A stretch of 64,000 nt of DNA from NCBI GenBank assembly GCA_025452255.1, contig CP104974.1:2148156-2212155 (forward strand). The letters are read 5' to 3'. A program made the translations under genes and the position numbers. Below the pieces are notes generated by a model that was not told the DNA's origin, did no database searches, and saw only the letters and a program-made list of their open reading frames with translations. This stretch comes from Devosia sp. A8/3-2 (lineage in GTDB: Bacteria; Pseudomonadota; Alphaproteobacteria; Rhizobiales; Devosiaceae). Each line of letters begins with the position of its first letter. The first letter of the stretch is position 1. Below, piece by piece: positions 1 through 64,000 of the stretch.

Positions 1-373
1 CGATTGCTGACTGCACGACGGTCCTCCGCCGGTGATTTCTGCCCGCAGACCGCGCGTCGCCGAAATGCGCAGTGCGAGCCGCCACCAAGTTCGATCATGC
101 TGTCGCGCGGCGCGTGCCGACGACACTCGGCCAGACTTTGATGGAGGAGGGCGAGGGGATTCCTTAACGCCGAGGCAAAACTTGCAGAAGGACCCTCTCG
201 GGGCCGGGCGTCCAGCGCCGCCAATAGTAGACGGCGTTGCGCCGAAAGCAGTGAGAAATGGCCGGCAAGCGACATGCTCCGAAGCATGTAACGCACCCAT
301 GTAGTATGGTGGGTTCTCGCTATGGCGCAGTTCCTCGTGTGAACTGAGCGGTTTCAATGGCTTAGCGGAAAGC
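1..373. other. non-coding stretch, no gene recognised
   Basis: No open frame here gives a recognisable protein. The one open frame of 90 codons (32-304) is arginine-rich, has no ribosome binding site I can see and resembles no family I know. The stretch ends at the 3' end of the minus-strand tRNA-Gln. Confidence 0.5.
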
Positions 374-447
374 TGGCTGGGGTACTAGGATTCGAACCTA
401 GGAATGCCGGTACCAAAACCGGTGCCTTACCGCTTGGCGATACCCCA
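374..447 (-). tRNA. tRNA-Gln (anticodon TTG)
   Basis: On the minus strand a 74-nt cloverleaf can be folded. The acceptor TGGGGTA pairs with TACCCCA, a G discriminator follows, and CCA is genome-encoded at 374-376. The anticodon loop carries TTG. The T-arm has an intact TTCGAAT loop, unlike the nearby tRNA-Pro. It is encoded opposite to the tRNA-Pro gene about 175 nt away. Confidence 0.95.
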
Positions 448-622
448 ACTGGCGCAGTTCGTACACGGTTTGATGGCGTTTCGCAACATGGCTGGGAGGG
501 TGTTGAAAAACGCGTGGCGAGGCGCTTGTGTGCCGCAGGAAGCATCGCTATAAAGCGCCCAATCACGACATGGCGCGACGGCATAGGCCCCGTGCCGCAG
601 ACCCGATTGTCGCGATCCCTGA

Positions 623-700
623 CGGAGTATAGCGCAGCTCGGTAGCGCACCTGCTTCGGGAGCAGGGGGTCGAGTGTTCAGAATCACTCTACTCCGACCA
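623..700 (+). tRNA. tRNA-Pro (anticodon CGG) with one extra base in the T-loop
   Basis: The acceptor CGGAGTA pairs with TACTCCG and is followed by A and an encoded CCA (698-700). The anticodon stem CCTGC/GCAGG holds a loop with CGG. The T-stem GAGTG/CACTC encloses eight bases (TTCAGAAT) instead of seven. Removing A680 restores the canonical TTCGAAT. The same CGAA-to-CAGAA change breaks many protein genes in this window, so the extra A is probably a sequence error, not a defective tRNA. A terminator follows at once. Confidence 0.93.
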
Positions 701-705
701 ATCAA

Positions 706-734
706 CCCCGGCCTTTCCAGAGGCCGGGGTTTTT
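706..734 (+). terminator. intrinsic terminator after tRNA-Pro
   Basis: A perfect 9-bp stem (706-714 with 721-729, CCCCGGCCT/AGGCCGGGG) with a 6-nt loop is followed by five T residues (730-734). It lies six bases after the tRNA CCA end and would end its transcript. Confidence 0.9.
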
Positions 735-1260
735 ACACCGACAGGTTTCCCCGAACGCGTTCTGGAGGCGTGTTTAGCCCACACCGAGTCCATCCCGTTG
801 TGAGTCGCTACTGAGGCTAGCTCTCAAACCACAACCTTGCGCCTGAAATCCTCCCGTGCCGCCATCAGCCGGGATCCGACCGATGGCCGAGGCGTCTTTG
901 GCATTCCGGGTCGCTCAGGACCTCAATATCAGTGACATGACGCTCGACAAGTACGTGGCCGACATTGTCCCCGGGCACCGAAGGAGGCGGGCACCTGCCC
1001 GCTCGGGGACGGCGCACCGAGTGGCGGCTTCGTTGCCGTCTGTCTTCTCAGCCCACGCCCGGTAGGCTCCTGATTTGGCGGGCGCGGAATGTCAGGAGCT
1101 CTTGGGACGACGCCTGGACTGAGACTTCCAGATTCGCCCAGATTGCACTTGAAGTGCGGAGATTAAGGTAAACCCCAAAGCAAAGTTGCGGACAAGTTGT
1201 TGGTAATATAACGTTGCTTTAGACTGTACTCGGTCGGCGTAGATCGGCAAGGAATGCGAT
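735..1260. other. intergenic stretch between tRNA-Pro and the polysaccharide locus
   Basis: Two short overlapping frames (856-1065, 965-1171) resemble no known protein, and I see no integrase or transposase. The last ~80 bases are AT-richer (TAATATAACG near 1205-1214) and probably hold the promoter of the epimerase gene. AAGGAA at about 1249-1254 is its ribosome binding site. Confidence 0.4.
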
Positions 1261-2210
1261 ATGAAGCAAGTACTACTTGCTGGTGGCTGTGGGTTTATCG
1301 GATCTCATCTGGCGGATCGCCTTTGCCGTCGTCAGGATATCACGCGCTTGGTGATAGTTGACAATCTATGGACCGGTCGGCTTGAAAATCTGGCTGCAAT
1401 TTCCGACCCGCGTGTCGAATTTGTACAGTCGGACGTGGAAACCTTCGCATCCGACACCAAGTTCGACGAAATCTATCATTTGGCGTCTCCGGCGTCCCTG
1501 CCTCAGTATATGACGCAGCCTTTGCGAACCATTTCGGCCAATGTCGTCAGCGCGCTCAATTTGCTCACGCTGCTCAAGCCGGGCGGCGTGATCGGCTACA
1601 CCTCGACCTCCGAAGTTTATGGCGATCCGGTTATCACTCCCCAACCCGAGACTTATCGTGGCTCGGTTGACTGCACCGGCCCCCGCTCGTCCTATGACGA
1701 GAGCAAGAGGTGCGTCGAGGCCATGCTGTTTGAAGCCCATCGCGTCCATGGGACGCGCGTCAAGGTGGCGCGCCTGTTCAATGTCTATGGTCCGCGCACC
1801 CGCCCCGACGATGGTCGCGCCGTCTCCAACTTCGTCACCCGGGCACTACAAGGCAAGCCGATTACTGTCTATGGCGACGGCTCCCAGACCCGCAGTTGGG
1901 GCCATATCGACGACATCGTGGAAGCGCTGGAGCGATATTTCTGGAGCGAGGGCACTGATTATCTGGCCCGCTCAATATTGGCAATGATCATGAAATTTCG
2001 GTGCTTGAAGTGGCTGAGTTCATCCAGAGCCATTTTCCCAAATCCACGATCGTATTCCTGCCGCCCGTAATGCAGGACCCGACTAATCGCCGCCCCGACT
2101 TGACCCTGTGCAACCAAATATTGCCGGGCTGGAAATGCGCCATCCCTTACGAAGAAGGGGTGCTGTTGAGTACGGAATGGTTCCGCAAGGACATGCTGAT
2201 CCCGGCATGA
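1261..2210 (+). CDS. NAD-dependent epimerase/dehydratase, UDP-glucuronate decarboxylase-like
   Basis: An extended SDR protein of about 316 residues that likely converts UDP-glucuronate to UDP-xylose, supplying a nucleotide sugar to the adjacent glycosyltransferases. The N-terminal NAD site is GGCGFIGSH (residues 8-16). The catalytic Tyr-Lys pair sits in SSYDESK, and GPRTRPDDGR and the YGDGSQTRS segment match the UXS subgroup. The frame breaks near 1968: the expected sequence NIGNDHEISVLEVAEF is encoded from about 1972 in another frame and runs to the stop at 2208-2210. Loss of one base in CTCGGCCCG would explain this. The start ATG is preceded by AAGGAATGCGAT. A 4,6-dehydratase or 4-epimerase role cannot be excluded, but the decarboxylase fits best. 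Confidence 0.85.
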
Positions 2211-2270
2211 TCGAGTGAATGTGGTCCAATTGCCATCGTGCGTCGCTGGCCAATATCTGTTGGAGCCTTG

Positions 2271-3102
2271 ATGTCAGAACAATCTGACCGGCAGGTTACG
2301 CTCATCACGCCGGACCGGTGGTCGATCCTCGCCCATCTCGGCGAAGTGTGGGCCAACCACGATCTCGTGGCGTTCCTGGTCTGGCGCGATATTAAAGTGC
2401 GCTATCGCCAAACCTTCTTCAGCGCAGCTCGGGCGCTGGTGCCGCCGTTTTTCACCATGGTAGTTTTCACCGTGATTTTCGGCACCTCGGTCAAGGTCAG
2501 GTCGGACGGACAGCCCTATTGGGCCTTCAGCATTTGCGCTGGCGGCTCGGAACTACTTTTCCCGGGCCCTCACCAACGCCGCCAACAGTGCCATCAACAA
2601 TGCCTCGCTGATCGAGAAGGTCTATTTTCCGCGCCTGTCACTACCGCTATCGGCGATCCTGTCACCGCTGCTCGATCTGGCGGTCGCCCTGACATTTTTG
2701 TTCCGGTACTGGCCATTGCCGGCATCATGCCCAGTGTGCGGCTGCCGCTATTGATTCCCCTGACGGCCATTGCCACGGCATCGGCCACAGGGCTGGGTGC
2801 GATTCTCGCGGCGCTGAATGTGCGCTATCGCGATGTCCGCCACCGGTTCCGCTGCTGCTGCAATTGGGTCTTTTGCCACGCCCGTGGTCTATCCGGCCAG
2901 CTCGGTTCCTGAAGCGCTGCGACCGCTGCTCGGGCTCAACCCCATGGCCGGCGTGGTCGAGGGTTTTCGCTGGGTACTGCTCGGCTCATCTACTAATCCA
3001 CGGCCGCTTGTAGCCGTCTCCGCCGTCACAGCTATAGCGCTGCTCGCCGGCGGCATTCTCGTTTTCATGCGGCTCGAACGCAGCTTTGCCGATCTCATCT
3101 AG
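2271..3102 (+). CDS. ABC-2 type polysaccharide export permease (Wzm/TagG family)
   Basis: This is the membrane subunit of an ABC exporter for a lipid-linked polysaccharide. The N-terminal part matches the family: LVAFLVWRDIKVRYRQT, then a hydrophobic segment FFTMVVFTVIFG. The next family block (RALTNAANSAINN...LIEKVYFPR) is present but in another reading frame. The C-terminal third (from about 2880) holds the TPVVYPAS and NPMAGVVEGFRW motifs and a last membrane helix. At least three indels break it, near 2540, 2698 (one T short in a T run) and 2845-2875 (again a T run). The intact length would be about 275 residues, usual for the family. ATG 2271 follows GGAG at 2262 and is better placed than the GTG at 2238. 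The ATPase gene follows 10 bases downstream. Confidence 0.85.
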
Positions 3103-3112
3103 GAACCGCTCC

Positions 3113-4364
3113 ATGCTGCCGGCAATCGAAGCTCGTGACATCGCCAAGCGCTATCGGCTAGGCCACAATGCCGGGGCCTCGACCATGGCCGAACTGCTCA
3201 GCGCCACGGCCAGCGCCATGCTGCCGAGCAAGCGGCGCAAGGCTCCAGGCAATGGCGTGCAGGACTTCTGGGCACTCAAGGGCGTTTCGTTCGAAATTGC
3301 CCCCGGAGAGGTCGTGGGCACGGTGGGAGAAAACGGTGCGGGAAAGAGCACCCTGCTCAAAATCCTGTCTCGTATTACCCCGCCTACGCATGGGTCAGTG
3401 AATTATCGCGGCCGGATCGGCTCATTGCTGGAAGTCGGCACGGGCTTTCATCCCGAGTTGAGCGGGCGGGATAATGTCTATCTCAGTGGCGCCATTCTGG
3501 GCATGCACAGAGCCGATGTGAAACGGCATTTTGAAGAGATCGTTGACTTCTCCGGGGTCAGAAGCCTTCATCGACACGCCAGTGAAGCGCTATTCCAGCG
3601 GCATGTATATGCGGCTTGCTTTCGCGGTGGCGGCCCATCTCGACACCGATATCCTGCTGGTGGACGAAGTGCTTGCCGTGGGCGACTACAAGTTTCAGCA
3701 GAAATGCCTCAATCGTATGGATTCCATCGCCCATGACGGGCGCACGGTGATCTTCATCAGCCATAGCCTCATCGCGATCCGGGCCATCTGCCGGCGCGCC
3801 ATATGGCTCGATCGCGGCACGATAGCTGCCGATGGGCCGACCGCCAGCGTCATTGCGCGTTATGCCGGAACTGAACATACCGGCGGCGGGATCGCGCGCG
3901 ATTGGCCTGATATGGACAAAGCGCCGGGCAATGCCGCGGTCCGCCTGCGCAATGCGCGGGTCGAGGCAGTTGGCGCCGAGCCGGGGGCCCCGATAGATGT
4001 GCGGCAGAGCTTCGCCATGAGCTTTGAATACGACAATCTGCGCGAGGGTGCCCATCTCAATGCGGGCCTCGTGGTAACCAACGAAGATGGTGTCGTGATA
4101 TTCGATGCCGGTCCCAATGAAGAGCCGATCGCAACGGCAATCGGCCGCCGCCACGAGCGCTGCGTGGTGCCCGGTGATCTCATGAACGACGGCACCTATC
4201 GGGTTTCCGTGGAGGTACGGGACCGGGGCGAAGTGCTGTTATCCATCCCCGATCTGCTCACCTTCGAAATTCTCGACAATCCGTATGGACGCTTTGGCTG
4301 GTACGGCAAATGGGAGGGTGCCGTGCGGCCACGACTGGACTGGACGAGCGAGAAACTCACATGA
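3113..4364 (+). CDS. ABC transporter ATP-binding protein with C-terminal carbohydrate-recognition extension (Wzt family)
   Basis: The ATPase partner of the permease just upstream, about 417 residues. Walker [10 protein letters not shown] is near residue 75, the signature YSSGMYMRL near 160, and Walker [14 protein letters not shown] follows. The H-loop is FISHS. After residue ~240 a second domain of ~170 residues follows, as in Wzt proteins, whose C-terminal domain in Escherichia coli O8/O9a reads the modified end of the finished chain. A single extra A at 3560 (GTCGAAGCC read as GTCAGAAGCC) splits the frame just before the signature motif. The stop overlaps the next start (ATGA at 4361). The two-domain layout suggests that the exported chain carries a terminal cap, and the next gene encodes a methyltransferase domain. 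Confidence 0.88.
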
Positions 4365-5922
4365 AGGTTTCCGTCATTGTCACCACCTATAATCACGCCA
4401 GATATTTGCGAGAAGCCCTCGAGAGCATCCGCGCGCAGACCTATTCCGCCGACGAAATCATCGTTGTCGACGATGGCTCCAGCGATCATCCCGAAACGGT
4501 CGTCTCCGAATTTGCCGGCGTCGAGATCATCCACCAGCACAATCAGGGTCTCTCCGCGGCACGCGACACTGGGCTCAAGGTCGCGCGTGGCCGCTACATC
4601 CTGTTCCTTGATGCCGATGATCGCCTCACCGAAATCGCCCCGGAAACGCTGGTCCGCCGCATTGAAGCGCATCCCGATTGCGGCTTTGTCTATGGTGCCT
4701 ACCGGCTTTTCGGCACACAGCCGGATTGGCGCAAGGAATGCGCTCTGCGGCCGATCGGACGAGACCCCTATCAGACGCTGCTGACGCAGAACTGCATCGG
4801 CATGCATGGAACGGTGCTCTACCGGCGGAATCTGCTGGCTGCCATTGGCGGCTTCGACACAGCGCTGCCGGCCTGTGAAGATTATGACGTCTATCTCCGG
4901 ATGGCGCATGGTCACGGTGTCAGTTGCGGGCCGGAAGTCCTCGCCGAATATCGCCAGCACGACAGCAATATGTCGTCCGATCTCGCCCGCATGAACAAGG
5001 CCGTCCGCCTTGTGCTGAGCAAGCAGAAGGCAATTGCCGACACCAACCAACTCTGGAAAGCGGCGCGCCAGCGCGGCCTGCGCTACTGGTTCGACTATTA
5101 TGGCTCAGCGCAACTGGGCCGCCTCAAGGCCGCTGTTCAGAACGGGTCAGCAGGTTGGCAAGTCATTCTCCCAGACCGCTTCGTTCATGCTGCCTTTTCC
5201 CGGTCCGGCCAGCCGGCTTATCGGCTCCGATCTCCGGCGCCTCCTGCGACGCCGGACCAAAGGCGATAGCCCGGCCGCGCGCGGTCCCTTTTCCGGCCTC
5301 GGCACCGAACGGGTCAGTACCGAATTTGGCTATGATCGCGGCAAGCCGCTCGATCGGCACTATGTCGAAGATTTTCTGGCGCGCCACGCGCAACTGATCC
5401 ACGGGCATGTGCTCGAAATCGGCGACACGGCCTATACAACCCAGTTCGGCGGCGACCGCGTGGTTTCAGCCGAGGCGTTTCACCGCTTCGCCGGGCAGCC
5501 GGGGGTTACCTATGTCGGAGACATATCCGGCGTGCATAACCTGCCGGGCGACACGTTCGATTGCATGGTCCTCACCCAGACACTGCACCTGATCTTCGAC
5601 ATGCCCGCAGCCATCGCGACGATCTGGAAGGCACTGAAGCCCGGCGGCTCCGTCCTCGTCACCGTTCCACTGGATCACCTCGATCGACAAGGGCGAATGG
5701 AATGCGACACGGTATTGGGCCATCTCGCCAGCCGGCCTGCGCAAGCTGCTGGAAACGCGGTTTGCCGCCAGCGACATCGTCGTCAATGCCTATGGCAACG
5801 TCCTTGCGGCGTCCGCCTTCCTCTATGGCTTTGCCGAGCATGAAGTGCGCCCGCAGGACCTCGACGTGGACGATCCGCTCTGCCCGGTCATCGTCGCGGC
5901 CAGTGCAAGGAAGGCCCTATGA
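4361..5922 (+). CDS. bifunctional family-2 glycosyltransferase/SAM-dependent methyltransferase
   Basis: About 520 residues. Residues 1-270 are a GT-A glycosyltransferase: [14 protein letters not shown] at the start, VDDGSSD for nucleotide binding, DADD as the metal-binding DXD, and GGFD and CEDYD in the acceptor region. Residues ~290-520 are a class I methyltransferase: HGHVLEIGD for SAM binding, [16 protein letters not shown], and [10 protein letters not shown], followed by [13 protein letters not shown]. Two indels interrupt it. One is near 5160-5180 in the linker, so the fusion depends on correcting that error. The other is an extra A at 5669 (CCCTGG read as CCACTGG), after which [10 protein letters not shown] and [15 protein letters not shown] continue to the TGA at 5920. 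It overlaps the genes on both sides by 4 nt. The likely role is adding and methylating a sugar of the exported glycan, possibly as the chain cap. Two adjacent genes remain possible. Confidence 0.75.
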
Positions 5923-6881
5923 GCACCCGCAGCGCCTTGGGCGGAACGGCGCGGACCGTCCGCCGCCTGCTGGGCACCGAGCGCCCGCTGATCCTGATGT
6001 ATCACCGCATTGCCGACCTCGACCACGACCCTTGGGAGCTGGCCGTATCGCCGGCCCGGTTCGCGATTCAGCTTGAGATCTTGCGCGCCAAACGCGATGT
6101 CGTGCCCCTATCTCGGTTGGTGGAACGTCTTGAGCGGGGGCAATCCGCTCCCCGCGCTGTCGCCATCACTTTCGACGATGGCTATGTCGATCTGCTGGAC
6201 AATGCCAAGCCTTTGATGGCGCGCTATACCTGTCCGGCCACCGTTTTCCTGCCGCCCGCTTTTGTAGGCCACCCCGGCGGTTTCTGGTGGGACACCCTGA
6301 CCCGGATTTTCTCGGCAACGCCGGACCTGCCTGCGCAACTGACGCTCGACCACGCCGGCAGGAGCACGGCCCGGGAAATGCGAGCCGATACACGCCGCAC
6401 CGTCCATGACGAAATCTGGGCCGTGCTCAAATTCATGGGCGACGCGGAGCAGGCAGGGCACCTTGCCACCACAGTGACATGGGCCGGCATTCCGGCCGAC
6501 GCACCCGCCAGCGATCGCTGCATGACCGAAGAGCAGTTGCGGAATTTTTCTCAGCCGGGCGTTTTCGACTTCGGCGCCCACACCATGAACCATCCATCGT
6601 TGCCGCAGCTCTCTGCATCGGAGCAGGCAGAGGAAATCAGCCGCAGCCGCAATGTGGATCGTTGAAACACTCGGCATCGAACCCCGGGGGCTCGCCTTTC
6701 CTTTCGGCGATTACAACAAGGAGACGCTGGCCGCGGCGCGATCGAGGCGGCGTACAGTTTGCCTGCACGACTGTTCCGGACGCCGTAAGGCGCCGCGCTG
6801 ATCGCTTTGCTATGCCGCGTGTCGCTGTTGGCAATCTGGATGCCGCCAGTTTCAGAACGTCTGATCGCCAGCCATGGCTGA
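5919..6881 (+). CDS. polysaccharide deacetylase (NodB homology domain)
   Basis: A carbohydrate esterase 4-type protein of about 320 residues, expected to remove acetyl groups from a glycan intermediate. Motif 1 TFDDGY (two Asp: catalytic base and metal ligand) is near residue 86. Motif 2 HTMNHPSL supplies the HxxxH metal site near residue 222. YHRI near the start is typical of the family. The frame is lost near 6650; the sequence then continues as IVETLGIEPRGLAFPFGDYN, with the family's FPFG motif, and is broken again near 6740-6790. The stop reached by the last frame (6879-6881) overlaps the next start at 6874. It has no signal peptide, so a cytoplasmic role during synthesis is likely. Confidence 0.82.
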
Positions 6882-7738
6882 GCCCCGGGTCAGCGCGATT
6901 ATCATCGTCTACAATGGTGCCCGCTATCTGGCCGAGGCGATCGACAGCGTGGTGGCGCAGAGTTTCCCCGATTGGGAATTGATCATCGCCGACGATGGTT
7001 CGAGCGACCGCAGCCTCGAAATCGCCCGCGACTACGCCGCTCGCCATCCCGGACGCATCCGCGCCATTGCCCACGCCGATGAGGCCAATCACGGCATGAG
7101 CGCCACGCGTAATCTGGGCATCGCCGCCGCTCGGGGGCGCTGATTGGTTTTCTCGATTGCGACGATATTTGGCTGCCGCACAAGCTAGCCGAACAGGTCG
7201 ACCTGCTCGATCGCCACCCCGACGCCCAGATGATCTATGGCCGCACCCTGATCTGGCATTCTCGGCGAACCGGCCAGACCGCTGACGATTTCTTCTACGA
7301 TCTAGGCACCGCACCGGACCGTGTCGTGGTTCCACCCGACCTGCTGACGGTCCTGCTGGAAAACCAGAGCCAAACGCCCACGACTTGCAACGCGTTGATG
7401 CGCAGCGCCTTCCTCCACGATCTGGGAGGCTTTGAGAGCCGGTTTCGCGGCATGTTCGAGGATCAGGTGTTTTTGCCAAGGCCCTGCTGGAGGCGCCGAC
7501 CTACATTTCTTCGCGCAATTGGGCGCATTATCGCCAGCACAAGGAGAGCTTCTCGGCCAAATCAGCCGGCAATGGCGGCGATGGCCGAGCGTATCTGGCA
7601 TTCCTCTTCTGGTTCGCCGCGTATGTCGTTCGCCGGACACCCCCGATTGGGCGTTCTCACCCAGCTTGCCCGCCTCGCAGCGCAAACATGCTGGGCCATG
7701 ATCAGGCCTCGCCGCCCCTCCGGCTGAGGGTTCGCTAG
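6874..7738 (+). CDS. family-2 glycosyltransferase
   Basis: About 288 residues with a GT-A fold. The start SAIIIVYNGARYLAEAIDSV, the ADDGSSD nucleotide-binding motif and FLDCDD (a DXD variant, DCD) are clear. GGFESRF and EDQVF follow in the acceptor region. Two indels break the frame: one C lost at about 7140 (CGCCTG read as CGCTG), which gives an early TGA, and one T lost in the run at 7471-7474. The last frame ends at TAG 7736-7738, touching the next start. The donor and acceptor cannot be told from the sequence. Confidence 0.8.
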
Positions 7739-8641
7739 ATGCCAAAGGTCTCCATCATCACCCCGGTCCTGAACGCCGAGCGCTTCCTGCCTGCGGCCAT
7801 AGAGAGCGTGATGGCCCAGACCGAGACCGACTGGGAACTCCTGCTGATCAATGACGGCTCGACCGATGCCAGCCCGGAAATCGCCGCGCTTGCCGCCGCC
7901 AGCGATGCCCGCATCCGCACGGTCTCTCGGCCCGCCAATGCGCGACACGGTGCCGCTGCGGCGCGCAATGCCGGCCTCGCGCTGGCCAAGGGCGAGTTCG
8001 TCGCCTTTCTCGATGCCGACGATCTTTACGAGCCGCATAAGCTCGAAACCGAGCTGGCCCTGCTGGCGGCCCATCCCGAAGCCGCAATGGTTTATGGTCC
8101 CACCCTATGGTGGCGCGACGGGGAGCGGCCCCGGCGCTGGGTCGAGCCGATGCACCGGCAGGCTAACCGCCTGCATAGGCCGCCCGCACTGGTCTCCAAA
8201 GTCATCCTGTCGCTCGATTGGCACGTGCCCTGCACCTGCGCGGTATTAATCCGCCGCTCGGCTATTGCCGAAATCGGTGGCTTTGAAGAGCAATTCACCC
8301 TTTACGAAGACCAGACGCTCTGGACCAAGCTGTTCCTGCACTATCCCGTTTTCATCCACGATCACTGCCTGTCGCGATATCGCCAGCACGAGCACTCCGT
8401 TTCCGCCGAGGCCATCAGGTCCGGGCAATATCAGCGCCATGCCGAGCATCGCTCCCGTGCGACATTTCTCGACTGGGTCGCGCAATATCTGGGTGACAAA
8501 TCGGCCCTCCGTCCAGCCTTGCGGCTCGCCCGGGCGCCCTATGCGCCGCCCGGCCTGCAACGCAGCGCCCACCTTGTCTATCTGCGCGCCAAGCAGGCAA
8601 CACGCCGCGTTGAGCGCTCCATTCGACGGTGGCGGCAATGA
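7739..8641 (+). CDS. family-2 glycosyltransferase (intact)
   Basis: An unbroken 300-residue GT2. KVSIITPVLNAERFLPAAIE opens the GT-A domain, INDGSTD binds the nucleotide, and FLDADD is the DXD motif near residue 88. IGGFEEQF and YEDQTLW follow, then RYRQHEHSVS, a motif shared with the other GT2 proteins of this operon. The C-terminal ~40 residues are basic. It overlaps the next gene by 4 nt (ATGA). This is one of few genes in the locus without a frameshift and gives a good reference for its codon use. The linkage formed is unknown. Confidence 0.9.
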   Translation: MPKVSIITPVLNAERFLPAAIESVMAQTETDWELLLINDGSTDASPEIAALAAASDARIRTVSRPANARHGAAAARNAGLALAKGEFVAFLDADDLYEPHKLETELALLAAHPEAAMVYGPTLWWRDGERPRRWVEPMHRQANRLHRPPALVSKVILSLDWHVPCTCAVLIRRSAIAEIGGFEEQFTLYEDQTLWTKLFLHYPVFIHDHCLSRYRQHEHSVSAEAIRSGQYQRHAEHRSRATFLDWVAQYLGDKSALRPALRLARAPYAPPGLQRSAHLVYLRAKQATRRVERSIRRWRQ

Positions 8642-9556
8642 CGCTCGTGACCGCGCTCATCGTCACCTACAATCACGCGGGCTTCATCGCCGCGGCCATC
8701 GATAGTGCACTTGCCCAGCAAACGAATTTCGATGTCGAGATCATAATCAGCGAAGACGCCTCGACAGACGGCACAAGGGCGATTGTGGAGGATTATGCAG
8801 CCCGCTTTCCCGGCCGCATCCGCCTGCTGCTGTCGGAGACCAATCTGCGCAGCAACGAAACCGTGGCCCGCGGCTTGCGTGCCGCCCGAGGGCGAGTTCG
8901 TCGCCCTGCTTGACGGCGACGATTGTTGGACGGCCACCGACAAGCTGCAGCGCCGAGCCGATTTCCTGCTGAACAATCCCGATTGCGCCGCCCATTTCTT
9001 CAACGCCACGATCATCCGGGGCACTACACCGGCCGACACCCTCTGGACGCCCCAAACCCAAGCCCGCCGTGTCGATCTGGCGCAAATCTGGCACGGCAAT
9101 CCCTATGCGACTGCCGCGGGAATGCTGCGCCTCGCCTCCATCCACGACGTACCCGCCTCGGTATCACGGCTTCTTCCCGCGTACCGATTGGCCGCTCTAC
9201 ATCCTCTGTGCGATTTCGGGCCTATTGGCGTTCGATCCCGAACCCGTCGCACTCTACCGGCTGCATGAAGGCGGCATGTTCAGCCCGCAATCGGAGGCGA
9301 GCAAGCTCGACAGTACTTTCGCCTTCCTCACCAGCATAGATCGATGCCTTGGCGGTCAATACCACGACTTGGCCCGCGCCGGCTGCTCGCGGCTGTTCTA
9401 CGATTGGGCCGAGGACTATCTGAGCAAGGACCAACCGCAATTATCACGGCAGGCTTTCGCCTATGCCCTGCGCGGCGGCGGCGTGGGGCAGATCGTGTCT
9501 GGGGCGCATTTGGCCGGCTCGGCTTGCGGCTCGCCAAAGCGTCGGTGCTTCAATGA
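8638..9556 (+). CDS. family-2 glycosyltransferase
   Basis: About 306 residues. VTALIVTYNHAGFIAAAIDS starts the GT-A domain, ISEDASTDGT is the nucleotide site, and ALLDGDDCW carries the DXD motif, here DGDD. An extra G at about 8890 (CGAGGC read as CGAGGGC) separates the first two parts. A second break near 9165 precedes YHGFFPRTDWPLYILCAISG and the ALYRLHEGGM motif. A third near 9500 is needed to reach the C-terminus GRLGLRLAKASVLQ and the TGA at 9554-9556, which overlaps the next start. The DGDD form with an asparagine/serine-rich acceptor region resembles rhamnosyl- and galactosyl-type GT2 enzymes, but specificity is not assigned. Confidence 0.8.
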
Positions 9557-10547
9557 GCCGTTCCCCCATCCTCGACATGCGCCATCGTGACGCCGTGAGC
9601 CGGCCTCCGCCCGATCAATCTGTGCCATTCTGGTCGGTGATGATCCCCACCTTCAACAGCGGCGATTATCTCAGGCAAACTCTGGCTAGCGTGCTGGCGC
9701 AGGATCAGGGCCCCGAGCGGATGCAGATCGAGGTCATCGATGATGCCTCCGACAGCGACGACCCCGCCGCCATTATTGCCGAGCTTGGCAATGGCCGCGT
9801 GCAATTCACCCGCCAGCTGCGCAATGTCGGCCACATCGCCAATTTCCACACCTGCCTGCAGCGCGCTCGCGGGCAGGTGGTGCACTTGCTGCATGGCGAC
9901 GACTCGGTCGAACCGGGCTTCTACGAAGCGCTGGAGCATGGCTTCCACGCCGTGCCTGAAATTGGCGCGGCATTCTGCCGGACCCGTTTTATCGATGAGG
10001 ATGGCCGGGATCTCGGCTTGACCGAACAGGAAGAGGACCATGCGGGCCCGCTGCCTGACCACAGGCGCGCTGGCGCGCGAGCAGCGCATCATGACGCCCT
10101 CCATTGCCGTGCGCCGCAGCGCCTACGTCGCGCTTGGGGGATTTGACCAGCGTCTCGTCTGCAGCGAAGATTGGGAGATGTGGGTTCGCATCGCCGCGCT
10201 ATCCCGTCTGGTACGAGCCCCGGCCGCTGGCAAAGTACCGCATGCATCTGCAATCCAATACCGGGCGCCACATCCGCTCGGGCGACGACATGGCCTATAC
10301 CCGTCAGGCCATCGATACCTTTGCCGACTATCTGCCGCCAGCAACGCGGCAGATAGTCATACCCACAGCAAAGCGAATCTATGCCCGTGCCTCGCTTGGC
10401 ATGGCGGACCGCATGCTGCGCTCGGGCGACATGTCGGCCGCACGGGCCCAGCTCTGGCAGGCCATTCGCCTCAATGCCTCGCCAGCCATTGTCTGGCCCG
10501 CCATCAAGATCATGGCACGAACCACGGCGGGAGCGCCCCAACGATGA
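9553..10547 (+). CDS. family-2 glycosyltransferase
   Basis: About 331 residues with a ~25-residue N-terminal extension before WSVMIPTFNSGDYLRQTLAS. VIDDASDSDD and LLHGDDSVEPGF give the nucleotide and DXD (HGDD) sites. TPSIAVRRSAYVALGGFD and SEDWEMWVRIA cover the acceptor region. The C-terminal ~90 residues are helical and include YRMHLQSNTGRHIRSGDD. Two frame breaks are seen, near 10050 and near 10205. The stop overlaps the next gene's ATG (10544). It is the fifth GT2 in the tightly packed operon, so the repeat unit of the glycan probably has at least five sugars. That is an inference. Confidence 0.8.
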
Positions 10548-11575
10548 CCGCACCAAAGGCAAATATCGCCATCGCCGGATGCGGCGCCGTCAGCACGCTC
10601 TATTACGCGCCCGCACTGACCATCCTGCAACAAAAGGGCCGGATTGGCCGCATAACGGCTTTTGATCCCGACGCCGCTCGTGCCCACGCCTTTGCTGGTC
10701 TGGTCAGCGGCACAGAGGTATCCCAAAGCTTCGATGCGCTAGTGTCCTCGCCCGCCGACCTGCTGATCGTGGCATCACCCCCATGGCCCATGCCGATCAG
10801 GTCATTGCCGCGTTGAACGCTGGAAAGGACGTGTTGTGCGAGAAGCCGCTCGCCATCGGCGGCGCCCGAGCGCGGCAGATGATAGAGGCGGCGGCTCGTA
10901 ACAACCGGCTTCTATTCGCCGGACACGTCCGCCGACAGTTTCCGGCGACCAATGCCATCCGTGACATCGTGCGCTCAGGGCTATTGGGCCCGATCTCCGC
11001 CGTCACCTGCTTTGAAGGCGGCCCGTTTTCTCGGCCCGTTTCCGGGCCGGGATATTTCTCCCGCTCATCCTCCGGCGGCGGCGTGCTGCAGGATATCGGC
11101 AGCCACTGCACGGATCTGCTGACTCGGTGGCTCGGCAAGCCAGACCATGTTGCCCATGAGGATGACGCGTTCGGCGGCGTCGAGGCAAATTGCCTCGTCA
11201 CGTTGGATTACCACGGCTTCCGGGCCAAGATCCGTCTCAGCCGCGATTGGGCTCAGCCTAATATTTACCGCATCGTGGGGGCCGGGGGCTGGCTGGAATG
11301 GCCGGTGAATAATCCACGCAATTTCCGCTTTGCCCTGTCGGGCGGCGACACCGCCGACACCCAGATGCGGGCGCCGCAGGGCGATGATTTCCACCGGGCC
11401 TTCGCAAGACAGATCGAGGCCGCGCTGGATAACGACAAGAACGTCGTCAGCGCTGCCGACATATTGCCAACCATCGCCATGATCGAAACCTGCTACGCCA
11501 ATCGCGCCGCGATGGCCTTGCCTTGGTTAGCCCCGGACGAACTCGCCCGTGCGCATGCTTTCGAGGCCATCATGA
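10544..11575 (+). CDS. Gfo/Idh/MocA-family oxidoreductase
   Basis: An NAD(P)-dependent sugar oxidoreductase of about 343 residues. IAIAGCGAVSTLYYAPAL is the N-terminal Rossmann motif, and DVLCEKPLAI supplies the conserved EKP lysine near residue 97. VLQDIGSHCTDLL is the substrate-binding D-G-x-H block. One C is lost from the C run at about 10777 (ACCCCCC read as ACCCCC), splitting the frame. Such enzymes often act on nucleotide-linked amino sugars or oxidise a sugar in antigen loci, and the location inside the glycosyltransferase operon supports that role. The reading frame runs without a stop into the next protein. An ATGA at 11572 suggests that the two are normally separate, so I place the end there. 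Confidence 0.78.
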
Positions 11576-12641
11576 CCGAGCGCATCGCCATTCTGGGCGC
11601 CGGAGGCTTTATCGGCAATCGCGCCGTCGAAATGCTGACGCTCGGCGGGCATTATGAGGTCCGGCCCGTGGTGCGCGCTGCACAATCGCTGGCATTGGCC
11701 AGCCGGTTCGTGCTTGATGGTCGCATCGCGGATGGCCGTGACGAAGCAGCGCTCCGGGCTGCCTTTAGCGGTTGCGACGCTATTATCCACGCCATGGCTG
11801 GCGACCCCCAAACCATCGTGGCGGCCATCGAGGCCGGTCTATCGGGCCGCTGCGGCCGCCGGCGCGAAGCGGCTGATCTACCTCAGTTCCGCGTCCGTCC
11901 ATGGGCAATCGCCGGCCCCGGGTACGACGGAGCAAAGCCCGCTCTCTGAGCGTCAGCCGATCGCCTACAATAACGCCAAGGTGCGCGCCGAACGGCTGCT
12001 GATGAGCTTGCGGCAACAGGGAAGCGTGGAAGTCAGTATCCTGCGTCCGGGCATCGTATATGGGCCACGCTCCTATTGGATCGGCGGCTTTGCCGACGAA
12101 TTGTTGGCAGGTGATGCCTATCTTGTCGATGGCGGCGCCGGGTTGTGCAACGGCATCTATGTCGACAATCTCATTCGCGCCATTACGCTCGCCCTCAAGG
12201 CCCCCGCAGCGGATGGCCAAGCCTATCTGGTTGGCGATGCTGAGACCTATAGCTGGGCCGACCTGCTGCGACCAGTCGCCGGGGCCCCGGCATTCTCGCT
12301 CGAGGATCTCCCCGAGGCAGAAATGGAACGGCAGCCCGGCCTCATCACCCGTCTGAAGGCTATTCGCCAATTACGCCATGTCGCAAAGGTATTGCCGCGT
12401 CCGTTCAAGGTAGCTTTGCGGGCCGGCCTTCGTGAAATGGGGGCTGCGCCCGAAGGGTCTATTTCCAGCCCCAAAGGACCGGTCGCCAGCCCGGAACGAA
12501 GCCTGTTGCACCGCTGCACAGAAATTGCCACACGACAAGGCCGCGCGCGAACTGGGCTATAGTCCGATCGTCGATTTCCCCGAGGCCCAGCGCCGAACGC
12601 TGGGCTGGCTGGAGTTCGCGGGCTATCCCCTCACCCGCTGA
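11572..12641 (+). CDS. NAD-dependent epimerase/dehydratase (extended SDR)
   Basis: About 355 residues. RIAILGAGGFIGNRAVEML is the cofactor motif, LIYLSSASVHG and the YNNAKVRAE segment contain the catalytic Ser and YxxxK, and ILRPGIVYGPRS follows. The C-terminal region includes YVDNLIRAITLAL, YLVGDAETYSWADL and ends RELGYSPIVDF. The frame changes near 11850 (an extra G in GCCGTC) and near 12520. In the frame as given the upstream oxidoreductase runs straight into this protein, so a real fusion is possible. The product is likely a modified nucleotide sugar for the locus. The 3' end overlaps the convergent glycosyltransferase gene by about 10 nt. Confidence 0.75.
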
Positions 12642-13687
12642 AGCGCCTTTGCATATGGGCATAGGCGATGTCTCGGGGCTCGACCTCATCCGGGATGCGT
12701 TGCAAATGCGGGCTTATGCCACTCGCCGCGTTCTCGCCCGCTTCATAATCCGCGAAAGGTCGGCGTTCCCGGTCCATCTCGGTCGCGCTATTGCGTGTGC
12801 GTCGACGGTGCAGCACATAGCCCGCGGCGTCCGCGAGCGAGGCCGAGTCCGCCCCTTTCGTCCAGTCGCCCAGCAATGTGCTTGCCTGCCGCCAATCGCC
12901 CTCTGCCAGCACTTTCAGCCCCAGAAGAAACTGGTGCTTCTTGTAGGTCGCGCGGGCGGTGCGCGCGAGTTCCGGCAATTCCTGCTCCACAATCTCGAGT
13001 GCCAGTAGCCGCGAGCGCAGCATGGCGCCGTCATCGTTGGACATGGCATCGGCCCGCTTACGGTAGCCAACGAGATAACCGTCATCCACTGCGATCTCGC
13101 CAAGCATCGCCAGCCGGATCTGAAACAGGAAGTCCTCGCAGCCCTGCGCGCCGCGCTCCTTGAGCCGCCGATCATAGCCGCCAACCTGCAGCGCATCCGC
13201 CCTGCGAAACATAATAGCGCTGCCATTGCCCACCGCATTGAACGCCGTCAGGCAGTGGCAAGCCCAGCCGGCGAGCGTCGCCCGCGCAATTGTCTTGGTG
13301 ACGGTACTTGCCTCGTCGATATTCCGTCGGCTGGAATAGACCAGCGTGACTTCCGGCCGCGCTTCCAGAATTGCCAATTGGCGCGAGAGCTTGTCAGGAT
13401 GCCACAGATCGTCGGCATCGACCGGAGCAATATAGGCCGCTTGCGCCGCTTCAATCCCCACATTGCGCGGCGGCGACACCCCCATTGCGCGTCGAGATCA
13501 CCCGTATGCGCTGGTCCCGCGCTGCCAGCTGTTGGGCCGGGGACCGGGTGCCATCAACCGAGCCGTCATCGACGACAATTATCTCAATATTCCGGAGCGT
13601 CTGGGCGCGAACCGAATCGACAGTTCCCGACAGAGTAGATTCTGCATTATATGCAGGTATGACTACGGAAATTGATGGTCTGTGCAA
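12631..13687 (-). CDS. family-2 glycosyltransferase (minus strand)
   Basis: The only glycosyltransferase in the locus on the minus strand, about 350 residues. RPSISVVIPAYNAESTL opens the GT-A domain, VVDDGSVDGT binds the nucleotide and APVDADDLWHPDKL carries the DXD motif. GGYDRRL and GCEDFLFQIRLA follow. The C-terminal ~110 residues form no domain I recognise. A dinucleotide is missing near 13475 (GCGCGC read as GCGC), so the N- and C-terminal parts lie in different frames. The start is unclear: a TTG at 13687 directly precedes the conserved region, and an ATG at 13706 would need another indel. It converges with the operon and could be a late addition to it. Confidence 0.75.
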
Positions 13688-13917
13688 ATTGCAACCACGA
13701 TGCCATGGTTCAAGCCATTGTCTGCAACCATAATATTTCAAATCTGCTTGCGAATGTGTTGATTTCGTCGAAGCAAAGGCGCGTCTCTCGCATCCCAACG
13801 TTCGCCAATGCTTCCGCGGGTCATGGCTTGGCCCTTCTTCACATCCTCTAAATCGCCGATGCCGTGTCGAGTGCCGGTAAGTCCGGTCCGGCATAGTTCT
13901 CGGCCATAAAGGCGCCC

Positions 13918-14349
13918 TCAGGGACGCGTCCATGCATCATAGGCTCGCTGGATAGCCCCGGCTTGACTGGCGAAAGCAAGAACCGCGATCGTGGCGATCG
14001 ACAGCAGCGTGAGGCTTTGGACGCCAATACCTTCCACTCCTGATTCTCCCCGGGCGCCGGCAAGAGAGAAGAGAGCACCGAGCCCGCCCATAAGGCCGAA
14101 AACCAGCATGAAGCCAATCATCGGGCCTGCCAGCACCGTAGCTGCAAGCGACGACAGCAACACGAGCACAGCGCTTGGTCGTTGCCGAGTCCAAGCCGCA
14201 ACGCCGCAGGACAGAAGCCCACAGGCAAGTCCAACCACCCGGGCATTGTCCCATTCAACATCAAGCCCAACTGGGCCGAAGACCAGCACCGAGGCTAGTG
14301 CGACACCACCGAGCAAGAATGTCACGATGAAGAGTGTGGGCGGGATCAC
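13918..14349 (-). CDS. hypothetical membrane protein
   Basis: About 143 residues, almost entirely hydrophobic, with four to five predicted membrane helices: TLFIVTFLLGGVALASVLVFG, a second around VVGLACGLLSCGVAA, a third and fourth in VLVLLSSLAATVLAGPMIGF and MLVFGLMGGLGALFSL, and a last in LTLLSIATIAVLAFA. The frame is open well upstream (to 14529), but that extension is charged and unlike the rest. A GTG at 14349 just before the first helix is a reasonable start. No family is recognised. It lies alone between the glycan locus and the sugar-kinase genes. Confidence 0.5.
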   Translation of the reverse strand: MIPPTLFIVTFLLGGVALASVLVFGPVGLDVEWDNARVVGLACGLLSCGVAAWTRQRPSAVLVLLSSLAATVLAGPMIGFMLVFGLMGGLGALFSLAGARGESGVEGIGVQSLTLLSIATIAVLAFASQAGAIQRAYDAWTRP

Positions 14350-14666
14350 GTCAAAGTCCTCAGTTTTCGTCGGCGAATGTCCGTTGTTTGGCCATTCTTG
14401 CCGAACGTCGACAGACCGTAACCCACCCCCATCGTGGACATCGCAGCGGGGCGAAGCAAAACGGCAGCCTTTGGGAGACCGAAATGGTCGTCTGAATGAC
14501 TGAAATGGGGCGCGTTGCAGGTGCTCCACTCAAAAACCTCATGCTTTTGCGCTTTCCCGCCAAGCTCGATCAGGCGAGTATGCTGACGCAGGAAAATCTG
14601 AGAATGTCAGAGGAGCGCTTATAGCTGAGGCGGTCTGGCTCCGCGCGAATACTCAAATAATCAGAC
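14350..14666. other. intergenic stretch, no gene recognised
   Basis: The open frames here are extensions or shadows of neighbours and give arginine/proline-rich products. I see no tRNA, terminator with a T tract, or repeat. It may hold the promoter of the minus-strand membrane protein gene. Confidence 0.35.
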
Positions 14667-16084
14667 CTAAGGCATCCACGGCCAATGCTTGGCAATCCAC
14701 GCCACCATCCCCCCAATATCGGTCGCTTCCGTCGTATCCACCGCAAACACCGGCCCGCGCCCCACCGGCTCGGCCCGTGCCACCAGCGCCGCCAATTCCG
14801 GCAAATACGCCGCTCCCGGATGCCCCGGCAGTCGATCCTCGAGCCGGCTGGCATAGCGCTCCACCACCACCTCGGCTGGCGCAGAACACCAGATTTCTAG
14901 CGTCTCGCTCACCCCGGCCATGGCCAAATGGCTCTCCAGCAATTCCCGTGGCTGAAACCCGAACCGGGCATCCACGATCACCGTGGTCCCCGCCGGCGCA
15001 TCCGCCACCAGCGACCAGATCGCCTTGTAGCTTGCCTTGCCCAGCGTGCGGTTGAACTCCCGGTCCACCCCCTCGATCACCTCGAGAAACGGGTTCTTGA
15101 CACTGTCGAGCGTCAAGAGCGGCCATCCGGTCTGCGCCGACAAGGCATGCGCCACCGGCTCTTGCCACTGGCTGGCACGCCATTGACCAGCACGGCGCGT
15201 TTGCATCCCCGCGCGGCAAACCGGTCCATGGCGCAACGTGCCGCCCCGACCACTCCGGCGTCGTCCCCCAATTGCGCCGCCACAATGGGGCTCTGATACC
15301 AGCAATTCTCCGCCGGAATCCCCGCCAGTGCCGCCACGGCTCGCCCGCCCATGCCGCCACCCAGCAGCACCAGATCAGGATCAAGCGTCGCCACCAGCCC
15401 ATCAATGGCCCGCCGCAGCGGCCCTGCCCAGGCGGTCAATACCGCCGCCGCCTGTGCATCGCCCCGGTTACGGCGTTCCAGCAAATCATCGGCATTGGTG
15501 CCCGGCGGCAGACCCGCCTCGCAGACATGCCGGCCAAACGCTGTGCCCGAACTCAGCGTCTCCACACATCCCCGCCGCCCACAGGCACACAGCAGCCCAT
15601 CGGGCGCCACCACCACATGCCCGAATTGCCCGGCCGTGCTCCGTCCACGCAGCAAATGCCCATGGTCCAGCGCCGCCCCACCAATTCCGGTGCCGATAGT
15701 CAGCATGACAAGGTTCTGCTTGCCCTGCCCAGCGCCAAAAGCCGCCTCGCCGAGCAGCGCCATGCTGCAATCATTTTCCAGCACCACGAATTGCCCGGTC
15801 GCCTCGCGTAACAGCTGCGCAAAGGGTAGTTTGGAGAGGTCGACATAGCCGCCCGAAAACACCGTTCCCGTGCTGCCATCAACCCGCCCCGGCACGCCGA
15901 CCCCAATGCCGGCAATGCCATCGACCATCAATTGGCCGATCAAATCGATCGTGGTGGCCAGCACCTGTTGCGGATCAGCCGAACTCGGCGCCCGCACGCT
16001 GGCCAATATCTGTCCGCTGTTGCTGACCCGGGCAGCGCGCACATGCGTGCCCCCGATATCGACGCCAATAGCCGTCTGCCCCAT
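14667..16084 (-). CDS. ROK-family sugar kinase fused to a P-loop kinase domain
   Basis: About 472 residues in two domains. Residues 1-300 are a ROK kinase: TAIGVDIGGTHVRAA (phosphate loop), LENDCSMALLGE, IGTGIGGAAL, the GQFGHV catalytic region and the zinc motif CACGRRGCVE. Residues ~305-472 begin with a Walker A-type GVPASGKS and continue with LTLDSVKNPFLE, VIVDARFGF and a lid-like arginine-rich part, as in gluconokinase/chloramphenicol phosphotransferase-like kinases. One G is missing at about 15170 (CCGGGTGG read as CCGGTGG) just after the P-loop, so the frame changes inside the second domain; the first part of that domain is in frame with ROK, which supports a true fusion. It lies 16 nt downstream of the LacD-type aldolase gene. 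A reasonable guess is two successive phosphorylations of one sugar before aldol cleavage. Confidence 0.82.
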
Positions 16085-16100
16085 GGCACGCTCCCAACGC

Positions 16101-17016
16101 TCAGGCGACCCGCGTTTCGTGGGCGCTATAGCGGGCAATCACCGCCTGGATTTCGCGCAGGCGCGGCACGGCAATACTTTCCAGCCGCTGCTTGGTCACG
16201 GCCCGATCGAGCGAGATGCAGTCCTTCCACAAGGACCGTCCCGCAATCACCCCCGACGCACCATTGTGCATGGCGATCTCGACCTGTTGCAAGAAGGTTG
16301 CGTGGTCCACCCCCGCCGACAGGATCGCCCATGGCACTTCCCCGCACAGCCTTGTCACTTCAGCACAGGATTCCGGCGAGCCGGGATAGGGGAGCTTGAG
16401 TACTTTGGAGCCCACATCGAGGCAAAGCCGCGTGCCGCCCCTGGATCAGCTCGGGAATCTTGGCCGTATAGGCCTCCTTGCTTTCCCCCTCCAGCGCATA
16501 GGTCAAAAACTCCACCACCAGCAACAGGTCCTCGCTAGAAAAATCGGCAATAACCCGTTCCAGCGTCGCCATGTTCTGCGTGTTGGCTTCAGGCGTGTCC
16601 GAGCGCAGATAGATCATGATCTTGCCACCCGTTCCGCCCAGCTCGCGCACCCTTCGGGCGGTGATGCCATCGACCATTTTGGAAATCCGGTAGCCCTCGG
16701 GCGAGGTATCCCACCCCGATGCATCGAGCCCAATCAGCAGCGCCGTATCGCGCGACAATACGCCTTCATCCACCACCTGCGGCACTGCACAGATCGGGTC
16801 CACCAGCACGCAAGACGCTTTGCTCGCGAGATAGCGCGTGATATCGGCCTTGGTATTGCCCAGCATTTCGTTGCTGATCTTGGCCTGCGCCTCCGGATCT
16901 GCCGCCAGCAGCGTGCGCATGCCCCCGCGCTGGTCGCAGGCGATCACCATCATCGCGCCGTCTTGTCCACAAATCTGGTGGTAGCCGCGCCTTTCGGCGG
17001 TGGTCATGCGTGCCAT
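16101..17016 (-). CDS. LacD-type class I aldolase (tagatose-1,6-bisphosphate or related substrate)
   Basis: About 305 residues of the LacD/YihT (DeoC-like TIM barrel) family, which cleave tagatose-1,6-bisphosphate or sulfofructose-1-phosphate into two trioses. MMVIACDQRGGMR near residue 24, CVLVDPICAVPQ, GGKIMIYLR and LLVVEFLTYAL match the family; the last block (KVLKLPYPGS...WAILSAGVDHATF) contains the Lys that forms the Schiff base (KLPYPG). An extra C at about 16440 in a G run shifts the frame shortly before it. The operon continues with the ROK/P-loop kinase, and the divergent SorC-type regulator starts about 150 nt upstream. Which sugar bisphosphate is used cannot be read from the sequence. 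Confidence 0.82.
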
Positions 17017-17162
17017 GTCGAATATGCTCCTCGTGAAATTGCGACAAAGAGGCTCCGGTCACGCAAAACGGTGTTTTGCGCGGCAATTGCCTAACAGCGG
17101 GGTTTGGGCGATAAGACTTATCGTTGCCGACGATGTAACACATTGCTGAAAGGAATTTCAAG

Positions 17163-18097
17163 CTGTCTTCGCAGTCCGGGGATGCAGGCGTTTCCCGCTC
17201 CATGATGCATGCGGTCGCCAAGCTGCATTACGAGAGCGACATGAGCCAGTGGACATCGCCAAGCGCATGGGCGTGTCGACGGCCACAATTTCACGCCTGC
17301 TGCAGCGCGCCGCGTTGAAGGCATCGTGCGCATCGAGATTCGCGACATCGTCGCCCCCGAAGCCTTGCGCGACAGGTTGATCGCCGGGCTGGGTCTCAAA
17401 CGCGCTGCCGTCATCGACGCCCCCGCCGCCGGCGTGCTCGAGGCCTTGGCCACCCCCTTGGGTGATCTGCTGAAGGAAGCGGGCCTCGGCGCCGGTTCCG
17501 TGCTGGCCCATCGGCTGGGGCAGGGCGGTCAGCGCCGTCATGCAGGCCGGGCTTCCCCCTTGCCGGGTATTATCACCGTGCCTGCCACCGGCGGCATGCA
17601 GCAGCACGCCCCCATTTCCGAGTCAACGAATTCGTCCGCCTCGCCGCCGGGCATATGGGCGGCACGCCCCATTTCATCCATGCGCCCTATCTGCCCTCGG
17701 CCGAAACCCGCGCCGCCTTCCTCGCTGATCCGTCCATCGCCGATAGCGTTGCCCTGTGGGATCGGATCGATGCCGCCATTGTCGGCGTCGGCCTGCCCCA
17801 CGCCGTCAACGCCCCCGAAGCCAGCGCCGCCACCCCCAGCGAGCAATCACTGAGCAATGCGGTGGGCGACGTGATCCGGCATTATTTCGATCGCGACGGC
17901 AAGCTGATCCAGTGGGAAGGCGAGACCCGCATGATCGCGGCCTCCCCCGCCCAGCTCCGCGCCGCCCCCCGGTCATCGGCATCGCCGCCGGCGAAAACAA
18001 AGTCGGCGCCATCATCGGCGCCGCCAAAGCCGGCTTCATCAGCGCCTTGGTCACCGACGCGAGAACCGCCGAAGCGATTCTGGACACGCTGGGCTAA
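17163..18097 (+). CDS. SorC/DeoR-like sugar-binding transcriptional regulator
   Basis: About 312 residues. An N-terminal helix-turn-helix (VAKLHYESDMSQ, then VDIAKRMGVSTATISRLLQR) is followed by the SorC effector domain, seen in pieces: VPATGGM, FVRLAAGHMGGTPHFIHAPYLPS, DAAIVGVG, and VIGIAAGENKVGAIIGAAKAG near the end. At least five indels break it: CCAGGTGG read as CCAGTGG near 17249, a C lost near 17310, and others near 17512, 17610 and 17965. The start is unusual: AAAGGAA (17149-17155) sits 7 nt before a CTG at 17163, with ATG only at 17202; a miscalled start codon is likely. It is divergent from the aldolase and kinase-fusion genes and probably controls them in response to a phosphorylated sugar. 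Confidence 0.78.
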
Positions 18098-18136
18098 GCC
18101 TGCTTCGGGCCGCACTCCCAGCCTGTCCCACCCACA

Positions 18137-18236
18137 ATGTCATCCCGGCGCAGGCCGGGATCCATGCTGAAGGCCCTCCCCACCATCCAGCGTGCGAATG
18201 GTGCACAGCATGGATTCCGGCCTCCGCCGGAATGAC
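18137..18236. repeat. imperfect inverted repeat, intergenic REP-like element
   Basis: Two outward arms, TGTCATCCCGGCGCAGGCCG at 18137 and its near complement ending CCGGCCTCCGCCGGAATGACA at 18236, surround a ~30-nt centre with CAGCATGGAT/ATCCATGCTG on both sides. Elements of this form (CCGGCxxxxGCCGG with ATCCATGCTG) are common between genes of alphaproteobacteria. It follows the regulator gene and may act as a bidirectional stem-loop. Confidence 0.75.
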
Positions 18237-18430
18237 ACCGCGAACGTAGCGGCACCCAGCCACTCACCCACAATCTTTCTTCGCGTAAAAATTGATATTT
18301 GCGCGCTCAAATCCTGTTGACATGGCAGCCCCGCCGTGGAGTTCTACCCATGCGGATATCCGGAACAACCGGAACCGCGGAGGACGCAGTCTGCATGACC
18401 GCCACGACAGGTCTTGACGGCTGCTATATG

Positions 18431-18487
18431 TGAAGTAAATTGCAGAAGAAAATTTCACTTGACGATTTTAATGCGTCGGGATGAAAT
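18431..18487 (+). promoter_or_regulatory. candidate promoter and operator before the sugar ABC importer
   Basis: TTGACG (18460-18465) and TGAAAT (18482-18487) are spaced 16 nt and precede the binding-protein gene by ~75 nt. Directly upstream, GTGAA (18431) and TTCAC (18455) are inverted with AT-rich sequence between them, and GTTAAC follows the -10 box. These could be the sites of the LacI- or ROK-type repressor encoded downstream. This is inferred from position only. Confidence 0.4.
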
Positions 18488-18562
18488 ATGTTAACTGGGC
18501 AAACAAATCAGTTTGATCAGCCGAATGACTGTCAACGAACAGCTCAATGAGGGAGGAAAACC

Positions 18563-19554
18563 ATGGAGCGCCGTTCTATTCTCAAGGCCGTTGCCGCTGC
18601 TGCACTGGCCACTACGATCGGTCTGGCCGCCGGCCCGTCCTTTGCACAGGACAAGAAATTCACCATCGCGCTGATCCCCGGTCTGACCACTGACGGCTTC
18701 TACATCACCATGCGCAAAGGGGCCCGGGCGGCCGCTGATGCTCTTGGCGTGGAGCTGGTGTTTCAGGGCGCACCCGATTTCAACCCCGTCACCCAGTGCC
18801 GGTGCTCGATGCCATCATCGCCCGCGCACCCGACGCCATCCTGATTGCCCCCACCGACACCACCCAGCTGATCGAACCGCTGCGCAAGGCCAACGAAGCC
18901 GGCATTCCGGTGATCACGGTTGATACTTTCATCGGTACGGGCTCCTACCAGACCGGCGCTGGCGAAGCGGATTTCCCGCTCTCCTATATCGCGTCCGATA
19001 ACGTGCTCGGCGGCCGCATCGCCGCCCGCGCCCTCGCCAATGCCATTGGTGGCGAAGGCAAGGTTTTTGTCTCCAACGTCAATCCGGGCATTTCCACCAC
19101 TGATCAGCGCGAGGAAGGCTTCAAACTGGAAATGAGCGAGAGTTTCCCCAATGTGGAAGTGCTCGAAACCCAGTTCAACAAGAACGACGCCAATAACGCG
19201 GCCAGCCAGTTGCAGGCCGTTTTCGCCCGCAATGCTGATCTCAAAGGCGTGTTCGGGGCCAATCTGTTCTCTGCCCTTGGCTCCGCCAATGGCGTCCAGC
19301 AGGCCGGCCAGAGCGGCACGATCAAAGTGGTGGCCTTCGATGCTCCCGTTAGCATCGTCGACAACATCAATACCGGCCTTGTCGACGTGGCCATCGCCCA
19401 GCACCCCGCCGAAATCGGCTATTATGGCGTGGTCTCGGCCTTTGCCCATCTGACTGGTCAGTCGATCCCGGTTTCGATCGGCACCGGCTTTACCATCATG
19501 GACAAGGCCAATATCGCCGATCCTGAAATCGCCAAGTACCTCTACAACGAGTAA
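18563..19554 (+). CDS. sugar ABC transporter periplasmic substrate-binding protein
   Basis: About 331 residues, type 1 periplasmic binding protein of the ribose/fructose class. A signal peptide (basic start, hydrophobic core, cleavage after PSFA) is followed by KKFTIALIPGLTTDGFYITM. IPVITVDTFI, YIASDNVLGGRIAARALA and GVFGANLFSALG are family motifs, and VAFDAP near residue 265 lies at the sugar-binding cleft. A single G is lost near 18796 (CCAGGTG read as CCAGTG), splitting residues 1-78 from the rest. GGGAGGAAAA precedes the ATG. It heads an SBP-permease-ATPase set arranged like rhizobial frcBCA. The ligand is not known; downstream genes suggest a ketose or allose-like sugar. Confidence 0.88.
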
Positions 19555-19644
19555 CGCCTCGCCGGGGCGGCCTGCGGCAATGCTGTGGGCCGCCTTGCCA
19601 TTACGCACAGTCCGCGAGGGTTCGCCCCGCGTCGAGGTGACACC

Positions 19645-20709
19645 ATGACCGCTTCAATTCCGCAGGCTCAGCCTGCTTCCACCCATATAGCCCCGCAAGC
19701 CGATCACGCCGGAAGCGCGCTCAATTGGATGCAGCGCATCGCCAATCTGCGCGCTCGGCTCTTCCTTGCCGCGCTGATCGTCGGCTTTGAAATCTGGGCC
19801 CGCCTCAGCTTCGGCGGTACCTTCATCCTCAATCCGTTCAATATCCAGTCCATCGCCATTTTCGCAGTCGCCCCGCTGCTGCTCGCCACCGGACAGACTT
19901 TCGTCATCATCTCGGGCGGCATCGATCTGTCGCTGGGCTTCATCATGGGGCTCGCCGCCGTCGTCGCGGCCCATGTCATCAATTGGGCAACCCCCGGCAT
20001 GGGCTTCCCGCTCGCCGTGCTGTTCGGTGCTCTCGTCGCCGTCCTCGTCGCGGGCCTGCCCGGCGTGGTCAATGGCCTACTCGTCTCCCGCCTCCGCGTG
20101 CCGCCCTTTATCGGCACGCTGGGCATGTTCGGCGTGGCGCGCGGTGTCGCATTTCTCCTCGCTGGCGGTACCACCGTTCCCGTCCGCAACGAATTCTTCG
20201 CCGCCATCGGCAATGGCAAGTTCCTCAACGTGCCCTACATCGTCATCATCACGGCTATCTTCGTGGTCGCCATGCATTACGTGTTGAGCCAGACCCGCTT
20301 CGGCCAGCATAACTACGCCATCGGCGCCAATGCCCGAGCCGCCCGCCGCGCCGGCATCGACATCAAATGGCATTTGCTGCGGCTCTACATTCTCTCGGCC
20401 ATGTGCGCGGGCCTTGCCGGCGTGGTCTATTCCGCCCGCTTCAGTGCCGGTGCGGCCCGGGCCGGCGAGCCTCTGCTGCTCGATTGCGTGGCCGCCGTGG
20501 TCATTGGCGGCGCCAGCCTCTTCGGCGGCTCGGGTACCATCTTTGGCACCGTGGCCGGCGCGCTGGTCATCGCGGTCATTCAATACGGTCTGGTTTTCGT
20601 CAATGTCGAACCGTTCTGGCAGTTCATCAGTGTCGGCGTCGTCATCATCATCTCGGTCTTGATCGACCGGGCGCAACGCCGCTTCACCGGAGGGCGCATC
20701 GATGAATAG
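19645..20709 (+). CDS. sugar ABC transporter permease (RbsC/FrcC family)
   Basis: An intact 354-residue membrane protein with 8-10 hydrophobic helices. GQTFVIISGGIDLSLG (residues ~90-105) is the signature of the ribose/xylose permease class, and GIDIKWHLLRLYILSAMCAG and VVIGGASLFGGSGTIFGTVA follow, the latter being the ATPase-contact region. The 50-residue N-terminus is hydrophilic. It follows the binding protein by 90 nt and overlaps the ATPase start by 8 nt. One protein of this class normally works as a homodimer. No frameshift is seen. Confidence 0.92.
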   Translation: MTASIPQAQPASTHIAPQADHAGSALNWMQRIANLRARLFLAALIVGFEIWARLSFGGTFILNPFNIQSIAIFAVAPLLLATGQTFVIISGGIDLSLGFIMGLAAVVAAHVINWATPGMGFPLAVLFGALVAVLVAGLPGVVNGLLVSRLRVPPFIGTLGMFGVARGVAFLLAGGTTVPVRNEFFAAIGNGKFLNVPYIVIITAIFVVAMHYVLSQTRFGQHNYAIGANARAARRAGIDIKWHLLRLYILSAMCAGLAGVVYSARFSAGAARAGEPLLLDCVAAVVIGGASLFGGSGTIFGTVAGALVIAVIQYGLVFVNVEPFWQFISVGVVIIISVLIDRAQRRFTGGRIDE

Positions 20710-21451
20710 TTCCGCCGAACCCCTGCTCGACGTCCGCAATCTCTCGAAAAACTTCGCCGCCGTGCAGGCCCTCAAGGACTTCTCCATGGTGGTCCGCCCC
20801 GGCGAAGTCGTGGCCCCGGCCGGCGATAATGGCGCGGGCAAAACCACGCTGATCAAGGCCATTTCCGGTGTCTACAAGCCATCCTCGGGCGAAATCCGCC
20901 TGCGCGGCGAGCCCGTCAGCTTCGCCACCCCGCAAGAGGCGCGCGACAAGGGCATCGAGACCATCTACCGGGACTCGGCTTTGGCCGATAACCTCTCCAT
21001 CGGCGCCAATATCTTTCTCGGCCGCGAACCCATGCGCAAAGCCTTCGGCTTCCTGCCCGTGCTCGACCGCAAGAAAATGGCCGACGCCGCCAAATCCACC
21101 ATGGCTCTGCTCGATTTCCACGTGAACCGCATGGAAGCCCCGGTCAGCAACTTCTCCGGCGGCCAGCGCCGAGCCGTCGCCATCGGCCGCGCCGTCTATT
21201 GGGACGCCCAAATCCTCATCATGGACGAACCCACCGCTGCCCTCGGCGTCCCCGAACAGCGCAAGGTCATCTCCCTCATCCACCAGCTCAAGGCCCGGGG
21301 CAGGGGCGTGATCTTCATTTCCCACAACCTGCAAGACATCTTTGCCGTCTCCGACCGCATCGTCGTCTTAAGGCGCGGCGTACAAGCCGGCGAACGTAAA
21401 ATCTCGGAAACGACCCATGATGAAGTGGTCAAGCTGATGGTGGGTGGCTAG
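20702..21451 (+). CDS. sugar ABC transporter ATP-binding protein, single-domain (FrcA-like)
   Basis: 249 residues with one nucleotide-binding domain, unlike the double-domain RbsA/XylG proteins but like rhizobial FrcA. Walker A is GDNGAGKTT near residue 41; the signature is NFSGGQRRAVA, Walker B ILIMDEPTAALG and the H-loop FISHN. Two oddities are visible: PAGDNG where ALVGDNG is usual, and IYRDSALADN where the Q-loop is usually IYQDLALADN. The Gln-to-Arg change would remove the Q-loop glutamine. Both sites would read CCAGG or CCTGG in the expected sequence, a motif that is often miscalled in this window, so I suspect sequence error over a real loss of function. Confidence 0.9.
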   Translation: MNSSAEPLLDVRNLSKNFAAVQALKDFSMVVRPGEVVAPAGDNGAGKTTLIKAISGVYKPSSGEIRLRGEPVSFATPQEARDKGIETIYRDSALADNLSIGANIFLGREPMRKAFGFLPVLDRKKMADAAKSTMALLDFHVNRMEAPVSNFSGGQRRAVAIGRAVYWDAQILIMDEPTAALGVPEQRKVISLIHQLKARGRGVIFISHNLQDIFAVSDRIVVLRRGVQAGERKISETTHDEVVKLMVGG

Positions 21452-21460
21452 CCACGATGC

Positions 21461-21520
21461 CTCCCCTCTCCCCTTGCGGGAGAGGGTGGATCGGCCATTA
21501 GGCCGAGACGGGTGAGGGGT
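21461..21520. repeat. intergenic palindromic repeat
   Basis: CCCCTCTCCC/GGGAGAGGG around CTTGC and TCGGCC/GGCCGA around ATTA form two consecutive hairpins, then GACGGGTGAGGGG. This double-hairpin element is widespread between genes in Rhizobiales. It separates the importer operon from the convergent LacI gene and may serve as a terminator. Confidence 0.7.
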
Positions 21521-21543
21521 TGCTTTCGCACATGCGAAAGCCC

Positions 21544-22589
21544 CTAAGCCGAAGCCCGCAACACCAATTCCGCATTCAACAAAATATGCTGCCCCTGCAT
21601 GCGCGGATCATCAAACACCCGCGAACTATCAAGCTTGGACAACAGCAGCGTAATCGCCAGCCGCCCCATCTCCGTGGTGTTCTGCGACACCGTGGTCAGC
21701 GGCGGCCAGATATATTCGCTCAGCGGCTGGTCATCATGCCCCGCCACCCGCAAATCGCTATCCGGCCCGATCCCGATCTTGAGCCCTGCCTGATTGGCCG
21801 CCGCCAGCACGCCAAACGCCACCCGATCATTGCCGCACAACACCGTCTTGCTGGGAAATCCGCCCGCCGCCAGCACCTTATTAGTCTGTTCAGAACGCAT
21901 AGCGCTCAGAATTCCCAGCTTTCGGAATGCTCCACCGGGATCAGCAACGGCTCCAAGCTTCGCCGCTCCATGGTCGCGATATAGGCCGCGCGCCGCTCGC
22001 TGGTATTGCTGTTCACCGAGGGCATGCCAAAATAAGCCGGCTGGTCGCCCGTCCGTGTCAGATAATCGGTAATCAGCGCCATGCTCTGCGCATTATTGGT
22101 GCCGACAAATGCCTCCTCGGCGTCAAACGGGGCGTCGATAAACACGATGGGAATATTGCGCGCCAGCGCCCGCACCTTGTCGTGGTGCGCGCTATGCCCG
22201 CCCACTGGCGCCATGATCACCCCCGCCACATTGAGCGAGGTCAGCGTCTCGATCGCCTCGGCTTCCAGCTCCGCCCGTCCATCCGAGCTGAACACAAACG
22301 GCAAATATCCCGCCGCCGTCGCCTCCGCCTCGATGCGCCGCCGCAGCCCCATATAAAACGGGTCGAGCGAGCTGGGAAACACCAACCCGATAATCTTGGA
22401 CCGCCGCCGGTTGAGATTGACCGCAAACAGATTGGGCCTGAACCCGGTCTCCGCGAGCCCCGCATCGATCTTCTCGCGCACCTTGACGCGCACCGAGCCG
22501 GGGTCCTGAAAATACTTGGACACCGTGGGTCTCGACAGCCCAACCGCCTTGGCAAACTCTTCCATCGTCCGGATTCGCTTGCGCGTCAT
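21544..22589 (-). CDS. LacI-family transcriptional regulator
   Basis: About 348 residues. The N-terminal helix-turn-helix TMEEFAKAVGLSRPTVSKYFQDP and hinge (FRPNLFAVNLNRRRS) match LacI. The effector domain has IIGLVFPSSLDPFYMGL, GVIMAPVGGHS, IPIVFIDAPF and TVLCGNDRVAFGVLAAANQAG. Two extra bases, 16 nt apart (21892 and 21908, both CGAA read as CAGAA on the plus strand), shift the frame twice; corrected, the protein reads ESWEFERYAFEQTNK. It is convergent with the importer operon and is the likely repressor of it. The C-terminus SELVLRAS-type ending (ELVLRASA) is usual for the family. Confidence 0.87.
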
Positions 22590-22733
22590 CTGCGTTTTTC
22601 CTCTGCATCACCCGCTCCTTGCTGCCACCAGCAACCAGCCATGTCAAATCTTGTTTGACGCGCGGAAAACCACAATTTTTACAGGAAAGATTTGGGTTAG
22701 GTCCGCAAATCGAGGTTGGAAAGATCAAACTCC

Positions 22734-23908
22734 TCATGATGCGCCAAGGCCGCCGCCCCAATCCGCGCATTCAAAGGCCCCAATCCACGACACCGTCAGC
22801 AGCGGCAGGCTCATCCCCGGCACCATGCGCCGCCCCAGTGGCCCCGCCACCCGCGCCACCACGGCATCCAGCACCGGCAACATAGCCCCGCCCAGCACCA
22901 CCTCATCGGGGTCAAAAAGATTGCTGATATCGACCAGCCCCTCGGTCAAATGCCCCGCCAGCGTGGTCACGGCCCGCTCGGCATCCGGGTCGCCCACGGC
23001 CAGCCCCGCCGCCACCTGCGCCGGCAATTGCGGATCAGTTGCCGCCTCATCGACATCCCTGTTGGTCGCGTAGCGCTGCAGCGCCTTCAGGTTCACAAAG
23101 GTCTCCATGCACCCGCGCTGCCCGCAGCTACACAGCGGCCCATCCGCCGCGATCCGCAAATGCCCAAACTCCGTCCCCAGCCCATTGCCCCCGCGCAGCA
23201 GCTTGTCATCGATAATCACCGCGCCGCCGCAACCGGTCCCGATCTTGAGGTAAACCACCACCCCATGATGCGGCCGCGGGTCCGAATAAATATGCCCGAA
23301 CGCCGCCGCATTGGCATTGTTCTCGACATGGCAGGGCAGATCGATGTCAGCCGCAATCAGCGCACCGAGATTAACGTCCTTCCACCCCAGAATCGGCAGG
23401 TTGATCACATGCCCATCCCGCCGCACCAGCCCCGGCACGGTCACCCCCATCGCCCTAATACTATCGCGATAGAGCGTCAGGCTCGCCAGCTTATCCGCCA
23501 CCAGCCCCACCACCGGTCCGGCTTCAGCCCCCGGTCAAACGGCATCTCATCGGTCTCGGCCACGCCCGCCGCCAGATCGAGCAGGGCAAAGCGCAGCACA
23601 CCCACCCCGATTTCCACGCCAAAGAAATACGCCCCCTTGGGCTCCAGCGCGATATCGATCCCCGGCCGCCCCACATCGCGCCGCTCAGGATGCGCCTCGC
23701 GCGCCTTCTCGCTGACCATGCCGCGCGCCAGCAGGTCATCGATCATCCCGGTGATCGAGGCCCGTGTCAGCGATAGCCGCCGCGCCAGTTCCGCCTGCGA
23801 CACCGGCCCGCTGACCCGCAAAATCCCCAGCAGCCGCCGCTCATTAATGTGCCGCACCAGCGACTGATTGGCCATATTTCCGGTTTCCGTGACGGCGTAA
23901 AAACTCAT
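22734..23908 (-). CDS. ROK-family transcriptional regulator (NagC/XylR type)
   Basis: About 391 residues. A winged helix-turn-helix (LLGILRVSGPVSQAELARRL, then LTRASITGMIDDLLARGMV) precedes a ROK sugar-binding domain: GVEIGVGVLRFALLD, VENNANAAAFG, LKIGTGCGGAVI, GTEFGHLRI and the zinc motif CSCGQRGCME. The G-rich phosphate loop lacks the usual DIGGT, as in regulators that no longer phosphorylate sugar. One G is lost at about 23514 (CCGGGTGG read as CCGGTGG). ATG 23908 is used; ATG 23875 (MANQSL) is also possible. It is divergent from the catabolic operon at 24027 and probably controls it. Confidence 0.87.
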
Positions 23909-23928
23909 CAAGCTCTAACGGCGCCATG

Positions 23929-23955
23929 TTGACAGCACAACTCCGACGCTATTAT
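23929..23955 (+). promoter_or_regulatory. candidate promoter of the catabolic operon
   Basis: TTGACA (23929-23934) and TATTAT (23950-23955), spaced 15 nt, lie in the divergent gap between the ROK regulator and the oxidoreductase. AAGTTAACAAATT follows at about 23964 and contains the palindrome GTTAAC also seen after the importer promoter. The shared half-site hints at a common repressor. Inferred from sequence only. Confidence 0.4.
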
Positions 23956-24026
23956 GTTTCCTAAGTTAACAAATTATCGAACCGCCCGGCAATGGCGTAT
24001 TCGACCAGCGGCGGGAGCCCATTGAA

Positions 24027-25099
24027 TGCCCAAAAAGCAGGAGCGGCTGCTGCGTGTCGGCGTGCTGGGATGCGGCGCCATCGCCCGAGCGGCCCATTTC
24101 TGAAAGCTGCACCAAGGCCGCCAATGCCGAGCTCTACGCCATCTGCGACGTGGCCGATGATCTGCGCAACCGCATGGCCGCCACCCACGCCCCGCAAAAA
24201 GCTTTGCCGATTATGATGCCATGCTGGCCGATCCCAACCTCGAAGCCGTCATCATCGCCACCTCCGACGCCTTCCACGTCCCCGCCGCCCTGCGCGCTCG
24301 AAGCCGGCAAGCACGTGCTCTGCGAAAAGCCCCTCGCCACCTCCATCGAGGAAGCCGAAAGCCTGCGCGCCGCCGTCGCCACCTCAGGCAAACGCCTCCG
24401 GGTCGGCCACATGAAGCGGTTCGATGCGGGGCTAGAGGCCGCCAAATCCTTCATCGACAATGGCATGGGCCAGCTCGTCGCCCTCAAAGCCCGGTATTGC
24501 GACAGCACCCACCGCTATCCCATGACCGACGCCGTCCAGCCCCTGATCATCGCCAGCGCCGCCGCCCGCAAGCCGGCCGAAAACCCCAAATCCGATCTCG
24601 ACCGCTATTACATGCTCGCCCATGGCAGCCATCTGGTCGATACCGCCCGCTATTTCGCCGGCGAAATCACCGCCGTCCATGCCCGCCTCTCCAATCGCGC
24701 CGGCATGCGCTGCTGGTTCATCGATGTCGAATTCGCCAATGGCACGCTGGGCCATCTCGATCTCACCGTCGCCGTCCGCATGGACTGGCACGAGGGCTTC
24801 CAGATCTATGGCGAAAACGGCTCCATCCTCGGCAAGACCTATAATCCCCGGTATTACAAAACCAGCGAGGTCGACATCTTCGACGAAGCCAAAGGCGCCA
24901 GCTCCCGCGTCCTCGGCGCCGACGGCCATTTCTATCGCCGCCAGCTCGAAGCCTTTGCCGATACCATCCTGACCGGCGCCCCCAGACCGGCGCCGATATC
25001 GAAGACGGCATCGCCTCGGTCCGCGCCATGGTGGCCATTGCCCACTCGGTCAAGTCCGGCCAGCCCGTCCGCCTCGCCGACGTTGCGGGAGCCCTCTGA
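24027..25099 (+). CDS. Gfo/Idh/MocA-family oxidoreductase
   Basis: About 357 residues. LLRVGVLGCGAIARAAHF is the NAD(P) motif; HVLCEKPLATSIEEAE holds the conserved EKP near residue 98, and RYYMLAHGSHLVDTARYF includes the catalytic His block. The C-terminal region (GFQIYGENGSILGK) is typical of sugar or inositol dehydrogenases. Four indels break it: an extra T at 24101 (TTCGAA read as TTCTGAA, creating an early TGA), one A lost near 24200, one near 24296 and one C lost near 24985. The TGA overlaps the next start by one base. It opens a five-gene operon and probably oxidises the imported sugar or a derivative. Confidence 0.82.
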
Positions 25100-25920
25100 T
25101 GCGCTTGGGCATCTTCGCCAAAACCTTCCCCGGCGCCGATCCCATGACGGTCCTCGCCCAAGCCAAAGCCGCTGGCTTTGCCGCGGTGCAATACAACATG
25201 GCCTGTTCGGGCCTCCCTCCCATGCCCGACGCCATCACCCCAGCCCGGGCCCAAGCCGTCCTCGCCGCCGCCGAGCAGTCCGGCCTCGCCATCGCCGCGG
25301 TCTCGGGCACCTACAATATGATCCACCCCGATCCCGCCATCCGCGCCACCGGCCTAGCTCGCCTCGAAATCCTCGCCGCCACCAGCGCCGTCATGGGGAC
25401 GAGTCTGATCACCCTTTGCACCGGCACCCGCGACCCCCACGATCAATGGCGCCGCCATCCCGACAATGACACACCCGAAGCTCGGCGCGACCTCCTCGCC
25501 GAAATGGAAAAAGCCGCCGCCATCGCCGAGCGCTACAGCATCCGCCTCGGCATCGAGCCCGAACTCGCCAATGTCGTGGATTCAGCCGTCCGCGCCCGCC
25601 AATTGCTCGACGCCATCGCCAGCCCCTCCCTCGCCATCGTGCTCGACCCGGCCAATCTCTTCGAACACGCAACCCTGCCCGAACAGCGCGACATCATCGC
25701 CCACGCCGTCGATCTCCCGGCCGACCGCATCACCATGGGCCACGCCAAGGACCGCACCGTCGATGGCGCCTTCACCACAGCCGGCACGGGCGTGCTCGAC
25801 TACCGCCACTATATCGCCCGCCTGCGCGCCATCGGCTTCACCGGCGATCTGATCACCCACGGCCTCGAAGCGCAGCAAGCCCCCGCCGTCGCCACCTTCC
25901 TGCGACAAGCCCTGTCATGA
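25099..25920 (+). CDS. sugar phosphate isomerase/epimerase (xylose isomerase-like TIM barrel)
   Basis: An intact 273-residue protein of the AP-endonuclease-2/xylose-isomerase-like family. MRLGIFAKTFPG and YNMACSGLPPMPD begin the barrel; LGIEPELANVVDS supplies the Glu metal ligand, IVLDPANLFE the Asp, and ITMGHAKDRTVDG the His-Lys-Asp set. These four ligands fit a divalent-metal enzyme that moves a keto group or inverts a carbon on a sugar or inositol derivative. Overlaps of 1-4 nt with both neighbours show that the operon is translated as a unit. The substrate is not known. Confidence 0.87.
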   Translation: MRLGIFAKTFPGADPMTVLAQAKAAGFAAVQYNMACSGLPPMPDAITPARAQAVLAAAEQSGLAIAAVSGTYNMIHPDPAIRATGLARLEILAATSAVMGTSLITLCTGTRDPHDQWRRHPDNDTPEARRDLLAEMEKAAAIAERYSIRLGIEPELANVVDSAVRARQLLDAIASPSLAIVLDPANLFEHATLPEQRDIIAHAVDLPADRITMGHAKDRTVDGAFTTAGTGVLDYRHYIARLRAIGFTGDLITHGLEAQQAPAVATFLRQALS

Positions 25921-26718
25921 AGCGCCAAACTCTCGTCCGCGACGGCCTCTCCCTCGCCCTGGTACGACAGCGGCGGCACTGGCACGCCCATCCTCTTCCA
26001 GCACGGCCTCTGCGGCGACATCAACCAGACTGGCGAGGCCATCCCCGCCAGCCTCCGCCTGATAACCCTCGAATGCCGCGCCCACGGCGCCTCCGAAGCC
26101 GGCCCGCTGAACAACCTCTCCATCGCCACCTTCGCCGACGATATCGCCGCCCTCATCACCGAACTCGGCTTTGGCCCCGTCATTCTCGGCGGCATCTCCA
26201 TGGGCGCCGCCATCGCCACGCGTCTCGCCGTCCACCGCCCCGATCTGGTGCGCGCCCCGGCCCTGGTTCGCCCTGCCCGGATCGCCTCTGCCGCCCCTCC
26301 CAATATGCAGCCCAATGCGGAGGTCGGCAGGCTCCTCGCCCAGATGCCCGCAGACGCCGCCCGCGCCGCCTTCCGCGCCAGCCCCACTTACGATCACTTC
26401 GCCAAAACCGCGCCTGACAATCTCGCCTCCCTGCTGAGCTTCTTCGAGCGCCAACCCATCGCCACCACCGCCGCGCTGTTGCAAGCCATCGCCGCCGACG
26501 GCCCCGGCATCACCGAGCCCGATCTGGCCGCGCTGACCATGCCCACACTCATCATCGGCACCAGCCACGACGCCATCCACCCCTTGCCCATGGCCACTCG
26601 CCTCGCCGCCCGCATTCCCGGCGCGAAACTGCTCGAAGCCACGCCCAAATCCATCGACAAACCCGGCTACCCGGCCGACCTTCACACCGCGCTCGCCGCC
26701 TTCTCCGAGGATATCTGA
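25917..26718 (+). CDS. alpha/beta hydrolase
   Basis: About 266 residues. Correcting one extra C at about 25958 (GCCTGG read as GCCCTGG) gives LAWYDSGGTGTPILFQHGLC with the oxyanion-hole HG, then ECRAHGAS and the nucleophile elbow GGISMGAA (Ser in GxSxG). PTLIIGTSHDAIHP gives the catalytic Asp. The usual final His is not obvious: the C-terminus has ADLHTALAAF, whose His may serve. In this operon the enzyme could open a sugar lactone made by the oxidoreductase; that is an inference from position. Confidence 0.78.
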
Positions 26719-26719
26719 A

Positions 26720-28307
26720 ATGCCCAGCCCCACCCCGGCTTGCCGATCTGCCGCGCCATCGGCTCCTCGCCGAATATTCCATGTGGTCGGCCGATCTCAT
26801 CCGCCTTGCCGATGATCTGGCCCGCATCGAGCCCCATGCCGATCTGCTCCATATCGACGTTGCCGACGGCCATTTCGCCCCCGCGCTCCTGTTCTTCCCC
26901 GACCTCGTCGCCCGCATGCGCAGCGCCAGTACCAGGCCCATCCATGTCCACCTCATGGTGGCCGATGCCGTCCTGCTCGAACAGATCGCCCAATTCGCCG
27001 ATGCCGGCGCGGACCTGATCAGCATCCACGTCGAAAACGCCGCTGTGGCCGACGCAGCCCTCTCCCTCCTCGCTAGCCGCAACGTGGCCAGCGGCATGGT
27101 CGCCCGCATCGAAACCCCCGTCGCCAATCTGGCGCCCTATCTCGATCGCCTCGATTTCCTCACCCTGCTCGGCACCGCCATCGGCGTAAAAGGGCAGGGG
27201 CTCGACCCCACAGCCGGCCCCCGCCTGCAGGAGGCCAAAGCCCTGATAGCCAACTCAGGCCGCAACATCGTCCTCGCCGCCGACGGCGGCATCCGCGACA
27301 CCACCGTCCCCCTCCTGCGCGCCGCCGGAGCCGAAACTGTCGTCATGGGCTCCCCGGCCTTCGGCGCCCCAGACCTTGCCGCCCGCATGGCCTCGGCTAC
27401 ACGCGCTCTAGCCATGAGCAGCGCCCGCGCCCGCGCCATCGGCATCGATATCGGCGGCACCAGCCTGCGCGCGGCCCCGGTCGACAGCTCCGGCCGCATC
27501 CTCGCCCGCGAGGAAACCGCCACCCTCGCGCAAGCCGGCCCAGAGGCTGTCGTCCAACAGATCGCCGACCTCGTCGCCAAAATCGCCCCGGACCGCAGCG
27601 GAATAACTGGCGCCGGCATCTCCTCCCCCGGCCCCATCGATACCGAACGCGGCCCGGCCTCGGGCGTCCCAACCCCGGCCGGTTGGTCCAACATCCCAAT
27701 CGCCAGCATGATCCAGACCGCGCTGAACCTGCCCGTCCGCCTCGAAAACGACGCCATCGCTGCCGCCATCGGCGAATGGAAATTTGGCGCCGGGCAGGGC
27801 CTCTCTCATCTGGTCTACGTCACTATCAGCACCGGCATTGGCGGCGGCATCATCCTCGATGGCAAAGTCCTGCACGGCCGGATGGGCATGGCCGGCCATA
27901 TCGGCCACATGACCATAGACCGCGACGGCGCCCCCTGCGCCTGCGGCAATCGCGGCTGCTGGGAAGCCTACGCCTCCGGCACCGCGTTCGCCCGCCGCAT
28001 CGCCCCCCATTTTCCCAACCCCAAATCCGCCTTCACCGCCGCCACTTCAGGCAACCCACTCGCCCTCCAACTCGTCACTGAGGAAGCCGATTGGCTCGGC
28101 ATCGGCATCGCCAACCTGCTCCACCTCTTCAGCCCCCAAACCGTGATCCTCGGCGGGGGGATCGCCAACGGGTTTTCGCTGCTGCTCCCGGGTATTCAGC
28201 AACGTCTCCAAACAAACGCCATGCCGGCGTTTCGTGCGGTTCCAATCGTCCCGGCGGCTCTGGGCGAAAATGCAGGACTGGTCGGCGCCGCCGCTATGGT
28301 GATGTGA
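26720..28307 (+). CDS. ribulose-phosphate 3-epimerase-family protein fused to a ROK sugar kinase (AlsE-AlsK-like)
   Basis: About 529 residues in one frame for the last 1,526 bases. Residues 1-230 are a TIM-barrel epimerase: SADLIRLADDL, DLLHIDVADGHFAPALLF (metal-binding His/Asp), HVHLMVAD and LAADGGIRD. Residues 233-528 are a ROK kinase: AIGIDIGGTSLRAAP, LENDAIAAAIGEW, ISTGIGGGII, GHIGHM and the zinc motif CACGNRGCWE. In E. coli AlsE and AlsK are separate allose-pathway proteins; here the two activities appear joined. One C is lost in the run at about 26733, which only affects residues 5-6. An ATG at 27415 at the junction could begin a separate kinase. A D-allulose-6-phosphate or similar product would follow from kinase then epimerase action. 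Confidence 0.85.
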
Positions 28308-28435
28308 GGGACGTCCTCCCCGTCCTGATCGTAAATCTTTACGCAAGCAAACATAAATATTGACGAGAAGAAGTATTCTGCCCTAGCCTCCAATGGCCCC
28401 AGAAGCGCACCAACGCGCCGGGCAGGGAGAACCAC

Positions 28436-29164
28436 ATGAGCCCAAATCTCGCCGGCAAAACCGTGCTGGTGACCGGCGCCAGCTCCGGCATCGGCCGGGC
28501 ACTGGCGCTCTCCGTCGCCGAAGCCGGCGCTAGCGTCGCCCCGGTCGGTCGCTCGGCCGATCGCCTGCAACTCGTCGCCAATCTCATCGGCCCCACCGCC
28601 CTCGTCCTCCCCGCCGATCTGGTCGACGCATCTGCCGTCGAAACCGTCGCCGCCAAAACCCTCGCCCATTTCGGCCGCGTCGATATCCTGCTCGCCAATG
28701 CCGGCCTCTACATTCCCGGTGATGTGGTCGATGGCGATGCCGATGCCCGGGACGAGCTGGTGCAGGTCAATGTCAGCAGCGTCTTCCGCCTGATCCGGGC
28801 CGTGCTGCACGGCATGATCGCCCGGCGCTCTGGCGATATCGTCGTCACCAGCTCGATTTCCGGCCACCGGGCCATCCAGTGGGAGCCGGTCTATTCCGCC
28901 TCCAAACACGCCATCCAGTCCTTCGTGCATGGCCTGCGCCGCCGTGTCGCGCCTGACAATGTGCGGGTCGGTGCCGTCGCGCCCGGCGTCGTGCTCAACG
29001 AACTCTGGGGCTATGACGACGCCAATGCGATTGACGCCAAAGTCGCCGCCCATGAAGGCCTGCGCTCGCAGGACGTAGCCGACGCCGTCCTCTTCATGCT
29101 GACTCGCCCGCCCCATGTCACCATCCGCGATCTGGTCATCCTGCCGCAGAACCGGGATATCTGA
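28436..29164 (+). CDS. short-chain dehydrogenase/reductase
   Basis: An intact 242-residue classical SDR. TGASSGIGR (residues 13-21) binds the cofactor, ILLANAG is the NAG motif, VVTSSISGHR holds the catalytic Ser and YSASKHAIQS the Tyr and Lys. It lacks the usual C-terminal PRDVA...YVTG block and ends HVTIRDLVILPQNRDI, the ending typical of NADP-dependent enzymes of the YdfG type, which act on hydroxy acids and small polyols. AGGGAGA precedes the ATG. The stop overlaps the GMC oxidoreductase start by one base, so both probably act on the same alcohol substrate. Confidence 0.9.
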   Translation: MSPNLAGKTVLVTGASSGIGRALALSVAEAGASVAPVGRSADRLQLVANLIGPTALVLPADLVDASAVETVAAKTLAHFGRVDILLANAGLYIPGDVVDGDADARDELVQVNVSSVFRLIRAVLHGMIARRSGDIVVTSSISGHRAIQWEPVYSASKHAIQSFVHGLRRRVAPDNVRVGAVAPGVVLNELWGYDDANAIDAKVAAHEGLRSQDVADAVLFMLTRPPHVTIRDLVILPQNRDI

Positions 29165-30807
29165 TGCAGCCCTATGACTACCTCATCGTGGGTGCCGGTG
29201 CCGCCGGTTGCGTGCTCGCCAACCGGCTCTCCGCCGACCCCAAAGTCCGCGTCGCCTCGGTCGAGGCCGGCCCCGACCGCAATTCCCGCAAAACCATCAT
29301 CCGCGTGCCGCTGGCCATGGTCACCTTCATGGCCCCCGCTTTGGCCTTTCTCGGCGGCCCCAAATTCATGTCCTGGTTCACCACCGATCCCAGATCGGGC
29401 CTGCAAGGCCGCCAGATCGCCCTGCCGCGCGGCAAGGGCAGTGGCGGCAGCACCAATGTAAACGGCCAGATCTATATCCGCGGCCAGCGCGAGGATTTCG
29501 ACCACTGGCGCGATCTGGGCAATCCCGGCTGGTCCTATGACGATCTACTGCCCTATTTCCGCAAACTCGAACGCTTCGAGGCCGATCCCAACAGCCGGAT
29601 CGATCCAGCCTTCCACGGCACCAATGGCCCCCTCACCATCGCCCCGCTGCGCAGCGTCAACCCCATGGCTCGCGTCTATCTCGCAGCCGCCACCCAAGCC
29701 GGCATCCCCCTCAACCCCGATTTCAACGGCGCTACTCAGGCCGGCGCCGGCCTCTACACCTTCACCCAGCGCAATGGCGAACGCGTCACTGCCGAAGGCG
29801 CCTATCTCGACCCCATCCGCCACCGCCCCAATCTGCATATCCTGAGCGAGCGCACCGTCACCAAAGTCCTGTTCGACGGCAAACGCGCCACCGGCATCGC
29901 ATACGACGGCGCATCAGGGCAGGGCACCATCCCCGCAAGCGAAGTCATCCTCTCCGCCGGCTCCTTCATCTCGCCCCATCTGCTGTTGCTCTCGGGCATT
30001 GGCGACACCGCCCAGTTGCAGCGCCACGGCATCGCTTCTGTCCAGCACCTCCCCGGCGTCGGCGAAAACTTGCAGGACCATCTCGACGTCACCCCGGAAT
30101 ACCGCGCCAAATCCATCGCGCCCTATGGCATTTCCCGGCGCGCCCTCCCGCGCAATATCCTCCACGTCCTCGATTGGCTCTTCCGTCGCCGCGGCCTCTT
30201 CGCCTCCACCACAGGGGAGGGCGGCGCCTTCCTCTCCACCGTGCCCGGCCAGTCCCGCCCCGATATCCAGCTCTTCTTCTGCACCGCCATCGGCAACACG
30301 CAAAACGCCGGCGGTTTCACCGGCCATGGCTTCCTTATGCATGTCTGCCAGCTCCGCCCCGGCAGTATCGGCCGCGTCAGCCTCACCAGCGCCGACCCCC
30401 GCGCCAAGCCCTCAATCCTCTTCAATTTCCTGCGCCATGACGGCGCCATGGACACGCTCCGCGCCGGCATCCGCATCGCCCGCAACATCATCGCCCAGCC
30501 CCCATTCACCCCGCATCTGGACCACGAGGTCGACCCCGGCCCCGACGAGCAAAGCGATGGCGCCCTCGACGCCTTCATCCGCCGCAGCGTCGGCACGCTC
30601 TTCCACCCCGTAGGCACCTGCGCCATGGGCACGGGCCCCGACGCCGTGGTCGATCCAAGTAATCTGCGCGTCCACGGCGTCACCGGCCTGCGTGTCGTCG
30701 ACGCCTCCATTATGCCCACAATCGTCTCCGGCAACACGGTCGCCGCCACCTATTGCATCGCCGAAAAGGCTGCCGACCTCATCATAAAGGACCCAAGCAA
30801 TGGCTGA
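29164..30807 (+). CDS. GMC-family FAD-dependent oxidoreductase
   Basis: An intact 547-residue flavoprotein related to choline dehydrogenase. YLIVGAGAAGCVLANRLS binds ADP of FAD, KGSGGSTNVNGQIYIRG is GMC signature 1, and ILSAGSFISPHLLLLSGIG is signature 2. The C-terminal active-site region has LFHPVGTCAMG (His) and the VVDASIMPTIVSGNT block (Asn). Length and motifs are usual for the family. It is followed by a second SDR overlapping by 8 nt. With both SDRs it could oxidise a polyol or a sugar side chain. The enzyme has no signal peptide and is probably cytoplasmic. Confidence 0.92.
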   Translation: MQPYDYLIVGAGAAGCVLANRLSADPKVRVASVEAGPDRNSRKTIIRVPLAMVTFMAPALAFLGGPKFMSWFTTDPRSGLQGRQIALPRGKGSGGSTNVNGQIYIRGQREDFDHWRDLGNPGWSYDDLLPYFRKLERFEADPNSRIDPAFHGTNGPLTIAPLRSVNPMARVYLAAATQAGIPLNPDFNGATQAGAGLYTFTQRNGERVTAEGAYLDPIRHRPNLHILSERTVTKVLFDGKRATGIAYDGASGQGTIPASEVILSAGSFISPHLLLLSGIGDTAQLQRHGIASVQHLPGVGENLQDHLDVTPEYRAKSIAPYGISRRALPRNILHVLDWLFRRRGLFASTTGEGGAFLSTVPGQSRPDIQLFFCTAIGNTQNAGGFTGHGFLMHVCQLRPGSIGRVSLTSADPRAKPSILFNFLRHDGAMDTLRAGIRIARNIIAQPPFTPHLDHEVDPGPDEQSDGALDAFIRRSVGTLFHPVGTCAMGTGPDAVVDPSNLRVHGVTGLRVVDASIMPTIVSGNTVAATYCIAEKAADLIIKDPSNG

Positions 30808-31570
30808 TTTCACCGGCAAGGTCGCCACGGTCACCGGCACCACCGGCATTGGCCGAGCCGTCGCCGTCAAACTCGCCGCCGAGGGGGCTGAGGTCATGGC
30901 CCCGGGGATCGACACAGCGGGCAATGCCGAGCTCGCCACCCACGCCAACATCGCCACAAGCCTGACCGATGTATCCGTGCCCGAACAGGTTCAAGCCGCC
31001 ATTGCCGAAACCGTCGCCCGCCTTGGCGGCCTCGACATCATCGTCAATTCGGCTGCCGTCCATCCCTATGGCGATTGCGTCACCACGAGCCCCCAAACCT
31101 TCGCGCAATGCCTCGCCGTCAATGTCGGCTCCATCCACCTCACCGCCCATTTCGGTGTGCCCCATCTGCGCCGGCGCGGGGGCAGGAGTATCGTGAATAT
31201 CTCCAGCGTCCGGGGCCATGCCAGCCAGAATAACGTTGCCGCCTATGCCGCCTCCAAAGGCGCAATCCACGCCCTGACCCGCGCCATGGCGCTCGATTTC
31301 GCCGCCGACAATATTCGCGTCAATTCGGTCAGTCCCGGCTCGGTCCGCACACCCATTCTCGAGCGCGCCGCCCGCCACAGCGATGGCCGGGATGTTGATA
31401 TTGTAGCAGCTTTCGCCCGCTTCGGCGCTGCCCATCCGCTCGGTCGCATTGGCGAGCCCGAGGAAGTGGCCGAGCTGGTCGCCTTCCTCGCCTCCCACCG
31501 CGCCGCCTTCATCACCGGCGCCGACCACCGTATCGATGGTGGCCTGACAGCAGGAATTGCCGTGCGCTGA
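30800..31570 (+). CDS. short-chain dehydrogenase/reductase
   Basis: An intact 256-residue classical SDR. The cofactor motif is TGTTGIGR, a variant of TGxxxGIG; IIVNSAAVHP replaces NAG by NSA. IVNISSVRGH holds the catalytic Ser, YAASKGAIHAL the Tyr and Lys, and SPGSVRTP with GRIGEPEEVAELVAFLAS is the usual C-terminal block, followed by FITGADHRIDGGL. It overlaps the GMC gene (ATGG inside its last codons). It converges on KbaZ and ends one base before it. Confidence 0.9.
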   Translation: MADFTGKVATVTGTTGIGRAVAVKLAAEGAEVMAPGIDTAGNAELATHANIATSLTDVSVPEQVQAAIAETVARLGGLDIIVNSAAVHPYGDCVTTSPQTFAQCLAVNVGSIHLTAHFGVPHLRRRGGRSIVNISSVRGHASQNNVAAYAASKGAIHALTRAMALDFAADNIRVNSVSPGSVRTPILERAARHSDGRDVDIVAAFARFGAAHPLGRIGEPEEVAELVAFLASHRAAFITGADHRIDGGLTAGIAVR

Positions 31571-32848
31571 TTACAATATCCCGGCGGCGCGCGAATAGAG
31601 GTCCGTCTGCTGCCGGACGGCGAGTAGCAGCAGTGAACGGGCGTCGGTTCTTTGCCCTGCTGCGGCCGCCGCATGCAATGTGCCAAGAAACTGGCTGATC
31701 AGCGGCATGGGGATTTTACGATCCCCAAGGGCCGTCATAAGCCGGTCCACCGCCGCCACCGCGTCGGGATGCGGCCAGTAATATCGGATGCGGTCCGAAT
31801 AGCTGAAGTGGCGCTGCACGCGCAGGGCGGCGTCGCTGCCATGATAGTATTTCTGCCAGTGCTGCGGCTCGCGCAGCATCAGTTCTTCCATCGCCGTGGG
31901 CGACGGTCTTGTCGGGGGCGAGCAGGCCCAGTGCAATAGCGACCTGATCGAGCCCATAGATCGCTTCGCGCAAAACGAAGGTCAGCGCCGGGCCGACCTT
32001 GAGGATGTTGAATCCATCGGCCACCGGGCCCGAAAGCGCAGCTTCAGGTTGGTAATCGGTCGAATGGGCTTCGAAGACGAATTGCTGCACTGGCCCAGCA
32101 CGGCGCTGAGCGCCCGTGCCTTGGTCGGCTCATAAACGATGACGTCTTCATTGCCGAATTCGACGCCCGGTTGCACCACGACCCCGACCACACGGGCAAA
32201 TGCATCATCAAGCCCACGCGCTACAAATGCCTTGCGGTGCACCTCGATCGTGTCCAGCGCCGCTGCCGGCGTGGTGACCTGCAAATGGTCCAGTGCTTCC
32301 AGCGCGCCACCGGGAATTGGCACTTCCGTGCCGATGATATAGACCGGCTTTTCGCCACCAGCGGGCAGGGCGCCCTCGGCTGCTTGCGCCAGAAACGCCG
32401 CGCGTTCAGCCGTTATCGCATCGGGCAGCGCGACAGGTTCGCCCTGACACCCCATGCTGGTATCGAGATGCAATTTGGTGAAACCGGCGGCGACGAAAGC
32501 CGTGATCATCACCCACGACTTTTCCATCGCCTCGGCGGCGGGCAAGTGCTTCCGTGGATTAGGGCCGAGATGGTCTCCGCCCGGGATCAGCTTGGCAGTA
32601 TCGAAGCCGACCTTTGCCGCAATGGCCTCCACGAATGTGCGGAAGTCCAGTGGCGTCATCCCGGTATAGCCACCGTCCTGATTGACCTGATTGCAGGTGG
32701 CCTCGATCAGCACCGCATGCTGGTTATCACGGCCGGCAATCAATGCGCTCTCGATCACCAAAGGATGCGCTGAACAGATCGAGACAATGCCGACACGATT
32801 GCCGGCGCGGTGTTGCTTGGGCAGGTCCAGCAGCAGGGCGGTGCTCAT
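31571..32848 (-). CDS. kbaZ: KbaZ/GatZ-family protein (D-tagatose-phosphate pathway)
   Basis: About 425 residues of the GatZ/KbaZ family. [48 protein letters not shown] and [16 protein letters not shown] are family blocks, and [12 protein letters not shown] follows. Two indels break it: one base lost at about 32090 (CCAGGTG on the coding strand read as CCAGTG) and one near 31895. In enterobacteria the protein is a non-catalytic partner of the class II aldolase; a homologue in Agrobacterium was reported to epimerise tagatose-6-phosphate to fructose-6-phosphate. No class II aldolase is seen here, so the epimerase role is more likely. It overlaps the PfkB kinase gene upstream by 4 nt. Confidence 0.87.
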
Positions 32849-33789
32849 GCCAACACCTGCTGGGCCAGAAATGCATCGAGTTCGGCTCGTGTCGAGGTTC
32901 CTTCCATCGGCCCCTTGCGGCCCACGGCCAAGGCGCCTGCACCATTGGCGCGGCGCAGATTCGCCTCCGCATCCAACTCGGTCAGCCAGCCGGCAAGAAA
33001 TGTTGCGCCAAAGGCATCGCCGGCGCCGGTCGGGTCGATCTCCTCGACCACAAAGGCTGGAACGTACAGGTCGTCCTTACCGTCCAGATAGTGTGCCCCA
33101 GCCGCACCCTGCTTGAGCACGATAGCGCGAACGCCACGCGCCAGAATGTCTCTGGCCGCCGCCTCTTCGGTGGTTTCCTGAGAAAAAAGCAGCACTTCAG
33201 GCCCGCTCGGCATGAACAGGTCCGTCTTCGCCAGCACCTTGTCCAGCGCCTCGCGTAGCCCTGCAAAATCCAGCATTTCCTTGCGGATATTAGGGTCGAA
33301 CGACACAGTGCCGCCGCGCGTCTTGACCTCTTCAAGCGCGAACAGCACCGCCTCGATAATCCCCGGCGACACCAGCGACGAGCCCATGACATGCAAATGC
33401 CCGGCCGAGGCAATGACCGCCCGCGCCTCGTCCGTCAGCCCGATCTTCCCATTGGCGCTGTGCTTGATATTGAACACGAAATCGCGCTGCCCATCCGCTC
33501 GATAGCGCACGAATGCGCTGCCGGTCACCGCATCCTCATGCACACGAATGGCCGAAACATCGACCCCGTCCTGCCGCAGTCGCTCGATATTGAGCCAGCC
33601 GAAATCGTCATTGCCCACGCAGCTGACCATGGCGCAGGGCTGGCCCTGCTTGGCGATCTGGTCGATGAAAATGGCCGGCGCGCCTGAAGGGTAGGGCCCC
33701 ACCAGCTCGATGGCCTCGCGAAAACCGCTGCACGGCGCGACGGCCATGATCTCGACGACGATCTCGCCAATAGTAACCACTTTGATCAC
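32845..33789 (-). CDS. PfkB-family carbohydrate kinase (tagatose kinase-like)
   Basis: An intact ribokinase-like kinase of 314 residues if started at the GTG 33789; the frame stays open to 33918. VVTIGEIVVEIMAV opens the fold, PSGAPAIFIDQIAKQG is close to signature 1, and EIDPTGAGDAFGATFLAGWL is signature 2 with the catalytic Asp in GAGD. The gene is upstream of, and overlaps, kbaZ (ATGA). The pair matches the D-tagatose kinase plus tagatose-6-phosphate epimerase pair reported for galactitol/altritol use in Agrobacterium. The substrate is inferred from this neighbour. Confidence 0.85.
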   Translation of the reverse strand: MIKVVTIGEIVVEIMAVAPCSGFREAIELVGPYPSGAPAIFIDQIAKQGQPCAMVSCVGNDDFGWLNIERLRQDGVDVSAIRVHEDAVTGSAFVRYRADGQRDFVFNIKHSANGKIGLTDEARAVIASAGHLHVMGSSLVSPGIIEAVLFALEEVKTRGGTVSFDPNIRKEMLDFAGLREALDKVLAKTDLFMPSGPEVLLFSQETTEEAAARDILARGVRAIVLKQGAAGAHYLDGKDDLYVPAFVVEEIDPTGAGDAFGATFLAGWLTELDAEANLRRANGAGALAVGRKGPMEGTSTRAELDAFLAQQVLA

Positions 33790-34063
33790 AGCGTCTGCTG
33801 CCTTTCCGGAACGAGGGCGGCCGGGCGCAAGTTCCGGTCGCGCCGACGATACCTTGTTCTCCGGGCTTGGCGAAAGCCAAAGACAGTCGTGCTGCACGAA
33901 AGAAAGCCTCCGAGACAATTCGGAGGAATAGTATCGGTCACCTATCTATTATTGTGCGGTAAAATAGCGCTCGCAACAAACTGCTTGCATCGAACTGTAC
34001 TGCACGGTACGCCTCTCGTCGAAATCGGCTGAACCATCGGCCGCACCGCGTGAGGACTGACCC

Positions 34064-34718
34064 GTGCCGCTGACCATCAAGGTCAATGAAGAGACGTTCA
34101 CCCCCGCCAGCAGGCTGTGCTGACGGCGGCGCTGGATTTGCTCGTGGAGAACGGGGACGGGTTGACCATGACCGCGGTGGCGCGCCGCGCGTCGTGCTCC
34201 AAGGAAACGCTCTATAAGTGGTTTGGCGACCGCGATGGCCTGTTGACCGCAACCGTGCAATGGCAGGCGGCCAAGGTGCGTATGCCTCAGGTCGATCGCT
34301 CCCATCTCAGTGCCAAGGCGCTGCGGCTGAGCATGGAGCAGTTCGCCCGCGATCTGCTGACCGTCATCATCGGCGACGTCTCGGTGACGCTCAACCGTAC
34401 CGCCATTACCCATGCTGCCCGGGAAAAGACCGGCTGGGGCTGATCGTGCTCGAAAACGGGCCGATGGGCATTCGCCGGCGTCTCAAACCCATTCTTGAGG
34501 CCGGCAAGGATGCGCGCCTGTTGCGCTTTGCCAATAGCGAAGATGCCTATCGCACGTTTTTCGGCCTTGTCGTCCGTGATGTGCAGATCCGTCTGTTGCT
34601 GGGCGACAGCACGCTGACCCAATCCAATATCGAGGCCAATATCGAAGCCGATGTGAAGGCCACGACTGACCAATTCTTCACCCTGTATGGGGTGGAGGCA
34701 ACGCATAACAGGGAGTGA
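34064..34718 (+). CDS. TetR/AcrR-family transcriptional regulator
   Basis: About 218 residues. The helix-turn-helix is [18 protein letters not shown] then [20 protein letters not shown], followed by [13 protein letters not shown]. The ligand domain is seen from [13 protein letters not shown] to [10 protein letters not shown]. Two indels break it: one C lost near 34104 and another at 34433 (GGCCTGG read as GGCTGG). The proposed start is GTG 34064 ([13 protein letters not shown] follows). The stop lies four bases before ilvC, so they might share a transcript. The effector is unknown. Confidence 0.75.
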
Positions 34719-34722
34719 TCCA

Positions 34723-35745
<1,023 letters not shown>

Positions 35746-35754
35746 GCGACAAGG

Positions 35755-35781
35755 CGGCCGGGAGACATCCCGGCCGTTTTT
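35755..35781 (+). terminator. intrinsic terminator after ilvC
   Basis: A 9-bp perfect stem CGGCCGGGA (35755-35763)/TCCCGGCCG (35768-35776) with loop GACA is followed by five T residues. It lies 10 bases after the ilvC stop and just before the next start. Confidence 0.92.
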
Positions 35782-35790
35782 CTTTCTGCC

Positions 35791-36510
35791 ATGCAGATCG
35801 TTCCCGTTTCCGAAATCGATATTCGTCTGGTGCCGGGCGCTTGGCCGTTGCCGCAGGCTATGCGCGCTGACGTGCCGGCGTTTTGGCGGGCCGCCACGGA
35901 AGCCAATTCCCATCTTTGGGATGGGCGCATTCTAGGACTGACGGCGCCGGGAGGCGGGCCTGTCACGATACGCGATGGCAAATTGCAGGCGCATGCGCTT
36001 GAGGATGCCTATGCGGCATTCATGCTTTGGCGCAGCCGGGGCTTTCCCGATATCGGGCTTTGCCACACCTTTGGCTGGGCATTGATCGTGAGCAGCGACA
36101 ATGCGCTCATTTATGGCGTCATGGGCGGGCAAACCGCCAATGCCGGCCGGGTTTACCCGCCGGGAGGCTCGCTTGAACCGCGCGATGTGCTGCCCGACGG
36201 GCGCGTCGATGCCCTGCGCTCCATAGAACTCGAACTGGCTGAGGAAACCGGATTGTCGGCGCATGACGCCGAAGCCGGCATGAGTGTTGCCGTACTCGAC
36301 GGGCCAAGGCTGTCCATCGGTCGGGTGTTTCGCTTTGCCGAACCGGCCGTGGATTTGGTGGCCAGAATTCGCGCCAATCTCGCCATCCGAGAGCATCGCG
36401 AACTGGCGGATATTGTGACCATCCGTTCGCCTGATGACGCCGGGCGGGCAGGGGCGGTGCCTTACGCAATCGAGGTCGCTCGTGCCTTTCAGGCCGGGCA
36501 GATTTTCTAG
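35791..36510 (+). CDS. NUDIX-family hydrolase
   Basis: An intact 239-residue protein. A NUDIX-box-like segment occurs near residues 130-155: PPGGSLEPRD, then RSIELELAEETGL, with the REL-x-EE-x-GL core reduced to ELAEETGL. The preceding GWALIVSSDNALIYGVMGG fits the first strands of the fold. The N-terminal ~85 residues are an additional domain, as in some NUDIX proteins of alphaproteobacteria that act on nucleotide sugars or coenzymes. The ATG lies 10 bases after the ilvC terminator. The substrate is unknown. Confidence 0.75.
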   Translation: MQIVPVSEIDIRLVPGAWPLPQAMRADVPAFWRAATEANSHLWDGRILGLTAPGGGPVTIRDGKLQAHALEDAYAAFMLWRSRGFPDIGLCHTFGWALIVSSDNALIYGVMGGQTANAGRVYPPGGSLEPRDVLPDGRVDALRSIELELAEETGLSAHDAEAGMSVAVLDGPRLSIGRVFRFAEPAVDLVARIRANLAIREHRELADIVTIRSPDDAGRAGAVPYAIEVARAFQAGQIF

Positions 36511-36599
36511 TTCTGGTTTTGCCGGCGACTTCTTTGATCCCGCAAACTCGGCTAAAACCGGCTCCTAGCTTGGCAGATGGCCGAGTCGAGGTGTGCGCT

Positions 36600-37073
36600 A
36601 TGAGTTTGCCGGAATTTCCCGTCGAGGGTGGCTGCGTGTGCGGCGCGGTGCGATATCGCCTCAAGGCGTCGCCGCTCGCGGTCTATAATTGCCATTGCAA
36701 GGATTGCCAGCGCAGCACGGGCGGGGCCTTTCAGGTGACCATGCCGGTCAAGCGCGGCGATATCGAACTGATCGCCGGAACGCTTGCTGCCTATATCGTC
36801 ACCGCCGATAGTGGCCGCCAGATCGCGCAAATGTCCTGTCCCACCTGCCATACGCGCATCTGGAACGAGCCACAGGCCGCGCCCGAGCTGATCATGGTGC
36901 GCGCCGGCACGCTGGACGATATGAGTTGGGCAGTGCCGGTCGGCAATGTCTGGGCCGATCGCAAGCAGCCACGGGTCACCATCGACCCGGCCCCGGTCAA
37001 TTTCGCCGGCCGGCGCCCAGCCGCGAACCCCTTTACGCGGCCTCGGTCCGCATTGACTGCCGAAGGCCTTTGA
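36600..37073 (+). CDS. GFA-family protein (glutathione-dependent formaldehyde-activating-like)
   Basis: An intact 157-residue zinc protein. GGCVCGAVRYRL, NCHCKDCQRSTGGAF and MSCPTCHTRIW supply the CxC, CxxC and CxxC zinc ligands of the GFA family. Despite the name, most members have no proven catalytic role. The start ATG 36600 follows a short gap after the NUDIX gene. It is followed two bases later by the next gene. Confidence 0.88.
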   Translation: MSLPEFPVEGGCVCGAVRYRLKASPLAVYNCHCKDCQRSTGGAFQVTMPVKRGDIELIAGTLAAYIVTADSGRQIAQMSCPTCHTRIWNEPQAAPELIMVRAGTLDDMSWAVPVGNVWADRKQPRVTIDPAPVNFAGRRPAANPFTRPRSALTAEGL

Positions 37074-37074
37074 T

Positions 37075-37565
37075 ATGAGCAATGAAGACGATATCGCCCT
37101 CGGTCAAGAAGCAGGAAAGCGAGCTGGTTCTGCCGCGCTTTGATGAAGACGTGGCCTTTGCGCTCGGCTCGGCTATCCGGGCTCGTGCGCTGGCCGAAAA
37201 TCTCAGCCCGGTGGTCGATGTCCGCACTGGGACCGGCAATTGTTCTTTGCCGCTACACTGGCACCAGTTTCGACAATGCCGAATGGGTGCGGCGCAAGAT
37301 CAATTCGGTCCGCCGCTTCCAGCGCGCCAGCTATCGGCTGGTGCTGGAGCGGGGCGAGGCGCCGTTCCCGCCGCAAGCGGGCGCTGATCCCGTTGATTAT
37401 GTCATTGCCGGCGGCGGCTTCCCGATCCGCGTGACGGGCGCCGGCATTGTCGGCGCGCTCACCATTTCGGGCCTGCCGGGGCGCGATGATCACGGCGTGG
37501 CAGTCGACGCGCTCTGCGATCATCTACGGCTGGATAAGAAAATCTTCGCCTTGCCCAAGCAATAA
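37075..37565 (+). CDS. UPF0303/HbpS-like heme-degrading domain protein
   Basis: About 163 residues. ESELVLPRFDEDVAFALGSAIR, DNAEWVRRKINSVRRF, VIAGGGFPIRV and GALTISGLPGRDDH match the UPF0303 (heme-degrading domain) family in order. The expected start MSNEDDIA (ATG 37075) is in another frame from the body, and ATG 37082 reads in the body frame, so an indel lies near 37100. One C is lost near 37226 (CCTGG read as CTGG) and another change lies near 37255. The function in bacteria is not established. Confidence 0.75.
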
Positions 37566-37642
37566 TGCGTTTTCGCGCGTGATACACTTGACTGTGGCCC
37601 GGCTTTGCCGCGAATAGCAGGCCATCGCTCTGGGGTGTCGCG

Positions 37643-38530
37643 ATGAAACTCAATTACCTGCTGCTCGATGTCTTTACGCGCGATCGCCTCAAGGGCAATC
37701 CGCTAGCCGTCGTGCTCAAGGCCGATGGCCTGCTCGATGGCGAGATGCAGGCCATCGCCAATGAGTTCAATCTCAGCGAAACCATTTTCATTCTTCGCCC
37801 GCATGTCGAGCGCAATACCGCTGCGGTTCGTATTTTTACGCCTGATACCGAACTGCCCTTTGCCGGTCACCCCACCATTGGCGCCACCGTGGCGCTCGGA
37901 TTGCAGAGCAAGGCCAGCGCCATGCGGATCGAAGAGCAGGTCGGGCTGATCACGGCCCTGTTCGAACGCGTCGACAAGCGCACCGGGGAGGCGCGTTTTG
38001 CCCTGCCGCGCCTGCCGGAACGAGCAGGGGAGCCGGGTGATGTCGGCGATATCGCCCCGGCGCTGGGCATCGCCGCGGTTGAAATCGGATGTGACAGCCT
38101 GCGTCCAGCGGTGTTTTCGGCCGGCAATGTCTTTCACTCGGTGCCGGTGCGCGACGCGGCGGTACTCGCCCGTATCCAGCTCAATGAGGGCATTTGGCGG
38201 CGGGCCTTTCCGCATGGCCGGCACTCCGCCTATATCTTTACCCGCACGCCGGATGAGGCGGCCAATGATTTTGCCGCCCGCAAATTCACCCCCGGCTCGC
38301 CCGAAGACCCCGGCACCGGCTCGGCCGTCGCGGCGCTGATCGGTCTTTTGTCCGAGCATGCCGATTTTGCCACCGGGCAGGCCGATTATGTGCTGCGCCG
38401 GGGCCACGAAATGGGGCGCCTGTGCCGCATCACCTTGCAATTGCGCAAGGACAATGACGCGCTGGTTCATGGTGGCATTGGCGGGCATGCGGTTATCGTG
38501 GGCGAGGGTGTGCTTGATCTGGGCGATTAG
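37643..38530 (+). CDS. PhzF-family phenazine biosynthesis-like isomerase
   Basis: An intact 295-residue protein of the diaminopimelate-epimerase fold. NPLAVVLKADGL, NEFNLSETIF (the Glu is the PhzF catalytic acid/base), FTPDTELPFAGHPTIG and GSPEDPGTGSAVAAL are the four family blocks. It is not linked to any phenazine gene, so it is one of the many PhzF proteins with unknown substrate. Confidence 0.9.
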   Translation: MKLNYLLLDVFTRDRLKGNPLAVVLKADGLLDGEMQAIANEFNLSETIFILRPHVERNTAAVRIFTPDTELPFAGHPTIGATVALGLQSKASAMRIEEQVGLITALFERVDKRTGEARFALPRLPERAGEPGDVGDIAPALGIAAVEIGCDSLRPAVFSAGNVFHSVPVRDAAVLARIQLNEGIWRRAFPHGRHSAYIFTRTPDEAANDFAARKFTPGSPEDPGTGSAVAALIGLLSEHADFATGQADYVLRRGHEMGRLCRITLQLRKDNDALVHGGIGGHAVIVGEGVLDLGD

Positions 38531-38635
38531 CTGGCCGAAGAGTAGCTTTGCATTAACGCCGAACGGAAACCGCGTAAGTCGTCCTTGCATCCAAAGCGTG
38601 TTTGGCGCATTCTTGATTCAAACAGGACTTCGTAA

Positions 38636-38761
38636 ATGCAGCGCAAGCGCGCCATTGCAATCGCCATCGAACAAAGCCAAGCCAAACAGGCCCGCCTTGT
38701 CATGGCTGCAAGCATGCTGCTTCTGCCCGCTGCTCTGCTCCTCCTTCTTATCAGCCCCTGA
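38636..38761 (+). CDS. leucine-rich leader peptide upstream of leuA (candidate leuL)
   Basis: A 41-codon frame whose final 15 codons contain eight leucines (CTG CTT CTG, then CTG CTC CTC CTT CTT), ending LLLLLISP and TGA. AGGA at 38624-38627 lies about 9 nt before the ATG. It is 110 nt upstream of leuA, on the same strand, and its stop codon is part of the first of two stem-loops. A run of Leu codons at this place is the hallmark of ribosome-mediated leucine attenuation, known in several proteobacteria including alphaproteobacteria. A small membrane protein is the alternative, since the C-terminus is also a hydrophobic helix. Confidence 0.65.
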
Positions 38762-38854
38762 TCACCGGCAGCTCGGAACCGAGCGGGTCGTCAGGGGATA
38801 ACGCCATCAGCCGAACAGTAAATGTCCGGCCTGCAGAGCCACGACTCTGGGCCG
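38755..38854 (+). promoter_or_regulatory. candidate leucine attenuator stem-loops before leuA
   Basis: Stem-loop 1 pairs CCCCTGA (38755-38761, including the leader stop) with TCAGGGG (38791-38797) and has an inner hairpin GCTCG/CGAGC. Stem-loop 2 (38827-38854) pairs CGGCC and CAGAG with CTCTG and GGCCG, loop CCACGA, and ends six bases before the leuA ribosome binding site AGGAAA (38860). No T tract follows, so stem-loop 2 may act on translation start and not as a classical terminator. Confidence 0.55.
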
Positions 38855-38871
38855 CCGATAGGAAACCAGCA

Positions 38872-40434
38872 ATGACCGCCCCCACGACCGACAGCAATAA
38901 AGACCGCGTCTTCATTTTCGACACCACTTTGCGTGACGGCGAGCAATCGCCCGGCGCCACCATGACGCTCGAAGAAAAGTTGCAGGTCGCCGAAGCCCTC
39001 GACGATATGGGCGTCGACATTATCGAAGCCGGCTTCCCCATCGCCTCCAATGGTGACTTCTGAGGCCGTCGTTGCCGTCGCCAAGCAGGTCAAGCGCGCC
39101 ACCGTTGCCGGCCTCGCCCGTGCCATCACCGCCGATATCGATCGCGCCGGTGAAGCGGTGCGTCACGCCCAGAAGGGCCGCATCCACACGTTCGTCTCCA
39201 CCTCGCCGATCCATCTGGCCCACCAGATGAAAAAGACCGAGGACGAGGTGATCGAGATCATCGCGCGCACTGTCGCGCAGGCCCGCAATCTGATCGACGA
39301 TGTCGAGTGGTCGGCTATGGACGCCACCCGCACGCCGCTGGAATTCCTCAAGCGCTGCGTCGAGACCGCCATCAAGGCCGGCGCCACCACGATCAACCTG
39401 CCCGATACGGTCGGCTATGCCGTGCCCGACGAGCATGAAAAGATGTTCCGGGACATCATCACGCAGGTGCCCGGCGCGGATAAGGCCATTTTCTCGGCCC
39501 ATTGCCACAATGATCTGGGCACGGCCGTCGCCAATTCGCTGGCAGCTGTGCGCGGCGGCGCCCGCCAGTGGAATGTACCATCAACGGCTCGGGCAGAACG
39601 CGCCGGCAATGCTGCGCTCGAAGAAATCGTCATGGCCCTGCGCACTCGCGCCGATGTCATGCCCTATCACACCGAGATCGAGACCACGCATCTGGCCCGC
39701 GCCAGCCGTATCGTCTCGGCCGCCGCCAATTTCCCGGTGCAGTATAACAAGGCCATCGTGGGCAAGAATGCCTTCGCCCATGAGAGCGGCATCCATCAGG
39801 ACGGCATGCTCAAGAATGCCGAGACCTATGAGATCATGACGCCCGCCAGCGTCGGCATCAAGGAAACCACCTTGGTGATGGGCAAGCATTCAGGCCGCGC
39901 CGCCTTCAAGGACAAGCTGCGTGAGCTGGGCTATGAGCTGGGCGACAATGCCTTCCAGGAAGCTTTCCAACGCTTCAAGGATCTGGCCGACCGCAAAAGC
40001 ATGTCTATGACGCCGATATCGTCGCGCTGGTCGATGACGAAGTCGGCTCGGTGGGCGATCGTATCAAGCTGGTCGATATGCAGGTCATCTCCAAGACCGG
40101 CGGCGTGCACAAATGCGATCTGACCCTCTCCATCGACGGCGAGGAAAGCTCGGTCAGCTTTGAAGGCACCGGCTCGGTCGATGCCATTTTCAACGCCATA
40201 AAACAGGCCGTGGGCCAGCAGCCGCATCTGGTGCTCTACGCCATTGATGGCGTGACCGGCGGCACCGATGCGCAGGCATCGGCCCATGTGCGTCTCGAGC
40301 ATAACGGCCGTATCGTCTCGGGTAATGCTGCCGAACCCGACACTCTGGTCGCCTCGGCCCGCGCCTATCTCAATGCCTATAACCGCCTGCTGATCGAACG
40401 CGGCGCGTCCGCTCAAGGCGCAATGGCTGGGTAA
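38872..40434 (+). CDS. leuA: 2-isopropylmalate synthase
   Basis: The first committed enzyme of leucine synthesis, condensing acetyl-CoA with 2-oxoisovalerate. About 520 residues. [20 protein letters not shown] is the signature near residue 12; [17 protein letters not shown] provides metal-binding His, and [12 protein letters not shown] follows. The C-terminal leucine-binding regulatory domain begins near residue 390 ([13 protein letters not shown]). Four indels break it: extra T at 39061 (TTCGAG read as TTCTGAG), a G lost at 39568 (CCAGGTGG), extra A at 39595 (CGAA read as CAGAA) and one A lost in the run near 40000. All parts are well conserved, so the gene is surely functional in the organism. 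The leader upstream suggests attenuation control. Confidence 0.95.
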
Positions 40435-40450
40435 ATATAGCAATTCCCCG

Positions 40451-40476
40451 TGCCCCGACCCATCGTGGCCGGGGCA
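40451..40476 (+). terminator. hairpin between leuA and the GNAT gene
   Basis: TGCCCCG (40451-40457) pairs with CGGGGCA (40470-40476). There is no T tract, and the next gene's GGAGG starts within a few bases, so it could be an mRNA-stability or weak termination element. Confidence 0.4.
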
Positions 40477-40487
40477 GGGAGGAATCA

Positions 40488-40938
40488 ATGGGATATGAGC
40501 TAATCGAAGTCCGCGAGCCTGCCGATTGGGCGGCTTATCACGTCATCCGCCGGCAGGAATTGTTCGAGGCCAAGGGGCGGTTCGGGATTTATAACCCCGA
40601 CCATCCCGATGAATATGTGCCTCAGGCCCACCCCTATCTGCTCAAGTTGGATGGCGTGCCCATTGGCACGACGCGCCTCGACGTGCGGGAGGATGGCGTC
40701 GCCATTTTCCGCATGGTCGCTATCACGGCGTCTGCACAGGGTAGGGGGCATGGTCGAGATCATGGGGCAATTGGTCGAAGACCGCGCCGTGGCTTTTGGC
40801 GCCACCACGCTCTATGTGAACGCCGCGGAAACCGCGCTGGGGTTTTACCACGGCACTGGGTGGGTTGATCACGTGTGGGACCCGGCCGAACTGGTCAGCA
40901 TCGCTGTTAATGCGACGCAGATGCGTAAGGTGCTTTAG
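40488..40938 (+). CDS. GNAT-family N-acetyltransferase
   Basis: About 150 residues. YLLKLDGVPIGTTRLDVRED and the acetyl-CoA loop ASAQGRGHG are followed, after a one-base loss near 40752, by VEIMGQLVEDRAVAFGATTL and ALGFYHGTGW, the usual end of the GNAT fold. GGGAGGAATCA precedes the ATG. The substrate is unknown. Confidence 0.82.
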
Positions 40939-40943
40939 CCTTA

Positions 40944-41032
40944 GTAGATCTCATGGTGAGCTTGTCGAACTACGAGGTCGTGGCACGATCCCGCCACGCC
41001 CTCGCCCTCGACAAGCTCAGGGTGAGGTCTAC
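40944..41032. repeat. imperfect inverted repeat with 25-nt arms
   Basis: Arm 40944-40968 (GTAGATCTCATGGTGAGCTT...) and arm 41008-41032 (...AAGCTCAGGGTGAGGTCTAC) are reverse complements with four mismatches. The centre is 39 nt. Elements with TGGTGAGCTTGTCGAAC are scattered between genes in many alphaproteobacteria. It separates the GNAT gene from the convergent aminotransferase gene and may act as a stem-loop. Confidence 0.75.
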
Positions 41033-41073
41033 TGGCCTCGGCGGGATATCGCCATCCCTCAACAGCCCCAATC

Positions 41074-42205
41074 CTACAACCCAGCCAGCACCTCGCCCAG
41101 CGCCTGATCAAACAGCGCAATATCCGCCGCTGTCCCCGCGCTGACGCGAATGCAGCGGTTGAGCCCCGCCACCACTGGCTTGCGCACGAAGACGCCGCGT
41201 TGGGCCGGAGCCGTCGAGAATCGCCTGCGCGTAGGCGCCGTCGCGTCCGCAATCCACGGCGAGGAAGTTTGTGGCAGTTGGCAGCGGCGTCAGGCCATAG
41301 CGCTGCACAATCGCAGCCGTATCCTCCAGCGAAGCCCGCACCGCCGCCAGCGAGCCTTCCAGATGCGCGCCATCGGCCAATGCGGCGATCGCTGCCGATT
41401 GCGCGACATTGCTGATGCCGAAGTGATTGCGGATGCGATTGAAGGCCGAGATATTGGCGGCTTCGCCCAACACATAGCCCACCCGTGCCCCGGCCAGCCC
41501 ATAGGCCTTGGAGAAGGTGCGCATGCGCAGGAGGTTGGTGCGGCCGGGATCGAAGGCAGGCATTGTGCCGGCGGGGGCAAATTCCCCATAGGCCTCGTCC
41601 AGCACGATCATAGTGGTGTCGGGCACTGCGGCGATGAATCGCTCGACCGAGGCGGCGTCCCACCAGCTTCCCATCGGATTGTCGGGATTGGCCAGATACA
41701 CCATGGCTGCGCCGGTTTCGCGTGCGGCCCGAGCCAGTCCGTCAATGTCTTCACGATCCTCAATGTAAGGCATTGTGTGTATCACCGCGCCATAGCCGGC
41801 AATGTGATAGTTGAAAGTGGGATAGCCGCCCAGCGATGTCACCACGGTCGAGCCCGGACCGGCAAACAGGCGCACGGCCATGCCCAGAATCGCGTCCACG
41901 CCTTCGCCGGGCATCACATTGGCGGCGGCGATGCCCGGTGGGCGGCAATGGCCTCGCGCAGGTCGTGGTTTTCCGGGTCGCCATAGTGCCAGCTTTCGCG
42001 CTGCTGCCGTCATTGCAGCGATAACGGATGGCGCGGGACCAAACGGGTTTTCATTGGCGCCGATTCGCGCCTTAAGCTCGATGCCGCTGCGCCGCACGAT
42101 GGTTTCGGGGCCGGTAAACGGCACCGTTTCGGGCAGGGCGGCGGCGATGGGGGCAAGGCTGGGACGCGGCACGGGCGGGATCCGGGTTCTGAAATTGCCC
42201 CTCAT
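41074..42205 (-). CDS. histidinol-phosphate aminotransferase-like PLP enzyme
   Basis: About 377 residues, class I/II aminotransferase of the HisC group. ARIGANENPFGPAPSVI is the N-terminal block, YLANPDNPMGSWWDA and MIVLDEAYGEFAP bind the cofactor, and RTFSKAYGLAGARVGYVLG contains the Schiff-base Lys. The C-terminal segment (RGVFVRKPVVAGLNRCIRVSAG) is in another frame after indels near 41215. A second region of errors lies at about 41945-42005, where ESWHYGDPENHDLREAI is scrambled across frames. It is a stand-alone gene, not in a his operon, so it may serve as a broad-range aromatic or histidinol-phosphate transaminase. Confidence 0.85.
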
Positions 42206-42452
42206 CCTATAACCTGCGTTAGCCGGTGCGACAGGGCGAGGTGGAAAACGCCAAGTTGTGCACAGCGATTAAGTCGCTTGCATCCGATAAGTACCCGTAA
42301 AATCAGGCTCTCTTGGTGACTTTTCCAAGGATGGCATTTGCTTAAAATGCGAAGCTTTCCGGCAAGATATGGGAAGGCATGCGGGTCCACCTTCCGGCCT
42401 GTGTCAGTTTTCTGACGCTTCTACAAAACTGATTCTTTTCAAGGAGCACCGC

Positions 42453-42887
42453 ATGCCGCCAACCTATGTTCTTGCAAAGGACCACCTTCAGCGTGCCGCG
42501 ACGATTCTGCAGGGGGCAGACCATCGCTCGCGACAGCTCCGCCACATCATCGAGCGGACTATCGGACTGATGGATGAATTCCGTCCCGAGACGCCTGAGC
42601 GTGCCGACAATGTGCTGGACTTTGCGAGCTTCCGGCACCGCCAGCTGCCCAGCACTGACTATCGCTATCACGGAGGCTGGCGGCAGAAGCCGCCGGCCCC
42701 GTCAGCTCCCCGATTGAGTTTCGGGGCTTGGATTGGCCGGATCAGGGGCCACCGTAATGCCGCCCGTCTCGCCTTCCTTCCTGATCAATTCCCGATTCAG
42801 CGCCAGTTTTGCTTCTTCGGTCAGCGCGTAAAGCGTGGGCAGATAATCCGGCGTCGCTACCCGGGCGCGCAATTGCAGATTGACTGA
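42453..42887 (+). CDS. small protein of unknown function
   Basis: AAGGAG (42441-42446) precedes the ATG by 6 nt, which supports translation. The first ~85 residues are charged and helical (DHLQRAATILQGADHRSRQ, RTIGLMDEFRPETPERADN) and end with a Tyr/Trp/Lys-rich part. After about 42700 the frame is antisense to the MscS gene and is Arg-rich. An indel near 42705 would end the protein at TGA 42717, and I think this shorter form (about 88 residues) is the true one. No family recognised. Confidence 0.5.
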   Translation: MPPTYVLAKDHLQRAATILQGADHRSRQLRHIIERTIGLMDEFRPETPERADNVLDFASFRHRQLPSTDYRYHGGWRQKPPAPSAPRLSFGAWIGRIRGHRNAARLAFLPDQFPIQRQFCFFGQRVKRGQIIRRRYPGAQLQID

Positions 42888-43556
42888 CGTGCCGGAAAAA
42901 CTCTCCACATGCACCAGCGGGGCAGGGTTCACCAGCACGCGCTTGTCGGCACCGGCAATGCGCAGCAGCAGGCGGCGCGAATGGCCGATATCGACGCTGT
43001 CGGGCACACTCACATTGACGTCGAGCCGCCTATTGGGTTCGCGGCTGTGATTGGTAATGGCTGAGGACCAGAGCTTCTGGTTGGGGGTGAAGATGTAGAG
43101 CCCGCCTCGAGGAGCGGAGTCTGGTGCCGAAGAGGCCGATTTCCACCACGACGCCGGCCACGCCATCGCCCTCGGATGAATTCGCCGATGGCGATGGGCC
43201 GCAGCACGATGAGCATGATTCCCGCCGCGATATTGGCCAGCGTGCCCTGCAGCGCCAAAGCGACCGCCGTGCCCGCCGCGCCCAGCACGGTGATGATGGA
43301 GCTATTGGCCACCCCCAACAGGTTGAGCGCGGTGACCGGGGCAAAGATCAGAATGCCGTAGCGCGCCACCTGCGACAGTAGCGGAGCGAAGTTCTTGTCC
43401 ACGCCATAGGCGCGCGGCAGATAGGTTTTTATCGCATTGGCCGCGAGCCACGACAGATACCAGCCGGCCACCAGCACCGCGATGATGGCCCAACAGGGTC
43501 AAGGCATTGGCGCCGAGCCAATTTATCGGAATAAGCAGAACATCATAAAACGTCAT
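42702..43556 (-). CDS. small-conductance mechanosensitive channel (MscS family)
   Basis: About 285 residues, the length of a minimal MscS. The region around LVAGWYLSWLAANAI and the helix YGILIFAPVTALNLLGV precede the pore-lining segment AAGTAVALALQGTLANIAAGI (TM3, Gly/Ala-rich). The cytoplasmic beta and alpha/beta domains follow: FTPNQKLWSSAITNHS and RLDVNVSVPDSVDI. At least three indels occur (near 43490, 43180 and 43120). It releases ions on hypo-osmotic shock. The start ATG is at 43556. Confidence 0.85.
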
Positions 43557-43694
43557 GGTTTGCCGGTCTCTGGGGCGGTTGGTCCGCCGCTCTTTCCACA
43601 ATAGCAAACCAGTGATGGCAGGAAAGTGCGCTACAGCGCTAGACAGCCCGGAATCCCTTTGCTAGAGAGCAGCCACTTTGGAAGCCCCGGCTAG

Positions 43695-43770
43695 GGGCGA
43701 GTAGCTCAGCTGGTAGAGCAGACGACTCTTAATCGTCGGGTCCACGGTTCGAATCCGTGCTCGCCCACCA
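43695..43770 (+). tRNA. tRNA-Lys (anticodon CTT)
   Basis: The acceptor GGGCGAG pairs with CTCGCCC, followed by A and an encoded CCA. The D-arm GCTC...GAGC, anticodon arm ACGA/TCGT with loop CTCTTAA and T-arm CCACG-GTTCGAATCCGTG are intact. The T-loop shows the normal TTCGAAT. Confidence 0.96.
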
Positions 43771-43933
43771 AAGTCCTCTTGGGAAATCTGGGTTTTTGCC
43801 CCGCTGCACCGTTATGGCTATGTTGCCAGTGGTCCAATTCTGGCGGCTGTTTCGTTCCATCTTGCAAGCCGACATGTACCGAAACTGCCGTAGATGATCT
43901 GCGGACGCGGGCGGCGCTTATGCCACCGCCTGA

Positions 43934-44809
43934 CTAGCCCAGACCGATTAGCCGCTTGGCGCCTTTGGCCAATCGGTATCGCCAAAAGCGATAAAACAGC
44001 TCGTTGGTCATCGTGTGGCGGTAGGTCTCGGCATAGGCCACATTCGACTTGAGTGACCAAGGCTTTGCCACCCCGGAATAGTGCACAATCAGGGGATTAA
44101 ATGCCTCGTGCGCCGGCTCCGGGTTCTGCAGGTTCCAGCGCGCCTCCAGCTCTAGAATATCATCGGCGAAGACGATATTGAGGATATCCTGGTCGTAGTA
44201 GACGCGCTCGATTTGAGCAGGTGTCAGCCGCTCCGTCAGGCTACCGACGATGTCAACTTTCCTGTATCGCTCCGGGTCGATGAGCAAGACGCCAGCATTG
44301 AAATAGGGCTTGGTCATACTGAGCCCCTTGTTGTCGCGAAGATCGTGGCCGCCGGCCTGCTTAAAGCGCTCCGGTTGCTGAACGGCGGCGATCGTCTTTC
44401 CGGCCATATCCATTTCGGCAAGCTGCTCGATAGGCGTGCGAACCGCGACATCGCAATCGAGATAGACCACGCGCTTGGCCGAGGCTGGCACAACATGTTG
44501 GATGAACAGGCGGGCATAGACGATGTTGTGGAGGCGGCGCACCTTCACCTTCGGCAGCAATGCAATTCGCTCGCCAAGAAGGTCCGAGTTTTCCAGCGGA
44601 TGATAAACGAGCTGCGCTCCGTATTCTTTGGAGATCGCGTCCAGGTCTTTCCTGTGCTCGGCCGTCAACCCGAGATTGAGCAGATGGAAGACGAGGTCCG
44701 ACTTGCGATCGGTTGCAACACAGACGCTTCGCATCGTTGCATAGGCCGGCGCCCAAAAGGCATCGTCGAAGGTCAGGGCCACATGGATGGCTTGGCCGGT
44801 AGTGCTCAT
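43934..44809 (-). CDS. family-8 glycosyltransferase
   Basis: An intact 291-residue GT8 enzyme (LPS galactosyl/glucosyltransferase type). HVALTFDDAFWAPAYATMRS starts it; VVYLDCDVAVRTPIEQL has the DXD motif (DCD), YFNAGVLLIDPERYR and YYDQDILNIVFAD follow, and LIVHYSGVAKPW is the C-terminal HxGxxKPW block. It probably transfers galactose or glucose from UDP-sugar to LPS core or a surface glycan. The gene stands alone downstream of no obvious partner. Confidence 0.93.
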   Translation of the reverse strand: MSTTGQAIHVALTFDDAFWAPAYATMRSVCVATDRKSDLVFHLLNLGLTAEHRKDLDAISKEYGAQLVYHPLENSDLLGERIALLPKVKVRRLHNIVYARLFIQHVVPASAKRVVYLDCDVAVRTPIEQLAEMDMAGKTIAAVQQPERFKQAGGHDLRDNKGLSMTKPYFNAGVLLIDPERYRKVDIVGSLTERLTPAQIERVYYDQDILNIVFADDILELEARWNLQNPEPAHEAFNPLIVHYSGVAKPWSLKSNVAYAETYRHTMTNELFYRFWRYRLAKGAKRLIGLG

Positions 44810-45112
44810 TATTCCCCCAAAAGCAACGCCGCGATACTCTCCTAATGAGCAGGCATGGTCGCGTCCAGATTTGATTTGTGTCGTCCGGAATCGCCGCTTT
44901 CAGGGCAGCGGGGCCGACAGTGTTCACACTGGGCCTTGCTTTGAACACGATGTGCTGTCACAAGTAGCTGGCGTTTTCAGCCATTGTCGGCTGCCTGCCG
45001 GTTGATCCGGCTTTGGCTCCTTCCTTTCTTGCGAACGTTTAGAACCCATCGGCATGTTGCCTGTGGGCGGCGCTCGCTTGCTGATGCTTCGGGCTATATT
45101 AGGACTACACAC
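44810..45112. other. intergenic stretch with the cold-shock mRNA leader
   Basis: No gene is recognised. It separates divergent GT8 and cold-shock genes, so it must hold both promoters. The part before 45113 is long enough for the structured 5' leader common to csp mRNAs; GGGCTATATTAGGAC at 45090-45104 could hold a -10 element and AGGA the ribosome binding site. Confidence 0.4.
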
Positions 45113-45329
45113 ATGGCCTCGATCAACGGCACTGTTAAATTCTTCAACACCACCAAGGGCTTCGGCTTCATTTCGCCTGAGAATGGCGAAAAGGACGCGT
45201 TCGTTCACATCTCCGCCGTCGAGCGTTCGGGCCTGCAGGGCCTGTATGAAGGCGACAAGGTGACTTACGAGCTCGAGAGCGGCCGTGACGGCAAGATCTC
45301 GGCCTGCAACCTGACCACCGGTTCAGTAA
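45113..45329 (+). CDS. cold-shock protein (CspA family)
   Basis: About 71 residues, an RNA/ssDNA-binding OB fold. NGTVKFFNTTKGFGFI has RNP1 (KGFGFI) and DAFVHISAVERSG has RNP2 (VFVHI-like, here AFVHI). The protein should end at TAA 45327-45329 after NLTTGS; an extra A at 45325 (TTCGTAA read as TTCAGTAA) hides the stop, and the frame then runs on to 45433. A strong terminator follows. Confidence 0.92.
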
Positions 45330-45372
45330 GAAACTACGGAGCGCCACGACTCGTTCGCTGGCGATCCCAAAG

Positions 45373-45402
45373 GCCGCCTCGGGAAACCGGGGCGGCTTTT
45401 TT
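45373..45402 (+). terminator. intrinsic terminator after the cold-shock gene
   Basis: GCCGCCTCGG pairs with CCGGGGCGGC around a GAAA tetraloop, followed by six T residues and TTTTT shortly after. It begins about 44 nt after the presumed stop codon. Confidence 0.9.
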
Positions 45403-45593
45403 GTTTTTGTACAGGGCAGGGAGTTTTGGGTGACGTCAGTTGCTGGCCCCAAATCTGTCACCAAGCTGTCAATTGACGCACGGAACCCCCGGTCTGCCTG
45501 CGTCTTTCGTTCAATTCGCAGGAAATGCCCTTCCTTCCCCCGCGATAGAGGCCTATAGCCGGCGCGACATTTCAGCACTCCCGGGGACCCAGT

Positions 45594-46282
45594 ATGTTCG
45601 GCATCGACCCGAGTTTCTTTTCTTCCTTGCTTCAGGTCATCATGATCGACCTCGTGCTGGCCGGGGACAATGCCGTGGTTATCGGCCTTGCTGCGGCCGG
45701 TCTTGCCAAAGAGGTGCGCAAGAAAGCCATCCTGATCGGCATTATCGCCGCCACCGTGCTGCGTATCTTTTTGCGCTGATCACCACGCAGCTGCTGTCGC
45801 TGGGCGGCGCCCTGCTGATCGCGGGCGGCGTGTTGCTGCTCTATGTCTGCTGGAAGATGTATCATGAACTCACCGTCTCCCATGAAGACGAAGAGGAAGC
45901 CACCGAAGCGCTCGAGAATGCCGATCTCAATGCCGATGGCACCGTGTCCGGCAAGGCCCCGCGCAAGTCGCTGCGCGACGCTGTTATCCAGATCATCATC
46001 GCCGACGTTTCCATGTCGCTGGACAATGTGCTGGCCGTGGCGGGTGCAGCCCAGCACCATTTCGAAGCCCTGATCTTTGGTCTGGCGCTGTCGGTGGTCA
46101 TGATGGGTGTTGCCGCCACCTTCATCGCGCGCCTGCTGCATCAATACCGCTGGATCGCTTGGGTCGGCCTGCTGATCATCCTCTATGTTGCCGCCAAGAT
46201 GATCTATGAAGGCGCCGATCAGTGGCTCGGCTATACCCTGCCGCATATCCCGTTCATCTATAGCAGCGCCGGCAGTCACTAA
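45594..46282 (+). CDS. TerC-family integral membrane protein (YjbE type)
   Basis: About 229 residues with six to seven helices. IDLVLAGDNAVVIGLAAAG and IIIADVSMSLDNVLAVAGA contain the two inverted-repeat motifs with conserved Asp-Asn (AGDN and SLDN) that in the TerC/YkoY family bind or transport divalent metal, probably Mn. An acidic loop (HEDEEEATEALENAD) lies between them. One T is lost in the run near 45772, splitting off residues 1-59. The role in metal efflux or exoenzyme metallation is from the family. Confidence 0.87.
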
Positions 46283-46294
46283 AACTGCTTACCG

Positions 46295-46321
46295 CCCGTG
46301 GTAGTCTTTAGTAACCACGGG
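46295..46321. repeat. 8-bp inverted repeat after the terC-like gene
   Basis: CCCGTGGT (46295-46302) and ACCACGGG (46314-46321) surround an 11-nt loop. It lies just past the stop codon and may be a transcription end signal, though no T tract follows. Confidence 0.5.
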
Positions 46322-46417
46322 TGGAACTTTGCGGCATTTGTTGTGCTGCAATAGGAAATTGCTCACCTTGGGGCTCTATCTTGCCGCTCAGAAATGTTCT
46401 GAGCAGGAAGCTCCAAG

Positions 46418-47604
46418 ATGGCCGCTATCACCGACCGCACTGGTTCACGACGATACCGACACGCCGCTTCAGCAGCGCCACGCCGGTACGACTGCAATTC
46501 AGCTCGAGACGCGCATCGTATCGGGCGAGGAATGGGACCGGACCATTGCCGGGTTCGACGAGGTCTGCCAGGAACAGCTCCATATGTTCGCGCAAACGCG
46601 TTGGCCCGCAGTGACGCAGGAGCCGATGCTGTTTCTCGATCGGGGTGAGATCGTCGGCGGCGCATTGATGATGATCCAGCGCCTGCCGCTGGGCATTGGG
46701 GCTATCGCCATTTCCAAGTGGGCCCCCATCGTCAGGCATGGTGCCCGCGCCGATCGCGACATTATCCACGCCGCCATGATCGATGCGCTGGTCGCCGAAT
46801 ATGCTGACAAGCGCGGGCAGTTGCTATCCGTGTTGCCGCGCGCCTCGCTGACCGAAACCAATGAAGATTACGAGCGGCTGATCGCCCGCGGCTTCCATCG
46901 TGGCTCCGTGCTGGGGTTTCCCAATCGCTATATCGTCAATCTGCGGCTCGGCGATGCCGAGCAGCGCAAGAGCCTGCACCAGAAATGGCGCTACCATCTC
47001 AATAAATCCGAGAAGGAAGGGCTCAGCTTCGAGCATGCTGGCCCCGAGCAGATCGCCGAATTCGACGCGCTCTATACGGCCATGACCGACCGCAAGCAGT
47101 TCACCGATCATTCCGCCTATGAGACCGTGTCGTCGCTGATGGGCACCGATATTGATGCGCTGCGGCCCGAATTGTTCTTCATCCGCCACGAGGACGAGCT
47201 GGTCGCCGGAGCGCTGATCTTCAAGGCGGGCGATCGCGCCGTCTATCTCTATGGCGCCACCAATGACCGGGCGCTGCCACTGCGCGCAGGCTATTTCATG
47301 CATTGGCACATCATCCGCTGGCTGCGCTGATAATACCAAGGCGGCTCGGTACGATCTGGGCGGCACCGATGGCTATCAGGGCCTGCACCAGTTCAAGAAG
47401 GGCATGGTGGGCGATGCCGGGGTGATCCGCCCGGTGCCGCCGGTCGCCAATTATGCGTCCAATCCGCTGGCTTATCTCTTGGGCACTGGCGCCTTCAATG
47501 CGCGCGACGCCTATTATCAGCTGCGCCGGGTGGTTGACGCCTGGCGTAATCCCAAGGCGCGTCCTGATCAGGCGCCGCAGGTGTCTACAGAAGGCCGGGG
47601 ATGA
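46418..47604 (+). CDS. FemAB/GNAT-like protein (lipid II glycyltransferase-related)
   Basis: About 395 residues with two GNAT-like halves. HMFAQTRWPAVTQEPMLFLDRG and GALMMIQRLPLGIGAIAISKWAPI form the first half; QKWRYHLNKSEKEGL is the FemAB hallmark (R-x-x-L-N-K-x-x-K/E). LRPELFFIRHEDELVAGALIF and YLYGATNDRALPLRAGY fill the second. Two indels: one near 46441 between the start ATG 46418 and the body, and an extra T at 47328 (CGCGAT read as CGCTGAT) that creates an early TGA before DNTKAARYDLGGTDGYQGLH. The stop overlaps the flippase start by 4 nt. Such proteins attach amino acids to peptidoglycan precursors or exopolysaccharide. Confidence 0.82.
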
Positions 47605-48929
47605 GTCTGCACCGGCGTCTGGTTTCCCAATCGACCATCATTTTCGGTGGGCGCCTGTTCAGCGCGGGCATTGTCTTTCTGGTGCAGGCGATGATTGCCC
47701 GCTTGTGGGGCGCTGGGCACAGGGTGATTTTCTCATCATCACGGCCAGCTGCAACCTGATTGCGGTGGCCATGCCGCTGGGCTTTCACACGATCGGCGCC
47801 TATTTCGCCGCCGAATATCGCGCCCGTAGCGAACGCAAGCAGCTTGGCGTGTTCATGCTGCATGCCTATGGTCATATCCTGGTCGCGCTGGTGCTGTTGC
47901 TGGTGGCTGGCCAATTCGTGCTGGGCTCGGTGGGGCAGGGTGGCAGCATTGTTGCCCAGCATTATGTGCCGGTGATCCTGCTGGCCTTCAGCGGCGCCAC
48001 GGTCATGCTCAGCGGCGCGCTGCTGATCGGGCTCAAGCGCCCGTTTTCCGGCTTTTTCGCCGATGGCATTTTTCGCCCGATCATTCTGGTTGCCGCCACT
48101 GGTGGGGGCGATGGGCATTGCCAATCGCGATGAGGCCTTCGACCACATGGTCTGGGGCGCCGCTATCGGTTTTGTGGTGATCGCGCTGGTGCAGTTCGGC
48201 TTCACGCTGATTGCACGGAGCGCCGTGCCGGGGCGCGATACGGCTGTGCGCCCGCGCGAAAGCCGGCGCTGGTGGCGTTTTGCGCTGCCACGGATGCTGA
48301 TCGCGCTCGCCACCGATTTCTTCTTCGACATCAATCTGCTGCTGCTCAGCCAGATATTGGGTCGCGAGGAATTGGCGATTTTCGGCGTCTGCACCCGCAT
48401 TTTCGCGCTGGTGTCGTTCGGCGTCTCGGCTGTGTATGCCGTATCCATGCCCGATATGTTCGAGAGCGAAGCCAATGCTGATCGCAGCGCCTTCCACCGC
48501 AAGGTGGGTGACGCCAATATGGTGGCGACCGCACTATCGCTGGTGCTGTTCTGCGTCACCGCCACAGGCGCGCCGATTGCATTGCAGTTCTTCGGGCCCG
48601 GTTTCAGTGCGGGCGCCGCGCCGCTGGCTGTGCTGTGCCTTGCCACGGTGGTGCGCTCGGCGCTGGGACCGGCCTCGCTGGTCCTCTCCATCCATGATCG
48701 CCCCTATGCGAGCCTGCCGGCCGTGGCGCTGGGCATCGTCGTGCTGTTCGTGGGCAATTGGCTATTGGCGCCGCCATTCGGGCTGATGGGCGCGGCAATT
48801 TCCGCTCTAATCGCCATCACCATCTGGTCGCTCGTGCTCTGGGCTATAGCCTTGCGCACCGCCAAGATGGACGTGTCGATCGTGCAATGGTTCCGCGCCC
48901 GGCAGGCAGCGGCGCTGCCGGTGGCCTAA
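47601..48929 (+). CDS. polysaccharide flippase, MATE/Wzx-like membrane protein
   Basis: About 443 residues with 10-12 hydrophobic segments. TIIFGGRLFSAGIVFLVQAMIARLWG is the N-terminal block typical of Wzx/lipopolysaccharide biosynthesis proteins; later, RRWWRFALPRMLIALATDFF and LSQILGREELAIFGVCTRIF resemble the second half of the family. Two indels: a G lost near 47712 and an extra A at 48098 (GCCCTGG read as GCCACTGG). Together with the overlapping FemAB-like gene it forms a two-gene operon for a lipid-linked glycan or amino-acid modified precursor. The cargo is unknown. Confidence 0.78.
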
Positions 48930-49492
48930 ACGCCCACCAGCTCGCCGAGCCGCTGCTTCAGCCGACCCGGGCGGCCAACATTGACTCCGCTGTCATAGTC
49001 CTCGGACACCTTGGTGTAGGGCTTTTCGATCAGCATGTAATCTCGGCCGAAAATGTGCTTTTCCAGCAGGCACGTTTCCTTGTAGCCGTAGCGCCGCAAC
49101 AGCATGCGGGCGACTTCGTTTTCCAGGCGCACAAAGGTAAAAGCCTTGTGGAAGCGGCCATTGTCCCAGTGCTCGTCAAAGGCGCGCATGCCGAACATGC
49201 CCAGCTTGGAATTGCGATGGCTGGGGAATACCCAGCTCCAATAGCGGAAAATCGAGCCGCATTCGGGCCCCGAGATCATGGCGCCACCCGGCACCCCGTC
49301 CGTATCCATGATCATGACGTGCCAAGGATCGATTGCCATGACATTGCGCAGGAAGGCCTTGTTGAGGCGCCCCATTTCATGGGCCTTGAAGCGTTCGCTG
49401 TAATATTGGGACGAAGCAATCACGTCCATCAATTCGCGATAGACCATGTCGATATCGGCAATAGTGGCGGCACGGATAGTCATCTCGGCCAT
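48926..49492 (-). CDS. GNAT-like protein
   Basis: 188 residues, intact. MTIRAATIADIDMVYRELMD and KAFTFVRLENEVARMLLRRYGYKE are the N-terminal strand-helix and C-terminal block of a GNAT fold; the central HVMIMDTDGVPGGAMISGP resembles the strand before the acetyl-CoA loop, but no clear Q/RxxGxG/A is seen. GAGGGAGGG lies just before the ATG. It converges with the flippase gene, overlapping by 4 nt. The frame stays open to 49720, but only the ATG at 49492 has a ribosome binding site. Confidence 0.7.
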   Translation of the reverse strand: MAEMTIRAATIADIDMVYRELMDVIASSQYYSERFKAHEMGRLNKAFLRNVMAIDPWHVMIMDTDGVPGGAMISGPECGSIFRYWSWVFPSHRNSKLGMFGMRAFDEHWDNGRFHKAFTFVRLENEVARMLLRRYGYKETCLLEKHIFGRDYMLIEKPYTKVSEDYDSGVNVGRPGRLKQRLGELVGV

Positions 49493-49670
49493 GATGAGCC
49501 CTCCCTCTGCTGTCGCGATACTAGCAAACGGCACTGTGCGCACAAAGCATCGTAGCTTGAGGCAGTTAATGGCCGGTGGCGGTGCCATATACGAAGTTGC
49601 ACGGTCATGGGCTTGCCCGACGCAGGGGCGGTCTTTAGAACGGTGCCGGGAGAGATAAGGGAGGATGACT

Positions 49671-51609
49671 ATGAGCGAGCAGCTCGTATTCCAGCCAAGT
49701 GCGGCTGCGATCGCACGCACCCACGTAACCAGCGCTCAATATGATGCGATGTATGCCCGCTCGATCAGCGACCCGGACGGGTTCTGGGCCGAGCAGGCGC
49801 AGCGGCTCGATTGGATCACGCCCCCACCATCATCAAGAATACCAGCTTTGCCTATCCCGATGTCTCGATCAAATGGTTCGAAGACGGGGTGCTCAATGTC
49901 TCATACAATTGCACGGACCGGCATCTGGCGACCCAGGGCGACCAGACCGCCATCGTCTGGGAGGGCGACACGCCCGGCACCGATGGCAAGGCCACCTATC
50001 GCGAGCTTTATGAACGCGTCTGCCGCTTTGCCAATGTGCTCAAAGCTCATGGCGTCAAGAAGGGCGACCGCGTCACCATCTATATGCCCATGGTCATCGA
50101 CACTGCCGTCGCCATGCTGGCCTGCACCCGCATTGGTGCCGTCCACTCAGTGATTTTCGGCGGCTTCTCACCCGATTCCATTGCCGGCCGCGTGGCCGAT
50201 TGCGGCAGCAAAATCATCCTTACCGCCGATGAAGGCCGCCGCGGCAGCAAGACCATTCCGCTCAAGAAAAATGTCGACGAGGCCCTCACCAAGGTGCAGG
50301 GCGTGGAAACCGTCATCGTCGTCAAGGTCACCGGCAATCCCATTGCCATGACCGAAGGCCGCGACGTCTGGTACGAAGATGCGGCCGCTAAGGTCGGCGC
50401 CGAGTGCCCGCCTGAGCCGATGAATGCGGAAGACCCGCTGTTCATCCTCTATACGTCCGGCTCCACCGGCAAGCCCAAGGGCGTGTTGCACACCACGGGC
50501 GGCTATCTGGTTTATGGCTCGCTGACTCATCAGCTCAGCTTCGATTATCGCGATGGCGAGGTCTATTGGTGCACGGCCGATGTCGGCTGGATCACCGGGC
50601 ACACCTATATCGTCTATGGCCCGCTGGCCAATGGCGCGACGACGCTGATGTTCGAGGGCATTCCGAGCTATCCTGATGCGTCACGCTTCTGGCAGGTGGT
50701 GGAAAAGCACAAGGTCAATATCTTCCACACCGCCCCCACTGCCATCCGCGCCCTGATGGGCGCCGGGCACGAGTTTGCCGATAAATACGACATGCCCTCG
50801 CTGCGCCTGCTCGGCACGGTGGGTGAACCAATCAATCCAGGCTTGGCTGTGGTATTATAAACATGTCGGCAAGGAGCGCTGCGGCATTGTCGATTGCTGG
50901 TGGCAGACCGAAACCGGCGGCCACATGATCGCGCCATTCCCCGGCGCCATTCCCACCAAGCCCGGCTCGGCCACCAAGCCGTTTTTCGGCGTGCAGCCCG
51001 TGGTGCTGTCGCCGGAAGGCCGGCTGCAGGAGCAGACCAAGGCCGAAGGCGTGCTGGCCATTGCCGATAGCTGGCCCGGGCAGATGCGCAGCATCTATGG
51101 CGATCACCAGCGTTTCATCGAGACCTATTTCACCCAGTACAAGGGCTATTACTTTACCGGCGACGGCTGCCGCCACGACGAAGATGGCTATTACTGGATC
51201 ACCGGGCGCGTCGATGACGTGCTCAACGTCTCGGGCCACCGCACGGGCACCGCCGAGGTCGAGCGCGCTGGTGGCCCATCCCAAGGTTTCAGAAGCCGCC
51301 GTCGTCGGCTACCCGCATGACGTCAAGGGGCAGGGCATCTATTGCTACGTCACCCTGATGGCCGGCGAAGCCAGCGACGACGCCCTCAAAGTCGAGCTGC
51401 GTAACTGGGTCCGCAAGGAAATTGGCCCGATCGCCACGCCGGACCTGATCCAATGGGCGCCCGGCCTGCCCAAGACCCGTTCCGGCAAAATCATGCGCCG
51501 CATCCTGCGCAAAGTCGCCGAAAACGACTTCGGCTCGCTGGGGGATACGTCCACGCTGGCCGATCCCGCCGTGGTGGACGATCTGATCGCCAATCGGCAG
51601 AACCGGTAG
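49671..51609 (+). CDS. acs: acetyl-CoA synthetase
   Basis: About 646 residues, AMP-forming acetate-CoA ligase. [22 protein letters not shown] is the P-loop, [15 protein letters not shown] and [11 protein letters not shown] are adenylate-binding motifs, [20 protein letters not shown] is the hinge, and [16 protein letters not shown] has the catalytic, acetylation-regulated Lys. Indels: one C lost in the run at 49825, two bases (GAG region) lost near 50840, and two more near 51265. HRTGTAEVE has Thr where Met is usual, probably a miscall. GGAGG lies 6 nt before ATG 49671, so this start is better than ATG 49665. Confidence 0.95.
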
Positions 51610-51854
51610 TTCTCAGGCGTAAAAACAATCGCGGACGGAGACCCCAAGATCTCCGCCCGCTAAAGGCGTCAGCTTCATCGGCCGAAAGGTTGAAAAACGG
51701 CCTATGCTCCAAGTCGCCTGTGCCATCTATGCCATTGATGCGTATGAATTGGCATACCTCAAATGACGTATGCATGCGAATAGGGCGGCCGTCATTGTTT
51801 CGGCGGCTTTTTCCAGTGACGCTGTCGCCACGATTCTTCAAGCTGGATTTCCCC

Positions 51855-52939
51855 GTGACCTGTCTTCCCCACCTGTTGCTTGCCGTCTCTCTGTTTGCGG
51901 CCGTGCCAGTACATGCCGCGACCCTCGAGGCAAATGGCCGGGCAGATGATCGTCGTCGGTTTTCAGGGCAATGATGTCGACGATGCCAGCGTCAAGGCGC
52001 TGCGCGAGGAGCTGGCCGCGAGCGAAGTGGGCGGGGTGATGTTCCTCAAGACCAACGTCAAAGATCTTGCCACCGTCACCGCAATGAACCGGGCATTTCG
52101 CGCCGCTTCGCCCGATCTGCTGCCCTTCATCACCGTCGATCAGGAGGGGGCTCGGTCGAGCGGCTGACCAGCGATGTGGGCTTCAAGGAAATTCCCAGTG
52201 CCGCCAGCATTGCCGCCAGAAATTCCCCCGAGGCCGCCGAGAAGATTTACGCTGGTATGGCCGCCTCCCTTGCTGGGCTCGGTTTCACCGTCAATTTCGG
52301 CCCGGTGGCCGATATCAACCTGAACCCCAACAATCCGGTCATCGCCAAATTCGGCCGCTCGTATAGCGCTGATGCCGCGACGGTGGTCGCCTATGACGAG
52401 GCCTTCATCACCGCTCATCACGTGGCGGGCTTGCTCACTTCACTTAAGCATTTCCCGGGCCACGGCTCGTCGACCACCGATAGCCATGAAGGCTTTGTCG
52501 ACATTACCGGCACTGGAAGCAGGAGGAACTCGACCCCTATCGCGAGCTCTGGCCAAGGGCGACGTCGATTTCGTCATGGTGGGCCATCTCTACCACGCCG
52601 ATTATTCCGATGCTGGCGCGCAGGTGCCAGCCTCGCTCTCCCCGCAATGGATCACGGGCGTGCTGCGCGACCAGCTCAATTTTGATGGCGTAGTGATCAG
52701 CGACGACCTCGAAATGGGCGCCATCCGCCAGCATTTTGACCTGAAACAGACCGTCACCATGGCGGTGCGCGCAGGCATGGACGTGTTGCTATTCTCCAAT
52801 ACCGCGAAATACCGGCCGGGCTTGGCCGACGAAATCCGGGCCATTCTGGTCGCCGAGGCCGAGGCCGATCCGGCCTTTGCGGCCCGGATCGAGCAGAGCT
52901 ATCAGCAGAATCGTCGCGCTCAAAGCCCGCATCCACTGA
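51855..52939 (+). CDS. glycoside hydrolase family 3, beta-N-acetylhexosaminidase-like (NagZ type) with signal peptide
   Basis: About 360 residues. A hydrophobic signal (CLPHLLLAVSLFAAVPVHA) is followed by QMIVVGFQG, FITVDQEGG, GFTVNFGPVADINL and the NagZ catalytic block KHFPGHGSSTTDSHEG with the His-Asp pair. GVVISDDLEMGAI carries the catalytic Asp nucleophile. Indels: near 51930 (joining the signal to the body), one G lost near 52152, others near 52515 and 52548, and an extra A at 52907 (CGAA read as CAGAA) before the true stop at 52937. GTG 51855 is my choice of start. An exported enzyme would cut GlcNAc from peptidoglycan fragments or chitin-like glycan. Confidence 0.83.
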
Positions 52940-53076
52940 CCCGAACTGCGGCCAAAACCCGCATCCACGGGGCTTTCCCCAACCAAAACGGGCTAAGTGT
53001 TTCCTCTGGGGCCATCCCCAGATAAACTGCGCGTCGCCGTCCTCCCATGGATGGCGTGTGCAGGAGACTTTGCTTG

Positions 53077-53884
53077 ATGGCGGACGAGCGCGAGACCCGA
53101 CAAGTCCGGGCCATGTTCATTTCGGACGTGCATCTGGGCATGAAGCCGATCCGGGTCGGCCAGCTCATCGAATTCCTGCGCGCACGACGCCGAGACCATC
53201 TATCTGGTCGGCGATATCGTGGATGGCTGGCGCCTCGCCAAGGCTCGGCACTGGCCCAATGAATACAACGTGCTGGTCAATCTGCTGCTCGAAAAGGCCA
53301 ATGCCGGCACCCGTGTCGTCTACCTGCCGGGCAATCACGACGAGTTCCTGCGCGAATATCTCGGCACCTATTTCGGCGAGATCAGAATTCGTCGACCGAA
53401 CCGTCCACACCACCGCCACGGGCAAGACATATCTGGTCATCCATGGCGACCAGTTCGACGTGGTGGTGATGAATGCCAAATGGCTCGCCCATGTCGGGGA
53501 CTGGGCCTATAACGCCGCGCTCCGCGTCAATATCGCCATCAATTGGGTGCGCCGGCGACTCGGTCTGCAATATTGGTCCTTGAGCGCTCGGGCCAAGCAA
53601 AGGTCAAAAATGCCGTCTCGGTGATCAGGCGATTCGAGGAAGCTCTGGTCCACGAAGCCAAGGAATCCAGGGTTGACGGGGTCATCTGCGGGCACATTCA
53701 CTTTGCTGACATGCATGACAGGTTAGGTATCCACTACATCAACACTGGTGATTGGGTGGAAAGTTGCACGGCAATAGTCGAGACAACGGACGGCAATTTC
53801 GAGTTGATCAAGTGGACCGAGATGATGGCGGGCGAGCCCCGCCGCTTCCGCCTCCGCAAGGCGGATCGCTCCGTCGCCTCCTGA
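53077..53884 (+). CDS. metallophosphoesterase, PlcP-like phospholipase C (annotated in some genomes as LpxH)
   Basis: About 268 residues. MFISDVHLGMKP, YLVGDIVDGWRL, VYLPGNHDEFLR, LVIHGDQFD and GVICGHIHFADM are the calcineurin-type motifs with two-metal ligands. The sequence AKWLAHVGDWAYNAALRVN, HYINTGDWVESCTAIVE and the partner gene match PlcP, which in Sinorhizobium and other alphaproteobacteria degrades phospholipids under phosphate limitation. Indels occur near 53188, at 53384 (CGAA read as CAGAA) and near 53600. It is followed at once by a family-4 glycosyltransferase, the usual companion of PlcP. A lipid A (LpxH) role is the alternative. Confidence 0.8.
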
Positions 53885-54901
53885 TCGTTACCGACGCTCT
53901 GGCACCCGCAAATCAATGGCGTGGTGCGCACACTGGACACGCTGGGCCGCGAACTCGCCGCCCGCAATATCGAGGTCCGCTACCTCACCCCTGAGCGATT
54001 CTGGACCGTGCCGGTCCCCACCTATGCCGAAATCCGCCTCTCGCTGGCGACCCGGGGCGCCGTTGCCGCCTTTATCGATGGCGTCGCCCCCGATTGCATC
54101 CACATCGCCACCGAAGGCCCGCTGGGCTGGCAGGCGCGGCAATACTGCCTCGATCGGGGCCTGACCTTCACCACCAGCTTCCACACCCGCTTCCCCGAAT
54201 ATCTGGCCGCCCGCGTGCCGGTATCGCCTGAACTGGGCTATGGCTATCTGCGCTGGTTCCATTGGCCGGCGGCGCGCACCATGGTGCCAACGCCATCGCT
54301 AATGGTGGAATTGGCCGGCCACGGGCTGGGACATCTGGCCCTCTGGTCGCGCGGCGTCGATCTCTCGCGCTTCAGCCCCGGCCCCAAGACTCGGTTCACC
54401 GATCTGCCCGGCCCGCATCTGCTCTGTGTCAGGCGTGTCGCGGCGGAAAAGAACATTACCGCCTTTCTAGATCTGGACGTCCCCGGCACCAAGATCGTGG
54501 TGGGTGACGGCCCCGATCTGCCGGCGCTCACCCGCCGCTATCCGGATGTGAAATTCCTCGGCTATCGCTTCGGTGATGAACTGGCCGAGATCTATCGCAG
54601 CGCCGATGTCTTTGTCTTTCCCAGCCGCACGGACACCTTTGGCAATGTGGTGATTGAGGCCCTCGCCTCCGGCGTTCCCGTCGCCGCCTATCCGGTCACG
54701 GGGCCGCGCGATATCCTCACCGACCCGACAGCCGGTGCGCTTGACGAAGACACAGGCGCCGCTGTGCGCCGCGCCCTCACGCTCTCCCGTGCCGCTGCCC
54801 GGGCGCATGGCTGCCGCTTCACGGTTCCGGCCAGTGTGGATCAATTCGTCTCGCATCTGCATCCATCCGCACCCGCCGTCACCACGGCCGCTGCGGGCTG
54901 A
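53869..54901 (+). CDS. family-4 glycosyltransferase, Agt-like glycolipid synthase
   Basis: About 343 residues. RLLIVTDAWHPQINGVVRTL begins the GT-B fold (an extra base near 53899 splits DAWHP from INGVV); TEGPLGWQARQYC, TTSFHTRFPEYLA and LWSRGVDLSRFSP are followed by DVFVFPSRTDTFGNVVIEAL, the donor EX7E motif, and VTGPRDIL. The first codons lie over the PlcP end with no clear start, so the start is approximate. In Agrobacterium the Agt glycosyltransferase makes glycolipids that replace phospholipids when phosphate is scarce; PlcP supplies its diacylglycerol. That role is inferred from this pairing. Confidence 0.8.
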
Positions 54902-54980
54902 TCGTTGCTTGCGTCGAACACACTTGCGGCGCATTGTTCGTCACATTGATTTTATGTGATTTTCCCGGAGCCGTTCTGCG

Positions 54981-56200
54981 ATGGGTTCGCCTTTGGCAGC
55001 GCGCCTTAGTTCGCCCGCTGTGCGTACCAGTCTTTTCTACGCGACCCTGTTTACCTCGGGCGCGGTCTCCAATCCGTTCCTGCCGATCTGGCTGAGCAGA
55101 ACGCGGCATCGGCACCGGCGAAATCGGCGTCATCAACGCCGCGCCGATCTTTGCGATGATCGTCATCAACATGATTGTGGGGCGCTCGGCCGATCGGGCC
55201 AGCGATTGGCGCAATGTCATCGTCATCGGCTCCATCATCGCCGCCATCCCGCCGATCTTCCTGCTGTTCATGGATGATTATGTCGCCATCCTCATCATCT
55301 GGACCCTGCTGATCGTGCCGTTCCGGGCCATCGCCCCCGTGGTCGATGCCGCCGCCTATCGCATGACACGCCGCACCGGCATGGATTTCGGCGCCATTCG
55401 CGTCTGGGGTACGATCGGCTTTGTCGCCGTGACACTGGTGGCTGGCGTCGTGCTCGACCGCATGGGGGCAGGAGCCTTTGTGCCGCTGCTCATCGCGGTC
55501 AGCCTCATTCGTGCGCTGGTGTCGCTCGGCCTGCCGCTGTTTCGCTCGCCTGATGAGTATTCGCGCCCCATGCATCCCATCGATGCGCCGATCAACCCAT
55601 TGATCGCCATTCACTGGGCCAGCTCTGGCGCCCCCGGTTCCTGATGACGCTGATCGGCGCGGCGCTGCTGCATGGCAGCCACATGATGCAGATGGGCTTT
55701 GGCGCGCTGATCTGGGCCGAGGAGGGGATTCCCGGCTGGGTCATCGGCATCCTGTGGGCCGTGGCACCCACCGCCGAAATCCTCGCCATGGTCTATTTCG
55801 AGCGCATCACCAAGCGCTTCGCCGCCCGCCATTTGATCCTGCTCGGTTGCATCTGCGGCGCGTTACGCTGGTGGGGCTTTGCGCTCGAGCCCGATATCTG
55901 GGTGCTGGTCCTGCTGCAAACCCTGCATCTGGCAACGGTGGGCCTCACCTTCCTCGGTATCACCAATTTCATCGCCAATTGGACCAGCGAGGACATCGCG
56001 GCGGAGGCGCAGAGCTTTTTCGTGATGATCCGCCGGTGGTGACCGTGGTGGCGCTGCTGGGCTTCGGCGTGCTCGCCGGCACGATGGGGGCGGGGGCTTT
56101 CTATGTGGCGGCTATCCTCAGTGCGGTCGGGGCGGTGATGGTGGTTATCTCGCTGATCGTGATGAACCCCAAGCGCGAGAATGCGCAGGCGGTGATCTGA
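54981..56200 (+). CDS. MFS transporter (PPP/HcaT-like family)
   Basis: About 406 residues with 12 helices. SLFYATLFTSGAVSNPFLPIWL and GEIGVINAAPIFAMIVINMIVGRSADRASDWR start it; MDFGAIRVWGTIGFVAV is the central G-x-x-R-x-W-G motif of the family that includes HcaT and LacY-like MFS. FIANWTSEDIAAEAQS near the end is shared with the next gene. Indels: extra A at 55098 (CGAA read as CAGAA), one C lost near 55620, one G lost near 56032. Substrate unknown. Confidence 0.82.
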
Positions 56201-56336
56201 GGGGCTCTCGTTACTCCGTCACCGGAAAGCCGCATCCGCAATTGTAACGATTGCAACGTCACAAATCCCCTTGCCTTCGTCACAGAGCCAAGCGAACAAA
56301 GGTGCCGGGCGCTGATTTGCCCCGGGTTCACTTTTC

Positions 56337-57516
56337 ATGGCATCCGTTCTGTCGCGCTGGGCATCGCCCGAGCTGCGCGCTTCGATATTTCATTTCACGG
56401 TCTACCTGCCCGGCGCCGTCAGCAGCGTTTACACGGCGATCTGGCTGGCTGAACATGGCATCCCTGCCGAACAGATCGGCATTATCAATGCGTTGCCGGT
56501 CTTGCTGCTGTTGGGCATCAATATGCTGGTGGGGCGATTGGCTGATCGAGCCAGCGATTGGCGTTCGACCATCCTCATCGTCTCTCTGCTCAGCGGCGCG
56601 GCACCCATCGGTCTGTTCTTCGTCCATGAATTCTGGGGCATCGTGCTGGTCTGGCTGCTCTGCACCGTTCCCGGCGGGCTGGTACCCCTGCTGACCGATG
56701 CGGCAACACTGCGCCTCGCGCAGCGTACCGGCACCGATTTCGGCAGCATGCGCGCTCGGGGCACGATCGGCTATGTGATCGGAACGGCTCTTGTGGGCTC
56801 GGCCGTCACGGCCTATGGCACTGCCGCTTTCGTGCCGCTGTTCTTTGCCGTATCGGTTGGCCGCGCCATCATCGGCTTCACCCTGCCGCGTTTCCGCGCG
56901 CCGGCGCAGGTCTCGACCACGGCCGATGCCAATCCCGAAAAACCGCGGCTCTCCTCTGCGCTCAAGCTCTGGTTCGTGCTGCCCATTCTGGGCTTTGCGC
57001 TTGTCAATTCCAACAATGCGGTGGTGGGCGGCTTTGGCGCTGATCTGGCACGACAATGGCATTCCCGATTATTTCATCGGCCCCTTGCTTGCCGTGGCCG
57101 CCGCTGCGGAAGCCGTCCTCATGGTGATGTGGCGGCGCTTTGGCAGGCGCGTCACCGCGCGCAACATGATCTCGGTCGCCTGTGCGGCGTCGCTGCTGCG
57201 CTTCTTCATCATGGCGTTTAATCCGCCCGTGGCCGTGCTGTTCGTCACCCAGACGCTGCACGCCTTCAGTTTCGGCATGGGCTATTTCGGCGTCGTGCAT
57301 TTCATCGCCAATTGGACCAGCGAGGACATTGCCGCCGAAGCTCAGGGCTTTGCCACCATGCTGCAACAGGGCGCCGCCTTCGTGTCGCTGATGCTGTTCG
57401 GTGTTCTGGTCGGCCATTTCGGCGCCGGCGCATTCTTTGCGTCGGCGCTGTTTGCGCTGCTCGGCATGGGCTGTGTTCTGTGGTCGCTCAAGCTCAAGCC
57501 ACCCAAGGACGCGTGA
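56337..57516 (+). CDS. MFS transporter, tandem paralogue of the preceding gene
   Basis: About 394 residues with the same layout: FHFTVYLPGAVSSVYTAIWLAEHGI, ALPVLLLLGINMLVGRLADRASDWR, TDFGSMRARGTIGYVIGTAL and FIANWTSEDIAAEAQGFA. The shared ADRASDWR and FIANWTSEDIAAEAQ segments show that the two genes arose by duplication. One indel, a two-base loss near 57045 (GCGCGC-like run), separates residues 1-236 from the rest. A bidirectional terminator follows. Substrate unknown. Confidence 0.83.
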
Positions 57517-57530
57517 GGGGCACTCTCACG

Positions 57531-57560
57531 GTGTCATTCCCGCGGAAGCGGGAACCTCCG
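57531..57560. repeat. short palindromic repeat
   Basis: TTCCCGC (57537-57543) and GCGGGAA (57548-57554) flank GGAA and are preceded by GTGTCA, the same border as in the REP-like element at 18137-18236. It looks like half of that element. Confidence 0.6.
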
Positions 57561-57592
57561 TTTCCTTTCTTCACCGCCACACCCGCACAAAC

Positions 57593-57620
57593 AAAAAGGC
57601 CCCGGTTCCCGGGGCCTTTT
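57593..57620. terminator. bidirectional intrinsic terminator
   Basis: GGCCCCGG (57598-57605) pairs with CCGGGGCC (57609-57616) around a 3-nt loop, with AAAAA before and TTTT after. It lies between the convergent MFS and GPR-like genes and would end both transcripts. Confidence 0.88.
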
Positions 57621-57638
57621 CAATTTCTGCACCAAGCC

Positions 57639-60600
57639 TTAGCTCAGCCGCCCACTCGCATGGGCCGGGGTCGTATAGACCTTGCCGCGATCGCTCAGCA
57701 GGTATTCGCGGGTCTCGGCGGCAGGGCGGGGGCCGGCGGCGGCGCGTTTCAGCAGCTGCTCGAACTCGCTCATATACGCCTGCGCGGTGCGGGCAAAGTC
57801 GGGTTCGCGCTGCAGCTTCTTGCGCACATCGTCATAGGTGCCCCGGCCGGTCAGCGTATAGATGCGGCGCGAGAACACATTGGATTCCCCGGCACGGTAA
57901 CGGGCCCGGGCTTCGGCCAGCGCGGCGTCGTCGATAGCCCGGGCGATCTCGTCGGTCAGCCCCGACAGGCTGGCCTGCGGCTGCTGGGTGCTGGCCTGCT
58001 TGGCCGTGGCATTGCGCAACACGTCGCGGAGCCAGCCGCCTTCGCCCTGCGGGGTGGCATCGGCTTCCACCGCTGCACGGGCGTCGATATCGCGCTGCGG
58101 CGCTGCGGTGCGGGCAGGCTCAGGCTGACGCACGGGCTCGGTCGTGCGGATCGGATCGACCAGCGTCTGGCGCGACGGCTCGCGATAGGTTTCGCGCGGG
58201 GCCTGATAGGCCGGGGCTTCCCGGCGCGGCTCGGTGCGCAGGGCAGGGCGCTGCGGCGGGCGGCGGTCGTTGAGGTCGAGGGTCGCCGGCTGGCTGCGCA
58301 CGATGGCGTTGAGTTCGCTCAGCGCCTCGATCTGCTCGGCCACGACGCGGCGCATGGCTGCGGCGCTGGCGCAGGTTTCCTCGGGCAGCTCGTTGACGCC
58401 ACGGGCCAGCTCGGCGCGCGTGGCTTCGAGTTCGCTGCCGACTTCCTTGGCCGTCTGGCGCATGGCGCGGGCGGTGTCGTTGAAGCGCTGGGTGGCTTCT
58501 TCCATCGCCTTGTGCATTTCGGCGACCATCTGCTCCTGCGCCTGCTGCAAGGCCGCATTGGCGCGGCGGCCTTCGGCATCGGCACTGTTGCGGAAATCGC
58601 CGAGACGCGTGCTGACTTCGCCCGAGGTTTCATCCAGCGCCTGCCGGAAGGTGCCCGTGGTCTGGTCGATAGCGTTGCGCAACTGACCGGTATTGGAGGC
58701 GATGGCCCCGCGTACCGAAGCGGTCAGAATCCACGATGGTGTCGGCCAGCGTGCTGGTCGTCGTGGTCAGCACATCGGTGACATTGCCGGCGGTCGAGGC
58801 CAGCACATCACTGACGCGGTTGGCGTTTTCTTCCAGCGCATTGTTGACTCGGCTGGTCTGGTCGCTAAGCGCCACACGCACCGAGGAGGCCGTCTGGTTG
58901 AGGGCATTGGCGGCAGCTTCGGCGGCGCGCTGCACGGCGCTATCCACACAGGCGGCGTTGCTCGACAAGGTCGAGGTGAAGCGCTGATTGGTCTGGTAGA
59001 GCGCGTCGTTGACATCGGCCGTCGAGGATTGGATCGCCTCGGTAATGGTTGCCGTAGTGGCTTCCAGCGTTTCGGCAACCGAGCCGGTGGTGGCCTGCAA
59101 GGCTTCGTCCATGGCACGGCGGGCGCCGATCAGGCGGCGTTCCGTGTCGTTGACCGTATCGGCGATCGACTGCGCGAACATGCGCATGCGGCCATCGATA
59201 TCGTCGGCGCGGCTGGCAAAGCTCTGGGCCAGCGCATCCATGGCGCCACGGCGATCTTCCAGCGTAATGAGAGCGGTTTCGCTGGTCGAGCTGAGCTCGG
59301 TCGAAACCTGCTGCATATTGGCCGCTTCCGCATCGAGACGGCCGAGCACGGTCGAGAATTCGTCGACCATGGAGCGGATGGTGGATTGCAGCGCGCCCAC
59401 ATGCTGGCTGACCATGGTGCCAGCCTGTTCGGTCTGCCCAATGGCATCGCGAATGGTGTTGGAATAGGTCGAAGTCTGCTGGGCGACTGATGTCTCGGGA
59501 TTGGCGAGGTTCGCCGTCGAGGCATCGAGCACCCGCTGCAGCAGCAGGTTGGAATCGTTGAGCTTGCCGAGCGCAGCTGTGACATCGGTGAGGATGCGCG
59601 AGGTCGAGACGGCCATGATGGCCTCGGCCTCCTTGGCATTTTCGCCCAAGGCGTCGCGCAGCAGATTGCCATGGCTGAGCAGGGCGTTCTGCAACTGGTC
59701 GGAGCGATCGCTGACCAAGGCCGCAAAGGCATTGGTGTGCTCTTCGACCGAGCGGTTGATGTCGGTGAGGCGGGTTTCGATGCTGCCCACGGCGTCGGGA
59801 GCCTTGACCGTCAGCAATTGATCGATATTGCCGGCGGCAGCGCGGATCAGGTCAAGCACGCCGCGCACGGCGCCGTCCATGCGGTCGGCTGTGGCGATAA
59901 CGTCGGTGGCGATATTTTCCGTCGCCGCGGTGATGCGGGTGGCGATGGTTTCCTCGATCCGGTCGGCGCCGGCTTCCAGATCCGCCATGGATTGGGTGAT
60001 CGAGGTATTGATCGAAGCATTGAGCGCGGCCAGCCGTTCGGCCGTGATATCGGCGCAGGCGGTGATGGCTTCGGGCAGGGTGCCCGGGCGCTGGTCGACC
60101 ATGTCGGTAATGGCGCGACGGGCCGAATTGACGCCGCTCTCGATGAGGTCGGCGGCCTTGCGGGCGCTTTCGCCCACGGTGGCGCTGGCCGCGTCGATGC
60201 GAGCGGAAACGCCGTGCTCGGCGTCCGAAATGCGCGAGATGGCGCTGTCGAGGCCTGTGCCCAGATGCGTGTTCACCTCGGCAACCTTCTCGGCGATCAT
60301 GTCCGACATGGTGGTGACGCGCTCGTTCATCGTCTCGGTGACATTGTGCAACGAGGTCTCGATCTTGGTGCGGGCTTCTTCACCCTGCAGCGCGATGGCG
60401 TCGGCCAGCTCGCTAGTGCGCAGACCGATGGTTTCGCCCATCGAGGCGGTGTGCGTTTCCAGCGTGTCGGACAGGGCCTGAGTGCGCTGGTTCAGCGCTT
60501 CGCTGAGCGCCGTGGTGCGGGTGCCCACGGCCCGGGCCAGCTGCTGGGTGCCGCTGTCGAGGGTAGTGCGTAGCAAGGTCGAGCGCTCGTCCAGCGCGCC

Positions 60601-63008
60601 GGTCAGCGTGGTCGTGTGATCGGCCAATTGGCTGGTCAGGGTTTCGGTGCGCTCGCTCAGTTGGGTGGTGAGCAATTCGGTGCGTTCGTCGAGCTGGCTG
60701 GCCGGGTTCCCGGTGCGGGATTCGATTTCCAGCGACAGCGCCGAGGTGCGTTCCGATAGCGTATCGGCCAGCCGCGTCGTGCGGCCCGAGATCGCCTGAT
60801 CGAATTCGGAGGTGCCGGCCGACAGGGCTTGGCCCAATTCCCGGCTGCGCACGCGGATGGCTTCGCTCATATCGCTGGCGCGGGTGCTGAGCGTTTCGTC
60901 CAGTTCGAGCACACGGGTCTCGATGGCGCTGGTGATTTCGCCGGCGCGGCTGCTCAGAATGCCGTCGAGCTTCTGCGTGCGGCCGTCGAGGGTCTCGGCG
61001 ATCTGGTTGGCATGGCCTTCGAGCAGATCCACGAGGGCCCGGCTGCGGCTGCCGATGTCTTCGGAGATGGCGCGGGCTTTGGCGCCCAGCACTTCGCCCA
61101 ATTCGCGGGTTTTTTCGCTGATGGCGCTGTCGAAGCGGCCGGATTCTTCGTTGAGCGCCATTTCGAGCACATTGGCGCGGGCGGCAAAGCTGGTGCCCTG
61201 CGCTTCAAGGCGCGCGATCAGGCTATCGCCCTTGTCGCCGATAACGCCGTCAAGCGTGCCCGAGCGCGTGTCGAGAATGGCGGCAATTTCGGTCAGCCGT
61301 GCATCGAACTGGCTGAGCGAATCCTGCCCGGCCGAAGACAGCGTGATGCGGGCGCGGTCGGAGGTGTCGTCCAGCGCGCCGTTGATTTCGATCAGCGCCG
61401 ATTGCAGGCGGCTGTCCATGGCATTGAGCTGGATGGAGACCGATTCATCGAGTTGGCGGGTGAGGGCGTTGAGCAGCACCTCGGCCTCGCGCGAACGGCC
61501 GGAAATGTCGTCGGCGATCTTCTGGCCGATCAGATCCAGTGCGCCGGTCACTTCATGGCCACGGTCGCGCAACTGGCCCAGCAGCGAGGTGCTGCCGTCG
61601 CTGAGCAGGCCCGAAATGGTGGTGGTCCGCTCGTCGAGCGCTGCGGCCGAGCGCCCCGTCGTGTCGTCCAGCGTTTCGGACAAGCGGCCGGTCGTGCCAT
61701 CGAGCAAGTTGGCAAGCTTTTCGGCGCGGGCGTCAAAAGCCGAGGCCAGATTACCTGTGCGGCTGTCCATCGCCTCGGCGATCCGCCCGCTGGTGCCTTC
61801 TGAGCAGGCCAGCCAGATTGGCCGTGCGGTCTTCGAAGCTGCCGGTAATGGCGCCGGTGCGTTCCTCGATCAGGCGGGTGCGCTCGTCCATGGCGGCGGC
61901 AATGGTCGAGGCATGGCTGTCGAGGGCGTCGGTCAGCGCGGCAATGCGGCCTTCGACGCCCGAATTGAGCGTACCGGCACGCTCGTCAAGCGCGCCGGTC
62001 ATGGCCGCGGTCTTGTCGTCAAAGGTCAGCGACAGGCGGCCCGCGCTATCGTCGAGCGCCGAGATGAAGTCGGTGGTGCGGTTGTCGACCAACGAGACGA
62101 AATTCTCCGTCCGCTCGCCAAAGGCATTGGTCAGCGTATTGCCGGCCGTTTCCAGCGCCTAGGTCAGATTGCCGCCGCTTTCCACGATGGTCCCGGAAAT
62201 GCGCTGGCTGATCATGTCGAGATCGAACACCGGGCCCGTATGGCTCTCAGTGATGGCCTCGCACGCGCTCGGTATTGGTGAGCACGCTTTGCGCTGGCTG
62301 GCCAATTCGGCGATCAGCGCACGCATGCGTGATTCATTGTCCGAATAGGTGCGTTCGAGTGCGGTAACCTCGTTGTGGATCATCACTTCGAGTTCGCCGG
62401 CGCGCGAGAGGGCGCGTTCCAGCCCATCGCCCAGCGCATTGACTTCGCGGCGCACGGCCCGGCCCACCGAGGCGACCTTGTCGGCGGCGGTGACTTCGGG
62501 CTCGGCCGGGCAGAATGGCGGCTCGGGTGATCGAGGACGCGGCATTGCGCAGGTCCTGGGCGCGGCGGAACAGGGTGGCGACGCCGAAAAAGCCCAATAC
62601 GGGCAGGATCATGATGGCCGCGAGCGCGATGAAATCGATGCTGCTGGCAAACTGGCCGAAATTGCTCAGCTGGCTGCCATAGCGCAGATAGCCGGCCGCG
62701 CCCGTAGCCACGAGCCAGATGACCGAGAGCGCCAGCGCTACCCAAGTGGGGGCCGAGGATGAACGGCTCTGCAGCGTATAAAGCAGCTTGGAGGTGGGGA
62801 ATCGATCGTCATTGGCCACGGCGCCGGCCTGTTGGGCGATCTTGTCCGCAGCGCGCAGGCGCTCGGAACGCGCAGGATTGGCCGCGCGCTTTTCCGGGGC
62901 TTTTTCCGGCGTACTGTCGAGATTGAACACCGAGTCCTTGAGGGCGTCTTCAACGGCAGAAAAAGCCGAGGCGGCGGGATCGTTTGGGGGTGTCGAATTC
63001 TGCGCCAT
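57639..63008 (-). CDS. giant coiled-coil/apolipoprotein-like repeat protein, homologue of growth pole ring protein GPR (RgsE)
   Basis: About 1790 residues. Residues 1-100 are polar and acidic. Two membrane helices follow (VALALSVIWLVATGAAGYL and IDFIALAAIMILPVLGFFGV), then a giant helical region made of 11-residue repeats such as RTELLTTQLSE, RTETLTSQLAD, HTTTLTGALDE and RTTALSEALNQ. The C-terminal ~300 residues include a Pro/Arg-rich linker and a last globular part (SLSGLTDEIARAIDDAALAE and FARTAQAYMSEFEQLLKRAA). The layout, with an N-terminal anchor and apolipoprotein A1/A4/E-like repeats, matches the GPR/RgsE proteins that form a ring at the growing pole of Agrobacterium and Sinorhizobium. 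Indels: two CGAA-type insertions (58727, 61801) and one-base losses near 62245-62290 and 62520; CCAGG also reads CTAGG at 62161, giving a TAG. The start is ATG 63008. Confidence 0.82.
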
Positions 63009-63361
63009 ACTCTTTACTACTCTCGCGTCGACTTCACAGCGATAGGGCGGCAAACTGGCGGTGTGTTAACCCCCAACCCGTTTCCGGGCCGATGGTCAAA
63101 TGGAAACAATTCGATGCAAATGCCGCGCATTATTTCCGCACCACCGCTGCCGCGCTGGTTCAAAATCCATACATACATTCAATTTTACTCAAACCGAACG
63201 CTTTCTTACCCAAAGGTTAATTTTTTGGGGAGAACGAGGGGCATCAAAAACGGCAAAGAACGGCGAAGATGTGGCTTAATTGCCTGTTCATCCGGCGCTT
63301 CTAAGCTTGTCCAGCGGTTTTGCTCCTGTGGGCTCCGTAGCCGCTTTTGTTAAGGAGTTCG
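63009..63361. other. divergent intergenic region between the GPR-like and Hpt genes
   Basis: Unusually AT-rich for this window (63170-63235: repeated TTTTT, AAATT and TACTC). It should hold the promoters of both genes. AAGGAG at 63352-63357 is the Hpt gene's ribosome binding site. I see no gene here. Confidence 0.5.
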
Positions 63362-63762
63362 ATGGATGGCCCAGCGGTTTCCCGCGTTCTGACAGCGCCA
63401 CCCCTGTCCCGGTTCTGCGCCGGGCGCGCCCCATCGATCTGGTGCATCTGGCCAAGCAATGCACGGGCGATGCAGCGCTGGAACACGAAGTGCTGCGCCT
63501 CTTCGACACCACGATCAAAATCTATCTCGCGCGCCTGCTGGCTGCGACGGCTCCCGACCAGTGCTGTTTACCCTTCACACGATCAAAGGCGCCGCCGGCA
63601 GTGGGCGCCTTCACCATTGCCGACTCGGCCAAGGCGATGGAGGCGGATGCCGGGGCAGGACGGGCCATCAATTCCGAACAGATCGAAGACCTCAAAATGG
63701 CGGTGGAGGAAGTCAGCGTGTTCATTGCCGACGTGCTGAGCAAGGATTTGAGCTGGGAGTAG
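63362..63762 (+). CDS. Hpt (histidine phosphotransfer) domain protein
   Basis: About 133 residues. [24 protein letters not shown] is the first helices of an Hpt domain; the phosphorylated His is in LHTIKGAA, then [20 protein letters not shown] and [16 protein letters not shown] complete the four-helix bundle. Breaks near 63410 and near 63560-63600 separate these parts. ATG 63362 is 4 nt after AAGGAG. It is divergent from the GPR-like gene and could be part of a phosphorelay, perhaps linked to cell-cycle control; the partner is not in the window. Confidence 0.75.
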
Positions 63763-63871
63763 GGGGCTAAAACACCCCCATTTGACCACCACCCTTGCCT
63801 TCCCCTATAGAGCGCCCAATATTTGTTGCGCTTCGCAGCCCGCCGCGCCGGGCGCCCAAAGGCAAGTTTCC

Positions 63872-64000
63872 ATGAGCATGTCCCTCGCCGCCGAGACACC
63901 GTCTCGCGCCATCACTGAGCCCTATCGCACCCGCCGGACCTTTGCGATCATCTCGCACCCGGACGCGGGCAAGACCACGCTGACCGAGCGGCTACTTGCC
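63872..64000 (+). CDS. prfC: peptide chain release factor 3 (partial, runs off the window)
   Basis: 43 codons are visible. [22 protein letters not shown] is the GTP-binding G1 motif with HPDAGKTT, specific to RF3, which recycles RF1/RF2 after termination. The ATG is 13-14 nt after AAAGGC. The rest of the gene lies beyond 64000. Confidence 0.93.

Follow-up and report, generated by a model that had tools for sequence, protein, structure and literature searches.

The window, by which we mean the whole stretch of DNA analysed (64,000 nt, G000:C1:2148156-2212155), belongs to a Devosia genome (G000) of 4.55 Mb in two contigs, C1 and C2. A tRNA-Pro, genes for an ABC transporter ATP-binding protein, a LacI-family regulator, a Gfo/Idh/MocA oxidoreductase, a family 3 glycosyl hydrolase and an MFS transporter, and the counterpart of a long coiled-coil-like protein lie along it, and each is interrupted by at least one extra base in the same short context. 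The sites in the window were aligned one by one with up to three relatives, namely G006, G041 (Devosia sp. LC5) and G042 (isolate AFS059704), whose identities over the aligned parts were 90.8%, 89.6% and 91.5%, respectively; the relatives alignable at a site are referred to as covering. The estimated completeness of G000 was 84%, compared with 99% for G006. Four blocks of the window (180-718, 1138-13766, 14659-33899 and 33965-64000) mapped to four separate places on C2 of G006, at approximately 327, 3244, 3078 and 2786 kb in this order, which reflects either rearrangement or misassembly.

Seventy single-base indels in the window were backed by every covering relative, four of them resting on one relative. 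Seventeen insertions of the form C[A]GAA were present (Table 1), and none was detected in the relatives across the window. The initial annotation had reported 14 or more places on both strands where removal of one base from CAGAA, or from its complement TTCTG, restores CGAA or TTCG. Thirteen of its 14 listed sites are one-base insertions in CGAA or TTCG at which all covering relatives are one base shorter, although the site given as 58727 lies at 58726, and four sites had escaped its list. At 21908 the extra base is present, but a restored CGAA is not supported, both covering relatives having CAAA. Of the two insertions described there as related, the one at 47328 was borne out as CGC[T]GAT, whereas the one at 45325 had been misplaced: TTCAGTAA is common to all three relatives, and the base actually inserted is the one at 45317, within a CCTGG. 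Differences in the flanks beside the gap were seen as well, including CGAG at 3560 in one relative. The coiled-coil-like protein of 1809 aa, which shows weak ZorA-like similarity, is encoded by a single open frame in G006 (L064:9370-14799); its counterpart in the window (approximately 57640-63055) is broken by indels that include three C[A]GAA insertions.

Table 1. Altered sites in the window, with window coordinates and the support of the covering relatives.
Position	Strand	Feature	Relatives
1..64000	.	CCWGG loss: 23 sites (0.36 per kb, observed/expected 0.13)	
679..683	+	CAGAA, extra A at 680, T-loop of tRNA-Pro (T-loop of 8 bases)	3/3 covering, one base shorter
3559..3563	+	CAGAA, extra A at 3560, ABC transporter ATP-binding protein (longest G006 ORF there)	2/2 covering
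6853..6857	+	CAGAA, extra A at 6854, absent from the initial list	2/2 covering
21891..21895	+	CAGAA, extra A at 21892, LacI-family regulator	2/2 covering
21907..21911	+	CAGAA, extra base at 21908 or 21909	2/2 covering, one base shorter; CAAA
24098..24102	-	TTCTG, extra T at 24101, Gfo/Idh/MocA oxidoreductase	2/2 covering
34797..34801	-	TTCTG, extra T at 34800; longest G006 ORF 605 aa, no family, frame uncertain	3/3
35287..35291	+	CAGAA, extra A at 35288, same 605-aa G006 ORF as 34800	3/3, one base shorter; TGAA in G041
39058..39062	-	TTCTG, extra T at 39061; longest G006 ORF 560 aa, no family, frame uncertain	3/3
39594..39598	+	CAGAA, extra A at 39595, same 560-aa G006 ORF as 39061	3/3; CGAG in two
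42187..42191	-	TTCTG, extra T at 42190, absent from the initial list	3/3
45315..45321	.	CCACCGG, extra base at 45317	3/3; CCCTGG (contains CCTGG)
47325..47331	.	CGC[T]GAT, insertion outside CGAA (47328)	3/3
52906..52910	+	CAGAA, extra A at 52907, glycosyl hydrolase family 3	3/3
53383..53387	+	CAGAA, extra A at 53384; longest G006 ORF 241 aa, no family, frame uncertain	3/3
55097..55101	+	CAGAA, extra A at 55098, MFS transporter	3/3; CGAG in all three
58725..58729	+	CAGAA, extra A at 58726, 1809-aa coiled-coil-like protein in G006	3/3
61798..61802	-	TTCTG, extra T at 61801, same 1809-aa G006 protein as 58726	3/3
62511..62515	+	CAGAA, extra A at 62512, 1809-aa G006 protein, absent from the initial list	3/3
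63387..63391	-	TTCTG, extra T at 63390, absent from the initial list	3/3

Two larger samples were aligned to G006. The first (264 kb, including an extension beyond the window) gave 237,690 aligned bases, and the second, a separate 400-kb region picked by tRNA synteny that begins 0.5 Mb past the first, gave 308,539; together they make 546 kb, or approximately 12% of the genome. Before counting, longer indels were excluded, as were single-base ones whose flanks matched poorly (512 fell to 367 in the first sample). C[A]GAA was the commonest single-base insertion over the 546 kb (126 of 454). It accounted for 45 of the 174 single-base insertions and 45 of the 367 well-flanked single-base indels in the first sample, split 19 to 26 between the strands, and for 81 of 280 insertions and 81 of 526 indels in the second. 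In the first sample, 51 insertion events overlapped CGAA, compared with 5.5 expected from the frequency of CGAA, and the excess recurred in the second sample, in line with the earlier argument that random error would not choose one context so often. When any insertion within the motif was counted, 51 of 2,303 CGAA sites of G006 were altered in G000 in the first sample and 86 of 3,323 in the second; in the reverse control, insertions in G006 were seen at 6 of 2,217 and 5 of 3,172 sites, respectively. The effect is partial, as had been proposed, since only 126 of 4,472 CGAA sites in both samples carry the C[A]GAA insertion. In addition, 39 of the 45 insertions in the first sample were in coding DNA, which is near the coding fraction of 83-86%. 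An indel table lacking a CGAA excess had been named in the initial annotation as a refuting outcome; the table over 546 kb shows the excess and does not refute the proposal.

The same extra base was found in tRNAs. G000 has 45 tRNA matches (44 above the family cut-off), and seven of the 45, at places between 0.21 and 4.02 Mb, carry an additional base between the C and the G of TTCGA, which gives them an abnormal T-loop of eight bases. No eight-base T-loop was seen among the 26 classified tRNAs of G006, out of 28 examined among its 48 tRNA matches; one of the two unclassified tRNAs had a normal TTCGAA and the other had been mis-oriented by the script. A further tRNA on the minus strand of the window (374-447), with a two-base anticodon, was left untyped by ARAGORN; at 414, three relatives are longer by one base. 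The view that a systematic basecalling or consensus fault is at work is well upheld by the excess in one context, which the relatives hardly show, by the insertions' failure to avoid coding DNA and by the broken T-loops.

The larger and dominant fault, which is absent from the initial annotation, is the loss of CCWGG. Only 92 of 1,819 CCWGG sites of G006 were intact in G000 (40 of 782 in the first sample and 52 of 1,037 in the second), whereas control motifs were intact at 62-72% of sites, for example CCCGG at 459 of 737 and 619 of 943 and CTGCC at 474 of 729 and 744 of 1,040 (the control CAGCC was counted in the second region only). The readings of G000 at these CCWGG sites were CCGGG (224 and 302 times), CCGAG (138 and 173) and CCGTG (51 and 71). 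CCGGG and CCGAG are the two commonest, and CCGAG represents a two-base change. The observed/expected ratio of CCWGG was 0.13-0.21 in four samples of G000, one of them from the second contig, in contrast to 0.74-0.84 (3.3-3.7 per kb) in the three relatives. No other substitution-producing motif of comparable strength was found in the alignments of G000 and G006. Outside CCWGG, a mild asymmetry was observed for CGCG, which was lost 715 times in G000 and 513 times in G006.

The fractions of CCWGG substitutions at codon positions 1, 2 and 3 were 0.29, 0.35 and 0.35 in the first sample and 0.27, 0.35 and 0.37 in the second. In contrast, the fractions were 0.29, 0.12 and 0.59 for all substitutions in the first sample, and 0.25-0.29, 0.09-0.13 and 0.60-0.63 for four control motifs in the second; codon positions were assigned from the longest ORFs of G006, some frames of which are wrong, and the controls still show the third-position excess. 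The CCWGG changes are thus spread almost evenly over codon positions, which indicates that selection never saw them and that their pattern is one of miscalls and not of evolution.

EcoRII recognises CCWGG. An EcoRII-type restriction-modification locus with a Vsr-like gene is present on the 515-kb second contig (L114:10762-13876, G000:C2:146762-149876), where genes for an EcoRII endonuclease, a Vsr-like mismatch endonuclease and a Dcm-like methylase lie side by side. The endonuclease (407 aa) has both the N- and the C-terminal domain (PF09217 and PF09019) and matched PDB 1na6 over residues 5-402 with an E value of 3.6e-97. The gene of the Dcm-like methylase is split over two frames in the assembly; two pieces matched PRK10458 with 204 and 133 bits (the whole-protein cut-off is 710), and one piece passed TIGR00675. 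Of the four genomes, G000 alone gave a match to PF09019 (EcoRII-C), with none in G006, G041 or G042. G006 has a C5 methylase of PF00145, which is a different enzyme, 30% identical over 132 residues and only marginally PRK10458-like; G042 also has a PF00145 match, and G041 has none. G000 thus holds a modification system that matches CCWGG, and its EcoRII-C domain is not found in the three relatives, which lack the errors. This locus is the likely source of a CCWGG mark, its methylase being presumed active.

Taken together, we consider it about 90% probable that these changes are consensus errors and not the DNA of the organism, with CCWGG methylation as their main source. The assembly would have been made from native (unamplified) long reads without short-read correction, most likely from Oxford Nanopore sequencing. 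In the larger fault, 5-methylcytosine at CCWGG, very probably placed by the EcoRII/Dcm-type methylase of the second contig, would be misread at most sites. In the smaller one, a base would be put between the C and the G of CGAA, depending mainly on about eight bases round the site and most strongly at TCGAATC; this may be a weakness of the basecaller for a k-mer that is worsened where the adenine is methylated. The CGAA part may stem from a plain k-mer weakness, from an aggravation by CcrM or from another mark.

The rate of insertion varied with the preceding base, being 71 of 1,265 (5.6%) at TCGAA, 37 of 1,157 at GCGAA, 8 of 662 at ACGAA and 10 of 1,388 at CCGAA; the avoidance of CCGAA was sharp in the first sample (1 of 579) and milder in the second (9 of 809). 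The highest rates were seen at CGAATC (25 of 98, 25.5%), TCGAATC (16 of 38) and TCGAATCG (9 of 14). Positions -3, -2, +3 and +4 held most of the signal, and a model on -3 to +4 reached an AUC of 0.80, compared with at most 0.84 for wider contexts. Weaker signals were present at +6 (p 8e-6) and +9 (p 9e-7), which may reflect codon phase, and also at +8 and -8. No extended, fixed 6-7 bp or bipartite motif round CGAA was found within 45 bases on each side, and triples of positions from -14 to +18 gave no recognition motif.

The main dependence on -3 to +4 fits the k-mer of a pore, and together with the lack of a fixed motif and the near immunity of other CGANTC sites (see below), it favours a plain k-mer weakness of the basecaller or polisher, by which no DNA mark is involved at CGAA and methylation accounts for the CCWGG part only. 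We give this explanation slightly less than an even chance. It leaves over the signals at +6 and +9, and it does not by itself account for the rate at CGAATC, which is far above that at CGAATA, CGAATG and CGAATT (12 of 684; Fisher p 8e-16) and would be explained naturally by a CcrM mark. In addition, the broken T-loop 14-mer occurred in six of 397 genomes of the order and inside a tRNA in G000 only, which is a weak control since few of the 397 may be nanopore-only assemblies.

G000 has a CcrM-like ORF of 312 aa (E 8e-159; 528 bits, the cut-off being 830, with the first 48 profile positions missing), and the CcrM site, GANTC, overlaps with CGAATC. The other CcrM-site overlaps, counted over the whole samples, were almost unaffected: CGACTC had no insertion (136 sites intact), CGAGTC had one (197 intact) and CGATTC had none (197 intact), which makes 1 of 531 for CGANTC other than CGAATC. 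CcrM alone as the cause of the CGAA insertions was ruled out on this ground. Since these sites are intact and the rate is raised also at contexts that are no CcrM sites (CGAAAC, 21 of 249; CGAACG, 16 of 210), CcrM methylation may worsen the fault but is not enough to produce it. CcrM-like genes are also present in G006 and G042, whose assemblies do not have such errors; therefore, CcrM would act only jointly with the sequencing method. An aggravation of this kind is conceivable, and we rate it at roughly one in three. The modified base in the CGAA context proposed in the initial annotation accordingly has the jump in rate at CGAATC in its favour, and the intact CGACTC, CGAGTC and CGATTC sites and the lack of an identified CGAA-specific methylase against it.

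Four methylase-related families (PF00145, PF01555, PF02384 and PF01507) were searched genome-wide, and no CGAA-specific enzyme was identified among them. Two candidates of PF02384, a family without a match in G006, G041 and G042, were found on C2 of G000. One is a DrdV-like enzyme (PDB 7lo5) in one open frame (C2:298503-301418, L115:10503 to L116:1418); the other is a methylase with a weak likeness to TaqI (C2:308544-309860; E 4e-8 over 158 residues). The neighbours of the DrdV-like gene encode an HTH/IrrE-type protein matching the RmrA models of PADLOC and a weakly CARF-like protein, and the neighbourhood is possibly a defence region. PF01555, the beta-class family, is matched twice in G000, by the CcrM-like gene and by a methylase of 335 aa that fits PADLOC type II models; neither is of type III. 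A beta-class methylase at C1:3457291-3458298 adjoins a protein that matches only the DnaA C-terminal helix-turn-helix in Pfam (G000:C1:3456462-3458298, L117:8462-10298). In this family, G006 and G042 have only the CcrM-like match, and G041 has three further ones. DNA phosphorothioation (Dnd/Ssp) was set aside on the search with PF01507 (DndC-like): both matches in G000 have similar-scoring counterparts in all three relatives, and no DndC-like sulfurtransferase beyond this set was seen.

These enzymes suggest a dedicated adenine methylase of G000 that would mark CGAA on one strand, so that errors would be confined to the reads of one strand and the consensus would mostly survive. The DrdV-like and TaqI-like candidates and the beta-class methylase on C1, with the restricted family content of the relatives, speak for it. 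Type IIL motifs are 6-7 bp long; the errors need little beyond KCGAA, no extended motif emerged, and the similarity to TaqI is slight, all of which weighs against it, and we regard such a methylase as unlikely. According to the part of PMC11842806 drawn on here, DrdV belongs to type IIL, and systems of types IIL, ISP and III place their mark on one strand. A previously undescribed adenine mark on one strand of (K)CGAA, the product of a methylase for which no counterpart was found in the relatives, is likewise improbable; if it were true, the insertion errors would map the mark unintentionally, much as the CCWGG losses seem to do for the EcoRII-type locus. Finally, that the changes are real, arising by mutation at methylated sites, motif avoidance after acquisition of EcoRII or programmed frameshifting, is barely credible: the presence of an EcoRII system could put unprotected CCWGG at a selective disadvantage, and the motif is rare where C1 and C2 were sampled, but the CCWGG changes are blind to codon position, CCAGG to CCGAG takes two changes and was nevertheless frequent, eight-base T-loops in seven tRNAs are not expected to work, and the share of insertions in coding DNA is close to that expected by chance.

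With consensus error as the preferred reading, G000 is a case of sequencing error whose pseudogenes, broken tRNAs and low completeness are not to be taken as biology. The comparison of a suspect assembly with a clean relative revealed a likely methylation motif, CCWGG, and linked it to a restriction-modification locus without reads, and the codon-position test tells miscalls from evolution.

No report of C[A]GAA insertions was found among the literature matches listed, and the portion of PMC11649196 available held nothing on the CGAA context; the comparisons below likewise rest on parts of the papers cited. HinfIII, a type III system that recognises CGAAT and marks one strand (PMC3874151), resembles the present case in that its site contains CGAA. 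Unlike its site, the insertions in G000 extend beyond CGAAT, and neither PF01555 match of G000 is of type III; a HinfIII-like specificity was ruled out because CGAAC, CGAAA and CGAAG are also affected. The ambiguous RACG/CGTY positions of Klebsiella (Lohde et al. 2024, PMC11610573) are similar in their short context, for which the authors found, in the part cited, no fitting methylation motif, and in that only some positions become assembly errors; those are two-base ambiguities, whereas the CGAA errors of G000 are insertions. In Listeria, errors at GCAGC/GCTGG (Chiou et al. 2023, PMC10687267) likewise tie short motifs to lineage-specific modification and are exposed by relatives; they were counted as mismatches, in contrast to the insertions at CGAA, for which no enzyme has been identified. 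The closest parallel to the CCWGG fault is that of Dcm motifs. Wick et al. (2019, PMC6591954) attributed approximately 70% of the consensus errors of the then-current ONT basecallers in K. pneumoniae to these motifs, the errors gathering in CCAGG/CCTGG because the basecaller had no training on the mark. The present case differs in that approximately 95% of the alignable CCWGG sites of G000 differ from G006, against roughly a third of sites expected from divergence alone according to the control motifs, that the locus is of EcoRII type and in Devosia, and that a second context, CGAA, adds single-base insertions.
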